Source: Apilactobacillus kunkeei
Lineage (GTDB): Bacteria; Bacillota; Bacilli; Lactobacillales; Lactobacillaceae
Length of the DNA: 59,409 nt
Assembly (NCBI RefSeq): GCF_001308195.1
Contig: NZ_JXDF01000007.1
Span: forward strand, 1-59,409
Direction: 5' to 3'
The notes under the pieces are model-generated. The model worked only from the letters and a program-made list of their open reading frames with translations, was not told the DNA's origin and searched no databases. This document shows, piece by piece, positions 1 through 59,409 of this stretch (position 1 is the stretch's first letter; each line of letters begins with the position of its first letter). The position numbers were made by a program, and so were the translations under genes.

Positions 1-5
1 AAAAA

Positions 6-50
6 CTGGGAGGAATGTCACCGGTTGAATACCGGAACAATTCCTCCCAG
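6..50 (-). terminator. Long hairpin inside the IS end, terminator-like on the minus strand
   Basis: CTGGGAGGAAT (6-16) pairs fully with ATTCCTCCCAG (40-50), and an inner CCGGT/ACCGG stem (21-25 with 31-35) continues it. On the minus strand the stem is followed by five T (complement of 1-5). It could stop antisense transcription coming from the hydrolase side from entering the transposase gene. A purely structural role in the IS end is equally possible. Confidence 0.35.
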
Positions 51-66
51 AAAATTGCATAACCAT

Positions 67-91
67 CCTCCAATTTTAGGGGTTCAGGTCA
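67..91. repeat. Terminal inverted repeat of the left IS element
   Basis: Read on the minus strand it begins TGACCTGAACCCCT and aligns without gaps to 59320-59344 with 20 of 25 identical bases. The outermost base, A91, is also the first base of the neighbouring terminator stem, so the element lies flush against that stem. Confidence 0.6.
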
Positions 92-117
92 CTCAGCGAA
101 ATGCTGAGTTTTTTTTT
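91..117 (+). terminator. Intrinsic terminator hairpin between the IS end and the hydrolase gene
   Basis: ACTCAGC (91-97) and GCTGAGT (103-109) form a 7-bp stem around a GAAAT loop, followed by a run of nine T (109-117). In the plus direction it stops transcription leaving the IS. For the minus-strand hydrolase, whose stop is at 120, the same hairpin carries the expected A-tract on its 5' side. On its 3' side, where a U-tract would be expected, lies the IS end. It looks like an originally bidirectional terminator interrupted by the insertion. Confidence 0.65.
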
Positions 118-119
118 AT

Positions 120-1058
120 TTAGTCAAAGTATGTGTGCAAGAAGTCTTTGACGCGCTTCTTGTATGCGACTGGGTTGACCCAGAAGCTTTCTTCATGACC
201 TGCACCGGGTACAATCCATAGTTGTTTTGGACCGTTTGATGCGGCGTAGTTTTCATAAGACATGTAAGTTGGTACGTAGATATCGCTATCCCCGTGAATG
301 AATAGGGTAGGTAAGCTGTTTTTCTTCAATGCTTCGGTACATGAGGCGTTGTGCAAACGGTATCCAACCTTGTACCAGTTAATCGCGCTAACCAATGGTT
401 CGATTGGGTAAGGAGGTAAATGGAACATGTCTTTTAGTAAGTAGTTGAACTCGTCACCAACATTGGTGTATCCGCAATCAGCGATGATTGCTTTAACTTG
501 TTTTGGTAAGTCTTCACCACTCAACATTGTGACAATTCCAGCTCCCATACTGATACCAAACAAAAGAATTTTGGCATCTTCACCTACTTTTTCAAGAACT
601 AGCTTAATCCAACGAAGGTAGTCGATACGATCCTTCCAGCCATAGCTGACGTACTTACCATCACTATCGCCGTGGGCACGATCATCTGGAGCTAGGACGT
701 TAAAACCTAGTTCGTGGTACATCTTAATGAAGTTGGCCATTGTTTCACGATTACATCCAACACCATGGGCCATGATGATTGTTTTCTTTGTTTCTTCCTT
801 GGCAGGAACATATGAAGCAATCATTTTTTCGCCTGTGTCGACTTCGTTTAACACCCATTCTTCCTTTGGAATAGCGTGGAACCAATCGACATAACGGTAA
901 TATGCGTATGCAAAACGTAATTGGCTAGTTTGTGGGACAGGTTCGTCGTCCTTTCTGTTCATACCTAGTTTGAATAGGTAGTTACTGAACATAAAAGCTC
1001 CTGCCCCAACTGCAGTAGACATTACACCTAAAGCAGCAGCAGCTTTTTTAAATCCCAT
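120..1058 (-). CDS. Membrane-anchored alpha/beta hydrolase
   Basis: A 312-residue serine hydrolase of the alpha/beta fold. Residues about 5-28 form a hydrophobic, Ala/Gly-rich helix that should anchor the protein in the membrane with the catalytic domain outside, or act as an uncleaved signal. Visible motifs are the oxyanion HGVG (98-101), the nucleophile elbow GISMGAG with Ser170, the acid in HGDSDIYVP (Asp259 or Asp257) and the catalytic His288 in GAGHEES, so the triad is intact. A GTG at 1067 extends the frame, but GGAG (1067-1070) is the ribosome site 8 nt before ATG 1058 and overlaps that GTG, so I start at 1058. It follows the phosphatase gene by only 20 nt and is probably co-transcribed with it. 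The substrate is unknown; esters or acyl groups of wall or dietary compounds are possible. Confidence 0.85.
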   Translation of the reverse strand: MGFKKAAAALGVMSTAVGAGAFMFSNYLFKLGMNRKDDEPVPQTSQLRFAYAYYRYVDWFHAIPKEEWVLNEVDTGEKMIASYVPAKEETKKTIIMAHGVGCNRETMANFIKMYHELGFNVLAPDDRAHGDSDGKYVSYGWKDRIDYLRWIKLVLEKVGEDAKILLFGISMGAGIVTMLSGEDLPKQVKAIIADCGYTNVGDEFNYLLKDMFHLPPYPIEPLVSAINWYKVGYRLHNASCTEALKKNSLPTLFIHGDSDIYVPTYMSYENYAASNGPKQLWIVPGAGHEESFWVNPVAYKKRVKDFLHTYFD

Positions 1059-1078
1059 AAAAATCACTCCAATGTTAT

Positions 1079-1861
1079 TTAGTCTGTAAGGTAAATATCC
1101 TTTAATTTAGCAATATCTGCGTCAGATAAACCAATAAATTCGTGAAGGAAGTTATTGATATTACCATATTTCTCTTTAATGGTAGCCATCGCAGCATCGA
1201 AGTATGATTCATCAACAGTGTATAAGTCGTGTAGGTTTTGGCGAAGCTCGTTAGTCATACCGTACTTGCTGTATTGATCAATTTTAACTTGGATGAATGG
1301 TTTCATTGCTTCTTTTGATAATAGGTAATCTTTTTTGATTGTATCTTCATCAACGCCTAAAGCGAATAAGAAGAAAGCAGCTGATAGACCAGTACGGTCC
1401 TTTCCTTGCGCGCAATGGAATAGTACGGCACCGTCGTCAGTGTTAGCTAGTAAGGTCTTGAAAAGATTCTTAAAAGCATTTTGGGCGGATGGACTGGTGA
1501 CCATTGATTGGTATGAATTAATCATATTTTGTTTACCACGTGTAGCATCGTCCATGTACTGTTCAGCGTATTGCTGTTCAGTCTTGTCATGACCGCTATT
1601 AAAGACGGGATTAGCGATAAGCTTAATCTTGCTTGATTTCTTATCAGGTGCTTTTGTTCTTTCAGTATCAGATCTTAAGTCGACATCGAAATTAATGCCA
1701 TAGTCTTCTAAAAAGGCTAAATCTGAATCAGATAGTTCAGAAAGGTCACCTGAGCGCAGGACTTTGTTCCATTTTACAAAACGGCCATCTTCTGTTTGGT
1801 ATCCACCAAGTTCGCGGAAGTTATAGCCGTTTTTAATGTCTAATAATCGTTGTTGTGACAA
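1079..1861 (-). CDS. Tyrosine/serine protein phosphatase (Y_phosphatase3-like)
   Basis: A 260-residue cysteine-dependent phosphatase. The active-site loop HCAQGKDRTG fits HCx5R with nucleophile Cys150 and Arg156. The N-terminus has the family's NFRELGGY (14-21), DGR (25-27), LRSGDL (35-40) and DLRSDTE (61-67) blocks. There is no signal peptide, so it should act in the cytoplasm on phosphotyrosine/phosphoserine proteins or phosphoinositide-like compounds. The start is TTG at 1861: an in-frame stop lies just upstream, and GGGAGG (complement of 1870-1875) sits 8 nt before it. A nearby ATG (1866-1868) is in another frame. It is the first gene of a minus-strand operon with the hydrolase, divergent from the giant genes. 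No functional tie to them is visible. Confidence 0.88.
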   Translation of the reverse strand: MSQQRLLDIKNGYNFRELGGYQTEDGRFVKWNKVLRSGDLSELSDSDLAFLEDYGINFDVDLRSDTERTKAPDKKSSKIKLIANPVFNSGHDKTEQQYAEQYMDDATRGKQNMINSYQSMVTSPSAQNAFKNLFKTLLANTDDGAVLFHCAQGKDRTGLSAAFFLFALGVDEDTIKKDYLLSKEAMKPFIQVKIDQYSKYGMTNELRQNLHDLYTVDESYFDAAMATIKEKYGNINNFLHEFIGLSDADIAKLKDIYLTD

Positions 1862-1895
1862 AATTCATACCTCCCATATAACGCAAATATTATTT

Positions 1896-1901
1896 ATTAT
1901 A
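1896..1901 (-). promoter_or_regulatory. -10 element of the phosphatase-hydrolase operon
   Basis: The minus strand reads TATAAT, a perfect -10, about 35 nt before the TTG start. The best -35 at 17 bp is a poor TTATTG, so either the promoter is weak or the -35 is elsewhere. Confidence 0.4.
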
Positions 1902-2055
1902 TTGTAAAAGAAATTAGCCAATAATGAAAGCTAGAAGAAATAATATTATTGATATATTTTTGTCATAAAAATATAAATTTGAATTATAAGAAAATTAAAA
2001 ATAATAATTTCAATTTTTTACCTTCTGTGAATCAAAATGTTGTTTTTTTAGGTGA

Positions 2056-2094
2056 TTAATGAACATTGTGTATCATTTTTTAAATAAATATTAA
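2056..2094 (+). promoter_or_regulatory. Candidate promoter and shared 13-bp element of giant gene 1
   Basis: TTAATGAACATTG (2056-2068) recurs exactly at 34150-34162 before giant gene 3. It overlaps a possible -35 TTGTGT (2066-2071), followed after 17 bp by TATTAA (2089-2094). The predicted leader is about 170 nt. TATAAT at 2138-2143 is an alternative -10. Confidence 0.35.
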
Positions 2095-2266
2095 ATAATC
2101 CTTCAAATCGTTTTAAAATTCTTTAAGAAGATGATAATATAATAATTATATAAAATTACCGTAACTGCGCACTTTTTAATAAACGCAAGCGCAAAAATAT
2201 AGATTTTTAATAATGTCATAAATAACTGTTTTAAAAAATTAGATTGAATTTGAAAGGGACGTTAAT

Positions 2267-5200
2267 ATGCAATACAACAAGAAAAAATTCAATAAAATAA
2301 AAGATAAGAAAGTAATGAAGAAAGTCAAGAAACAATGGGTTGTAATGTCATTGTCGACTTTTGCTACAGTGGGTGGTCTTGCCTACACAATGACATTTAG
2401 TCATGTGGCACATGCTGATACGAATTCGGATGCTTTGAAGGCGGTTACTCAAACTAATTCAGCTTCAAGTGGTGGATCTAGCTACCAACAAGTAGCATCT
2501 AGTGCTACCAGTGTCAGTTCTGATGTTAACGCATCATACGCTAACCAAAGTGCCGTAAGTTTGAGTGTCGATTCTAACGTCGCTGCTAACAAAGCAATCG
2601 ATTCTGACGCACAATCTGGATTTAACAATGGATTAGGTGTGAACAGTGCGTATAATTCACAAGCTGCATCAAGTATTGCAGCTAGCCAAGCAGCTGCCCA
2701 ATCATCAGCAAATTCAGCTCAATCATCAAGCTCAGCACAATCGTCCAGTTCAACACAATCTTCAGGAAGTAGTTCGGCATCATCAAGTCAACCAACTTCA
2801 AGTTATAGCTCTGATTACACTAACGCATCAAGCCAAGCTGCAGCTTACAAGGCAGTAATTGATCGCGCTGGTTCAGATGCGTTTGCTGGAAACGGAAACC
2901 AAGTTTCTACTATCTCTGATGTAAATGAACAAAACTACTACAATGCTGCTTATAACGGTGCAATGACAGCACTAGCAGCTTATAATTTGGCGACAGCTAA
3001 TGAAGGAACTGGTACCCAGGATTATACTTCTTACCAACAAAATGTAAGTTCTAGCCAAAAACCTAACGATGCTTACAACTCGGCTATTGCCTATGAACAA
3101 CAATTGTTAGCTAAGTTTAACGGTAAAAACAATACAACAGTTAAGCTAAACCAAAACGGTCAGATTACAATTCCTAGCCAAAATGATAGTTCAATTACTT
3201 CATTTAATACTTATACACCAAATTCCGCTTTGTACCTTACTTACCAATACGGTGTTAACTATTTCTTAACCCAACAAGGAATTAAAGATGCTAAGGCTGG
3301 TAAGTGGACTGGAATTAGTAAGAATCAAGGGCTAGTTTACGATGCTAACCATCAATTAAGCTTCCCTGCCGATAATTACACACCAAGTGCTGATTCAACC
3401 AATGCGTATGATCAGGCTTATTTGGGTGCCCAACAAGCGATGAATGACCAATGGGATCCAGTCTATGACACCATTAATGGTGGTGGAGATGGAACTAATT
3501 GGGGATACGTATTAAGTCTTGAAACAAATTCCAACAACCTAAATTATATTGGCGGAACTAGCTACTATCGTGCTGGATACGACAGTGTTGCTCAAGAAAT
3601 CAACAATAATAAAACTGCGTTTGTTCATAATTCATGGCAATTCCAACGTGCATTGGCAGGAAATTACTATCCTACCTGGAAACTAAGTGACATTGTTAAC
3701 GGTAAATGGTCCGGTTATTCTGCATATAACGATGCTTGGGGAAAGACTGTTAATGCAACAAACGTTAAGTTAGTTAACGATATTGACTTCCAAGGTGCAC
3801 CATATACTGAATACTGGCCAACAATGTATCATCTAAAAAAGTTAGTCGTTGATGGTCAAAATCACCAAGCTGACTTCCACGGATGTTTGGACCAATTCTA
3901 TGCTGATTCTGGAGTTAATCCTATATTGATTATTCAAAACTTTCAAGCAGCATATTCATACAACTACTATGGATTCTTGAAGATTAACCAACCTGGTACC
4001 GTTGTTTACAACAACGTTAACTACGTCGGAGCTCAAATGCTTTCTGACTTCCCGGCCGGGGGTAACGATATTCGTTTCATGGGAAATATCAATGAAATTA
4101 ACGTTTCAAGTTACCAAACATCATTGAACACTGGGGTCCATCCAACAGAAGGAAACGGTAACCAAGAAAACATGGAAATCCAAAACCTTCTATTGTACCC
4201 AGGTACTCACTATTTCGGAACAGTTGCACCTGATTATGGTAATAACGTAATCAAGCTATCTGGTAGTTTGACTATGAATGATGGATCGCAAATGACATTG
4301 GTTCCTCGTGGGAACGGTGGTTACTACGCTCGTAATGGATCTAATTACGGAATCGTGGTTACCAATGGTGCCAACTTAAACATTAATAAAGGGGCAACCC
4401 TACAAGTCATTCCTGATAAGTGGAATGGTAGTGGCACTTTTGCTAATGGTATCTATACTTACGGAAATGTTAACGTTAATGGTGGGACTTTAGATATCGA
4501 AACTAATGCGCCTAGTTACTTTTACAATGCTGCTATGTATGTTGACCAAACAGGTCAAGTTAACATTTCTAATGGTGGTTTGGTAAAGGTTCAATCACAA
4601 AATCTTGGTAACACTTCTACTGGAAGTTACGGTATTTTGTACAACAACAACGGTCAAATTAACGTCAATAACCTTGGTAACTTGAGCGTTAGTGCTGATG
4701 GTTCAGGACAAGTTAACTTGATTGCCGGTCCTCTTAGCATCACTAACCCTGGTCAAAACAATATTACTTTGGACTTAACAGGTAACTCTAACGCCCAAAG
4801 TACATTATCAAACAACAAAATTGATGCGTACACTTCATTAGTTACTTACGGTAACCGTTCCGGTGCAGGTAACTTAAGTACAACTTTATACCCAAGTCAA
4901 ATCTTATACAGTTTCCATTTAAACAACAATAAGAATAGTTACGTTGATGCATCCGCAAACCCTGGTAGTTTCCAACAAGGTACTCCAAATTACCTTCAAA
5001 TTGCTACTGTTCCAGCGGTTTATTTCGTCGGACCTATGACTCCTGTGAAGAACCAAGATGGAACTTATTCACTTACTGGTTATGCGCAAGTCGGTGGCCA
5101 TAAAGAAAACGATAGCGAACCAATCTACATCCAAGCTGGATACGGAACTAATAATTCATACACTGGATTAACATACCTTCCAGGAAATATCCAAAATGCA

Positions 5201-8200
5201 ACCACCAGCAAGGATACTAATAAATACAGTCAAACATTGGCGGTTCCAAGTAATTACAACTATGAAATCATGAAGTACACCGTTCAAATGCCAAAAGACT
5301 ATGATCCAACTAAGAATCCATATGTTGGAATCTTACTTCGTTATGGTGTTGATGGTATTGATACCACTGCTCAAGTTCAAACAGGTCAATACGTATCATC
5401 TCAACATCGTTACGATTTGGACAAGAATGGTAACTTGATTGATGTTGGTCAACAAGTAATTACTTCTGGTAACTACAATGATATTAACAATGGGGTTGGT
5501 GACGCCTTAACCGACGTTTCTAACGGTAATAATAATCAACAAAACATTAATCAATACAAGATTAATCCTAACTATACTAGTGGATATAGCAGTGTTGTAG
5601 CTGGTTACAATGCCTTTAACAATGGTGCGCCGGATCCAACAACTAACCCAGCTTCAATGCCAAAAGAAACAGCATCAAACACTACCAACCAAAGTAGCGA
5701 TAACGTTGTTAATGATCCAGCCGCATATATTCAAGGTTACAACCAAGCTAGGTCTGATGCTGCCGGAACTAAAAAAGGGATTAATGACTTCATTAACGGG
5801 AACGCTCAAACAACTAACCCTAATGAAACCACTCAATACAACAACAACTACAACAATGCATACTACAATGCCCTTCAAGGATACAATGATAAGGGTAATG
5901 GAACTGTGGCTCCACTATCACAAAGTGTGTCATATTTACAAGGATTTAACGCACGTCAAAACTTTACCGACGGCCAAAACGCAGCATACAGTAATAGTGT
6001 AGATACAAATCGTGAACAAAATGATCCAGCTTATGCGGTAGGTGTAAATGCCTTTAATGACGCAAAGAACCAAGTATTGACAGGTTCACATACAGCGTCA
6101 GGTCAAGGTCAAATCTACACTGATGCATATAACCAAGCACTACAAAACTTAACTAACAATTATAATGATGGTTCTAATGCATTCTTGAACAACGGTACTA
6201 ATAACACTAATGAAAGCTCACCGGTAGCAACTCAGGTGGCTAGTCAAGGTTACCAAGATGCATTGGATGGATATAACGGAATAACTAACCATAATAACCA
6301 AAATCTACCTGGATATATTTTGGGACAATCCATTAAGTCAGGAGTTACTGATTTATTAAATGGTAATTCAGATAATGCCAACCACAGTAGTAACCAAGCC
6401 GGTTATGAAAAGGGTTACCAAGATGCTTTGTCAGCATTTACTAGTGGAGTTACCAGTGGTAATGCCACACCGTCAAATAATCAGACTAATGCATACAAAG
6501 ATGGACTAACAGCAGCTGCGAATGCAAATCAAGCGATTGCTAAAGCTGAAGCGGATTTGGAAAATAGTAATTTTGGCCAACTAGGCAATGATGACGTTAA
6601 CGATTCATCAGCTTACAAGACTGCTTACAATGCATACAAACAAGCATATGACGACATTAAGAATGGTCGTCCAAACAGTTCTGCTAACCAATCTGCAATT
6701 TATCAAGTTGTTTACAACAGTGCATTTAACAAAATTCAATCACAATACAATACTGGTGTATCTGACTTCTTGAAAAATAGTCAAGATACAAATAACAAGG
6801 CCTATGGATATACACAGGCTTATTCAGATGCGCAAAAAGCCTATAACGATTTTAATGACAGATTTAGTAAAAATGGCAGTAAAATAGACGGAATTAGCAA
6901 AATTACTTCAAATAGTCCATCTAGCGCATATCAACAAGCGTTTAACGCTCTATTGGATGCTAAACGTGGTGCCAGTGACGCTAAGAACCAACTAAGTAAT
7001 AACTATAATCGTCCGGCGGACTCAACCAACCCTGATTACATGGAAGGTTATAACGGTGTTCGTGCAGCGTATGCTGACGCATCATTAAATACGCCCTCTA
7101 CTGATTTAACTGGTAAGAGTCGCGAATACGTAGATGCATATAATGATGAAATAAAAGATGATAGTGCTACTTACAGCACAGCCAGTCAAGAATTTTTGGC
7201 TGGAAAAGATAATCCAACCGCTAAAGATCCAATTTCTATCCAGGCACTCCAAGATACTAAATATGGTTATCAAACTGGTTTATCAATCAGTGACGAAAGC
7301 CAATTAACTCCGGCTCAAAGAAACAATAAAGGATTTATGGCTGGATTTAATGCTGCCCAAGCAATTGCAGCTGGATATAAGAAAGCAGCAGACGCGGGTG
7401 CGGCAAACAATTACTCTGACAAGAGTTATGAAGATGCTTCAAAAAATCTAGATTCCAACTCTTCTGATTATCAAGTATATGAAGCGTATAAGGGTGCTAA
7501 GGACGGATTCAATAATAAGTCACAGGAATGGGATAACTTAGCTTACAAGCAAGCCTACCAAAAGGCACTAGCGCAAGCACAGGCACAATCTGAACAAGGC
7601 GCAAAGGATTACTTGCAGGGCCTTGCAAAACAATCTACTGATAGTCAATACAGCAATGGATATGATAATGCAAAGGCCGGATTTGCTAAATTCATTAGTG
7701 ACTATAGTTTCCGGTATCATAATTATCCACAATCATTAAATTTACCAACAAATCCAAAAACTGCTCCTGGATATCAAGATGGTTACGAAGCAGCTAGAAG
7801 TGCATATTCATACCTATATGGAAATACACTAAGTGATTTGAATCCTAATGATGCAGCTTCAATTGGTTATAACCAAGCATCTCAAGGTTACAATGACGCA
7901 ATTAATGATCCAAACGCTAATGCTCAAATTGCTTCTGATGATTCTAGCCATAGTGCCGCATATAAATTAGGTTACAACAATGTTATTACTCAAGTTATTC
8001 AAGGTTACAATAATGCTATTAGTGATCAAACTAAGGAATCAGATAACAATTCTGTCAGACCAAACGATGCTAATTATGACCAAGCCCAATCTTACTTGGG
8101 TGCAGTAGCTGGAATTAGAGCAGCTCAAGATGCCACTCAACCAAGTACAGCTGATTCTTCATACCCACTTTCTTACCAAAAATCTTATGCTAAGGCATAT

Positions 8201-11200
8201 CAATTATGGAAGAACAATTTGACTACGGGGGCTAATTCATTTGTAAATGGAGAAGCTAACGGTAATGGTTCATATAATGGACAAGGAACAAACGCAGGTA
8301 AGCAAGCAGATAAGACTGCCTTGAACGCTGGTTATAGTATCGCATTGAAAGGTTTTCAAGATGCTGTTAACGGTGCCGTTAAAAATGAACCAACTAACAC
8401 AACACTAGGTTCTGCTTATGATACCGGATATAACGCTTATCAGGATGCATTAGCAGGAATTAATGCCGCTAAGAAATCTAACTCCACAGATAAGATAAAT
8501 GTTGGTAATCCAACCCCTGATAAAGCATTTGTAGATGGATATAATGCATATATTCAAGCTAAAGTGGATGTGCCAAATGGTAAAAATGTAAATGATAGTT
8601 CTGCTGATGCTATGTACCAAACTTTATATCCTGTATTAAATCAACAGCTAGCTACTTCCTATCAAAGTGGTAGAGATGCTTATTTAAATGGATATGATGT
8701 GAACGCTACTACTAATAGCAGTGATCCTTTATTCGTTCAAGGATTTAACGACGCTAAACTAGGTGTTTCAGATGCGGTGAATGGTAATAGTAAGACTTCT
8801 AACAATGTTGCTTACACCTTCGCGTATGGACAATTCAAGTCAACAAGCTCATCCAAAGGTTACGTGAACGGGTATAACTTAGCAAAAACTACAACATCTA
8901 ATTCAACATTGACCGACCAAATCGGTGTTGATACCTTTAAAGGTGCAGGTGCGGGTTATACTGCAAGTTGGTCAAATGCACCATATAAAATTGATAGTAC
9001 CCAATCATTGTCATACAACATTGCATTCCAAAAAGCTTATGCTGAAGGACAAAGATTGCATGAACAAGGTGCTAATGAGTATCTTAGTGGTAAATCTGTT
9101 GCTTCAAGTAGTTCAAATGGATATCCAATTCAAGCTGAAAACGATGGTTTTACATCTGCAAAGAATGGATACCAATTTGGCCTAACTGGTGCAACCCCAA
9201 GTAACGATCAAAAGAACAATCCATCCTTTATGATGGGGTATAATGCTGCGATTGTTTCTATGGGTTCTTTGAATGGACTTGATGAAAATACAGCAAAATC
9301 TAAAGTCGTTAACACCGATGGTGCATATAGTGATGCAAATAGTAATCTTCATAATTATTACAGTGACACACAACAAGGATTTACCGATGGAACCAGCAAG
9401 ATACTAACAGATACAAGTAAATCTTATTCACCATCATATCTAACTGGGTACTATGCTGCTCGAGGAACTTCAGATTTTACAAATAATAAACAAAATACCA
9501 CTCAAAGTAATTTCTTTAATAACCTAAATGATGGAGCATCAGTGCAAATTGCCTACAATACTGGATACAACCAGGCTGTTAATGGTTTCAACGAAGCCGT
9601 TAACGGGGGTAGCTTAAATTCACCTACATTATCTGAAAGATATGGATTTAGCTCATACCAAAACAGTTCTCTTAAAACGCAAATAGATAATGCTGCTAAT
9701 AAAGCTAGATCCGATTTCTCAGGTTCCCCAGCAATGAATTTAGCTAATGCTAATCCGGCCAAAAACAATACTTCTGGATTACAATTAATTACTGCATATA
9801 CAAATGCTTACACTAATGCTGAAACAGCATATGTAAACGGGGTTAATGCATACTTGAATGGAACAGATGTCAATGCAACGGCTACACAGAATCTGGTTAA
9901 CGGATATGATTTCTATTACCAAGGTTTTATGGATGCTAAGAACGCATATACTCAAACGCTAACATCTGTAAACAACAATTCAGGAAGCAATAACTCTGGA
10001 AATAACAACAATACTTCTAACACATCAGCAGTTAACACTACATTGGCTTCCCTAATTCAAAGAGTAATCAAAACGAGTGCGTCATCATCAACTCAAATTC
10101 AATTACCAGCAAGTAATAATGATGGTAATAATTTAGGATTTAACCAAGCCAATGGTTTGATTAATGCATTTAAAGACTTGAAGACTAGTGGAACACTGGT
10201 TCCTCAAAGTAGTAGTGACGTTAACTATCAAACAGCTGCTACAGCAATGTTACAAGCTCAATCTGATCTGTTGACTAAGTCTCATACAGACTTAACAAAC
10301 AAAGGATTGCTATACAACAATGCTTACAAATTGGTATACCAATACTCACAAGATGAATACACTAACGGTCAAAATAGTGTATTGCAATCAACTCCGTTAG
10401 ATAACGATGGATTTGCCATTCAAGGGGCAAGTAATACCAGATCTGGTTTTGTTGATGCATTAAATGGCTTGAATAAAATTAATGGTGATAACCCTCAATA
10501 TTCAGCTGGTTATGATGCTGCTCAAACAATTAAGCAGGCCTATGCTGATACAATGAATAATCCAACACAAACTCAAAATTACAAGAATAGCGATGGATCA
10601 AATGACGATAATTCTAATAACGTTGAAGCAGCAGTTAAGCTTGCTTTAGCAGACTTTAAGAGTAATTCCACTAGATCTAATCAAGATCCTGCTATTTCAG
10701 CTAAATACGCAGCAGCTGCATATAATGCAGCGATGTCATCCATTCAAGATGCTGCGTTAAATGGTATGAATAATTATCTATTCAACCAACATAAACTAGA
10801 TAAGACATTCACCACTGTTGAACAACAAGGTTTCGATGGTGGATATCAAGATGCTCAAACTGGATTTGCTCTAGGATTGGATTCAAAAGCAACACTAGAT
10901 ACAACTAAGAGCCAATATTACCAAAATGGTTTCAATGAAGCTCGTCATGTCCTACAAGCGGTAACAGATGCGACTGCTGATGGTCCTAAAGGAATTAATA
11001 GTCCTAAGGTGATTGAAACAGCATACCAAGAAGCTTACCAAGCTACTTTGGATGCTCAAAATGCCATCAAAAATGGTAGCAATACTGATACTGTGACAGA
11101 TTCGGACCCTAATAATCCACATGATAATGTTTACAAAGAAGCTTACAAATTGGCCTTTGACAGTAACCAAGCATCATACATGAGTGGAGCTAAGTTATTT

Positions 11201-14200
11201 GCTCAAGGTGTAAGTTCTCCTAACCAACTTGATATGCAAACTAGTGGGTATAACAAGGCTAATGATGGTTACCATCAAGCTCAACAATATTTCGCTTCAT
11301 TGGATAGTTCCTTATCAATTAATCAAAAGATAGATGAATTAAATAATCAATTTAATGGTTTACCTGATATTGTGAAGACTAACAAAGCCTACACTGCCGG
11401 TTACCAATCATACATTGGTGCACTTAAGGGATATCAAGCAGCAATAGATAATGCCAATAATAGTGACGAAAAGAATAAATATGCAGCCACAGATAATGGT
11501 GATGAAGTCAGCTATGCAGAGACTCTAAGAGAAGGTGCTGCCTATAACGGGGCCGTTGATGCATTTAATGACTACAAGGCACATGATGTAGCCAGTGAAC
11601 CAAAACACAAGGATGACCCAACATACGTTGCCGCATACAACCAAGCAGCAACCGACGTTGCTAATAAGGTCCAAAGTGGAGCAGATTCATTCTTATCAAA
11701 CGCTAATTACACTATTAACGCAAACCCACAAGGTATCTTTGACCAAGCGCAAGCTAAGGGAGCAACAGATGCTTCAGATGGATTTAATGCTGATCAAACC
11801 CTTAGTCAAACAGATTTATCTGCTAAGTCAAAGGCATTCCAAGCTGGATATAACGCTAAGACTCAAGCATTAAACGGATTGGCAGCTTCTAGCGGTAACG
11901 ATAGACCAACTGATTCAACTGCCCAAGTGGCATATGATGCTGCAAAAGATGCTAGAGCGGCATTGGCTAACAATTCCGTTATTACTGATTTCTCAAACAA
12001 GAGTGAAGTCTACAAATTCATCTATGAAAGTGTAGTATCGGATTATCAAAAGGGTATGAACAAGTTCAAGGCCGCTGATAATTCTGCCAATGATTCAGAC
12101 GCAGCGACTGGATACAGTGATGAAAGTGATGGATACGCTGCTGGACTTGCTGCTACTGGTGACGTAAATCTAAGCAATAAGAGCGTTGGTTACATCGATG
12201 GTTTCAATCTTGGTAAAGCCTCCGCAATTGCCTACAATGCATCTCAAAATACATCCACTGACGCTAACTCAAACAACAAATACACAGCAGATACTAATGG
12301 TGTATCCGCGTTTGACGGTGCACAAGACGGTTACAAGGATGCAATTAGTGATAAACCACGTAACACAACATCAAGAGCTGCTAATGAAGCTAGTCAAAAG
12401 GCATATAACGATGCCTATGACAAGGCTTACCAAACAGCTAGAAATGAGATGCAATCAGGAATTGATGCATTTGCTAACTATGATGGTAGTGATGATTTAG
12501 ACGGCAATGGTGATGCTAATAACACCAACAAACCAACATCATCAGTTCTTCTAGAACAAGCAGCTATTGATAAGGGTTACTTGGATGCTAAATCAGGTTA
12601 CAAAGATGCTTTGAACTATGTAAAGGATCATCCAAATGATTCATCTAACGATAACGCTGGTAAGATTAGTCAACCTAGTCAAGCTTATGATAATGGTTAT
12701 CAATTAGGATTGGATGTAGCTCGTTCACTTGAATACACTAGAAGTCATGCGACTGCAACAACAGACAATAATGCAACCACTGATCAAGCTAAGTCAGCAT
12801 TCGACGGTGCTGTTAGAGGATTTGCTGATGGGCAAGATACTGCAACACAACATGTTCTTGATGCAAACAAGTCTGGTGCATACAAAAAGGCATACACAAT
12901 TGCCAATGTTGAAGCTGGTCAACAATACGACCAAGGTAAACAACTATTCTTAACTGGTGTCTTGAATAATCATTCTAACGATACTAATAATGCTGATGAT
13001 GTTGCCTTTAACCGTGGTTACAAAGAAACTTCTGATGGTTACACAGATGGAATGAAGATTCCACACATTCAAAATGGTAACTCAACTGGTTACTTAGCTG
13101 GTTACAATAAGGGAACTGCAATCTCTGATAGTTTCCAAAGTGCTCAAGATGGTAACCAAGAATACACAGGTAACGATCAAAGCGAAGGTGCATTTAGTCC
13201 AAGGGAAACATTTGATGCCGCTAAAGCTGGTTTTGATGATGCCAAGGCATTGAATAATCCAAAATCAAATGCTGACAAGACTATTTCATACCAAAACGCA
13301 TACAACCTTGCATATAACGAATACAAGGATGCAATCGCTAAGGGTTCACAACAATATTTCGATGGAAATGGTAAGGGAACCACTGATTCTAATAACCTCG
13401 TAGATCAAGCAACTGCGCGCGGTTTTGCAATTACTAACGATGGATTCAATAATGGCTACACCAGCGCATCAAGTAATTCACCACATACACCTAGTGATTA
13501 CACAGCTGATATTTACACTCGTGGATACAATGCCGGAACAGGTGCAAGTGCGTTTGTATATGCAAAGTCATACGATAGTAGTAATGCAGATCAAACTACT
13601 GGTTATCAAGAAGCTAAAGACGGATTTAATTTCGCCGCTGCTGGTAATGATGCTAGTCAAATTCCTGCCGCTAAAGCTGGACAAGCTGCATTTATGAAGG
13701 GATTCAATGTCTACACCCAATACAAGAACGGGATTGAAGATGGTTCCATCAAGGATGGAGAAAAGCAATCAACCGATGCTGATTATGGGGATGCTTACCA
13801 AGCGACCCAAGCTGCTCGTCAACAATTCATGCATTATTCAAATGTTGATAACACTGCACATACTCCAATCTATCAATCAATCTTCGATGTTAAAGGTAAG
13901 GAATTCTTCGATCAATACGAATCAGGTAAGAATGCTTACCTATCAGGAAGCAATAATTCCGGAACAGATTTCCACGCCCAAGGATATCAAGACGCAATTG
14001 ATGGTTTCCAAGCTGGATTTAGTAGTAACGGTCAATCGCAAACTCAAGAAACTAACAATGTCGGCTACACCGAATCATATAAAGCTGGTCAATCAGCATA
14101 CAAGGGATACCTTGCTGCTTTAGCTGACAAGACCAACAACACCAGCGGTGATTCATCATCTTATGCAACCGATGGATTTAATGGTGCTGTTCAAGCATTA

Positions 14201-17200
14201 ACCGATGGATTTAACATCAATAATCCAGGTCTTGCAAGTGGAATGTCAGTTGCAATGCAAAATGGTTATAATGCTATGATTCAACAGGCTCAACAAGCAG
14301 TTGAAAAAGGAATGAATTCATTTACCCAATCACTTCAAAATGCTCCTTCAATAACTAACGGTAGTGAAGACAGTCTAGATAAGCTACAAAAGGATGCTTA
14401 TGATACTACTAAACAAGGATATGAAGCAGGACTAGTTGGTAACTTTGATCAAACTAAGAGTAATAATAAAGCTTATGTTCAAGGTTATAACTTGGGTAAG
14501 GGTGCTAATGAGTTCTTGAATGGTACTCCTAAGAGTGATAGCACACTTGATGATAGTGTTGAAATTCAAGGATATAGAGATGCTGAATCTGGATACAATG
14601 CTGCTGTTGATAGTAATGGCAATATTGTTTCAGAAAACTCCCTAACTGCTCAACAACAAGCTGATGAAGTCTTTATGGCTGGATACAACGCGCACGTCAA
14701 TGCCCTAAATGCTGCTAATGGCACATACAATAAGCAATCGAATGTCGCTAGTGACCAGTATTCAAAGTATGGTATACAAGCTGTCAATAAAGCTCTAATT
14801 GACGTTAGAAATGGCGCTACAACTGATGTTTCAAATAATCCAAAAGCTTACCAAGACATATATAATAAGTACTTTGCAATAATGTATGGTAATTTTGATG
14901 ACATCAAGGGAAGCGTGAACAGTGCTAACTTAGAAAACAGTAACCTTGATATTAGTCAAGAAGGCAATGTTTCTGGTGACTACTTCAATGCAATTAAGCA
15001 ATATCTAAAGAAGAACTCTTCATCATTACCAAATAACATCGCAACTGATCAAGGGATTGCTGATGCAACCAAAGGATTCATGAATGGTATTTCTAGCTCA
15101 CGTGAACCACTTCCTTACGCTGGAAACTCTTTAGCATACAATGTTGGTTTGAAGTTGAGTGCTGGATTCAAGGCTGCTAAGGATGATGTTACAAAGAATA
15201 CAGCAAATGTTTCTAATGTTGACGAAAACACCAAGAGTGATATTAATGATTCTTACAATGGTGCGGTAGCTGGATATAATGCGGCATTACAGGGTGGTAA
15301 TTCAACTGATACTGACGCAAATCATTCATTACCATACAGTGCTTCTTACAACGTTGCATATGGTATCGCTAATCAAAACATATTGAATGGTCAAAACGAC
15401 TTCTTGACCTCAGCTGGTACTAATCAACCAAGCGATTCAAATGAAATGGAAAAATCAAGTTACAACTTTGGTTATAACCAAACTCGTGATGGTTACAAGG
15501 ATGCAATCGATGGTAAGGCGCAAGTTTCACATCCATCAGCATCCTACTCAGCAGGATATAGTGCTGCAACCAATGCTAAGAGCGGCCGTGATGATGCTAA
15601 TTCTGGTAAAGCACCACAAGATACTAGCAACGCACAATACATGGCTGGTTACAACGCTACTGTTAAAGCTAGACATGATGCGGTTATGACTAATAATCAA
15701 CCAAGTGATGTGTCAAATGAACCATTGGTATATCAAGATGTTTATAATGATGAATATGCTAAGGATAATAATGATTACATCACTGGTTATAGCAACTATG
15801 TTGCAAATGGTAACAAGGTATCAGATGATAGTTTCCAAAAATTAGGTTATGAAGATACCCAAAATGGTTATTCCGATGGTTTGAAGGGTAATACCGAAGC
15901 TAGTTCTAACTATGGATACATTAAAGGATACGAAATGGGTCAAGCATTTAAGGATGCATACAAGACGGCCTACAACGATCCAACACAAAGCCATACTGAC
16001 CAATACAATGGTTCTGATGATACAGTTAATACCTACGATGCCGCTGTCCAAGCATTCAAACAGGTCAGCTCTGAAAAGACACCTGCAGATGTTAGTCAAC
16101 AATCTGCAGCTTACCAACGCGCATACAAGACTGCATATGATCAATCAATTGCAGAAATGAATGCCGGAAGTCAACGCTTCATTAACGGATTGTCAAATGA
16201 ACATTCAAATGGTGCTGATGCTGATGACCGTGCATATAACCAAGGTTACGTAAATACTCAATCTGGTTATCAAGATGGATTTGCTGCTAAGTCAGTTGCC
16301 GATCTAAGCGATGATAATAAAGCTAGCGCTACTTACATGACAGGATACAATATCGGTAAGGGTGCCCAAGACTTTGTTAATGGACTTGCTGAAGGCTCAG
16401 CAACAATCACTAGTACAAATATCCAAATCAATAATCAAGAAAATTACGATTCTGGTTATGCACAAGCACAAACTGGTTACGAACAACGCAAGAAAGGTGT
16501 TACTCGTGACCAATTGACCCAAGCACAATTGAACAACCCTGCATTTATGAGTGGTTTCGATATGGCTGATGAAATCCAACAAGGGATTCAAGATGCAATC
16601 AATAAGCCAACTGATAACTATAATTCAAATAGTCCACATGACCGTGCATACAAAGCGGTATTAGATGCATTGAATGACTTCAAGCGAGGAAGACGAAGTG
16701 ATGTATCACAACAACCAGCCGCTTATGCTGATGCATACAATGATATTTATGCACAAATCATTGCTAAGGCTAACAATGGTAGTCAACAATACCTAAATGG
16801 TAGTCAAAATGATAAGGCGCAAAGTCAAAATATCTTGGATCAAGCTTACACATTTGGATATAACAATTCTAAGGATGGATCCGATGCAGTATACGATGCT
16901 GCTAAATCTGGTAAACTACCAAGTTCAACCGATTTAACTGAAGCACAAAAGAGTAATACTTCATTCATGGCTGGTTACAACAACGCCAATGGTGCTGTTG
17001 CATTTGATACCAACAGTTATCCAAAGGACAGCAATGTTGATTATCAAGCTGGTTATTCTGATGCTTCTAATGGTTATGATGCTGGTATGTCAGGTGTTAC
17101 TGTTGATCAACTAACACCTCAACAACAAAATGACAAGTCATTTATGCTTGGTTTTAATAAGTCAGGCGAAGCATTGAAGGGTTACCAATTAGCACAACAA

Positions 17201-18985
17201 GCTTTCGGTAATGATGACAATACTCACATGACTAATTCTGATGAAGATACTTCATTTAGAGGTGCGCAAGCTGGATTCATTGATGCCCAATTAGGACGTC
17301 CAATGAGTACAGATAATGTATCCGTTGTTTACGACAAGGCATATCAACGTGCATACGCTGAATGGCAAAGCCATGTTCAAACTGGTGCGCTTGATGGTGT
17401 TAACAACAAGGCACAACAAGATGCTACTTTGAACCCTGTTGATAAATCCGCCTACGATATGGGATACAACAGTGCTGCTACAGCATTAAGTGATGCCAAG
17501 ATTAACTCCGTTAATAAGGGTACTGTTCAAGGATCTGATAAGCTAGATAAGAATGTCTACAACGATGTGTACAATGCTTATAACAGTGGTTACCTTCGTG
17601 GGTACAACAAGCTAGCCAAAGATATTAATTCTGCTGATGCTATTTACTCATCTGCATATGATCAAGGATATGCTTTAGGAGTGAAAAATGCCCCTGTGAT
17701 TGTCGTTCCTGATAATGGAAAAGATAAACCATCAGGTAATAATAGCTCCAACGGTAATACTGGCAACACTTCCAACGGTAGTACTGCACACACTGGTACT
17801 TCTAATAGTAATACTTCAAACGGAAGTACTTCGACTGGCAGCACTTCAAACAGTAATACTTCAAATAGTGGAACATCGAATGATAATCATTCTGGCAAAC
17901 CTAATAAATCAGAAAACAATAACACTTCTGCTCAAACTGGTTCAAATTCAGAACCTAAGCCAACAATAATTAACACTAATACTGTGGCTAAATCTGATAA
18001 GGTAGTTGAATCATTTACTAATGGTGTAAAGGAAACTCCTACTACCAAGCCAGAAAAAGTTAAGTACGACGATAACTATAAAGACATTATCGTTGGATTT
18101 AAGGCTGGTATTGATAATGAAAAGGTTAGCCAAAAGGATAAAAAGAAGTTCTACTTTAACCAAGGAATTGAATTAGCGAAGATTGTTAAGATTGCAATTA
18201 AAGACGCTAAGAAGATTAAGAAGCTTACTAGTGAACAAAGAAGACAACAACCTGCTGCTTACGTTAAAGCATTCGATGCTTATAAAGCAGGGGTGTTGGC
18301 AGAAAAGAACAATGTTAAGAACAGAAAAGCTAAACGTATCAACTATGCGAAGATGGGTACAATTGCAGAATATGCTTTCAAACAAGGATTCCAAGTTGAA
18401 AGAAAGCAACAAATGTCTGATGGGACTCGAGCTGGTAGAGCACGTGGTAGCAAGCATTACCATATTCCTAAGTTGAAAAACCAAAACGTTGATTTCGTCA
18501 AGTCTTATGAAAAGGCTTATAAGAAGGAAATTAAACGTCGTTTACCTAAGTATGTTTACAATATTAAGTCTGTTTACACTCATAGATCAGTAAGATTTAC
18601 CAAGGGTAATAGAGTTATCTTCTATGCTAAGAGACCAAGATATGCAGCACATGTATTCAAGGTTAAAGGAATTGCATTCTATAAGAATGGTATTCCTCGT
18701 TACAGAGTATCTGGTGGCCGTATCTTAACAGCTACTCCTTCTTCAATGAGAAGTGCTTACTACTCAAGAAAGAACAATAGACGTTATTACAAGGTAATTC
18801 GTCCTACTGGGGTGTGGTTATACGACAGTAAGAAGTTCAATGTTGGTAACAGAATAAAGCATTATAAACGTAATAGTGTCATTAAGATCCGAAAGGTAAT
18901 TAAGTACTATGGCATCACACGTCTATACATTAATTCTCACCAATACATTACAAGTAATAAAACTTTTGTTAAAGAAACTAAATAA
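2267..18985 (+). CDS. Giant secreted repeat protein 1, beta-helix adhesin-like
   Basis: This 5572-residue protein is predicted to be surface-exposed. Residues 1-50 are an export signal with a basic start, a KKVKKQW element that is a degenerate KxYKxGKxW motif, a hydrophobic core and cleavage after AHA. A Ser-rich stretch follows (to about 190), then a helical module containing GTGTQ (around 255) and a QQGIKDAKAGKW block (about 335-350). Next come a beta-helix (about 495-842) and a beta-sandwich-like module (about 914-1041). Tyr/Gly/Ala/Asp-rich helical repeats fill about 1062-5142, followed by a Ser/Thr/Asn/Gly linker (5143-5235) found only in this paralogue. A basic helical segment precedes two DUF5776-like repeats (5426-5572). 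There is no LPxTG. I noticed only one Cys (540). It has its own promoter and terminator. A stalked adhesin is the likely role; the ligand is unknown. Confidence 0.85.
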   Translation: MQYNKKKFNKIKDKKVMKKVKKQWVVMSLSTFATVGGLAYTMTFSHVAHADTNSDALKAVTQTNSASSGGSSYQQVASSATSVSSDVNASYANQSAVSLSVDSNVAANKAIDSDAQSGFNNGLGVNSAYNSQAASSIAASQAAAQSSANSAQSSSSAQSSSSTQSSGSSSASSSQPTSSYSSDYTNASSQAAAYKAVIDRAGSDAFAGNGNQVSTISDVNEQNYYNAAYNGAMTALAAYNLATANEGTGTQDYTSYQQNVSSSQKPNDAYNSAIAYEQQLLAKFNGKNNTTVKLNQNGQITIPSQNDSSITSFNTYTPNSALYLTYQYGVNYFLTQQGIKDAKAGKWTGISKNQGLVYDANHQLSFPADNYTPSADSTNAYDQAYLGAQQAMNDQWDPVYDTINGGGDGTNWGYVLSLETNSNNLNYIGGTSYYRAGYDSVAQEINNNKTAFVHNSWQFQRALAGNYYPTWKLSDIVNGKWSGYSAYNDAWGKTVNATNVKLVNDIDFQGAPYTEYWPTMYHLKKLVVDGQNHQADFHGCLDQFYADSGVNPILIIQNFQAAYSYNYYGFLKINQPGTVVYNNVNYVGAQMLSDFPAGGNDIRFMGNINEINVSSYQTSLNTGVHPTEGNGNQENMEIQNLLLYPGTHYFGTVAPDYGNNVIKLSGSLTMNDGSQMTLVPRGNGGYYARNGSNYGIVVTNGANLNINKGATLQVIPDKWNGSGTFANGIYTYGNVNVNGGTLDIETNAPSYFYNAAMYVDQTGQVNISNGGLVKVQSQNLGNTSTGSYGILYNNNGQINVNNLGNLSVSADGSGQVNLIAGPLSITNPGQNNITLDLTGNSNAQSTLSNNKIDAYTSLVTYGNRSGAGNLSTTLYPSQILYSFHLNNNKNSYVDASANPGSFQQGTPNYLQIATVPAVYFVGPMTPVKNQDGTYSLTGYAQVGGHKENDSEPIYIQAGYGTNNSYTGLTYLPGNIQNATTSKDTNKYSQTLAVPSNYNYEIMKYTVQMPKDYDPTKNPYVGILLRYGVDGIDTTAQVQTGQYVSSQHRYDLDKNGNLIDVGQQVITSGNYNDINNGVGDALTDVSNGNNNQQNINQYKINPNYTSGYSSVVAGYNAFNNGAPDPTTNPASMPKETASNTTNQSSDNVVNDPAAYIQGYNQARSDAAGTKKGINDFINGNAQTTNPNETTQYNNNYNNAYYNALQGYNDKGNGTVAPLSQSVSYLQGFNARQNFTDGQNAAYSNSVDTNREQNDPAYAVGVNAFNDAKNQVLTGSHTASGQGQIYTDAYNQALQNLTNNYNDGSNAFLNNGTNNTNESSPVATQVASQGYQDALDGYNGITNHNNQNLPGYILGQSIKSGVTDLLNGNSDNANHSSNQAGYEKGYQDALSAFTSGVTSGNATPSNNQTNAYKDGLTAAANANQAIAKAEADLENSNFGQLGNDDVNDSSAYKTAYNAYKQAYDDIKNGRPNSSANQSAIYQVVYNSAFNKIQSQYNTGVSDFLKNSQDTNNKAYGYTQAYSDAQKAYNDFNDRFSKNGSKIDGISKITSNSPSSAYQQAFNALLDAKRGASDAKNQLSNNYNRPADSTNPDYMEGYNGVRAAYADASLNTPSTDLTGKSREYVDAYNDEIKDDSATYSTASQEFLAGKDNPTAKDPISIQALQDTKYGYQTGLSISDESQLTPAQRNNKGFMAGFNAAQAIAAGYKKAADAGAANNYSDKSYEDASKNLDSNSSDYQVYEAYKGAKDGFNNKSQEWDNLAYKQAYQKALAQAQAQSEQGAKDYLQGLAKQSTDSQYSNGYDNAKAGFAKFISDYSFRYHNYPQSLNLPTNPKTAPGYQDGYEAARSAYSYLYGNTLSDLNPNDAASIGYNQASQGYNDAINDPNANAQIASDDSSHSAAYKLGYNNVITQVIQGYNNAISDQTKESDNNSVRPNDANYDQAQSYLGAVAGIRAAQDATQPSTADSSYPLSYQKSYAKAYQLWKNNLTTGANSFVNGEANGNGSYNGQGTNAGKQADKTALNAGYSIALKGFQDAVNGAVKNEPTNTTLGSAYDTGYNAYQDALAGINAAKKSNSTDKINVGNPTPDKAFVDGYNAYIQAKVDVPNGKNVNDSSADAMYQTLYPVLNQQLATSYQSGRDAYLNGYDVNATTNSSDPLFVQGFNDAKLGVSDAVNGNSKTSNNVAYTFAYGQFKSTSSSKGYVNGYNLAKTTTSNSTLTDQIGVDTFKGAGAGYTASWSNAPYKIDSTQSLSYNIAFQKAYAEGQRLHEQGANEYLSGKSVASSSSNGYPIQAENDGFTSAKNGYQFGLTGATPSNDQKNNPSFMMGYNAAIVSMGSLNGLDENTAKSKVVNTDGAYSDANSNLHNYYSDTQQGFTDGTSKILTDTSKSYSPSYLTGYYAARGTSDFTNNKQNTTQSNFFNNLNDGASVQIAYNTGYNQAVNGFNEAVNGGSLNSPTLSERYGFSSYQNSSLKTQIDNAANKARSDFSGSPAMNLANANPAKNNTSGLQLITAYTNAYTNAETAYVNGVNAYLNGTDVNATATQNLVNGYDFYYQGFMDAKNAYTQTLTSVNNNSGSNNSGNNNNTSNTSAVNTTLASLIQRVIKTSASSSTQIQLPASNNDGNNLGFNQANGLINAFKDLKTSGTLVPQSSSDVNYQTAATAMLQAQSDLLTKSHTDLTNKGLLYNNAYKLVYQYSQDEYTNGQNSVLQSTPLDNDGFAIQGASNTRSGFVDALNGLNKINGDNPQYSAGYDAAQTIKQAYADTMNNPTQTQNYKNSDGSNDDNSNNVEAAVKLALADFKSNSTRSNQDPAISAKYAAAAYNAAMSSIQDAALNGMNNYLFNQHKLDKTFTTVEQQGFDGGYQDAQTGFALGLDSKATLDTTKSQYYQNGFNEARHVLQAVTDATADGPKGINSPKVIETAYQEAYQATLDAQNAIKNGSNTDTVTDSDPNNPHDNVYKEAYKLAFDSNQASYMSGAKLFAQGVSSPNQLDMQTSGYNKANDGYHQAQQYFASLDSSLSINQKIDELNNQFNGLPDIVKTNKAYTAGYQSYIGALKGYQAAIDNANNSDEKNKYAATDNGDEVSYAETLREGAAYNGAVDAFNDYKAHDVASEPKHKDDPTYVAAYNQAATDVANKVQSGADSFLSNANYTINANPQGIFDQAQAKGATDASDGFNADQTLSQTDLSAKSKAFQAGYNAKTQALNGLAASSGNDRPTDSTAQVAYDAAKDARAALANNSVITDFSNKSEVYKFIYESVVSDYQKGMNKFKAADNSANDSDAATGYSDESDGYAAGLAATGDVNLSNKSVGYIDGFNLGKASAIAYNASQNTSTDANSNNKYTADTNGVSAFDGAQDGYKDAISDKPRNTTSRAANEASQKAYNDAYDKAYQTARNEMQSGIDAFANYDGSDDLDGNGDANNTNKPTSSVLLEQAAIDKGYLDAKSGYKDALNYVKDHPNDSSNDNAGKISQPSQAYDNGYQLGLDVARSLEYTRSHATATTDNNATTDQAKSAFDGAVRGFADGQDTATQHVLDANKSGAYKKAYTIANVEAGQQYDQGKQLFLTGVLNNHSNDTNNADDVAFNRGYKETSDGYTDGMKIPHIQNGNSTGYLAGYNKGTAISDSFQSAQDGNQEYTGNDQSEGAFSPRETFDAAKAGFDDAKALNNPKSNADKTISYQNAYNLAYNEYKDAIAKGSQQYFDGNGKGTTDSNNLVDQATARGFAITNDGFNNGYTSASSNSPHTPSDYTADIYTRGYNAGTGASAFVYAKSYDSSNADQTTGYQEAKDGFNFAAAGNDASQIPAAKAGQAAFMKGFNVYTQYKNGIEDGSIKDGEKQSTDADYGDAYQATQAARQQFMHYSNVDNTAHTPIYQSIFDVKGKEFFDQYESGKNAYLSGSNNSGTDFHAQGYQDAIDGFQAGFSSNGQSQTQETNNVGYTESYKAGQSAYKGYLAALADKTNNTSGDSSSYATDGFNGAVQALTDGFNINNPGLASGMSVAMQNGYNAMIQQAQQAVEKGMNSFTQSLQNAPSITNGSEDSLDKLQKDAYDTTKQGYEAGLVGNFDQTKSNNKAYVQGYNLGKGANEFLNGTPKSDSTLDDSVEIQGYRDAESGYNAAVDSNGNIVSENSLTAQQQADEVFMAGYNAHVNALNAANGTYNKQSNVASDQYSKYGIQAVNKALIDVRNGATTDVSNNPKAYQDIYNKYFAIMYGNFDDIKGSVNSANLENSNLDISQEGNVSGDYFNAIKQYLKKNSSSLPNNIATDQGIADATKGFMNGISSSREPLPYAGNSLAYNVGLKLSAGFKAAKDDVTKNTANVSNVDENTKSDINDSYNGAVAGYNAALQGGNSTDTDANHSLPYSASYNVAYGIANQNILNGQNDFLTSAGTNQPSDSNEMEKSSYNFGYNQTRDGYKDAIDGKAQVSHPSASYSAGYSAATNAKSGRDDANSGKAPQDTSNAQYMAGYNATVKARHDAVMTNNQPSDVSNEPLVYQDVYNDEYAKDNNDYITGYSNYVANGNKVSDDSFQKLGYEDTQNGYSDGLKGNTEASSNYGYIKGYEMGQAFKDAYKTAYNDPTQSHTDQYNGSDDTVNTYDAAVQAFKQVSSEKTPADVSQQSAAYQRAYKTAYDQSIAEMNAGSQRFINGLSNEHSNGADADDRAYNQGYVNTQSGYQDGFAAKSVADLSDDNKASATYMTGYNIGKGAQDFVNGLAEGSATITSTNIQINNQENYDSGYAQAQTGYEQRKKGVTRDQLTQAQLNNPAFMSGFDMADEIQQGIQDAINKPTDNYNSNSPHDRAYKAVLDALNDFKRGRRSDVSQQPAAYADAYNDIYAQIIAKANNGSQQYLNGSQNDKAQSQNILDQAYTFGYNNSKDGSDAVYDAAKSGKLPSSTDLTEAQKSNTSFMAGYNNANGAVAFDTNSYPKDSNVDYQAGYSDASNGYDAGMSGVTVDQLTPQQQNDKSFMLGFNKSGEALKGYQLAQQAFGNDDNTHMTNSDEDTSFRGAQAGFIDAQLGRPMSTDNVSVVYDKAYQRAYAEWQSHVQTGALDGVNNKAQQDATLNPVDKSAYDMGYNSAATALSDAKINSVNKGTVQGSDKLDKNVYNDVYNAYNSGYLRGYNKLAKDINSADAIYSSAYDQGYALGVKNAPVIVVPDNGKDKPSGNNSSNGNTGNTSNGSTAHTGTSNSNTSNGSTSTGSTSNSNTSNSGTSNDNHSGKPNKSENNNTSAQTGSNSEPKPTIINTNTVAKSDKVVESFTNGVKETPTTKPEKVKYDDNYKDIIVGFKAGIDNEKVSQKDKKKFYFNQGIELAKIVKIAIKDAKKIKKLTSEQRRQQPAAYVKAFDAYKAGVLAEKNNVKNRKAKRINYAKMGTIAEYAFKQGFQVERKQQMSDGTRAGRARGSKHYHIPKLKNQNVDFVKSYEKAYKKEIKRRLPKYVYNIKSVYTHRSVRFTKGNRVIFYAKRPRYAAHVFKVKGIAFYKNGIPRYRVSGGRILTATPSSMRSAYYSRKNNRRYYKVIRPTGVWLYDSKKFNVGNRIKHYKRNSVIKIRKVIKYYGITRLYINSHQYITSNKTFVKETK
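3750..4790 (+). other. Beta-helix adhesive domain of giant protein 1
   Basis: Short beta-strand turns rich in Asn, Gly and Val succeed each other (VKLVNDIDF, LVVDGQNH, INKGATLQVIP, VNVNGGTLDIE, VNISNGG). This is the look of a right-handed parallel beta-helix of the pectate-lyase-like adhesive type. The landmarks YVGAQMLS and HYFGTVA recur in the two paralogues. No catalytic Asp/Arg arrangement of a lyase is evident, so I infer binding rather than cleavage. Confidence 0.65.
5450..17690 (+). repeat. Helical repeat array of giant protein 1
   Basis: About 4080 residues of degenerate repeats. The core is YxxGYxxAxxGYxDAxxG, separated by Asn/Ser/Asp-rich loops, with a recurring G-x3-[FY]-[LIV]-x-G mark such as GVNAYLNG, GSQQYLNG and GAQDFVNG roughly once per 100 residues. 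A second sub-motif, LTxxQxxNxxFMxGF, occurs near 7300, 16510 and 17110. The pattern suggests stacked helical hairpins with Tyr at the packing positions. I know no named family for it. Copies are well diverged, so the array is old compared with parts of genes 2 and 3. Confidence 0.75.
17695..17970 (+). repeat. Ser/Thr/Asn/Gly-rich linker of giant protein 1
   Basis: About 92 residues made mostly of Asn-Gly/Ser-Thr repeats (SNGNT, SNGST, SNSNT) with no aromatic residues, placed between the stalk and the basic C-terminal part. It resembles wall-spanning or glycosylated linkers of serine-rich surface proteins. Giant proteins 2 and 3 run from repeats straight into the basic segment without it. Confidence 0.7.
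18542..18982 (+). other. C-terminal pair of DUF5776/SLAP-like repeats, giant protein 1
   Basis: Two basic beta-rich repeats of about 70 residues. Each has a KxFxxGNRI-type strand, a central VKV/IKYY strand, an [IT]-x-R-Y/L strand, and TAT or ITSNKTF at the end. The second repeat ends the protein. Such repeats in lactobacilli bind wall polymers non-covalently; this is family knowledge applied by similarity of pattern. Confidence 0.65.
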
Positions 18986-19013
18986 GTTGATTTAACTAAA
19001 TTGAATCAAAAAA

Positions 19014-19044
19014 GACACCGATCATTTGATCGGTGTCTTTTTTT
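19014..19044 (+). terminator. Intrinsic terminator of giant gene 1
   Basis: GACACCGATC (19014-19023) pairs perfectly with GATCGGTGTC (19028-19037) around a 4-nt loop, followed by seven T. The A-run before the stem (19008-19013) would make it work in both directions. It starts 28 nt after the stop codon. Confidence 0.9.
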
Positions 19045-19144
19045 GTAAAAGATAATAAACACACTAATATAATTTTTAAATAAAATTAATATTCTTAATT
19101 AAAGGTTAAAAAGTTTTAAAAAAATATTAAGAGTGGTATCATGA

Positions 19145-19173
19145 TTGAGACGATAGGTCCAATATTTTATATA
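19145..19173 (+). promoter_or_regulatory. Predicted promoter of giant gene 2
   Basis: TTGAGA (19145-19150), a 17-bp spacer and TATATA (19168-19173) give a good sigma-70-type promoter, with transcription starting near 19180. It lies downstream of the in-frame ATG at 19141. A transcript from here cannot use that ATG, which supports the TTG start at 19198. Confidence 0.5.
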
Positions 19174-19184
19174 GATTGCACTTT

Positions 19185-19200
19185 AGGGGATGATATATTG
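19185..19200 (+). promoter_or_regulatory. Ribosome site and TTG start of giant gene 2
   Basis: AGGGG (19185-19189) precedes TTG (19198-19200) by 8 nt, the same spacing as before giant genes 1 and 3. The codons after the TTG read QYNKNKFNK, matching the N-termini QYNKKKFNK and QYNKNQFIK of the paralogues, which both start with ATG. Confidence 0.85.
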
Positions 19201-22200
19201 CAATATAATAAGAACAAATTTAATAAAGTAAATGACAAAAAAGTCATGAAAAAAGTTAAGAAACAATGGGTCGTTGTATCCGTTGCTACCTTAGCTCTAT
19301 TTGGTGCATCCGCCTATGGCATGACATCTACTTCATCAGTAGTTGCCCACGCTGACGGAACAACCACAGGTTCAAGTGAAACAACCACACAACAAGGTGG
19401 TTCAAACGGAACAGCCACTACTAACAGTGGAAACTCCGGTGAGTCTCAATCACAACAAGGTAGTTCACAAAACTCTGGTGCATCTGTTGATACAGCAGCA
19501 CTAAAGTCTGCAGCTGCATCTCAAGGTAGCTCAGATGGAACTGCCGGAGTAACTCAATCAGCATTATCATCCTACCAAGATGATTATAATGCTGCTTACA
19601 GTGCTGCTTCTACTGCAGCAAGTACTGCAGCTTCAAGTGCAGGTTCAAGTGATTTTGCTGCTAAAAAATCAAAAGCCTCATATCCAGACCACCAAGATGC
19701 ATATAATACTGGTTATGATGCAGCATCATCAACTGCTCAATCACAACAAGCAGCTGCCATTCAACGTGGACACGATGATTTCGCAGCTGGTAATTCACAA
19801 GCCACATTATCATCAAACAATGATCTATATTCATCTGCTTACACAGCTGCTTCAAGTGCATCTGCCAAAGGTCACAATGACTTTTCAGCAGGTAGCTCAC
19901 ATGCAACTAGTCTAGGTTCAGACCAAGATGTCTATGATACAGCGTTTAATGCTGCATCAAACGCTGCATTCCAAGGCCTTAATGACTTTGTAACTGGAAA
20001 CTCTAGAGCATCAAATTATGGTACTGACCAAGACGTTTATGATACAGCTTTTGAAACAGCCTCAAGTGCTGCTAGTCAAGGTGCTCATGATTTTAATACA
20101 ACAGGCTCCCAAGCATCCAATGTTGCAGATCAAAGCCTTTACAATTCAGCATTTAGTTCGGCTAGACAAACATCTATCAACAATAGTGTTGCTGCATCTG
20201 CAAACGCTACAAGTGCGGGTATTGATGATTACGTTGAAGGACACACAGTAAACTCAAACGTAGGCTCTGTTAACCAATCTACATATAACACTGCTTACAG
20301 TATGGCAAGCGGTGGGTTTAACGACACCTTAAACGGTAATAGTGCTGCAGAATCAAATGCAAGCGATTCAAACTACCAAAAGGGTGTAGGTTACGCAAGT
20401 GGTAGCTATGCTGCTGCCATGTCTGCAGCCATTAGCGATGCTGTTTACGGTACTAACAACCAACAATCATACGCAAGTGACGCTGTTCAATCCGCATTCT
20501 ATAGTGCGGCTTATGCAGGTGCCGAATCTGCTTTAGCTCAATATAACAATAAAGTAGGTGCCCAAGGTACTGGATCACAAGCTTATGTATACTACAAGAA
20601 CACTGCTAATAGTGTTTATTCAACTAGCTATGCACCTGGTTCAGCCAGTGGTGCTAACGTAACTAATGGATATGTAAATGCTGCAAATGTTTCATACAAT
20701 GCATCTTATGCTGCAACATATACTGGTCAATACAGTGATGCTCCACAAGGTACAGTTGGTGGAGCTGATGATCCTAAGACTGCCCATGATACAGCTATTA
20801 GTTATGAAAACGATATTAGTAACCTATATGACAATACAACCAATACAGGTCTAAACGGTTCTACATCAGGTGTAACTGTTGCTTCCCAAAAGGATATTCA
20901 AGACAATAGTTCATTATTAGGTGCTCTATCTGTTGTTTATCGTTATGGAATCAACAATGCCTTGATTCAACAAGGTATTAAGGATGCTGAAACTGGTAAG
21001 TGGCAAGGTATTACGGGTGCTAACGGAAAAACTGGAAGCATCTATACTCCAAGTTCCAATTCAGATAACCTTTATGATCAAGCGTACTTAGGTGCACAAG
21101 CTGCTATTAGCACTCAATTCAATGGTGATAATTACACAGGAGTTGCTCAATTGAGTAATCCTTCCAATTTCACTTCTGCTTATAAAGTTGGATACAATGA
21201 TGTATACAGCAAGGATCAACAAGGTGTTTACTATGTAAGTACTGGTACTCAAATGAATAAACTATTGACTGGTGGCTCAACCAGTGTAGGTGGAACAGTA
21301 AACTCTAGAATTGATACGAATCATAAAAATATCATTAATATTATTAATGATATTAGTTTAGTAGGCAACTCCGCCTCTAATGGTTCAAACCCTAGTTTAA
21401 GTAACAGTTTTGAGAATTTAACGATTGATGGAAATAATCATATTGCCGATTGGTATAATCAAAATTATACCTTTAATACAGGTGGCGATGGAAACCAATC
21501 AGTTCATTTACAAAACTTTAAGACAATATACGGAGCTAACTACTGGGGTCCTGTTGCATTTAGCGGTACCGGTAATGTTTACTTTAAAAACTTTAATTAT
21601 ATTGGGGCCCAATTACTTAGTGCCATAAATAACCAAGTATTTATGGACGGAAATGTTAACGTTTCTCAACGTGATGATTTCTATACCTCACCATGGGAAA
21701 GCAATGTCGTTGAAGCGGGACCGGGTAACCAATTAAATCTATATATTAAGAACTTGGTTCTTAATAAAGGTGCTCACTATTTTGGTACTGCAGGAGCACA
21801 TTCTGGGACATCAGTTGTATACGTTTCAGGTGGTAATGTAACTCTATCAGAAAACTCAAGTATGACGGTTATTAATAGAGGTACTGGTGGAGACTCAGCT
21901 AATGGTTACGGTGTTCAAATTGATGGTGGTTCTTTAAATGTTAATAAAAATGCCAACCTAAATATTATGCAAGATAACACAACTGCAGGATCTTCTGATG
22001 GTGGTATTTATGTTAATGGTAAGAGTTATAATTCTAATGCCGTTACAATAGATGGCGGTCGAATCAACGTTGAAACAGCCAATTACTCAAATACCGGAAG
22101 TAACCAATTAGTTTACGTATACCAAGGTAAAGTTTTAGTTACTAACGGTGGTGTATTACAAGCTAAAGCCACAAACATTGGTAACAATGTTCCAGGAAAC

Positions 22201-25200
22201 GGTTTAATTTACATTGGATCACTTGGTCAAATTAACGTTGCTAATAGAGGTAACCTTATTGTATCTACTCCCGATGGTAGTGGAAATAGCGCATTCCCAT
22301 TAATTTATGGTAATTTGACAGTTAATGATTCCGGTGATAGTCACGTTATTTTAGACAAAGGATCAACATCTTCAAAAGCTGTATTTGTTAACTCATCTGG
22401 TAGTATCAATTCCTACACTGGTAAGGTTAATGGAACGATTTATTACAACTACTCAATGACTTCAAATGGATCTTCTGGAAGTGAAACTGTCAATGCTTTG
22501 AATAAAGACATGCAAAGTATCAATAATAAGAACTATGCATCACTAACTTCAACACCACAAGTTTTGGAAATACAAAGTATTCCATCTGTATACTTCTCAA
22601 GTCCTTTAACAACAACTATTAATAGTGATAGTACTGTAACTGTTACCGGATACGCAAAGGTTTCAGGATATCAAAGTGCAATTAATAGTGGTGGAACTGA
22701 TGCAGCTTACGCTAAAAATAAAGTATATATCCAATATGCAACTGGAAATACAACTGGAACTATATACGATTCGCTTGGTAATGCTTCAACTGGTCCAGAT
22801 GATTACCATAATCTAACACCTATTAGTACTAGCGTGTCATCAGCTAACAAGAATGATTCAAGTATTCCAACCACAGGAACTATTTCAAATCTTGATAAAG
22901 CTGATACTAATGCTTATAACGATGACGCAGATCCTTCATCTTCAATTATTCCAATCAAGTTCACAGTGCCACTAAGTAACGTTAAAACTGTTGGTGTATA
23001 CCTTAGATATGGTGTAAATGGTGTCTACATGACTGCTTTACCAAGCAATAATCCGTCAGGTGGAAGTACCTATGCATCTAACATTGAAGGATATCAATTG
23101 AACAATGGTAAGTTAGTAACTGCTCCTGGTGCAAATGTTTCTATTGCGTCAGGTAATGGACAAGATGCTGAAAATGGTTATCAAAAAGCTCTAAATGACT
23201 TTAGAAACGGTCAAAATAATCCTGATCCTACACAATACGGTAGAAATACTGATTATACTAACGCATATGATAGTGTAATGGCAGGTGCTGGTGCATTGAC
23301 TCCTGACTTGTTGAGACAATTAGGGGTAACTGATCCAACAACAGCACCAAGCTTTGATTCTATTAAGAATAATCCGGACTTACTAAATAAGATAAAGGGA
23401 CTATCATCTTATCAAAGCGCTAAAAATCCAACTGCATATCTACAAGCAATGGGACAAGCTTATCAAGATTACCTTGCTAACAAAGACGCAGTAAGTGATA
23501 TTAATACTCCTAATAATGTAAATACTCCAACTCAGGTAAATAGTAGTAGTAATGATGCATTATATAAGAGTAACTTTAACAATGCTTATCAAAATGCACA
23601 AAACGCCATCAATGATGCAGTTGCTGGTAACACAAGTAATAGACCAAAGGGTACAGATCCAATTGGTCAACAAGTTTATGATAAAGTTCAACAACAATAT
23701 AATTCTGGTATAACCGCAATGGATGCTGTTGCGAATGGTGATACAAAAGCTCCGGATAACACTGATCCAACTGCTTTCAGTGCAGCACAAACAGCATATG
23801 GACAAATTGTGAAAGACATTAGAAGTGGTAAGACTGCTCCGGCAACAGATTTCTCACAAGCTCCATACAATAGTATGACACCATTACAACAAGCGCTATA
23901 CAAGCAAGGATTCGCCAATGCATATGCTAAATATCAAACCGGTCAACAAGCTGCATTGAATGGAAAGGGAGCCCCATCAGATCCTCAACAACTTGCTGGA
24001 TACAATGATACAAAAGATGGTTTCAATGGAAATCCAACTTCATCTGATCAAACAACAGAACAAAATTCACCAGCATACCAAGCTGGTAAAGCTGCCAAGA
24101 CTGATGAAAAAACTGGTGCTAATTCAGCCAAAACAGGTCAAAGCCTACCAGCTTCTCCATCACAAGCTGAAATTGATGGTTACAACGGGACAAAAGACGC
24201 TTATGCAGTTGCTACTGGAAAGAAGCAATTAAGTACAGATCAACTAAAACAACAATCATTGGCATATCAAGCAGCTTACAATGATGCTATCGGAAATGCT
24301 AACCAAGTTGTAAGCAATGCGCTATCTGATTACAAGAATGGCAATAAAAATGCTCCTCAAGGTACTGGAGTAGATAATCAAGCATATACTCAAGTTCAAA
24401 ATGCTGCTGCTGCCGGTGCTTCTGATGCTAACCAACCAAATAGCCCAGCAGCACCTGATTCAAGTCAATCAGATGCATATAAGGAAGGTTATGACATTGC
24501 TAAGGGATCAGCTGACGCTCTGAGCGGTGCTCAAAAGAACTCCAACAACAATGATGATGCATACAAGGATGCATTCAACAATGCAAATGATGGATTTATC
24601 GGTGCAAACAACACTTCTCCTGAAAAACAAACAGCTGCATACAAAGCTGGTCAAAAAGCTAAGACTGATTCACAAGATGGTGCTGCTTTAGCAACCACTG
24701 GTCAAAGCCTACCAGCTTCTCCTTCACAAGCTGAAAAAGATGGTTATCAAGCCGCTAAGGATGCTTATGATGTTGCAACTGGTAAGAAGGCTACTCCTGA
24801 CCTAACTAACAAGTCATTAGCTTACAAAGATGCATACAATAAGACTCTTGCTGCTGCTACTCCAGTAGTAAACAACGCACTTGCTGATTACAAGAATGGT
24901 TCAACTACTAACCAACCAACTGATCTAAACAGTGCTGATGGAAAGCTTTACCAAGCTGTCAAAGACGATGCTGCTGCTGGTGAACAAGCTGCTAATAATC
25001 CAAATAGTCCAGCAGCACCTGACGCAACCCAATCAACCGCATACAAGGCTGGTTACGACATTGCTAAGGGTTCATCTGACGCTCTAAGCGGTGCTCAAAA
25101 GAACTCCAACAACAATGATGATGCATACAAGGATGCATTCGACAATGCAACTGATGGATTTAACGGTGACAACAACAATGCTCCTGAAAATCAAACAGCT

Positions 25201-28200
25201 GCTTACCAAGCTGGTCAACAAGCTAAGTCTGATGAAACAACTGGTGCTAATCTAGCAACCACTGGTCAAAGCCTACCAACTAACCCAGCTCCGTCACAAG
25301 CTAAAACTGATGGTTTCAATGCAACCAAAGATGCTTTAGATGCTGCAACTGGTAAGCAAACCAAATTAACAGCCGATCAACTAAAGCAAAAATCATTAGC
25401 TTATCAATACGCATACAATAAGGAACTTGCACTTGCAGGTCCAGCCGCAACTAATGCGCTTGCTGATTACAAGTCTGGTTCACAAGCAAATCGACCACAA
25501 GGTAACGGTTTAAATAGACAAGCTTATGATAAGGTGCAAAACGATGCTGCTGCTGGGGCTAGCGATGCTAATAACGCAAACAGCGCAGACACACCAGCTT
25601 CTGACAAGACACCTGCTTACAAGACTGGTTACGACATTGCCAAGGGTGTAAGTGACGCTGAAAATGGTAAATCAAAAGATAATTCGGCTAACAAGGATCA
25701 AGAATACACTGATGCTTACAACAACTTTAACGACGGAAAAGCGCAAGGTGAAAGTGCTATGTTAACTGCTCCTGCTCCTGCTAACGCTGATCCAGCAACC
25801 AAAGCTGGTTTTGAATACGGTCAAGGAATCGCCGCTCTTAAGAATGCCCAGAATCCAGCAACTGCAAACGATCCTCAAGGTTTAACTGCCAAACAACAAG
25901 AGGGTTATGATCAAGCTAAATCTGGTTACGAGTTAGCATTGAGTGGTCAACCAGCTCCAAAATCTCCAGCCGCTGCTGTTGAAGGCTACAACTACGCAAA
26001 AGCATTAACTGATGGTGCTAGTGCATCTACTGAACCAACACAAGCTACTGGTAACGATGATTTGACAACAGAAAAAAACGCATATGCTGACGTTCAAGCT
26101 GCTGTTGCTCAAGCTAAGAGTGATGCACGTACTTCTAATCCAACTCCTAATGACGGTAACGCCCATAACAAGGATGTATACGACAAGGCCTACAATGCTG
26201 CTCTTAAGGCATACCAAAATAGTGATCCAAGTGCTACAGCTTCCTCTAAAGGTATCAATAATGATGTTATCGGTGCTGCCGCATTCAACGCTGCCAAAGC
26301 AGATGGATTAAAACTTCAAGGTGCTAATTTATTTACAAATGGTAGTGCAAATAATCAAAGTGATCCAACAATTACTGATGGTTACAAGGAGGCTAAACAA
26401 GGTTATGCAGATGCATTACATGGTAAGGCTTCTCAACCAAATGCTTCAGATGCATATGCCTTAGGTTATAACGCCGCAAGTAACGATAAATCTGGTTTCC
26501 AAAATGCTGAAAACGGTATCTCTGACAACTCAGAGGCTGCCCAGGGTGCTGCTGATGCTATCGCTAAAGTTAAGAATGCCAAAGGTAATGTTGATTCATT
26601 ATCTGAAATTAACGATTCAAGCAAGCCCGCTGCATACAACAACGCATACAACGCTGCGTTAGAAGATGCTAAGCAAGCTGCTAGACAAGGTATTGCTTCA
26701 CAATTAACTCCAGATAGTACAAACACTCAAGCCCCAGTTCCTGCTGCATTAGCCGACGTTTACAAAGCTGCTGCAAATGACGCTCAAAAGGGTTATGCTG
26801 AAGGATTAACTGGTAAATCAGTATCAGACAGCAATAACGCAAGCGAAACTCAAGGTAACAACAAGGGTGCTGCTGACAAAGTCAAGTACGAAGCTGCTGT
26901 TCAAGATTATGCAAATGCTAATGGTAATGTAGATGCTGCGAAGGCTGCTGATCCTACAAACGCAAGTGACCCAGTATACCAAGAAGCTTTGAAGGCTCTA
27001 AATGATGCTGCTAATGGTAATAACCCATCAGATTATGATAAACAATCACCTGTATATGTTGTTGCTTACTCACAAGCACTAGCTAAGAAAGCTGCAATGG
27101 ATGCAATCAAGGCTGCAAATACCTCTGCTAATGGTACTGAACCTTCAAGAATTAATAGCATTAATGACGTTCCTGCTGGTGTATCAGACAAGCAATCATA
27201 CATGAATGCTTACAATGATGCTATCAAGGGTTATAACGCTGGTAAGGATGATAATCCTAGTGTTACAGCAGATAACTCAGATCCAGCTGACCAACAAGCA
27301 TTTAAAGATGCTAAGGCTGCCGGTGAAGCTGCACGTGGTGCAAACGATGCATTGAGTGGTAAGAAGTCAAACGATGAAGTTGCTTCCGATCTAAACAGCG
27401 ACGATCCAGCTACGAAGGCCTACGCTCAAGGTGTTACTCAAGCTAACAACGGTTACGCACAAGGTCTAAATGACGCAACTCCAATGAGTAGTGACGATTT
27501 AGCTAAGCAAACTCCTGCTTACCAAAAGGCCTACGCTCAAGGACAAGCTGACAAGGCCGGTGTTGATGCTGCTAAGTCACAATCAACTCCAGATGCTAAC
27601 AACGTACCAAGTAACATCTCAAATAACAAACCAGCCGCTGACGCTTACAAGGGTTACGCTGCTGCTGTGGCTGCAGTTAAGGCTGCTAAGGGTGATGCTA
27701 CTAAGGCTGACCGTCCAAATGACTTTGACTCACAAAGTTCAGACTTTAAGGCTGCTTACCAAAAGGCAATCCAAGATGCTGTAGACGCTAACAAGGCTGG
27801 TCAAGATTCTGTTGATAACCCAAGTTCAGCTGCTGCTCGTCCAAGTGACAACCCAGCTCAAGCTGCCGTATACGATGCTGCTAGAGCTGATGCAAGCAAG
27901 GGTTATGCAGAAGGATTAACTGGCAAATCAGTTTCAGATCCTAATAACGGTAACGAACAAGCTGGTCTACAAGCTGGTGCTAACGACAAAGCTAAGTACG
28001 AAGCTGCTGTTAATGATTATGCAACTGCCAATGGTAATCTAGATGCTGCGAAGGCTGCTGATCCTGCAAACGCAAGTGACCCAGTATACCAAGAAGCATT
28101 GAAGGCTTTGGATGATGCTTCTAAAGGTAGAACTGATGTTAACGACAAGTCACCTGTATACGCAGTTGCTAACTCACAAGCATTAGCTAAGAAGGCTGCA

Positions 28201-31200
28201 ATGGATGCTATCAATGATGCCAACAAGGCTGCTAATGGCAATGACCCACAACCAATTACTAGTGACAATGATTCAAGACTTGCAGATACTCCTGCATCTG
28301 ATAAGGAATCATACAAGAATGCATTTAACGATGCTATCAAGGGTTACAACGCTGGTAAGGCTGACGATTCAAGTGTTACACCAACTAACTCAGACCCAGC
28401 CGACCAACAAGCATTTAAAGATGCTAAGGCTGCTGGTGAAGCTGCTCGTGGTGCTGATGCCCTATTAGATGGTTCTACAACCGCTAAAGATGTGGATGGA
28501 ACAAATGCTAATCCATCATACATCGCTGGTGTGGATGAAGCTTCATCCGGTTACGCAGATGGATTAAATGGAACTAAAAATGCTCCTGAAGATGTTCAAG
28601 CAACTCCAGCTTATCAAAAGGCATACGCTCAAGGACAAGCTGACCAAGCTGGTGTTAGTGCAGCTAAGGAAACTCAAAATCCAGATACTAACACTGCACC
28701 CGATACTTTACCTAGCAACGCTGCTAAGGATGCTTACTTGGGTTATGCTAACGCTATTGCCGCAGTTAAGAACGCCCATGGTAATCCAAGTGCCATTCAA
28801 ACTCCAGCAAATTACAGTCAACAATCTCCAGATTACAAGGCTGCTTACCAAAAGGCATTAGAAGATGCGATTGCTGCTAACAAGGCTGGTCAAAATGCTG
28901 TTGCAACTCCAGGTAAAAACGATACAAAACCAACTGATCCTGCTTTAGCTGCTGTATACAATGCTGCTAAGCATGACACTAACAAGGGTATGGCTGAAGT
29001 ATTAAGTGGTAAGCAAGGTAGTTCTAACCATAATAACGCAAACGAACAAGCTGGTATTCAAGCTGGTACTCCACTACAAGCTGCATACCAAGAGGCTTCT
29101 AGGGACTTCGCTGCTGGAAATACTGACCCAACCCATATCGACCAAATAGCTCAAACATTTGGTGATGCTGCTAAAGCACAAGCTTACAAGGACGCATTAG
29201 CTGGTATGATGGATGGTTCACAAACACCTGCTTCAGACCAAAATGATCCTAAGAGTTCTTCGCCAATTTATGCACTCGCTAAGCAACAAGCACAAAACGT
29301 TCAAAACGCTGTTGCTGCTGTTCAAGGTAGTCAAAATGTTGCTTCCGGTCAATCTGACAAGGATGCTGACCTAGCAAGCGCAAATGGATACAATAACCCT
29401 GACAACAAGTCAGATATGGACGACGCATACATTGCTGCAGCTAACGCTTACAGCGATGCAATCAACCATACTAATGGTGACGAACCAACTGATCAAAGCG
29501 GATTCAGTCCTGCTGATCAAGTGGCTTATGCTCAAGCTTACAAGGCTGCTAAGGATGACGCTGCTAAGGGACTAACTGACTTTGGTAATGGTAACAAGGC
29601 TCAACAACCAGCTAACCCAGCTGATAAGGCTGCTTACGACAAGGCTCAAAGCGATGCTCTTGCTGGTTTGAATGCCGGACTAGCAAACAAGGCTGATGCT
29701 ACTAAGCAAGCTAACAACCCTGCATACAAGCAAGGTATTGACGATGCTTCCGCAATCCAAAAGGCTGCTCAAGATGCTGTAAATGGTACTCCAGATGCTG
29801 GTAAGGCAAGCTTAACTTCAGATGCTCAAAAGGCTGCTTACGACGCCATCAAGCCTGCTGCTGAAGCTGGTCAAGCTGAATACTCAGCTAACCCAGATAA
29901 GTACGCTGGTAAGACTGGTGACGACTTGAAGAACGCCGCTAACCAAGCTGCTCAAGCTAAGTATCCAAACGATTCATTGAAGCAAGCTGCATTTGCTCAA
30001 GCAATTGAAGCTGCTGGTGATGCTTTCGGTAAGGGTGCTGGTGCATTTGGTAACAACGAACAACAACCAGCTGGTATTGCTGCTGCTGGTTACCAAGCTG
30101 CTCAACAAGCTTACGACAAAGCAACTAACGGTGAACCTAAGCCTGACAAGGTCAACGGTCATTACCCAACTCCAGAAGGTGTTACTCCTTCTGATCAATA
30201 CGATAATACATTTGATGCTGCTTACAACAAGTACAAGGCTGCTGCTGATAAGGCTGCTCAAGATACTGCCGCAAACGGTGGTACTGCTGCAACTGCTGCA
30301 AACTCAAATGATTACAATGCTGCAACACCTAAGGAAAAGGCTGCATACGACGATGCTGCTACTAAGGCTGCTCAAGGTATTGCAGATGCTAAGTTAAATG
30401 ACCCAACCAAGGATGCCCAATACGGTACTACCAAGGATGGCAAGTTTGTTCCTAACGATGACACTGCTGCTCAAGCATACGCCGGTGCTAAGGCTGGTTA
30501 CGCTGACGGTAAGACTGGATCAACTAATGAACCAACAAATGTAAGTCCAGCATTTAAGGCTGCTTACGACAAGGCTAATGCAGATGCTAAGGCCGCTGCA
30601 CAAGCTGGTGTTGAAGACTTTGCTAAGGGATTATCAGCTAGTCAACCAACAGAAGATGCTCAAGCTGCTATTGATGCACACGATAATGGATACAGTAAAG
30701 CTGCTTCTGGTTACGACGATGCGATGAGTAATCCATCAGGTGACTTCTCAAGTGATTCTGATGCAAGTTACCAAAAGGGTGTTGAAATGGCTAAGGCGGC
30801 TGTGGCTGCTCGTGACAACATCTTAAACAACGGTAACGATGCTCAACCTACTCCAGGTGAAAGCTCAACTGACGCTGATGTATCCGGTGCTGCTCAAGCT
30901 GCTGCCGCTGCCGCTAAGGCTGCATTAGCTGACGGTAAGAATGGTTTAGACAAGGTTACAAATGCAGGTCAAGTACCTGATGCATTTAAGCCATACGCTC
31001 AAATCTATGCTGATGCATACGCAACTGTTGAAAACGCCGCTGCCAAGGCAGCTCAAGATGGTGCCAAGGCATTCGTTTCCGACGGTAAAGAAGGTAACCA
31101 CGTTACTGACCCTAACAACAAGTCAGTAGATGCCGTTGCTAACCAAGAAGGATACATTGATGCGCGTTTAGGTTACCAAGATGCTCAAGAAAACCCAGAC

Positions 31201-34038
31201 GCAGTAGGTCAAAATCCAAATACAGGTTCTGTAAATGGTGATGAAGCTGCTAAGGGTGCTGCTGCAGCATTTAACGATGTTGCTGGTAAGGACAATGCTA
31301 AGCCAGGAGATCATGCAACTTCTGACAACAACCCAGTATACGAAGCTGCTTACCAAAAGGCATTAGCTGAAGGTAAGAACAACGCTTCTGATGGTGCTGA
31401 AGCATTGTTTGGTGACGATAACCCAACAAACTCAACTGCTAGCGCGTCAACATTGGCTAAGCCAAACGCAACTACTGCTGCAGACAAGGCATTCAACAAG
31501 GGTCTAGAAAATGCTAAGGACGCTCTATCAGACGCCCAAGCAGATAATCCTTCTAAGGATGCACAATACAGTGGCGACAATGCCGACACAGATGCTGGTA
31601 ACGTATACCACGCAACTCAAGATGCATACAATGCTGTATTGAATGGTCAACAACCATTGACTGCTAGTGAACTAGCTGCTAAGGATCCTGTATACGCCGC
31701 TGCATACAAGAACGCATTATCACGTGCTCAAACTGCATCAACTAATGGTGCTACTGACACTAACGATAACGGTTCATCATATGCTCCAAATAGTCTTGCT
31801 CAAGCTGTTTACGAAAAGGCAAGAAATGGCGCAAACAACGCTTACAAAGATGCTCTTCAAAACAAAGATCCAGAACTAAAGGATCACAATGGTATTGATA
31901 AGAGTTCAGTTGCTTACCAAGCAACTGAAAACGCTATCAATGACTACTTGAAGAACAATGGTAATGCTAAGGAAGACCCAACCGCTGCAGGTATGGATCC
32001 AGCTAATGCTCAAGCTTACAAGGCATACTATGAAAAGGCCAAAGCTGCTGTTAGTCAAGCCGCAATTGATGGTGTTAATGCTTACCTAGGTGGTAAGGCA
32101 GTCAACGACGTTCCATCTGTTGAAGGTGACAACGCGGGACTAGGTGAAGTTGCTAAGGAAGCTGCACAACGCGCTGAAAAGGGTCACGAAGACGCAGTTA
32201 ACAACGGTGGCCGTGTCAGCGATGATAACCAATCAATCGCTAAGGATCCATCTTACCTAACTGGTTTGAAGGGTGCTCAAGATGCTGCTAAGGGTGTTGA
32301 AGAAGCTAAGGCTGACGCAACTAACCAACCATCTGCCGCTGCTCCTCAAGCTGAAAAGGATGGATTCAACGGTACTGTTGATGGATACAACAAGGCTGCT
32401 ACTGATGGAAGCATCAAGCCTGAAGATATCGATGCATACATTGCTAATAACCTAGGCAACAAGTCAATCGCTTACCGTGACGCCTTCAAGAACGCTTACC
32501 TAGATGGTCTAAAGGTTGCTAAGACTGGTGCAGATGCTGCAAACGCAAACGAACCAGACGCAACTAAGGGTCAAAACGGTGCTGCTCAAAAGGCACAATC
32601 ACAAGCTTACAACGATGCAACTAATGCATTCCTAGACAAGCTACATGGTGTAGACGACAAGGACGCAACTTCAAACACTCCAGCTGCTGTTGCTGGACGT
32701 CAAAGAGCTAGCCAATACGTACTAGCCCTACAAGATATTGCTGATGGTCATCCAAACACCGGTAGCACAGATCCTGATTACCAAAAGGGACTAGCTACTG
32801 CTGAAGCTGCTGTTGCTCAAGCTGTTGCTGATGCAAAGGCTAACAAGCAATTACCAGCTGACCTAAGTCAAATCCCAGTTCCAAACGGTGTAGACCCAGT
32901 TGCTTACCGTGATGCTTATGCTGGAATCCTAAGTGGTTTCTACAATGGTTACAACAGTAAGTCAACTCAAGCTGGTACAAATGATGCTTACTACAACATT
33001 GCATTTGGTATCGGATTTGCTAAGGGTAAGGCAAGTATCCCAACAGATACTTCTGCTCCGCTAGACTTCTGGAAGAACGATAAGGCACCTAAGATTACCG
33101 ATCCTGCAGTTGCTAAGGCATACAAAGAACAATATGCTCAAGCTAAGGCCGGTTTCTACGATGCTCTTAAGAAGAGAGGCTCTAAGTCAAACAACGAATA
33201 CTACAAGGAAAGTTACAAGACAGCTATGGATGGATTAGCTGGAATGAGACTTGCCGCTAAGGGTGACACTAAAGCCAACCGCGACATTCTTAAGACTAAG
33301 GATGCTGCATTCATAAGTGGTTACAATGGTTACCTAAAGGGTATCGAAGCTGCTAAGAGAACTCTTAAGAAGAACAAGAAGCTTTCTGCTAAGGATCTTC
33401 TAAACAAGGACAAGCTATACAGCTACACCTTCAAGGAAGGTTTGAAGCATGAAATCAAGATTCAAAGATCACACGGTAAGAAGGCCGGAATTAACAAGGC
33501 GCTAGAACGTCATGCAATTCCTAAGGACATTTACACTCATCATTCTGCAACTTATGCTCGTACTTTCGTTGCGACATACAAGAAGGAAATGAAGAGACAT
33601 ATGCCAAGATACATCTACAATGTAGGGACTATCTTCACTCATAACCGTGTTAAATTCACTAACCACACTCGAATCAGAGAATATGCTTACTCAGCAAGAT
33701 ACAATTCAACTGTATTTAGAGTTGTTGGTGTGAAGTACTACAAGAACCGTATCCCAAGATACCGTTTGAGTAATGGTGATGTGGTAACCGCAAGTCAACA
33801 AGTACAAAGCGCTTACTACAAGAAACAATACAAGGAGTACCGTGTAATCAAGCCTACTGGAACATTGATCCATACAGGCAAGACATTCAGTGAACGTAAT
33901 TCAGTAAGAAGATTGTACCGTGGAGAAGTATTCCACGTACGTAAAGTGGTTAAATTCCATGGAATTACTCGTCTATACGTTGGCAAGAATGAATACATTA
34001 CTTCTAACAAGACTTATGTCAAAGCAGTTATTAAATAA
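19198..34038 (+). CDS. Giant secreted repeat protein 2, beta-helix adhesin-like
   Basis: A 4946-residue paralogue of giant protein 1. The frame opens at ATG 19141, but homology, ribosome site and promoter favour TTG 19198. The signal peptide (1-52) carries KKVKKQW and is cut after VAHA. A Thr/Gly/Ser stretch is followed by four 35-residue repeats (about 191-331), the GTGSQ module (about 455), the QQGIKDAETGKW block (about 590), a beta-helix (about 711-1055) and a beta-sandwich-like module (about 1129-1285). The stalk (about 1318-4621) is much richer in Ala and Lys than in the other two and contains recent-looking tandem duplications. The C-terminus (about 4635-4946) is a basic helical part plus two DUF5776-like repeats. 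I saw no Cys after the corrected start. Likely a wall-bound stalked adhesin; the ligand is unknown. Confidence 0.85.
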   Translation: MQYNKNKFNKVNDKKVMKKVKKQWVVVSVATLALFGASAYGMTSTSSVVAHADGTTTGSSETTTQQGGSNGTATTNSGNSGESQSQQGSSQNSGASVDTAALKSAAASQGSSDGTAGVTQSALSSYQDDYNAAYSAASTAASTAASSAGSSDFAAKKSKASYPDHQDAYNTGYDAASSTAQSQQAAAIQRGHDDFAAGNSQATLSSNNDLYSSAYTAASSASAKGHNDFSAGSSHATSLGSDQDVYDTAFNAASNAAFQGLNDFVTGNSRASNYGTDQDVYDTAFETASSAASQGAHDFNTTGSQASNVADQSLYNSAFSSARQTSINNSVAASANATSAGIDDYVEGHTVNSNVGSVNQSTYNTAYSMASGGFNDTLNGNSAAESNASDSNYQKGVGYASGSYAAAMSAAISDAVYGTNNQQSYASDAVQSAFYSAAYAGAESALAQYNNKVGAQGTGSQAYVYYKNTANSVYSTSYAPGSASGANVTNGYVNAANVSYNASYAATYTGQYSDAPQGTVGGADDPKTAHDTAISYENDISNLYDNTTNTGLNGSTSGVTVASQKDIQDNSSLLGALSVVYRYGINNALIQQGIKDAETGKWQGITGANGKTGSIYTPSSNSDNLYDQAYLGAQAAISTQFNGDNYTGVAQLSNPSNFTSAYKVGYNDVYSKDQQGVYYVSTGTQMNKLLTGGSTSVGGTVNSRIDTNHKNIINIINDISLVGNSASNGSNPSLSNSFENLTIDGNNHIADWYNQNYTFNTGGDGNQSVHLQNFKTIYGANYWGPVAFSGTGNVYFKNFNYIGAQLLSAINNQVFMDGNVNVSQRDDFYTSPWESNVVEAGPGNQLNLYIKNLVLNKGAHYFGTAGAHSGTSVVYVSGGNVTLSENSSMTVINRGTGGDSANGYGVQIDGGSLNVNKNANLNIMQDNTTAGSSDGGIYVNGKSYNSNAVTIDGGRINVETANYSNTGSNQLVYVYQGKVLVTNGGVLQAKATNIGNNVPGNGLIYIGSLGQINVANRGNLIVSTPDGSGNSAFPLIYGNLTVNDSGDSHVILDKGSTSSKAVFVNSSGSINSYTGKVNGTIYYNYSMTSNGSSGSETVNALNKDMQSINNKNYASLTSTPQVLEIQSIPSVYFSSPLTTTINSDSTVTVTGYAKVSGYQSAINSGGTDAAYAKNKVYIQYATGNTTGTIYDSLGNASTGPDDYHNLTPISTSVSSANKNDSSIPTTGTISNLDKADTNAYNDDADPSSSIIPIKFTVPLSNVKTVGVYLRYGVNGVYMTALPSNNPSGGSTYASNIEGYQLNNGKLVTAPGANVSIASGNGQDAENGYQKALNDFRNGQNNPDPTQYGRNTDYTNAYDSVMAGAGALTPDLLRQLGVTDPTTAPSFDSIKNNPDLLNKIKGLSSYQSAKNPTAYLQAMGQAYQDYLANKDAVSDINTPNNVNTPTQVNSSSNDALYKSNFNNAYQNAQNAINDAVAGNTSNRPKGTDPIGQQVYDKVQQQYNSGITAMDAVANGDTKAPDNTDPTAFSAAQTAYGQIVKDIRSGKTAPATDFSQAPYNSMTPLQQALYKQGFANAYAKYQTGQQAALNGKGAPSDPQQLAGYNDTKDGFNGNPTSSDQTTEQNSPAYQAGKAAKTDEKTGANSAKTGQSLPASPSQAEIDGYNGTKDAYAVATGKKQLSTDQLKQQSLAYQAAYNDAIGNANQVVSNALSDYKNGNKNAPQGTGVDNQAYTQVQNAAAAGASDANQPNSPAAPDSSQSDAYKEGYDIAKGSADALSGAQKNSNNNDDAYKDAFNNANDGFIGANNTSPEKQTAAYKAGQKAKTDSQDGAALATTGQSLPASPSQAEKDGYQAAKDAYDVATGKKATPDLTNKSLAYKDAYNKTLAAATPVVNNALADYKNGSTTNQPTDLNSADGKLYQAVKDDAAAGEQAANNPNSPAAPDATQSTAYKAGYDIAKGSSDALSGAQKNSNNNDDAYKDAFDNATDGFNGDNNNAPENQTAAYQAGQQAKSDETTGANLATTGQSLPTNPAPSQAKTDGFNATKDALDAATGKQTKLTADQLKQKSLAYQYAYNKELALAGPAATNALADYKSGSQANRPQGNGLNRQAYDKVQNDAAAGASDANNANSADTPASDKTPAYKTGYDIAKGVSDAENGKSKDNSANKDQEYTDAYNNFNDGKAQGESAMLTAPAPANADPATKAGFEYGQGIAALKNAQNPATANDPQGLTAKQQEGYDQAKSGYELALSGQPAPKSPAAAVEGYNYAKALTDGASASTEPTQATGNDDLTTEKNAYADVQAAVAQAKSDARTSNPTPNDGNAHNKDVYDKAYNAALKAYQNSDPSATASSKGINNDVIGAAAFNAAKADGLKLQGANLFTNGSANNQSDPTITDGYKEAKQGYADALHGKASQPNASDAYALGYNAASNDKSGFQNAENGISDNSEAAQGAADAIAKVKNAKGNVDSLSEINDSSKPAAYNNAYNAALEDAKQAARQGIASQLTPDSTNTQAPVPAALADVYKAAANDAQKGYAEGLTGKSVSDSNNASETQGNNKGAADKVKYEAAVQDYANANGNVDAAKAADPTNASDPVYQEALKALNDAANGNNPSDYDKQSPVYVVAYSQALAKKAAMDAIKAANTSANGTEPSRINSINDVPAGVSDKQSYMNAYNDAIKGYNAGKDDNPSVTADNSDPADQQAFKDAKAAGEAARGANDALSGKKSNDEVASDLNSDDPATKAYAQGVTQANNGYAQGLNDATPMSSDDLAKQTPAYQKAYAQGQADKAGVDAAKSQSTPDANNVPSNISNNKPAADAYKGYAAAVAAVKAAKGDATKADRPNDFDSQSSDFKAAYQKAIQDAVDANKAGQDSVDNPSSAAARPSDNPAQAAVYDAARADASKGYAEGLTGKSVSDPNNGNEQAGLQAGANDKAKYEAAVNDYATANGNLDAAKAADPANASDPVYQEALKALDDASKGRTDVNDKSPVYAVANSQALAKKAAMDAINDANKAANGNDPQPITSDNDSRLADTPASDKESYKNAFNDAIKGYNAGKADDSSVTPTNSDPADQQAFKDAKAAGEAARGADALLDGSTTAKDVDGTNANPSYIAGVDEASSGYADGLNGTKNAPEDVQATPAYQKAYAQGQADQAGVSAAKETQNPDTNTAPDTLPSNAAKDAYLGYANAIAAVKNAHGNPSAIQTPANYSQQSPDYKAAYQKALEDAIAANKAGQNAVATPGKNDTKPTDPALAAVYNAAKHDTNKGMAEVLSGKQGSSNHNNANEQAGIQAGTPLQAAYQEASRDFAAGNTDPTHIDQIAQTFGDAAKAQAYKDALAGMMDGSQTPASDQNDPKSSSPIYALAKQQAQNVQNAVAAVQGSQNVASGQSDKDADLASANGYNNPDNKSDMDDAYIAAANAYSDAINHTNGDEPTDQSGFSPADQVAYAQAYKAAKDDAAKGLTDFGNGNKAQQPANPADKAAYDKAQSDALAGLNAGLANKADATKQANNPAYKQGIDDASAIQKAAQDAVNGTPDAGKASLTSDAQKAAYDAIKPAAEAGQAEYSANPDKYAGKTGDDLKNAANQAAQAKYPNDSLKQAAFAQAIEAAGDAFGKGAGAFGNNEQQPAGIAAAGYQAAQQAYDKATNGEPKPDKVNGHYPTPEGVTPSDQYDNTFDAAYNKYKAAADKAAQDTAANGGTAATAANSNDYNAATPKEKAAYDDAATKAAQGIADAKLNDPTKDAQYGTTKDGKFVPNDDTAAQAYAGAKAGYADGKTGSTNEPTNVSPAFKAAYDKANADAKAAAQAGVEDFAKGLSASQPTEDAQAAIDAHDNGYSKAASGYDDAMSNPSGDFSSDSDASYQKGVEMAKAAVAARDNILNNGNDAQPTPGESSTDADVSGAAQAAAAAAKAALADGKNGLDKVTNAGQVPDAFKPYAQIYADAYATVENAAAKAAQDGAKAFVSDGKEGNHVTDPNNKSVDAVANQEGYIDARLGYQDAQENPDAVGQNPNTGSVNGDEAAKGAAAAFNDVAGKDNAKPGDHATSDNNPVYEAAYQKALAEGKNNASDGAEALFGDDNPTNSTASASTLAKPNATTAADKAFNKGLENAKDALSDAQADNPSKDAQYSGDNADTDAGNVYHATQDAYNAVLNGQQPLTASELAAKDPVYAAAYKNALSRAQTASTNGATDTNDNGSSYAPNSLAQAVYEKARNGANNAYKDALQNKDPELKDHNGIDKSSVAYQATENAINDYLKNNGNAKEDPTAAGMDPANAQAYKAYYEKAKAAVSQAAIDGVNAYLGGKAVNDVPSVEGDNAGLGEVAKEAAQRAEKGHEDAVNNGGRVSDDNQSIAKDPSYLTGLKGAQDAAKGVEEAKADATNQPSAAAPQAEKDGFNGTVDGYNKAATDGSIKPEDIDAYIANNLGNKSIAYRDAFKNAYLDGLKVAKTGADAANANEPDATKGQNGAAQKAQSQAYNDATNAFLDKLHGVDDKDATSNTPAAVAGRQRASQYVLALQDIADGHPNTGSTDPDYQKGLATAEAAVAQAVADAKANKQLPADLSQIPVPNGVDPVAYRDAYAGILSGFYNGYNSKSTQAGTNDAYYNIAFGIGFAKGKASIPTDTSAPLDFWKNDKAPKITDPAVAKAYKEQYAQAKAGFYDALKKRGSKSNNEYYKESYKTAMDGLAGMRLAAKGDTKANRDILKTKDAAFISGYNGYLKGIEAAKRTLKKNKKLSAKDLLNKDKLYSYTFKEGLKHEIKIQRSHGKKAGINKALERHAIPKDIYTHHSATYARTFVATYKKEMKRHMPRYIYNVGTIFTHNRVKFTNHTRIREYAYSARYNSTVFRVVGVKYYKNRIPRYRLSNGDVVTASQQVQSAYYKKQYKEYRVIKPTGTLIHTGKTFSERNSVRRLYRGEVFHVRKVVKFHGITRLYVGKNEYITSNKTYVKAVIK
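19768..20190 (+). repeat. Four 35-residue N-terminal repeats unique to giant protein 2
   Basis: Four consecutive units of 34-35 residues begin GHDDF, GHNDF, GLNDF and GAHDF and contain a GNS/GSS turn, a DQDVYDTAF block and AASSAA. They sit between the signal-proximal stretch and the conserved N-terminal module, where giant proteins 1 and 3 have only low-complexity sequence. The last unit is the most diverged. Confidence 0.8.
21330..22360 (+). other. Beta-helix adhesive domain of giant protein 2
   Basis: Counterpart of the domain in giant protein 1. It opens with IINDISLVG and LTIDGNNH, has YIGAQLLSA and HYFGTAG landmarks, then repeated strand turns (LNVNKNANLNIM, VTIDGGRINVE, VLVTNGG, INVANRGNLIV). 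The same inference of a ligand-binding, non-catalytic beta-helix applies. Confidence 0.65.
23962..25653 (+). repeat. 564-nt tandem triplication in giant gene 2
   Basis: Three units of exactly 564 nt (188 codons) lie at 23962, 24526 and 25090. The GGTCAAAGCCTACCA anchor sits at 24136, 24700 and 25264, and GGTGCTCAAAAG at 24526 and 25090. Units 2 and 3 are almost identical over their first 50-60 bases, while unit 1 and the segment after unit 3 have diverged. The constant period without indels points to duplication by slippage or unequal recombination, followed by point drift. Confidence 0.85.
26788..29990 (+). repeat. About 1.1-kb tandem triplication in giant gene 2
   Basis: The block beginning KGYAEGLTGKSVSD occurs at 26788 and 27898 (1110 nt apart) and in a diverged form, KGMAEVLSGKQG, at 28984 (1086 nt). 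Internal marks keep step: DPADQQAFKDAKAAGEAARG at 27280 and 28393, and AYQKAYAQGQAD at 27517 and 28609. Each unit contains several basic YxxGY-type repeats, so this is a higher-order repeat. The far edge is not sharp. Confidence 0.75.
33601..34035 (+). other. C-terminal pair of DUF5776/SLAP-like repeats, giant protein 2
   Basis: Begins MPRYIYNVGT, shares PRYIYNV, YYKNR[IV]PRY, VIKPTG and TSNKT with the other paralogues, and ends the protein. Strongly basic, in contrast with the acidic stalk. Inferred to hold the protein on anionic wall polymers. Confidence 0.65.
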
Positions 34039-34051
34039 TTGCTAATAAAAA

Positions 34052-34082
34052 AGCTACTGGATATTTCCAGTGGCTTTTTTTT
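34052..34082 (+). terminator. Intrinsic terminator of giant gene 2
   Basis: AGCTACTGG (34052-34060) pairs with CCAGTGGCT (34067-34075), with one T-G pair and a 6-nt loop, followed by a run of eight T (34075-34082). Preceding A residues extend the stem. It starts 14 nt after the stop. Confidence 0.88.
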
Positions 34083-34149
34083 ATTTATAACTGTAAAAAA
34101 AATAGTGAAAAAATTAAGAAAATTTTAAGAATAACATTATTGAGTACTT

Positions 34150-34187
34150 TTAATGAACATTGGAGTAGAATAGTGTTAAATTAAGAT
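34150..34187 (+). promoter_or_regulatory. Candidate promoter and shared 13-bp element of giant gene 3
   Basis: TTAATGAACATTG (34150-34162) is identical to 2056-2068. It overlaps a possible -35 TTGGAG (34160-34165), followed after 16 bp by TAAGAT (34182-34187). The start codon is about 60 nt further on. A second AT-rich block shared with gene 1 (TTATATAAAAT, 34213-34223) could be an alternative -10 region. AGGGG (34233-34237) lies 8 nt before ATG 34246. Confidence 0.35.
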
Positions 34188-34245
34188 TAGAGTAATTAGA
34201 CACTTTGTATAGTTATATAAAATCGTGACAAAAGGGGCGATATGT

Positions 34246-37200
34246 ATGCAATATAACAAAAATCAATTTATAAAATCTAACGATAAAAAAATCATGAAAA
34301 AGGTAAAGAAACAATGGGTAGTAGTATCTATTGCAACTTTATCCGTTTTAGGTGCATCAGCGTATGGTATGAATAGTGTTTCTGCCAAAGCTGCTGACAA
34401 TCCTCAACAAGTGGCGCAATCATCTAATAATATTTCTAATAATTCAGGAGATCAGTCTGCCCAAAATCAGGCTAATTCTAATAATGATCAACAATCAGAT
34501 GATAATCAATTGAGTTACCGCGATGGAGATAGTTCGTCATCAAGTACTGTTGATAATACAGATAACTCAGCTCAATTTAGCCAACAAATTAGCCAAGGTG
34601 CTAATGATGCATACAATAAAAAGGGTGATAATTCAATTAATTATAGTGGTCAAGCAAAGGATTATTACCAAGCTGGATATGCTGGAGCTATTAGTGCAAT
34701 GAATGCATACAACACTGATACTAAAGGCCAAGGTACTGGTACTCAAGATACAACGTACTATGGCAATACCCCTAATAGACCACAAGGCTATACTGGTAAC
34801 AATTCTGAGGGTGCCAAAGGTGACAGTGGTGGAGTTAATAACACCACCAATCAGGATACTGGATCTGGTAATAATACATCATCTACCAATTTACCAACTG
34901 ATGGAACTCCCATTAACTATGGAACCCCAAGTAATCCTAATCAGGGTGGTGCAGATGATACCAAGTCAGGATATGCTTCTTCTCAAAAGTATCAAGACAC
35001 TCTTTTGGGTAGATTAAATAGTGTTAACAACCATAGTGTGCAATTTACTAATGGATTTACTATTAATGTTCCAGCCGCTAATGATGTTTTAATTACCAAT
35101 GACAGGAACAAGTACGCCCAAAAAGCAGGATTAGCTACTGCTTTTGATCAAGGGGTGAACTACGCTTTAACCCAACAAGGTTATGCTGATGCTGAGGCCG
35201 GTAAGTGGACTGGTGTCAGAGGAGATGGGACTACTACGTCATATGACTTCTACGATAATGGTAGTACAGATTTACATACATCTAAAAATCCATATGACTT
35301 GGCATATATCGGTGCTAAGGATGCTATTAATGCACAATATGATGGCAGTAATAACTACTTAAAGAATAAATTGCCAAAGGCAATCACTTCATCTCAATAT
35401 GGTTCAGCGTATGTAACTGGTTACAATGATGTTGTTTCAAACATTAACCAAGGAGTAGCTTATGTTACTAATTCAAACCAATTTATTGCGGTAATGACAA
35501 ATGGAAAAGCTAGTTATTCAACTGGTGGTAGTACTCCTGGAAACGTTACTACCGTTAAATTAGCTGCCGATGTGGACTTTACGGGTGCTGTATTCGTAGG
35601 TGAATCTAATAACACTTACACAGGTAATAACGGTCCATTCACTGTTGACGGTCAATTCCATATGTTGGATATGCATGGTGTTAGTTATAAAATCACTAAC
35701 GCAAGCCAAATTAATTTACAAAACTTCCAAGCATTGTATGGATATAATTACTTCGGGCCTTTTGCCCCTGTAAATAGTTCTCAAACGCTTCACTATAAGA
35801 ACTTAAATTATATTGGGTCTCAATTATTAAGTGCTACTAGCAATGACACATATTTTGCTGGTAATGTTAACGTGCTAGTACCACAAGATTTAGTGACTCC
35901 AACTTATTATTCGCCTTTTACAGGATCTAATGGTGTAGCCGTAGAAGGTGGCGGAAATCAAGAAAATCTTGAAATTAAGAACTTTATCCTCGAACCAAAT
36001 GCTAACTATTTCGGTACTGTTGCAAGATCAATTGGTGCCACTATCATTAACGCAGACGGGAACGTTACCTTAGGACAAGGTTCTAAGATGACTTTAATTC
36101 CACGAGGCCAAAATAATGGTAATAGTACTTTTGATGGTGGAGACTGGGGTATCTATTTCTCCGGTGGAGGTCAATTAAATGTTAATAAAGATGCCACTTT
36201 GAATATTATTCCAAGTTATTCACAATATGGTGGTAGTAATTTCGCCGGTGGGGGTATCTCAACAGCTGCACCTACAACAATTAATGTTAATGGTGGTGCC
36301 ATTAATTATATTGTTGATTCCATGCAACCAAACATCTATAACCAAGTACTTGATTTTAAGTCTCGTACAGTAGTTAATGTCTTAAATGGTGGATTAATCC
36401 AAATTAAGTTAACTAATAACCCCGGTCAAGCACCTTCGTACAATGGAATTATTAATTTTGCTGCTGGTGGAGGAATGAATGTTGGAAACCGTGGTAATTT
36501 AATCGTTGAAACCGATGGTACTGGTCAAAAAATGACACCATTCTTTGGTACTCTAAACATCAATAACGTTGGTGCTAGTCATGTTGTTTTAGCAAAGAAC
36601 CCAAATACCGGTTCATTTAGTAATAATGCAATTAGTGCATATACAGTTTCTGTAGATAATAAATTATTCTATTATTTTAACTTACCTTCTGGTTCTATTA
36701 ACTATACAGGTATTGATAGCACTGGTAAAAGTGTCTCTGGAAAAATTACAGACCCTAATAGACTTGAAATTGGTGACGTTCCATCAGTTTCGTTTGTTGG
36801 ACCACTTAATAAGACCATGAATCCCAATGGGACAGCTACCGTAACTGCTTACGCTAAAGTTGCAAAATATGACCCATCAAATGGTCCAATCTACGTAGGT
36901 GTATATGCTGGTGGAGATTCATCAATCGTCAGCGTACCAAGCAAATTAATTAATAACTCTAATAAAAACTCAACAATTACAAACAGTAATGCTCCTGCCG
37001 ATCCAAATCAATACTCAATGACACAAGCTTTGCCATCAAACTATCAAGATGGACAAGTGGTACGTATTGAATTTACTGTTCCTAAATCATTATTAGATAA
37101 CCAATTTACTGGAATTAGACTTACCTATGGAATTAGTTCTGTTACGCAAACCACTGATGGTAATAACTATATAAATGTTACTGAGGGTTATAACAAGGGC

Positions 37201-40200
37201 AGTAACGGTAAGGTTCAAAACGATAGTAATGGAACTATGCAAACCGACCAAGGTAATGTAGCTCAAATGAATCAAGGTATTGTTGATGGAATAAATGATT
37301 CTATTAATGGAAATGGAAACGCTAAGGCAGCACAAAGCTTTAATGTCCAGACCAGTCCTGACTACTTAGGCGGATATGATAGTGCTGTAGCCGGTTACAA
37401 GGCCTTTGATGCAAGTAATCCTGATGCAAACTATACTCAATTAGATAGTTATAATAATTCTTCTAATCCAGCAGCGTTCATTAGAGGATATCAAGAAGCT
37501 TCATACTTAGCAGGTGTTCAGGATGCTAGAAATAATAAACTTCAAAAATTTGCTCAAATTAAAAATGATAGTTATAGAAAAGCAGTTTTTGATTACTTTA
37601 AGGCATCGAATGATAAAGAAGGAAAAGTAACCTTTGATCCTAAAACAGATTTGAATGCTGCTGGATTTCCTGCAGTTGGTATCCAAATTGGAATTGCTGA
37701 TAGAAAAGCCATTGATGCATTTAAACAAGATGAAAAAGCTGGTGTTTCCTTTACCATTGGTAGTTTTAACGGTGATGGATGGAACAGTATTAAAAATGAT
37801 CCAAATGCAGCTGCAGCATATCTATCAGCTGTAATTGGTTTCAATAATGCAATTAATATGCCTGATTCTACTGCTGGTAATCCAGATGCTAACTCTAATT
37901 ATCCTGAAACATATGCCTTCTTAGCTGGAAAGTCCTTGGTTAATGGTGCTAAATCTAAGACTTTACCATCATCACAAGCATCAGCTGACATTCCAATTCC
38001 TGATGCAGGAGTTGCAGGTTACTACTCAGCACAAGCAGGTTTTGCTGCCGTTCAAGCTGCTGTTGCTGCAGTATCTGGTAAAGATGTTACCAAGATTAAG
38101 GAAGCTCAATACAGTGATCCAAGTCAATTGAGTGGAACTACTCAAAAGGCTCCTGATGGGAAGACAAGTATTGACCAAATGGTTTATAAACAAGCTAAGT
38201 ATGGTGCATATCAAGCACTTTTAGGTAAACCAGAAACGGGTCTAAACCAACTTCAATTAGCCGGTTATGTTAATACGATTGGCCCTATTGCAAGTGCAAA
38301 CGGAATTAGTGATTTTAAGAATGGCTTACCACAAGCATATGCACAGAATGATAATTCTATTCGTGCAACTGCATACCGCAATGCATATAACCAAGCGCAA
38401 TCTGCATTTACTAAAGGGCAACAAGATGGTCTTGCTGCTGTTTTAGCGAACGCTAATGTTAGTCATACTGCCAGTGATAGTGCCGCTAATCAAAGTGGAG
38501 AAGCTAGTTCATATAAGATTGGTTATCAAGCCGCAGTGGATGGATATAAAGATGGTTCTGCAGGAACCAATCCATCAACAACTAATAAGGACAACAGCCA
38601 ACCAGCCAGTTACAATTCTGGTTATCAATATGGTATGAATGAAGGACGTCGTACAGCTGGTGCGAATGACTATGTAGCTAAGTCAATTAATTCTAGTGTG
38701 CAAACTAGTGATGCTAAGTACGCTGATGGTATTGCAGCAGCTACACAAGGTTTCAATGATGCATACAACCAAGCACAAGTTATACAAAATCCAACTACGA
38801 CAAGTACTGATCACTCGTACGTAATTGGTTTTAATGCTGGTCTTCAAAAGTATGCAGCAGACGTTCAAGCTCAAAAGGATGCTCAAGGATACATTGATGG
38901 TGCTAATGCATTCATTAATAATAAACAATTAACGGTTCCTTCTGGACAAACAGCTGCATATCAAAATAATTACTCAACAGGATTTCAATCTGCTCAGGCA
39001 GGATTGGCGATGGCATTAAACAATCTAGGTAGTAGTAATCAAGATTTAGATATTGAAGATTATGGTAACTATACGGCTGACGTATCTGGTGCGACAGCCA
39101 TTGGTTACTATGCATTTAATGCTCCTAATACAGGTGCAAAACAAGCCTTTTTAGTCCTAGATGCACAAGGACAAAATATTTCTTCACAAAATAATCCAAC
39201 AGTTGCATATGGAGCTGCCGTAGATGCCTTCTACGGTTCTTTGGCAAACCTTCAACAATCCACATATAATGCTACAAATGATACAACTGCGCCACTTTAT
39301 ATAGCACTACGTCAATTTATTGATAATCGTGGTAGCAAAGAATATTCAGACGGGTACAATGCTTATCTTAAAGGTAATGCTACACCAACTAATGGATTCG
39401 GTATTGCTGGATATAATGATGCCAGTGATGGTTTTAATCAAAAGTCTGCACAAAATGGTGCTAATGTTAACTCAGCTGGTTACAAAGCTGGTTTGACTCA
39501 ATACCAAAACTTCCAAGCAGGGGTCAGCGCGGCTAATGCTGATGCAAGTACAGAACCATCAAATGTTAAAAATAACCAAGATGCTGATGATGCATTTAAT
39601 GCAACTATTCAAGGATACAGTGACGGTGCATACAACCCTAAGTCACAACAACAAACTACTACTCTTACCAATAAGAGCAAGATTTATAAACTGGCATACA
39701 ACCAAGCATTAGCCATTGGTCAACAACTTGGTAACCAAGCCTATAATGACTTAGTTTATGGCAAAGTTACTGCGTCAACCACGCCACAAGATAAAGGTGG
39801 ACAAACATTAGCATACTATGCGGTTGTAAATGCTATTATTACAGGTTTTCAAGATGGTCTTGGAGGAACAGATAAGAACTATTCTCCTCAATATGAAAAT
39901 GGTTATCAATTAGGTCAAATCACCTACCAATCAGCGATTAACACAGCTGCTAGTCTTTCAACAGCTTCCCGTGTTAACAATGATAAAAATTTACCAACTA
40001 ACACTTATGCCTCTAACGATGCTAATAATGCTGTTATTGATGCATATAACGATATGTTACGTGGAACAGGCCAAAACCAAAGTGATTTGGATAAAGATAG
40101 TCTTGTCTATAATACCTTCTACAATATATTATTTAGCCAACTACAAACTGAATATAACAATGGTCAAAATGATTTCAATAATCAGACCACTTATACTGGT

Positions 40201-43200
40201 AGTTTTAAATATGATCATACTCCAGCATATAGTGAAGGCTATTTGAACCGCGCAATGGGATTCCAAGCTGGGATTACAGGAGCTACTTCAGATACAGATA
40301 TGGCCAACTACAAGAACCAAGGTTTTATTACTAATGGTCCTGCATTCCAAGCTGGTCTAGCAGTTGGTAGCGCTCAGGCGAAAACTTTCCAAAATGCTAA
40401 TAATCAATCATCTCCTGCAACCACAGCAAGTGACGATGTTACACAGGCCGTTTTCGATGCCTTTAACGATGTTAAGAATAATGGTGTAACTAAGGAACCA
40501 GATGGTGACAAATCTAGCTTGTACAAGAAGACATACTACATTGCGGCGCAAGACGCAGTAACTTCTTATACCAACGGGGCAGTTGGATACGTTAATGGAA
40601 CGGCTAGGACAGACACTAACAATCCTAATAACCTTGATGGATTTGCCTTTGCTAATGGTTGGGACAAAGCAAGATTAGGCCTATTAACTGCATTTAAATC
40701 TAGTAACGCTAAGCCAAGCGAAAATGCACAAAGTACTGGATATATATATGGTCAAAGCATCTACGCTGGGGTAATGTCTCCAAGTGAACCTTCTGATAAA
40801 TCAACTAATATTTATAAAGGATATGTTGCTGCACAAGCGGCGTTGGTTCAAGCTAAAAAGGATTTTGATGACTCAACGCAGGTAGATATTAATAACCTAA
40901 CAATTCCTGCTGGTTATGATAATGGTCAAACAGAAGCATATAAAGCTGTATATCAAGGTGCTTACTATCAATACAAACAACAACCTATTCCAACTAATCT
41001 AGATAATGATTTAAGTGAAAATGCTTATAAACTTTCAAGAGAAAGTAATCAAGGTAATATTGGTGCTAGTGACTTTGTTAAAGGTAAGGCTCAACAAAGT
41101 GATAATAGTGAGTATGTGGACGGTTATAACATTGCTAAGGCCGGTTACAAGGATGGTTTAATCAATGGAACTAGCCAACAAAATCAAATGGAAAGTGGAA
41201 AGTCTAATGCGTATAAGACTGGATACACCGCAGGAGCTAATAACCATGATAGTTATGTCAAAGCATTAAATGATGAAAACTCCGATGGCAGTCAAACTTA
41301 TGCTGGAGCTAAACAAGCATTAGATGATTACAATGCGGCAACAAGTGATGCTGCTAAAAATGCCATCGTTGATAAACAAATTGGTAGTGGAATTAACGCT
41401 GAATACGCTAATGCTTATAACACTGCGCTAGGTCAAGCACGAAGCAGTGCCACACAAGGGGCTAATGATTTTGTTAGTTCACAAGGCCATTCAACCCTTG
41501 CATTTAAAGAAACACAAAAGATATATGATCAAGCATACAAGGACGCTCAAATTGGTTTCCAAGCAGGTTTGACTAATCCAAATGCGGTTGGTGCTAATGC
41601 CAGTCAAACAGTAGGAATTCAAGCTGCCCAATCTTATGCAGCGGGTTATCAACAAGCAGTAGCAGATGCAAAAAATAACACATTTAATCCATCTGCTCAC
41701 CCTGAATTAGTAGGATATAAGGACACAATTCAGGCGATTATTGATGCTAATAAGAATCAAGTAAACAAGCAAAGCACATCACCAATTTATGCAATTGTTG
41801 CTTCTCAACAATTGGGGATTAATGATGCCTTGGCACAATTAAGTCAATCAACATCTAATGCTAAAAAATTAGGACCAACTGATGCCGTTAATAATGGACA
41901 ATCTATCAGTGATAGTTCATACAAGACGGGATATAACGCTGTATTAGATGGATACCTTGATGGTAAGTCAAGTACACAAGGTTCTAACGCAAACTTTAAC
42001 GCATCTTCAGAAAACAGTAATCCAGCATATATATCTGGATACGATCAAGGTAAAGTAATTGGTAGAAGAGAAATTGGTGCTACTGATTTCTTAAATGGAA
42101 TGCCAATAGGCGCTAGCGATAATAATTACGAAGATGGATATGGTGACGCTCAAACTGGATACGCTGATGGAATTAGTGGTTCATCCAATGCAAATATTTC
42201 GAAAGAATATAATCGTGGTTATGAAGTGGGTCAACAAGCTAAAGCTGATTATCAATCAGCAGAATCCAAAGCTTCCCCAAGCGCCAGTGATTCTAATTCT
42301 GACACTTATAAAGGTGTTGCTGATGCAATCGCTTCAGTAAAACAAAACGGTAGCGTCTCAACACTAATTTCGGTTGACTCAACTCATACAGCCGCATATG
42401 TTATGGCTTATAACAAGGCGGTAGAAGATGCTAATGCTGCTAGTGAAGCTGGTTTGGCGGACTTTAAGGCTGGATTAGTTGCTAATCCAAATAGTCAATC
42501 AACAGTCGCTAATCAAGCAGTATATGACCAAGCATATAACGATGCCACTGCTGGATTTAAGCAAGGACTAAGTGCTAATCCTTCATCAGAACCTACTAAC
42601 CAAAACGCTAAGGCCGGATATGACATGGCTAAAGCGGTGCAAAAAGGTTACCAAGATGCGATGAATGACTTCTTATCCGGCAAGAGAGATATAAATGCCA
42701 ATACAGAAGCCGGATATCAGGATACAATGGGCGCATTAGTCGATGCTCAAACTAATACCAGAAACGTAACTAACACGTCACCACTTTATGCTGTTACTTA
42801 TTCACAAGAAGTAGGTGCTAACGACGGGATTAACGCTGTTAAGCAAGATCCAAATACTTCTAGTGATACATCTGTTCCTGCTTCACGTCAAAATAGTGTT
42901 AATTCAAACGCTTACCAATCAGGTTATAAGGGTGCTGTTGATGGTTATAAAGATGGTGCTGCAAGCACTAAGGGTGATTCAACTAACAAGAATGCCAACC
43001 AAACAACTGAAGGCGACAACGCAATTTACCAAAATGCTTACAACCAAGGTAACGCTTCTGGTCGTCAACAAGCCGGTGCAAATGATTACACCAAGGGAAC
43101 TGTTGACCAACAAGTTAAGCAATCAGATAACAACTACGCAACCGGTGTAAATACCGCTGCTAGTGGTTTCGCAGAGGGTAAACAAGCGGGTCAAACTTCA

Positions 43201-46200
43201 AGTTCAGTTCAACCAACAAATACTGATAAACCTTTCGTAACTGGTTTCAACCAAGGGGTCGCTACTGCTAGTGGTTCAAACGCTGCGGTTGCCCCAGGTA
43301 ACAAGGATGACTCAGGACTAACTGGCGATGCTAAAAACGCTTATTACGGTACCAAAGATGGATACCTACAGGGTGCTAATGCTGGTAATACAATAACTAA
43401 TAAGCCTTCTGATAATAAGGGGGCAGATACCCAATCAAATTCTTACACAACGGCTCGACAAGATGCTTACAATGATGCGGTTGCTAAAGCAAACTTAGGT
43501 GCACAAAATGCATTTAATAATAACAAGCCGTCAGCATATGCAACTTGGAATCCTGAACAACAAATGGCATATGACACTGGTGTGCAAAATGCTCAAAACG
43601 GATACAACGAAGCACAAGCTAACATCAACGCAACGAGTCCAAGCAATAATGGAACTAATATGGTTAATACCTTTAATGGTGCAAAAGCTGGATTTGCAGA
43701 TGGGACTATTGGTGCCACTCGTAATATCTCTAATCAACCAGCTGAATATCAAGCTTCATACAATAAGGCTAGAGCAGCAGCAATTTTAGCCGCACAACAA
43801 GGTGTTGCTGATTTTGCTTCTGATAGTGGAAACAAGCAACAAGGTTCAACTGATGCTTTAGGTAATGCTGAAAGTCATGGATACCAAACAGCATCTCAAG
43901 GTTACAGTGATGAAGATAGTGGATCAACAAACTCTAACAACGATCCTTCATACATTGCAGGAATTAAGTTATCTACCGATAAAACTCAAGGTGTAAGCGA
44001 CGCTACTAATTCACCAAACCAAGGTAGTTCTTATAATGGTAGAGATGCTGCTCAAAAAGCTGCATATGCTGCCACTGTTAGTGGTTACAAAGATGGTGCA
44101 AATGCGGTAACTGATAATAATCAACCAACAGATTCAACTCAAGCCAAAGTCTACGCAGATGCATATAGAGATGCATACAAACAAGGTAGATTGCAATCAA
44201 GTCTGGGTGCTAGAGCTTACACTCGTAACAGACCAGTGAATGCAGATGATGCATTGAGTGCTGAAGCACAACAAATTGGTTACAGCAAAGCGCAAGTTGG
44301 ATTTAGCGAAGGACTAAAGGGTCAAACTAATAGTGATAATCCATCTTACGTAACTGGTAATGATGCTGCCAAATCAGCTCAAACCGGTTTATCAGAAGCA
44401 GAAGCCGGTAACAAGAATTCACAAAATTCAGTTGCTGATACCGCATCATATGCAGATGCTCAAACTGCTTACAATGACGCAAGCACAGCTCTTGCAAGTA
44501 ACCCAGATGATGTCTCTGTTAGTCAAACTAACAACACTCCAGCTTACCAATACGCATACAACCAAGCTAAGCAAGATCTAAACGCTCAATACAACGCTGG
44601 TAAGCAACAATTCTTGAACAAGTACGCATTAGGTACATCTATGGCTGATACAAGTTCTGCTAAGTCAAACCAAGGAATTAATGCAATTAATCAAGGTTTC
44701 AATGAAGCTGTTACAGGTTTCAAAGATGGTATGAATGGGGCAAATACTCCGACATTATCAACAAGTGCTGCCGCTGCAGGATTTGCTGAAGGACAACAAG
44801 CTCTAAATGCTGTTAATGAAGTAACTGGTGGCCAAACTACTCCAGATTCTGGTAATAATGATTCAGCATATCAAAAAGCATTTGCTGCAGCTGTTGCTGC
44901 AAAGACTGCATTTGATATGAACCCAGACATCCTAAGTACGGTTCCATCAACTGATGCTAACGCAAACAACCCAGTATACTCACAAGCATACATTGCAACT
45001 GTGTACACACTTTCAACAGCTTACTCAAATGGGGTACAACAACTTCTAAGTGGGCAACCACTTCCAGCTAATTCCTCAACTGAATACACTGCAGGTTTCA
45101 ATGATGCCAACAATGGTTTCGATAACGCATTAAATGGTCCTAACTATCCAGATACTAATGCATATGGATACGTTACTTCCGGTGCTCAAAAAGGTCTAGC
45201 AGTAGGTCAAAGAGCATTGTCTGGTTACAACGCCGCAATGCAAAACAACACCACACCAACAGCCGATTCAGTTCAAAATGATGCTAACAGTGGTGCTACT
45301 GCCGGATATAAGGATGCAATTTCAGGTTCTAAGCAAACTGATGCACAATTAGCACAAGCTAGTTTGGCATACAGAAAGTCATACGCTAAGGCTTACGATG
45401 ACGTTAAGAATGCTGTTCTAACAGGTTCAACTAACTTCGTAAGAGGACAAACTCCTGATAAGTCAAACAGTCAATACTCCAAGATCATGGAAGGATACAA
45501 CTATGCTTCCCAAGGTTTTGAATACGCTAAGAGTCATCAAAGCAAGGACACAACCGGTTTAACAGATGATCAAAAGAACAATTCTTCATACATGAGAGGG
45601 TTCTATGCTTATGTTGACGCTGTAATTGGTTACAACGATGCACAAAATGCAACATCAGATACTGCTCCATATAACGCTGCCTACAAGGAACAACAACGTG
45701 GTTACGAAGGGGCAATTGATGGATATAGAGATGGTAAGAACGGAACTACTCAATATACTAACAATGAAGTCTTCCCATCATCACGTGTTGCATACGACCT
45801 TGCATACCAAGATGCCAAAGCTAAGGCCACTCAAGGTGCAATTGATGCAATGTCAACCAATCCAACAACTGATACTTCTCAATTCAAAGCAAAACAATTA
45901 GATGCATATCAAACAGGTAAGAACAATGCGGTTACTGGATATAACCAAGCTAAGTCAGACCTATCCGCTTCAAATATTAATCCATATACTGCATCAACTG
46001 ACTCATATGACACATTTAATGGTGCCCATGATGGTTTCATAGCTGGAATTAGTGGCAACGGAACAATTCCAGCTGGTAGCAATGCAGTATATTCGGCTGC
46101 TTATAGCAAAGCTCAATCAGAGGCTAGTGCGAACGTAATGAATGGGGTTGCTGACTTTGCTAAGAATGCTGATGATACAAACAAACAAAATCAAACCGAT

Positions 46201-49200
46201 GCCACTAATCAAGCTTTATATAATGGTTATAACAATGCTAGTGAAGGATATGCCGCTCAACTAGGTGGTAATGCTGATAGTAATAATAATAACGTTGCTT
46301 ACACTGCTGGTGTTCAAATGGCAGTTGACAGAGCAAATGGTATTAGTGCTGTTATAGCTAACCCTAGTGCGACTGCTTCAGGTTCTCCAGCACAAGTAGC
46401 TGCTTTTAATGCAACTGTTGCCGGATACAGGGATGTAATCAATGGAACTAATAGTGGTCAAACTCCTAGTTCAAGTGATGCACCTCAAAGCAAGGTATAT
46501 GGTGATTCATACGATCAAGCGATTTCAACTGCCACTGCTAGTGCTAATAATGGAGCACAAGCATTCGTTCAAAACACTGGTCAACCAGCAAGTGGTAGTG
46601 ACTACAATTCAATTGCTACACTAGCCGGTTACAAGCAAGCTAAGAGTGGTCATGATGACTTTGTCGCAAACAAGTCTGCTCAATCATCAACCGCTGCTTA
46701 CATGAATGGTTACAATGCTGCCAAGTCAGCAGCTAGTGGTTTAGCCGATGCACAAAACGCAACTAATAGTGGTCAAGGAACAGCACAAGATGCTAACGCT
46801 TATGGTGATGCTCAAATTGCATACACTGATGCATTTAACTATGTCACTGCTCATCCACAAGATACTTCGAGTCAATCATTTACTAATAAATCAACTGCAT
46901 ACAACGATTCCTATAATGCTGCTAAGACATACCTACAAGGTCAATATGTTGCAGGACAAGACCAATTTGTAAATCAATACGCAAATGGTAATGGTTCTGC
47001 TAGTCTAAGTGGTGTGGCGTCAACTCAAGCCCAAGCACTGGTTAACCAAGGATTTAATGACATGTTAAGTGGATATAACGAATCCATTAATGGCAATAAT
47101 CTAAACGGTACTGCTAGTTCATCAGATAACCCAGTCCAAAAAGCTGGTTTCAACGAAGGACAACTTGTATTGAAGGCTGCTAACCAAGTAGCTAACGGAA
47201 ATACTACCGGTGATGCTGGGAATACAGATGCAATTTATCAAAAGGCTTTAGCTGCAGCAAATGCGGCCAAGATAGCTTTTGATGCTAATCCTGATGTATC
47301 AGATGTCGTTGTTGCTAGTGACAGTAACGCTTCTGTTGTTCCATATGTTAATGCTTACAAATCGGCTGTGGATCAAATGAAGTCTAATTATCAATTAGGT
47401 GGTTCACAATATCTAAGTGGGCAAACAGCTTCATCTACTGCAACCAGTGAATTAATCCAAGGCTATAGTGATGCTAAGTCAGGATATACCTCTGCAATGA
47501 GTGGTTCTCTTATCGCTGCTAATTCCACAAGTGGAGTTCAAAACGGTTTCAATCAAGGAAAACTTGTTTATGCGGGATATCAAAATGCGATGAATAGTCA
47601 AGGAAGCGCAGGAAGTCAAAATCAACATCAAATCGATGGATACGATGGAGCAAATGCTGGTGTTGAAGCTGTAATGACAGCCATTGGAAGTGTTCAAACA
47701 GATGATCAATTAAGGACTGCCGGTAAGTCGTTTGACTATATTCAAGCTTATGATAAAGCAGTAAATGAAGCTCAAAATTCCAGATCTATCGGTGCTAGTG
47801 AATATCTAGCTGGTCAAAGTAAGCCAACTGGAACCACACAAATTGAACAATCTAAAGCAAGTGGTTTTACTGATGCAAACAATGGTCATGATGAAGCTGC
47901 CAAAGGAACTACAAAGGACCAATTAACTCCATCACAAATGGCTAATAAAGAATTTATGCTTGGATTCAATTCATACTCAGATAGTATGAGTGGATATAAC
48001 ACCTATGAACAAGGTGGTAATTTAGATTCCAGTGCAACGCAAGGTCAAAAGGACTCCTTTGACGGTGCACAAGATGGGTATTTGGCTGGCCCTAACGGTG
48101 GATCGATTCCTGACATGACAGGGAAATCACCAGCTTATATTGATGCTTATAAGAAGGCGTTTGAAAAAGCTAAAGAAATTGCTAACCAAGGTGCACAAGA
48201 TGCAATGACTGGTCAAAATAACAGTCAAAGCAATTGGAGTGCCCCACAAAAGGCGGCATATGATGCTGGAAAGCAAAATGCTACAAATGCTTACAATGCA
48301 ATTAAGGGTAATGTTAAGGCAAATAATAAATATGATGCATCAACAGATGCCTCTGAAGCTTTTGAGGGTGCTAAAGCTGGATTTAGTGCAGGAACTATTG
48401 GTTCTAATGATGACAGTATCTTAAACGGAAAATCAGAAGTCTTTAAAGATGCATATAAAAAGGCTAAAGCTGAAGCTCTTAATGCTGTAAATCAAGGTCA
48501 AGCTGATTTCCAAGCTGGAAACATTAACAACGCACCATCTGGTAAGGATGCACTAAGTGTCGCTAGAGCTAATGCTTTCAATCAAATGCAAAAAGGTTTT
48601 AATGATGCTAATGCTAACCCTCAAACTATTGATGCTAATAATCATGATGCCTCATATCTAGCTGGAAAGAACATGTCTGACCAAGTAAAACAAGGGATTG
48701 CCGATGCTAATACCAATGGTTCAATTACTGACTATGGTAAAGACGGTTCAAAAACACCAGCGCAAGTTGCTGCATACAATGCTGCTGTTAATGGATACTA
48801 TGCATCAGTTAATGGATACAAAGATGGTGCTAATGGTGACAAAGAACACAGTAATCCAATTAATCCAGCACAAGCTGCTGCCTATAACTATGTATATCAA
48901 TTAGCATGGAATAATGGTGGTCAACAAGCTATGACGGGGGCTAATAACTATGAGAATGGTAATGCACGATCAAGTAATGAAGGAATTCAATCAATTGCTC
49001 AAAACATTGGTTATGATGATGCCAAACGTGGTCATGATGACTTCTTAAATAACCGTCAACCAACTGGTAATGTTACTGCCGCATACACATTGGGTCGTGA
49101 CATGGCCAAGGCTGCTCAAGATGGATTAACAGATGCTATCAATGGTCAAAACAATGCAAATGCTTCTAGCCAATCAGGTGCATATAATGATGCACAGCAG

Positions 49201-52200
49201 GCTTATAAGGATGCTGCTAACGCTGTTTCATCCAAGCCAGATAATCCAGCAGGACTACCAGCAGGAAAGCCTGTTTCATATCAAGACGTTTACAACAAGG
49301 CTGTCTCAGCTCTACAAACTCAATACCAAAATGGTGCTAACCAATTTGGTTCTCAATACTCCAATGGTAAGAGTACAGCTGATGAAACTTCAGTAAATTC
49401 AGATCAAGCCAAACAACTATTGCAACAAGGATTTGCGGAAGCTCAAGCTGGTTATCAAGAAGCCATTAAAGCAGCTACAAATCCAGATGGTACTTTGAAC
49501 CTTAACGTTCAAGCAAGTGCTAATGATAGTAGTGCAAATAAGATTGGATTTAATCAAGCAATAACAGCGTTGACCGCGGCACAAAATGTGGCTAATGGTG
49601 AAATTCAACAATCACAAACTGGTCCAATGTACAATACAGCTTTTGAAGCAGCTATCGCTGCCAAACAAGCATTGCATAATAATCCAGATGCTGAAAATAC
49701 ACTTTCACCTAATGATCCAAATAATAATAACCAAGTGTACAAAGATGCATACAGCGCTGCAGTTACACTAATTAAACAACATTATGTAACTGGATTTAAT
49801 GACTTTATGAGTGGTAAGTCTCTACCAACTGGTGGTACTCAAGCAGATATTGATGGTTACAATAATGCTAAGGCTGCTTATTCCGCAGCATTACAACAAC
49901 AACCATTTAGTGGATTGACTTATCAAGATAGTAAGAGTCAACAAGCATTTGAGGCTGGTCAAAAAGTTGTTAATGGATATAAACATGCATTTAATAATGC
50001 AGACTTAGATTCTCAAAACGATTCTAATGACGCATACCAAGCAACTAAAGATGCCTATAGTGATGCTAATGAAAATACTACTAGATCGTTAGATGGTAAA
50101 TCATTAGATTATAAGACTGCGTACAATTTTGCACTTAAGAAGGCCAATGATGCTAGAAATGATGGGGCTACTCAATTTGTATCTAAAGAAACTACTGATT
50201 TTGGAAGTCAGACATTGGATGATGTTGCTCGAAAGAATGGTGCTACAGCTGCACAACAAGGTGTTAAAGATGCTAATGATAATATACCAACTAATGGATC
50301 AACTGATACCGCTTATCTAATCGGATATAATTCCAAGTCCGGTGCTACTGATGGTGCTGAAGATGCTAAGTCAGGTAATGCGGTTAAGAGTTCTGATACT
50401 TTGCAGAATGAAGACAAAGATCAAAACTATATTAATGCTTACACAGACGGTTTTAATGGAACTCAGGCAGGGTATACTGATGGCCAGGATGATAAAGCAC
50501 AAGCAGATTTGAGTAAGCAAAGCCAAGCATACAAGGACGCATATAATAATGCTTACAATGATGCTAAGACTATTGCTAATCAAGGTGCATTGGATCAACT
50601 TGCTGGAAAGAATAACCCAAGTGGTTACAACACTTTACAAAAAGCTGCTTACAATACAGGTCAAACCAATGCTCAAAATGCTTATGCATGGGCCCATGAC
50701 GACGTTAATAACAAGAACAAGTTTATCAATAACTCCGATGCTTCTGACATCTTTAACGGTGCTCAAGCCGGATTCTCTGATGGAAAACTGGGTAATGTTG
50801 CTAATGTTACAGCTCAAACTGCAGCTTACCAAGCAGCTTATAACAAGGCAAGAAGTCAAGCTGGAGCTCAAACAGTTCAAGCAATTAAAGATTTCCAATC
50901 TGTATATGACACAACTTATCAAGCAGATAAAGAAAAGAATGATGCTGAATCAGTGGCATATACAAATGCATATGACCAAATTGATGCTGGATTTAATGCA
51001 CAAATTGGTCAATCTACTATGGTTGATTCTAATGGTAAGGATTCATCATATAAAGCTGGTATTCGTATGGCTAAGGATGTCCAATTAGGTATTTCAGATG
51101 CATCTAACAACCCAAGTCGTACAGATTATGTGGGTACAGATTCTCAAAAGGCTGCTTATGCAGCCACTCGAGATGGGTATCACGATGGTAGTTTCAATAC
51201 CACTACAACCATGAGTTCATCATTAGCTCCACAAAAGTATGCTTACGATTATGCATACTCACAAGCTAAAGGTAATGGATTACAATCTGCAATTAAGGGT
51301 GCCAACGTTTATATCCAAGCTGATGCTCAAGTTCCAGCTGTTAGTGCAGATGGCATAGCACAACAAAAAGGTTATAATGATGCGCAATCTGGATATCAAG
51401 CATACTTGGATAATCCAAGTGGTAGTCTTGATAATAGTCAAACGCAAGCATATAAATTAGGTTATGCTGCCGCTAAAGAATCGAGACAAGGTATTACAAC
51501 ATTTAATGGTTTAACTAGTCCAAATTCGGCAACTACCGATCCAAATACTAGTGCAACTGCTAATGAACAAGATGGTTTCAACGGTACCCGTGATGGTTAT
51601 TTTGCTGGAATCGCACGTTTGCCTAAGCAAGTATTTGATACTAGTTCTAGCCAGTCCCGTGCTTATCAAGATGCATATAATGCATCATATGATGCAGCAA
51701 GAAGTAAAGCTCAGTCTGGTGCCATTGATCAATTGAGCAGTGCAGATAATGTACAAACTAGTTGGGTTCAAGCTGATCAAAACGCATATGCTTATGGACA
51801 ACAAATTGCATCTAAAGCGTACAATGATGCAAACGGTAATCCTAACAACACTAACTACACAACTGTCAATGATGCCAGCGATGCATTTAGTGGTGCGAAT
51901 GCCGGATTTGCGGATGGTACATTAGGAAACAACAATTATCCAAGTGATACATCTGCTAAACCAGTATACTGGGCAGCTTATAAGAAGGCTCAACAAGCTG
52001 CAATTAATGCGGCAATTAAGGGTGTTCAACAATTTGCAGCCGGTAATTCTCAACCTGATAGTTCAGGTCAAAGTGATCAAGTATCTAACGCTGAAAACTA
52101 TGGATTTAATCAAGCTCAATCTGGATACCAAGATTTCTTTAATGATGGAACAGCTAATAGTACAAATGTTTCATATATGTCAGGATATAACTTAGCTAAT

Positions 52201-55200
52201 GATCAACAAAATGGTATGAATGATGCAAAATCTTTAAACCCAACATATGATGATTCTAAAGCTCAATACAGTAAGGATGCTTATAAAGCAGCCTTTGATG
52301 GAACTAAGAATGGTTTTGTTGATGGAAGTCAAGGTAATACAGCACACATCAATCCTGAAAATTCAGGCCAAAGTTTAATTTATAATTCAACTTATGGACT
52401 TGCTATTACTAGCGGTAAGTCTTGGTCTCAACAAGGGGTAAGCGGCTTTATTAATGGATCTCCTGATGATCTAAATAATAATGTTCAATCTAATGCATAC
52501 CACCAAGGATTCGTTGATGCATCTCATGCTAAACGCGATGCATTTGCCAACTACCCAGGCACTAGTTCCTCTGGAAATACCAATTACCAACAAGTATATG
52601 CTGGATACCATGATGCAATTGATGATGTTGTAAATGGTAGAGCACAAAAGCAAATCACTTCACTAGATATGTATTACCCAGCGTACGTAAATGGTTATAT
52701 ATATGCTACTAAGTTAGCTACTCAAGGGGCAAAAGACTTCTTGACTACTGGAACACAAAGTAATCAAGCTTCTGCTGCTGAAAATGCGGTATATCAAAAG
52801 GGATATCAAGATGCATCCAATGCTTACACGGCTGCGGTAACTGATCCTAACCAAACTGAACCTGCATCATATGTTGCAGGTGGTAACGCTGATAATACAT
52901 TCAATGGTGCGGCTCTAGCATTTAATGAAATAGCTGTCGGAAGTACTGACTTAGGTAAAAATGGCAACACAAATCCAATATTCATCGCTGCTTATAATAA
53001 GGCATTGAGTGAGGCTAAAACTTATTCAGATAAAGGAGCGATTGAGTTTGGTAATTTGACTGGAATAAATGATGTAGTTAATACAGTTCATAATCAAATT
53101 GCATTTAGTAATGCTTTAGTAAGTGGATATATTACTGCTCAAAGTGCATATGCTGAAGCTCAGGCTAACTTGAATGAAAATCACAGCACTGATAGTACTT
53201 ATGATCAAACTTATCAGGGTGCTACAGCAGCATTCAAAGCCGTCATTGATGGCAATGAAAGTGACTTACATGCTAAAGATAACAAGTCGGCGGTATTTAG
53301 TGCCATTTATGATCGAGCACTTAGTCATGGAATTGCCCAATCTAAGAAGGGTGCCATTGCATTTGCTAAAGACAAGAAACAATCGGCTAACGATACTGCT
53401 AACGCAGCAATGTATAACAAGGGATACACCGATGCACAATCAGCTTATGCATCTGCGCAAACTAATCCTAACCAAGCTGCACAACACACTAATAACACGA
53501 ATGTGGACAATGCATACAATGGTGCCGCTGCAGCATTTAATGATGTAGCAAAAGATACGCCAAATGCTCACCGAGATAATGATAGTGCTGTTTACAAAGC
53601 TGTATATGATAAGGCAATAGTTGAAGCTCAACAAAATGCCCTTGCTGGAGCTAATGCTAGACTAACTGGTGTAAACCTTAATGATGGAATTAAGAACATG
53701 AGTACTGCTTCTGCTCAAAGCGCTTATATCACTGGCTTCCAGGATGCTGATAAAGGTTATGTAGCTGCTCAAAATGATATGACACAGGCTAGTGCTCATG
53801 GAACTACAAGTAATGTTGATAGTTCATACCGTGGAGCTGCAGCGGCATTTAATGATGTTGTTAATAACACCATTAATGCTGGTAAGAATGCCGACAGTAG
53901 TTCGGTATATCAAAATGCTTACAACATGGCTTTATCTGAAGCAGTTGCTCACGCCAACGATGGTGCTCAAGCATACCCTAAAGGCCATGTTTTAACTGAT
54001 GATTTGAAGAACCTACCAAATGATTCTGCTAAACGAGCATATACTACTGGCTTTAAGGATGCTAAGAATGCTTATGCCGCAGCAACTACTAATCCCGCAG
54101 ATACCACCCATACTAGTCAAAGTAACTTTGACGAAACATTCCGTGGAACTGTTGATGCATATAAAGCTGTAGTAAGTCATAATTCGTCAGACGCTGGTAA
54201 GGCATCTGATAATAATAATGCCTATACAGCTGCATATGATAAAGCATTCGCTGAAGCTACTCAGTTTGCTCAAACTGGTGCAATTGACTTTGGTAAAAAT
54301 GTTGATGCAACTCTTGGACGTACACAGTTTGGTAATAATCAAGCTGCTAAGACAGCCTACACGACAGGATACAACGACGCAAAGGTAAGTTATGCCAAAG
54401 CACAAGCTAACCCAAGTGATCAAGGTAACCACACTAGTCAAAGTAATGCTGATGAAGCATATAAGGGTGCTGCCGCTGCATTTAACGATGTTACTAATAA
54501 TCAAGCAGGTAAGAATGCGACTGATGGTAATCCAGTTTATGCATCAACATATAGTCGAGCATTAAATGAAGGACAAACCATCGCAAGTAAGGGTGCTCAA
54601 ACAGCACCACTAGGAACGGATGCTGTCAACCAAGCATTGGCTATTTACAAGAACAATCCTGCGGCTCAAAAGATGTTTAACACTGGGGTAAGTAATGCTA
54701 ATGCTGCTTACGCAGCTGCAAGAATTAACCCTAATAATTCAATTGATCATACATCAACAAGTGATTACGATGAAGCTTACAAGGGTGCTGCTGCTGGATT
54801 CAATGATGTCGCAAGTGATCAATTCAACAGTCAATTTGCTAACGATACCAATCCTGTTTACCAAAACGCTTACACTAAGGCTGCAAACGAAGCAATTGCT
54901 TATGCAAATCGAGGTGCAATCCTAGGTAACACTGGCAAGCAAATATCTGATGGTTTGGATGGTTCAACGGACCAAGCTGTAATCAACGCTGTAACATCTG
55001 GTTACAATGATTCTTACACTGGTTACGTTGCGGCTATTCAAGATCCAAGTAAGAACTTCAACCATACTTCAAACAGTAATATCGATAAATCATACAACGG
55101 AGCTGCCGCTGCATTTAACGATATTGCCGGGAATAATGGTAAGGCTAGTCGTTCAATTAGCTCGGACTCTGTATATACCACTGCATACGACAAGGCATAC

Positions 55201-58200
55201 GCAGTTGGTTTACATTACCAAAACCAAGGTGCTGCGGACGCTGCTAACAATGTCGATGAACAAACTGGTATCAACGCATTGAACGGTTACCAAGGTTTGA
55301 TTGACGTATATGACCGTGGTTACAAGGATTCTGGCGATGGTTACAAGCTTGCTCAACAAAATAGAAACGACCAAGCTAACCACACTTCAGACAGTAATTC
55401 CGATGTATCTTACAACGGTGCTGCTGCCGGATTCACTGACACAATCAACGGTGAAGTTGGTAAACATCAAAACGATAATCAAGCCCCAACTTATCAGAAT
55501 GCATACAATCGTGCGGTTAAGGAAGCTCAATCCCAAATTCATCAAGCAACACTTGATTTCAATAACAACTTGCCTCAAGATACTCAAGCCCAACAAATCA
55601 GTGCTGGTTCTGACAAGGATGCTTACGTAACTGGTTACAACAATGCTAGTGACGTATACAAGAGCGTCCAAGACTCAGGTGAGAACGATGGTAAGCATAC
55701 ATCAGACAGTATCAACGATGAACAATACCGTGGTGCAATGAACGCATTCACAGACGTCATCAACGGCACTCCTGGAGCAAACGCTTCAACTGATAGTGTG
55801 GCTGTTTCTGAAAAGGAAAACACAAGTGACGTCTACACTAGTGCTTACGCTAAAGCACTCAGTGAAGCCACTCGAGATGCCTTGAATGGTGCAACTAACT
55901 TTATCTCACCAAATGCTGCTGGTAATGCGCCAACAGCTAATGGTAAGTTGAAGGCTTATGACAAGGGTGCAAGTGATGCACAAGGTGCTTATGAATTAGC
56001 TCAAGACGATAGAACTCAAGGTTCGATTCATTCAACTAATAGTAACTTTGATGTTGTTTACACCAATGCTATTGCTGGTTTCAATGATGCAATCGATAAC
56101 CCATTAGCATCTGCTAAAGAAGGAAACGACCTAGCTACATTGACTTACAACAAGGCATTAGCACAAGCTAAGCAATCAGCCCTAAACGGTGTATTGGCAT
56201 TCAATAACGATGACCAAGATGCTGCATTGGCTAAGGAAACTAAGCCAAGCGATAGGGATGCATTCAACGTTGGTTACAACCAAGCACAAAGTGGTTTCAC
56301 TGCTGCTGAAATCAACTACTTGGATGCAGCTCATCACGACACTAACTCCTATGCTGATCAAGTCTACACCAATGCTGCTAAGGCATTTAAGGATGTTAAC
56401 AACAGAAATGGTCAAGTTAAGGACAATGCCGCAAACGACGTTGCAGGATCTGCTTACAACAAGGCCTTCAACGAAGCATTCACCATCGCAAACAATGGTG
56501 CTGATGATTCAGTTAAGGGTGTAGCACAAGCTACTAATGTTGCTCAATATGCTGGTAAGAAGGCATTAGCTGATGCCTACAACGCCGGATACGATGATGC
56601 AACTAAGGCTTACGCAGATGCTGAAAACGACCACAGTAAGGCAAACGACCATACTAGTGATAGTAACTACGATCGTGTCTACCGTGGTGCCGCACTTGGA
56701 TTTGGTGATATTATCAACCATCAACCTGGTCAAAACGCCAAGGTTGATTCCAACAAGGCATTTGTTGATGCATACAACAGAGCATCACAACAAGCATTTG
56801 AAAAAGCTCATGATGGTGCTATCGATGCCAACGGTCCAAAGCAAGCTCGTCAATTGAACATCAACGCCGACAAGCAAGCTTACCAAGTTGGTTTCAATGA
56901 TGCTACAAACGGATACAGCGAAGCTCAAGGTAACCCTGATGATAAGTCTAAAGCTGATGAAACAACCAATGCTGGTCTAGCATATGCTGGTGCCGCAGCC
57001 GCATTTAACGATGTTGCGGATGGCAAACCAGGTGAACATGGTCAAACAATCGCTGATCTTGTTTACCAAAATGCTTATAACAAGGCATTGACTGAAGGTA
57101 AGGCTAACGCAAATAGCGGTGCTACTGCATTTGGTCTTGGTCACACACTAAGTGATGACACTAAGCAATTTGCAAGTTCTGGCGCTAAGGTTAAGGACTA
57201 CACCAAGGGGTACAATGATGCTCAAGCTGCATTTGCCGCAGCTCAAAGTGATGCTAGTCAAGTCGACCAACACAGAAGTGGCAGTGATTACGATGAAGTT
57301 TACTCCGGTGCTGCAAACGCCTTTAACGACGTTTCCAACCACACAGTTGGTCAACACAGAAATGACTCAAATAATCCTGCATATGTTGCCGCATACGACA
57401 AGGCATTAACTTCTGGTCAATCAAACACCCAAGATGGTGCTTTGACATACTTGACTGATAGCCAAGACTACGACCGCAAGATGGATTCATTCGCCACTCA
57501 AGCTGAAAAGAGTTCATTTACAACTGGATTTAACGATGCTAAGAAGGGTTACGAATTAGCACAACAAAATCCAATGCTTCAAAGTCATATTGATCAAAAT
57601 GATCTAGATGACTCTTACCGTGGAGCAGCCGCCGCATTTAACGATGTGAAGAATGGAAATGCTGGACAACACGCTAAGAGCGAAGATAATCAAATTTACC
57701 AAAAGGCATACGACAAGGCATTAGCTGAAGCCATGAATTCATTCACCGATGGTGCTAACGAATTCAATGACAACAAGCCAAACTCTGCAAGTGGTGTTGA
57801 TGCAAATAGTCTAGACCACAACAAGGGTTACCAAGATGCTAAGGCACAATACGAAAACGTCTTGGTAAATGGCGATGATAACCTTCCTGACAATGCAAAT
57901 CCTGCACAAAAGATTGGTTACCAAAAAGCTAAGTCAGTCGTAGCCGGAATTATCGACGCAACTAGTGGTAACAAGCAACAATCAGATGATCCAAACTATG
58001 TATTGGGTTACAATTCTGCTCAAGCCGCATTGCGTGATGGTCAAGCGTTTGCTCAAGCCAACGGTAAGCTTGATAATGTAAATGAAATTCCAGTTCCTGA
58101 TGGGTTAGATCCAGATGCATATCGTCAAGTATTTGCCGGTGCTTATGAAGGTTACAAGACTGGTGCAGGACTACAACCCAAGAAACCAAGTCAAAATAAC

Positions 58201-59289
58201 CCAGCATTCGTCAATGCTTACAACAATGGTTACAACAAGGCTGCCAGCGTTATTCCAGCTAAAGAAGATTACCTATACAATGGTAAGAAGACTGACTTCG
58301 ACAGCAGAACCGACAAGAGCTCGTATGACCAAGCATACAAGCAAACTGGGGATGGTTTTGCTGATGGAATTAAGGATAACGGCATCAAGAACCCTGATTC
58401 TGGTTACTACGTAAATGGTTACAACGCTGCCAAGATTGTGATTGCCGCAATGAAGAAGGCTAAGACCAACGCTAAGTTGACTAACCAAGAACTAAAGGCT
58501 CTAGGTGGAGTAACTTACGTCAATGCCTTTAACGGCTACCGTCAAGGTGTTAAGGCAGCTCAAGCAAGTGCTCGTACCCACAAGAAGTTAACTGCTAAGC
58601 AATTGGCTGCTAAGGGTGAAGTATTCGCATACACTTACAAACAAGGATTCAAGATTGAAACAGCTCATCAAACTAAGATTGGTAAGAAGTCCGGAAGTGC
58701 CCGCGCAATCAAGCGTAGTCCAATTCCAATGAGTATTACCAAGAACCACTCAGCAGCATATGCTAAGGCATATATTGCAGAGTACAAACGTCAATTCAAG
58801 GCTCACATGCCAAGATATATTTACAACGTTAAGACTATCTATAGTCACAGAAGAACTAAGTTCTCCAAGGGTTCTAGAATCATCAAGTACAAGTATTCAA
58901 GAAGATACAACGCCCACGTATTCAAGGTTATCGGTATCAAGTACTACAAGAACCGTGTACCAAGATATGTTGTATCCGGTGGTCGTCTAGTTACTGCTGG
59001 TCAAATGGTCCAAGATGCATATTACCGTGGTAATACAGATAAGGCCGCTAATAACAGCAACAACAAGAAGACTAAGAATAAGCCAATGGTATTCCGTGTA
59101 ATTAAACCTACCGGTGCATTGATCCATACAAGTAAGAAATATACTAACCACAATGTAATCAGAAGAGTTCGTCAAGGACAGTTGATTCACGTTGTTAAGG
59201 TTGTGAAATACTATGGATTAACAAGACTATACCTAGGACATAACAGATACTTTACTTCAAACAAGACCTTTGTTAAGAAAGTAAGATAG
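34246..59289 (+). CDS. Giant secreted repeat protein 3, beta-helix adhesin-like
   Basis: At 8347 residues this is one of the longer bacterial proteins. A GTG at 34225 extends the frame by seven codons, but that would translate the ribosome site itself, and the paralogues start at MQYN, so I use ATG 34246. The signal peptide (1-50) has KKVKKQW and an AKA/KAA cleavage region. An Asn/Gln/Ser-rich stretch follows, then the GTGTQ module (about 160), QQGYADAEAGKW (about 310), a beta-helix (about 432-782), a beta-sandwich-like module (about 846-972) and a stalk (about 986-8005). The stalk includes a 780-residue super-repeat and a 16-copy 105-residue array. A basic segment and two DUF5776-like repeats (8188-8347), with an extra Lys/Asn insert between them, close it. 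No frameshift is seen over 25 kb. Likely a very long stalked adhesin; the ligand is unknown. Confidence 0.85.
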   Translation: MQYNKNQFIKSNDKKIMKKVKKQWVVVSIATLSVLGASAYGMNSVSAKAADNPQQVAQSSNNISNNSGDQSAQNQANSNNDQQSDDNQLSYRDGDSSSSSTVDNTDNSAQFSQQISQGANDAYNKKGDNSINYSGQAKDYYQAGYAGAISAMNAYNTDTKGQGTGTQDTTYYGNTPNRPQGYTGNNSEGAKGDSGGVNNTTNQDTGSGNNTSSTNLPTDGTPINYGTPSNPNQGGADDTKSGYASSQKYQDTLLGRLNSVNNHSVQFTNGFTINVPAANDVLITNDRNKYAQKAGLATAFDQGVNYALTQQGYADAEAGKWTGVRGDGTTTSYDFYDNGSTDLHTSKNPYDLAYIGAKDAINAQYDGSNNYLKNKLPKAITSSQYGSAYVTGYNDVVSNINQGVAYVTNSNQFIAVMTNGKASYSTGGSTPGNVTTVKLAADVDFTGAVFVGESNNTYTGNNGPFTVDGQFHMLDMHGVSYKITNASQINLQNFQALYGYNYFGPFAPVNSSQTLHYKNLNYIGSQLLSATSNDTYFAGNVNVLVPQDLVTPTYYSPFTGSNGVAVEGGGNQENLEIKNFILEPNANYFGTVARSIGATIINADGNVTLGQGSKMTLIPRGQNNGNSTFDGGDWGIYFSGGGQLNVNKDATLNIIPSYSQYGGSNFAGGGISTAAPTTINVNGGAINYIVDSMQPNIYNQVLDFKSRTVVNVLNGGLIQIKLTNNPGQAPSYNGIINFAAGGGMNVGNRGNLIVETDGTGQKMTPFFGTLNINNVGASHVVLAKNPNTGSFSNNAISAYTVSVDNKLFYYFNLPSGSINYTGIDSTGKSVSGKITDPNRLEIGDVPSVSFVGPLNKTMNPNGTATVTAYAKVAKYDPSNGPIYVGVYAGGDSSIVSVPSKLINNSNKNSTITNSNAPADPNQYSMTQALPSNYQDGQVVRIEFTVPKSLLDNQFTGIRLTYGISSVTQTTDGNNYINVTEGYNKGSNGKVQNDSNGTMQTDQGNVAQMNQGIVDGINDSINGNGNAKAAQSFNVQTSPDYLGGYDSAVAGYKAFDASNPDANYTQLDSYNNSSNPAAFIRGYQEASYLAGVQDARNNKLQKFAQIKNDSYRKAVFDYFKASNDKEGKVTFDPKTDLNAAGFPAVGIQIGIADRKAIDAFKQDEKAGVSFTIGSFNGDGWNSIKNDPNAAAAYLSAVIGFNNAINMPDSTAGNPDANSNYPETYAFLAGKSLVNGAKSKTLPSSQASADIPIPDAGVAGYYSAQAGFAAVQAAVAAVSGKDVTKIKEAQYSDPSQLSGTTQKAPDGKTSIDQMVYKQAKYGAYQALLGKPETGLNQLQLAGYVNTIGPIASANGISDFKNGLPQAYAQNDNSIRATAYRNAYNQAQSAFTKGQQDGLAAVLANANVSHTASDSAANQSGEASSYKIGYQAAVDGYKDGSAGTNPSTTNKDNSQPASYNSGYQYGMNEGRRTAGANDYVAKSINSSVQTSDAKYADGIAAATQGFNDAYNQAQVIQNPTTTSTDHSYVIGFNAGLQKYAADVQAQKDAQGYIDGANAFINNKQLTVPSGQTAAYQNNYSTGFQSAQAGLAMALNNLGSSNQDLDIEDYGNYTADVSGATAIGYYAFNAPNTGAKQAFLVLDAQGQNISSQNNPTVAYGAAVDAFYGSLANLQQSTYNATNDTTAPLYIALRQFIDNRGSKEYSDGYNAYLKGNATPTNGFGIAGYNDASDGFNQKSAQNGANVNSAGYKAGLTQYQNFQAGVSAANADASTEPSNVKNNQDADDAFNATIQGYSDGAYNPKSQQQTTTLTNKSKIYKLAYNQALAIGQQLGNQAYNDLVYGKVTASTTPQDKGGQTLAYYAVVNAIITGFQDGLGGTDKNYSPQYENGYQLGQITYQSAINTAASLSTASRVNNDKNLPTNTYASNDANNAVIDAYNDMLRGTGQNQSDLDKDSLVYNTFYNILFSQLQTEYNNGQNDFNNQTTYTGSFKYDHTPAYSEGYLNRAMGFQAGITGATSDTDMANYKNQGFITNGPAFQAGLAVGSAQAKTFQNANNQSSPATTASDDVTQAVFDAFNDVKNNGVTKEPDGDKSSLYKKTYYIAAQDAVTSYTNGAVGYVNGTARTDTNNPNNLDGFAFANGWDKARLGLLTAFKSSNAKPSENAQSTGYIYGQSIYAGVMSPSEPSDKSTNIYKGYVAAQAALVQAKKDFDDSTQVDINNLTIPAGYDNGQTEAYKAVYQGAYYQYKQQPIPTNLDNDLSENAYKLSRESNQGNIGASDFVKGKAQQSDNSEYVDGYNIAKAGYKDGLINGTSQQNQMESGKSNAYKTGYTAGANNHDSYVKALNDENSDGSQTYAGAKQALDDYNAATSDAAKNAIVDKQIGSGINAEYANAYNTALGQARSSATQGANDFVSSQGHSTLAFKETQKIYDQAYKDAQIGFQAGLTNPNAVGANASQTVGIQAAQSYAAGYQQAVADAKNNTFNPSAHPELVGYKDTIQAIIDANKNQVNKQSTSPIYAIVASQQLGINDALAQLSQSTSNAKKLGPTDAVNNGQSISDSSYKTGYNAVLDGYLDGKSSTQGSNANFNASSENSNPAYISGYDQGKVIGRREIGATDFLNGMPIGASDNNYEDGYGDAQTGYADGISGSSNANISKEYNRGYEVGQQAKADYQSAESKASPSASDSNSDTYKGVADAIASVKQNGSVSTLISVDSTHTAAYVMAYNKAVEDANAASEAGLADFKAGLVANPNSQSTVANQAVYDQAYNDATAGFKQGLSANPSSEPTNQNAKAGYDMAKAVQKGYQDAMNDFLSGKRDINANTEAGYQDTMGALVDAQTNTRNVTNTSPLYAVTYSQEVGANDGINAVKQDPNTSSDTSVPASRQNSVNSNAYQSGYKGAVDGYKDGAASTKGDSTNKNANQTTEGDNAIYQNAYNQGNASGRQQAGANDYTKGTVDQQVKQSDNNYATGVNTAASGFAEGKQAGQTSSSVQPTNTDKPFVTGFNQGVATASGSNAAVAPGNKDDSGLTGDAKNAYYGTKDGYLQGANAGNTITNKPSDNKGADTQSNSYTTARQDAYNDAVAKANLGAQNAFNNNKPSAYATWNPEQQMAYDTGVQNAQNGYNEAQANINATSPSNNGTNMVNTFNGAKAGFADGTIGATRNISNQPAEYQASYNKARAAAILAAQQGVADFASDSGNKQQGSTDALGNAESHGYQTASQGYSDEDSGSTNSNNDPSYIAGIKLSTDKTQGVSDATNSPNQGSSYNGRDAAQKAAYAATVSGYKDGANAVTDNNQPTDSTQAKVYADAYRDAYKQGRLQSSLGARAYTRNRPVNADDALSAEAQQIGYSKAQVGFSEGLKGQTNSDNPSYVTGNDAAKSAQTGLSEAEAGNKNSQNSVADTASYADAQTAYNDASTALASNPDDVSVSQTNNTPAYQYAYNQAKQDLNAQYNAGKQQFLNKYALGTSMADTSSAKSNQGINAINQGFNEAVTGFKDGMNGANTPTLSTSAAAAGFAEGQQALNAVNEVTGGQTTPDSGNNDSAYQKAFAAAVAAKTAFDMNPDILSTVPSTDANANNPVYSQAYIATVYTLSTAYSNGVQQLLSGQPLPANSSTEYTAGFNDANNGFDNALNGPNYPDTNAYGYVTSGAQKGLAVGQRALSGYNAAMQNNTTPTADSVQNDANSGATAGYKDAISGSKQTDAQLAQASLAYRKSYAKAYDDVKNAVLTGSTNFVRGQTPDKSNSQYSKIMEGYNYASQGFEYAKSHQSKDTTGLTDDQKNNSSYMRGFYAYVDAVIGYNDAQNATSDTAPYNAAYKEQQRGYEGAIDGYRDGKNGTTQYTNNEVFPSSRVAYDLAYQDAKAKATQGAIDAMSTNPTTDTSQFKAKQLDAYQTGKNNAVTGYNQAKSDLSASNINPYTASTDSYDTFNGAHDGFIAGISGNGTIPAGSNAVYSAAYSKAQSEASANVMNGVADFAKNADDTNKQNQTDATNQALYNGYNNASEGYAAQLGGNADSNNNNVAYTAGVQMAVDRANGISAVIANPSATASGSPAQVAAFNATVAGYRDVINGTNSGQTPSSSDAPQSKVYGDSYDQAISTATASANNGAQAFVQNTGQPASGSDYNSIATLAGYKQAKSGHDDFVANKSAQSSTAAYMNGYNAAKSAASGLADAQNATNSGQGTAQDANAYGDAQIAYTDAFNYVTAHPQDTSSQSFTNKSTAYNDSYNAAKTYLQGQYVAGQDQFVNQYANGNGSASLSGVASTQAQALVNQGFNDMLSGYNESINGNNLNGTASSSDNPVQKAGFNEGQLVLKAANQVANGNTTGDAGNTDAIYQKALAAANAAKIAFDANPDVSDVVVASDSNASVVPYVNAYKSAVDQMKSNYQLGGSQYLSGQTASSTATSELIQGYSDAKSGYTSAMSGSLIAANSTSGVQNGFNQGKLVYAGYQNAMNSQGSAGSQNQHQIDGYDGANAGVEAVMTAIGSVQTDDQLRTAGKSFDYIQAYDKAVNEAQNSRSIGASEYLAGQSKPTGTTQIEQSKASGFTDANNGHDEAAKGTTKDQLTPSQMANKEFMLGFNSYSDSMSGYNTYEQGGNLDSSATQGQKDSFDGAQDGYLAGPNGGSIPDMTGKSPAYIDAYKKAFEKAKEIANQGAQDAMTGQNNSQSNWSAPQKAAYDAGKQNATNAYNAIKGNVKANNKYDASTDASEAFEGAKAGFSAGTIGSNDDSILNGKSEVFKDAYKKAKAEALNAVNQGQADFQAGNINNAPSGKDALSVARANAFNQMQKGFNDANANPQTIDANNHDASYLAGKNMSDQVKQGIADANTNGSITDYGKDGSKTPAQVAAYNAAVNGYYASVNGYKDGANGDKEHSNPINPAQAAAYNYVYQLAWNNGGQQAMTGANNYENGNARSSNEGIQSIAQNIGYDDAKRGHDDFLNNRQPTGNVTAAYTLGRDMAKAAQDGLTDAINGQNNANASSQSGAYNDAQQAYKDAANAVSSKPDNPAGLPAGKPVSYQDVYNKAVSALQTQYQNGANQFGSQYSNGKSTADETSVNSDQAKQLLQQGFAEAQAGYQEAIKAATNPDGTLNLNVQASANDSSANKIGFNQAITALTAAQNVANGEIQQSQTGPMYNTAFEAAIAAKQALHNNPDAENTLSPNDPNNNNQVYKDAYSAAVTLIKQHYVTGFNDFMSGKSLPTGGTQADIDGYNNAKAAYSAALQQQPFSGLTYQDSKSQQAFEAGQKVVNGYKHAFNNADLDSQNDSNDAYQATKDAYSDANENTTRSLDGKSLDYKTAYNFALKKANDARNDGATQFVSKETTDFGSQTLDDVARKNGATAAQQGVKDANDNIPTNGSTDTAYLIGYNSKSGATDGAEDAKSGNAVKSSDTLQNEDKDQNYINAYTDGFNGTQAGYTDGQDDKAQADLSKQSQAYKDAYNNAYNDAKTIANQGALDQLAGKNNPSGYNTLQKAAYNTGQTNAQNAYAWAHDDVNNKNKFINNSDASDIFNGAQAGFSDGKLGNVANVTAQTAAYQAAYNKARSQAGAQTVQAIKDFQSVYDTTYQADKEKNDAESVAYTNAYDQIDAGFNAQIGQSTMVDSNGKDSSYKAGIRMAKDVQLGISDASNNPSRTDYVGTDSQKAAYAATRDGYHDGSFNTTTTMSSSLAPQKYAYDYAYSQAKGNGLQSAIKGANVYIQADAQVPAVSADGIAQQKGYNDAQSGYQAYLDNPSGSLDNSQTQAYKLGYAAAKESRQGITTFNGLTSPNSATTDPNTSATANEQDGFNGTRDGYFAGIARLPKQVFDTSSSQSRAYQDAYNASYDAARSKAQSGAIDQLSSADNVQTSWVQADQNAYAYGQQIASKAYNDANGNPNNTNYTTVNDASDAFSGANAGFADGTLGNNNYPSDTSAKPVYWAAYKKAQQAAINAAIKGVQQFAAGNSQPDSSGQSDQVSNAENYGFNQAQSGYQDFFNDGTANSTNVSYMSGYNLANDQQNGMNDAKSLNPTYDDSKAQYSKDAYKAAFDGTKNGFVDGSQGNTAHINPENSGQSLIYNSTYGLAITSGKSWSQQGVSGFINGSPDDLNNNVQSNAYHQGFVDASHAKRDAFANYPGTSSSGNTNYQQVYAGYHDAIDDVVNGRAQKQITSLDMYYPAYVNGYIYATKLATQGAKDFLTTGTQSNQASAAENAVYQKGYQDASNAYTAAVTDPNQTEPASYVAGGNADNTFNGAALAFNEIAVGSTDLGKNGNTNPIFIAAYNKALSEAKTYSDKGAIEFGNLTGINDVVNTVHNQIAFSNALVSGYITAQSAYAEAQANLNENHSTDSTYDQTYQGATAAFKAVIDGNESDLHAKDNKSAVFSAIYDRALSHGIAQSKKGAIAFAKDKKQSANDTANAAMYNKGYTDAQSAYASAQTNPNQAAQHTNNTNVDNAYNGAAAAFNDVAKDTPNAHRDNDSAVYKAVYDKAIVEAQQNALAGANARLTGVNLNDGIKNMSTASAQSAYITGFQDADKGYVAAQNDMTQASAHGTTSNVDSSYRGAAAAFNDVVNNTINAGKNADSSSVYQNAYNMALSEAVAHANDGAQAYPKGHVLTDDLKNLPNDSAKRAYTTGFKDAKNAYAAATTNPADTTHTSQSNFDETFRGTVDAYKAVVSHNSSDAGKASDNNNAYTAAYDKAFAEATQFAQTGAIDFGKNVDATLGRTQFGNNQAAKTAYTTGYNDAKVSYAKAQANPSDQGNHTSQSNADEAYKGAAAAFNDVTNNQAGKNATDGNPVYASTYSRALNEGQTIASKGAQTAPLGTDAVNQALAIYKNNPAAQKMFNTGVSNANAAYAAARINPNNSIDHTSTSDYDEAYKGAAAGFNDVASDQFNSQFANDTNPVYQNAYTKAANEAIAYANRGAILGNTGKQISDGLDGSTDQAVINAVTSGYNDSYTGYVAAIQDPSKNFNHTSNSNIDKSYNGAAAAFNDIAGNNGKASRSISSDSVYTTAYDKAYAVGLHYQNQGAADAANNVDEQTGINALNGYQGLIDVYDRGYKDSGDGYKLAQQNRNDQANHTSDSNSDVSYNGAAAGFTDTINGEVGKHQNDNQAPTYQNAYNRAVKEAQSQIHQATLDFNNNLPQDTQAQQISAGSDKDAYVTGYNNASDVYKSVQDSGENDGKHTSDSINDEQYRGAMNAFTDVINGTPGANASTDSVAVSEKENTSDVYTSAYAKALSEATRDALNGATNFISPNAAGNAPTANGKLKAYDKGASDAQGAYELAQDDRTQGSIHSTNSNFDVVYTNAIAGFNDAIDNPLASAKEGNDLATLTYNKALAQAKQSALNGVLAFNNDDQDAALAKETKPSDRDAFNVGYNQAQSGFTAAEINYLDAAHHDTNSYADQVYTNAAKAFKDVNNRNGQVKDNAANDVAGSAYNKAFNEAFTIANNGADDSVKGVAQATNVAQYAGKKALADAYNAGYDDATKAYADAENDHSKANDHTSDSNYDRVYRGAALGFGDIINHQPGQNAKVDSNKAFVDAYNRASQQAFEKAHDGAIDANGPKQARQLNINADKQAYQVGFNDATNGYSEAQGNPDDKSKADETTNAGLAYAGAAAAFNDVADGKPGEHGQTIADLVYQNAYNKALTEGKANANSGATAFGLGHTLSDDTKQFASSGAKVKDYTKGYNDAQAAFAAAQSDASQVDQHRSGSDYDEVYSGAANAFNDVSNHTVGQHRNDSNNPAYVAAYDKALTSGQSNTQDGALTYLTDSQDYDRKMDSFATQAEKSSFTTGFNDAKKGYELAQQNPMLQSHIDQNDLDDSYRGAAAAFNDVKNGNAGQHAKSEDNQIYQKAYDKALAEAMNSFTDGANEFNDNKPNSASGVDANSLDHNKGYQDAKAQYENVLVNGDDNLPDNANPAQKIGYQKAKSVVAGIIDATSGNKQQSDDPNYVLGYNSAQAALRDGQAFAQANGKLDNVNEIPVPDGLDPDAYRQVFAGAYEGYKTGAGLQPKKPSQNNPAFVNAYNNGYNKAASVIPAKEDYLYNGKKTDFDSRTDKSSYDQAYKQTGDGFADGIKDNGIKNPDSGYYVNGYNAAKIVIAAMKKAKTNAKLTNQELKALGGVTYVNAFNGYRQGVKAAQASARTHKKLTAKQLAAKGEVFAYTYKQGFKIETAHQTKIGKKSGSARAIKRSPIPMSITKNHSAAYAKAYIAEYKRQFKAHMPRYIYNVKTIYSHRRTKFSKGSRIIKYKYSRRYNAHVFKVIGIKYYKNRVPRYVVSGGRLVTAGQMVQDAYYRGNTDKAANNSNNKKTKNKPMVFRVIKPTGALIHTSKKYTNHNVIRRVRQGQLIHVVKVVKYYGLTRLYLGHNRYFTSNKTFVKKVR
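35540..36590 (+). other. Beta-helix adhesive domain of giant protein 3
   Basis: Opens with VKLAADVDFTG and FTVDGQFH, has YIGSQLLSA and NYFGTVA, then strand turns LNVNKDATLNIIP, INVNGGAINYI, VVNVLNGG and MNVGNRGNLIVE. Order and spacing match giant proteins 1 and 2, so the domain was present in the common ancestor. Confidence 0.65.
43455..51970 (+). repeat. About 2.35-kb super-repeat in the stalk of giant protein 3
   Basis: The anchor block [FG]NGAKAGFADGTIG and its variants lies at 43681, 46024, 48370, 50761 and 51895, that is 2343, 2346, 2391 and 1134 nt apart (781, 782, 797 and 378 residues). A second anchor, GKQQFLNKYALG/GQDQFVNQYANG/GANQFGSQYSNG, recurs in step near 44599, 46954 and 49334, each followed by a similar order of sub-repeats (an ANP/NNPD block, then a [YF]LSG/FMSG mark). 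Each long unit holds several YxxGY sub-repeats. The last unit is about half length. Copies are diverged but co-linear. Confidence 0.8.
52798..57780 (+). repeat. 16-copy array of a 105-residue repeat in giant protein 3
   Basis: Sixteen successive units with a period of 312-321 nt. Each contains HTSxSNxD followed by YxGAAAAFNDV, then a Gly/Asn/Asp loop, YxxAYxKAxxEA, xxGAxxF and a GYxDAxxAYxxAQ helix. Anchors include 53521, 53833, 54145, 54466, 54784, 55099, 55417 and 55732; the last is near 57621. The His-Thr-Ser-x-Ser-x2-Asp segment is the best-kept part. The array lies just before the basic C-terminal region, so it would be the stalk section nearest the wall. It is not seen in giant proteins 1 and 2. 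Confidence 0.88.
58807..59286 (+). other. C-terminal pair of DUF5776/SLAP-like repeats, giant protein 3
   Basis: Begins MPRYIYNVKT and shares YYKNRVPRY, VIKPTG and TSNKTFV with its paralogues. It differs by an extra Asn/Lys-rich insert of about 20 residues (59027-59090) between the two repeats. Basic; wall attachment is inferred. Confidence 0.65.
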
Positions 59290-59298
59290 TCAAAAAAG

Positions 59299-59320
59299 AC
59301 CTAGCAATTTTTGCTAGGTT
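59299..59320 (+). terminator. Terminator stem of giant gene 3, T-tract lost to an IS
   Basis: ACCTAGCAA (59299-59307) pairs perfectly with TTGCTAGGT (59311-59319), preceded by six A. Instead of the expected T-run the IS end begins at 59320, leaving only TT. Termination is probably impaired, so transcription of giant gene 3 may run into the element. Confidence 0.75.
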
Positions 59321-59325
59321 GAACT

Positions 59326-59367
59326 GAACCCCTTGAGTTGGAGAAATCTAACTTAAGGGGTTCTTTT
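59326..59367 (+). promoter_or_regulatory. Subterminal hairpin hiding the transposase ribosome site
   Basis: GAACCCCTTGAGTT (59326-59339) pairs with AACTTAAGGGGTTC (59350-59363) at 13 of 14 positions, with a 10-nt loop and four T after it. The likely ribosome site AAGGGG (59355-59360, 7 nt before ATG) is inside the 3' arm. A transcript entering from giant gene 3 would fold this stem, blocking translation and perhaps terminating. This is the kind of guard against outside transcription known from several IS families. Confidence 0.55.
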
Positions 59368-59409
59368 ATGTTTTCTAAAGAATTAAAATTAGCTGCCATT
59401 AAAGATTAT
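59368..59409 (+). CDS. Transposase OrfA, N-terminal 14 codons only
   Basis: ATG 59368 opens MFSKELKLAAIKDY and continues past the window edge. The SKELKL..I..Y pattern is typical of the helix-turn-helix start of IS3-family OrfA proteins, which bind the IS ends. AAGGGG lies 7 nt upstream. Only the beginning is visible, so the group and integrity of the transposase cannot be judged. Confidence 0.6.
   Translation, partial: MFSKELKLAAIKDY

Follow-up and report, generated by a model that had tools for sequence, protein, structure and literature searches.

Three giant genes standing in tandem fill nearly all of a 59,409-nucleotide contig (the window; it is the whole of contig C7 in a 1.56-Mb assembly of 30 contigs) and raise the question of what their products are, how such long proteins came about and what they do for the cell that makes them. 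By sequence comparison, they are members of the published Apilactobacillus Giant family, and their kind is already known: Giant0 to Giant5 of A. kunkeei and relatives have been described (PMC12863079), with an earlier description in PMC4494060. The locus shares with the published Giants the gene order, the downstream neighbours, the signal peptide, the solenoid, the sandwich, the repeat stalk and the DUF5776 end, and has orthologs in A. kunkeei, A. nanyangensis, A. waqarii and A. zhangqiuensis. It is particular in carrying a Giant0 gene in the first slot, which is reported in a few strains (PMC12863079), in the head of its Giant2-slot protein, which is far from those of relatives, and in having its Giant3 terminator interrupted by an insertion sequence (IS). 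An earlier note, made from the window alone, had rightly linked the genes to the giant clusters of honeybee-associated Apilactobacillus and considered their function not established, a view to which the literature now adds an adhesin reading (PMC12863079). Here, we examine the structure, descent and possible function of these proteins, and conclude that they are probably adhesin arms held at the cell wall.

The giant gene cluster and its break at a contig end

Three plus-strand frames run without internal stops from 2267 to 18985 (gene A), 19141 to 34038 (gene B) and 34225 to 59289 (gene C), with listed lengths of 5572, 4965 and 8354 residues. All five giants of this genome (two lie on contig C8, as described below), and likewise nearly all giants read in eight relatives, start with the motif (M/L)(Q/K)YNK; the start of gene B is therefore most likely TTG 19198 rather than ATG 19141, and that of gene C ATG 34246 rather than GTG 34225. 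The stretch upstream of TTG 19198, AGGGGATGATA, is near-identical in relatives. From the revised starts the proteins have 5572 (A), about 4946 (B, 19198-34038) and 8347 residues (C, 34246-59289), and open frame and homology mark A as the first gene of the cluster, of Giant0 type, B as the occupant of the Giant2 slot and C as Giant3. Long frames of the giant kind stand in the same order in relatives, and the dN/dS of the giants is 0.13-0.38 in the four ortholog pairs measured, which argues that the frames are neither chance nor the product of frameshifts. The tandem of three giant paralogs is borne out by these open frames and by the homology of their heads and C-termini.

Each gene had been credited with a terminator of its own, which holds for A, followed by a near-symmetrical hairpin at 19008-19043 (listed on the minus strand by the terminator scan), and for B, followed by a plus-strand terminator at 34047-34080. 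It does not hold for C: the scan and a comparison with contig C8 place its plus-strand hairpin at 59299-59319, with the T-run severed by the IS. A second hairpin near the end of C (59326-59363) lies inside the IS.

The last 90 bases of the window (59320-59409, plus strand) are the left end of this IS with the start of its first frame, as comparison with contig C8 and a search of the assembly indicate, and lie within the hairpin terminator of C. Contig C8 opens with the right end of the IS, followed by GGTC and seven T and then by two more giants, of 5647 (fourth) and 3130 residues (fifth). GGT stands on both flanks, at the end of C7 and the start of C8, as expected of a 3-bp duplication. The uninterrupted hairpin, GACCTAGC...GCTAGGTC plus T-run, is found at the same place in six of the seven relatives with a Giant3 gene, the seventh (G001) having a different hairpin there. 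Forty bases of the IS end, with up to three mismatches, occur six times in the assembly, each time within a base of a contig end. Reads do not join C7 and C8; we place them side by side on the strength of the IS ends, the GGT on both flanks and the order of the giant genes in relatives, and the cluster very probably comprises five giant genes. The three frames of the first reading thus stand as part of a longer row that the assembly cut at the IS. Judged by their relatives, the five are Giant0, Giant2, Giant3, Giant4 and Giant5; together they occupy 82,941 bases (about 83 kb), or 5.3% of the assembly. We take the element to be IS3-like. In two A. kunkeei strains, IS3 elements are reported from the interval that separates giant3 and giant4 (PMC12863079), and this gap may therefore be a repeated target.

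At the left end of the window, beside gene A, hydrolase-like and tyrosine-phosphatase-like genes occupy the minus strand (120-1861), a region where three 600-base steps give 93-96% identity to A. waqarii. Promoter scans of the window gave no clear excess, and a tRNA search found none. A scan upstream of gene C detected a plus-strand direct repeat, ATTAAG-N5-TTTAAG (34113-34129), that resembles a CiaR box (PMC3091779). Before gene A stands a variant, TTTTAA-N5-TTTAAG, with TATAAT 10 bases on. The best score for TTTAAG-N5-TTTAAG reaches at least 11 of 12 in 13 of 43 giant upstream regions at spacing 5, and in none to seven regions at fifteen other spacings (seven at spacing 4, four at spacing 14); the same 13 regions, and not the other 30, have a single-shuffle p of at most 0.05. 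These 43 regions are largely orthologs rather than independent cases (one further region was too short and was left out), and the genome as a whole holds no excess of the repeat (7 forward and 6 reverse, against 4 and 8 for the control). We treat the putative CiaR-like boxes as a lead only.

Downstream of the giants on C8, family searches identify two group 1 glycosyltransferase genes after Giant5 (C8 27009-30172, equivalent to L030 10010-13173, minus strand) and then RlmD (TIGR00479, 407 bits, cut-off 184). The best NCBIfam matches of both glycosyltransferases are SdgA and SdgB (187-244 bits against a strict cut-off of 800), the O-glycosyltransferases of Ser-Asp repeat adhesins; a weaker match is GtfA of the accessory Sec system (82 and 172 bits, cut-off 575). 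One of the two passes the Pfam cut-off for Asp1 (28.0 against 26) but fails that of NCBIfam (56 against 136), and this protein has a clear glycosyltransferase domain. Perhaps the giants are glycosylated by these two neighbours. The same downstream genes are published for A. kunkeei (PMC12863079).

Head and C-terminal modules

The heads of the three proteins can be aligned in every pair: A 193-1175 with B 422-1454 (30% identity), A 270-1161 with C 250-1092 (33%) and B 596-1446 with C 303-1096 (32%), in the numbering of the open frames. An AlphaFold2 model of C residues 360-1189, computed from seven sequences and of moderate quality (mean pLDDT 62), predicts a beta-solenoid at about residues 404-844 (35455-36777, plus strand) and a beta-sandwich at about residues 845-1004 (36778-37257, plus strand). 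Alignment with gene C, with borders taken from its model, places the plus-strand solenoid of A at approximately 3623-4984 and its sandwich at approximately 4985-5452, and the two together in B at approximately 21235-23127. A Foldseek search of the C head model against 350,542 PDB chains returned 407 matches at E<=10. The two at E<=0.001 were both the Limosilactobacillus reuteri serine-rich repeat protein (SRRP), 5NXK and 5NY0 (E 1.0e-4 and 1.9e-4), at 12-13% identity over the Foldseek alignment. At the level of the model, this match repeats a published result with the present sequence; the ligand residues of SRRP are not conserved in the giants (PMC12863079). Searching PDB sequences with profiles of the head and of the anchor gave nothing at E<=0.1. 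Within the genome, the head profile has three matches, A, B and C, and does not match the Giant4 gene on C8; Giant4 has a solenoid according to PMC12863079. A, B and C, and likewise the Giant0-3 genes of relatives, retain the solenoid head, which is under purifying selection (w 0.08-0.39).

C-terminal alignments give 36.5-37.5% identity in all three pairs, and family searches find two plus-strand DUF5776 matches at the very end of each protein, five of the six above the family cut-off: 18545-18970 in A, 33622-34020 in B and 58807-59274 in C, where the first falls below it. The last 250 residues carry a net charge of +41 to +53 in A-C (+52 in A, +53 in C), and of +61 and +16 in the two giants on C8. 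In paralog alignment, then, the N- and C-terminal modules, including the solenoid/sandwich region and the DUF5776 pair, are homologous in all three pairs, and identities of 30-33% in the heads and 36-37.5% in the C-termini support the ancient gene duplication that had been proposed. A structural model of the C-terminus reached a pLDDT of 44, too poor for a fold search; DUF5776 is treated as SH3-like in PMC11299179. None of five LPxTG variants is present in the last 120 residues of the giants, and the eight Gram_pos_anchor matches of the genome lie on other contigs. A GH70 glucansucrase and a DUF1542 protein of the same genome likewise terminate in DUF5776, and the domain thus goes with exported proteins.

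The DUF1542 protein (L032 1-7059, open at the contig start) has 21 DUF1542 stretches and two DUF5776 domains. Three GH70 glucansucrase genes lie side by side (L033 4184-17742) with KxYKxGKxW signal peptides above cut-off; one ends in DUF5776, and a second has a DUF5776 match in the genome-wide contig search only. A DUF5776 match at C25:8781-8981 scores 31.8 bits in the contig search and is absent from the domain listing of its frame.

The N-terminus of gene A (about residues 1-50; 2267-2416, plus strand; cleavage point placed by eye) resembles a KxYKxGKxW signal peptide, and the model for that peptide scores 13.9-16.9 bits in all five giants, below its cut-off of 18. The genome has a single SecA match, of the general type (1101 bits, cut-off 800; secA2 917 against a cut-off of 930), and as far as tested we reject the accessory Sec route. 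Giants have been detected in extracellular fractions of A. kunkeei, free in the supernatant, according to PMC10496945; transmembrane segments are given for three giants in that paper and for none in PMC12863079.

Stalk growth and mosaic descent

Between head and anchor, motif, profile and segment searches delimit a plus-strand stalk of degenerate repeats with the motif [YF]xx[GA][YF]xx[GA] at 5453-17896 in A, and motif and profile searches place the plus-strand stalk of C at approximately 37258-58260. The stalks carry a charge of -3.1 to -4.1 per 100 residues and contain 10.1% (A), 6.6% (B) and 8.8% (C) Ser; helices appear at the stalk start in the moderate model of C (pLDDT 62) and in the poor C-terminal model (pLDDT 44). 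One stalk segment of A searched against the rest of A gave weak self-matches only (27-29%). A segment search of C revealed three plus-strand blocks of about 780 residues (residues about 3201-3985, 3993-4755 and 4768-5550; 43846-50895), the second and third 36% and 32% identical to the first, and A. kunkeei Giant1 has four such blocks, 33-36% identical to the first of C. Shorter RADAR repeats are reported in PMC12863079, and blocks of about 780 residues were not found in its Results and Discussion.

The three stalks had been taken to have grown independently after the duplication. Gene A fits this view, as Giant3 profile segments match its stalk weakly and off the diagonal; one longer match joins A 4402-5131 to a C block (28%). 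Gene B fits it less well: in searches with profile segments, C 1601-2800 matches B 1528-2925 at 45-77 bits, with the order roughly preserved, and C 6001-8000 matches B 3673-4610 (up to 62 bits), and the last 500 residues or so are common to both (B 4445-4963 with C 7825-8353, 37.5%). For C and A. kunkeei Giant1, independent growth is contradicted. The two run diagonally at both ends (C 101-1899, 36%; C 6522-7952, 31%) and block by block in the middle, so that much of the growth of C would precede their split. A shorter paralog in G003 (5314 residues) aligns collinearly with C over residues 44-3390 and 7545-8347, which puts their length difference in the middle of the stalk.

Ortholog lengths point the same way. 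Seven full-length Giant3 proteins measure 8286-8352 residues, a variation below 1% (that of G011, cut at a contig end, was left out), and, in the alignment used, a gap of at least 20 residues occurs in none of their 21 pairs, at identities down to 53.3%, nor in any of the six pairs among four Giant1 proteins of 7522-7549 residues; the growth of both is therefore old. Giant0 pairs have a few large gaps, up to 90 residues. Seven of eight Giant4 proteins fall within 5633-5663 residues and one has 5842, and Giant5 spans 2941-3214. In the Giant2 slot, where the proteins compared are partly different paralogs, gaps reach several hundred residues, and growth would not be old there, unlike in Giant1 and Giant3. 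Comparison of orthologs gave no sign of indel compensation beyond chance: for most pairs, net length change stays inside about two standard deviations of a random walk, the exceptions being the short G005_2 and some pairs of the Giant2 slot and of Giant5. The one conspicuous feature is that Giant1 and Giant3 have no large gaps.

Comparison with relatives indicates that the cluster has several origins. N-terminal queries of 1150 residues match gene A to gene 1 of A. nanyangensis (94.6%; 70% to gene 1 of G003 and 60% to that of G001), gene C to gene 3 of A. kunkeei (91.3%), and the fourth and fifth giants to genes 4 (95%) and 5 (80%) of the latter. Gene B is 60% identical to gene 3 of G003; against gene 2 of A. 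kunkeei, A. waqarii and A. zhangqiuensis it reaches 45-46%. In 600-base steps, A is 77-95% identical to A. nanyangensis, and of the 42 steps of C, 33 are at least 90% identical to A. kunkeei, some patches lying closer to G005. For B, the first step gives 80% identity to A. waqarii, no long match to the head exceeds about 77%, and the later stalk reaches 80-95% with A. kunkeei, A. zhangqiuensis or A. waqarii; later stalk and anchor are nearer to A. kunkeei and A. zhangqiuensis, and the head is far from relatives. SecA DNA is 98% identical to A. kunkeei (G004) and A. waqarii (G013), and 96% to A. nanyangensis. These identities mark the cluster as a mosaic, in agreement with the recombination reported for it (PMC12863079). 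Module by module, B is 48.8% identical to A. kunkeei gene 2 in the head and 75.7% in the stalk, C is equally close to A. kunkeei in both (93.6%; 90.5-94.5%), and A is closer to A. nanyangensis in the head (96.0%) than in the stalk (86.4%). Head swap as a general rule is unsupported, a far head on a nearer stalk being found in B only. Head, stalk and foot look, in these alignments, like separable modules with different histories.

The head extends beyond these species. Its profile matches 14 of 16 Apilactobacillus genomes and, in a family sample with up to three candidates scored per genome, 36 of 301 genomes at 1e-10, in 12 of 40 genera; many of the weak matches in the sample extend over a portion of the profile and belong to frames of 1000-2000 codons. 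In two genomes of genus g32, the head occurs in at least six frames, of 3899 to 13,630 codons among the frames listed. We take this genus to be Nicoliella. The description in PMC11349052 fits as well. Of 13 long g32 frames read, nine match the anchor profile (77-96 bits); two of the other four are cut by the end of the stretch, and two stop short and are followed directly by an anchor-bearing frame. Four g32 frames, of 5207 to 10,557 codons, carry both head and anchor. In signal peptide, head and anchor these tandem giants are of one kind with A, B and C, but in the six middles measured Ala+Ser makes up 49-62%, and the Tyr/Gly motif, which occurs 8-12 times per 1000 residues in A, B and C, is all but missing. 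The longest unbroken middle in a frame with both ends has 9,007 residues, and one in a frame that stops short has 12,080. Megaproteins have been reported in Nicoliella, and called specific for it, in PMC11349052, and weak solenoid matches in that genus are mentioned in PMC12863079; the link of head and anchor is therefore partly in print. On G046:C2 (L084-L090), tandem giant frames extend over 140 kb. A 13,630-codon frame among them overlaps the next one, which has 3068 codons and lies in a different phase, and another giant frame is split by a single stop; such broken frames would be pseudogenes or sequencing errors.

Possible functions of the giants

We regard the five giants as probable adhesin arms, presumably exported by Sec and held at the wall by DUF5776. 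The KxYKxGKxW-like signal peptide would direct export through the general Sec pathway, and the basic C-terminal pair of SH3-like DUF5776 domains would hold the protein loosely to the anionic cell wall. The long stalk would carry the beta-solenoid head outwards (in A, B and C, and in Giant4 according to PMC12863079), its length presumably serving reach, and the two downstream glycosyltransferases may modify the protein. The ligand of the head would be a glycan, most likely of plant, pollen or exopolysaccharide, or of the surface of a host or partner cell; no binding experiment appears in the papers cited here. With paralogs that differ in head and length, a cell would show several grips at different reach.

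Alternatively, the giants could form a biofilm or aggregation scaffold, mainly binding Apilactobacillus cells to one another or to their own alpha-glucan through a homotypic or glucan-binding head. We hold this to be possible, at well under even chances: the three GH70 enzymes with Choline_bind_3 repeats, one of them also bearing DUF5776, and the giants free in the supernatant (PMC10496945) would suit it, yet paralog heads as different as 30-33% suit varied ligands better than one self-ligand, and the B head is far from that of A. kunkeei gene 2 where the stalk is nearer (48.8 vs 75.7%). Less likely still is a substitute surface layer, in which a dense brush shields the cell from phage, lysozyme and antimicrobial peptides and the heads are secondary. 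Its attraction is the 5.3% genome share and the very long negative stalks (-3.1 to -4.1 per 100 residues), but a shield would not need a head, and the solenoid has been retained by A, B and C as well as by relatives' Giant0-3 (w 0.08-0.39). That the giants belong to the SRRP family itself is most improbable and stands only as a shared fold, since the best fold match of the head (the C model, at 12-13% identity), the KxYKxGKxW-like signal peptide and neighbouring glycosyltransferases resembling SdgA/SdgB and, more weakly, GtfA, one of which passes the Pfam Asp1 cut-off, are set against the finding of no second SecA, no LPxTG, no Ser-rich stalk (Ser only 6.6-10.1%), and an Asp1 match that lies in a clear glycosyltransferase protein and under the NCBIfam cut-off.

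Within the reading of the giants as wall-held adhesin arms, we tentatively raise a further proposal, itself rather doubtful: head and basic anchor might form a conserved chassis used across several genera of the Lactobacillaceae, with the arms of graded length and the stalk as an exchangeable spacer, built of Tyr/Gly repeats in Apilactobacillus and of Ala/Ser-rich sequence, up to about 9,000 residues long, in the related genus g32. The stalk length held fixed in Giant1 and Giant3 would then make reach itself the selected trait.

These results replace a three-gene reading by the known layout of five genes, and illustrate how part of such a cluster can go unseen when a contig ends in an IS. They tie the Nicoliella-like megaproteins to the same head and anchor as the Apilactobacillus giants, and point out two adhesin-type glycosyltransferases as neighbours of the cluster. 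The comparison separates three modules with different histories, places much of the stalk growth of C before its split from Giant1, and finds Giant3 length nearly unchanged at 53-54% identity. Selection on the reach of an adhesin becomes directly testable.
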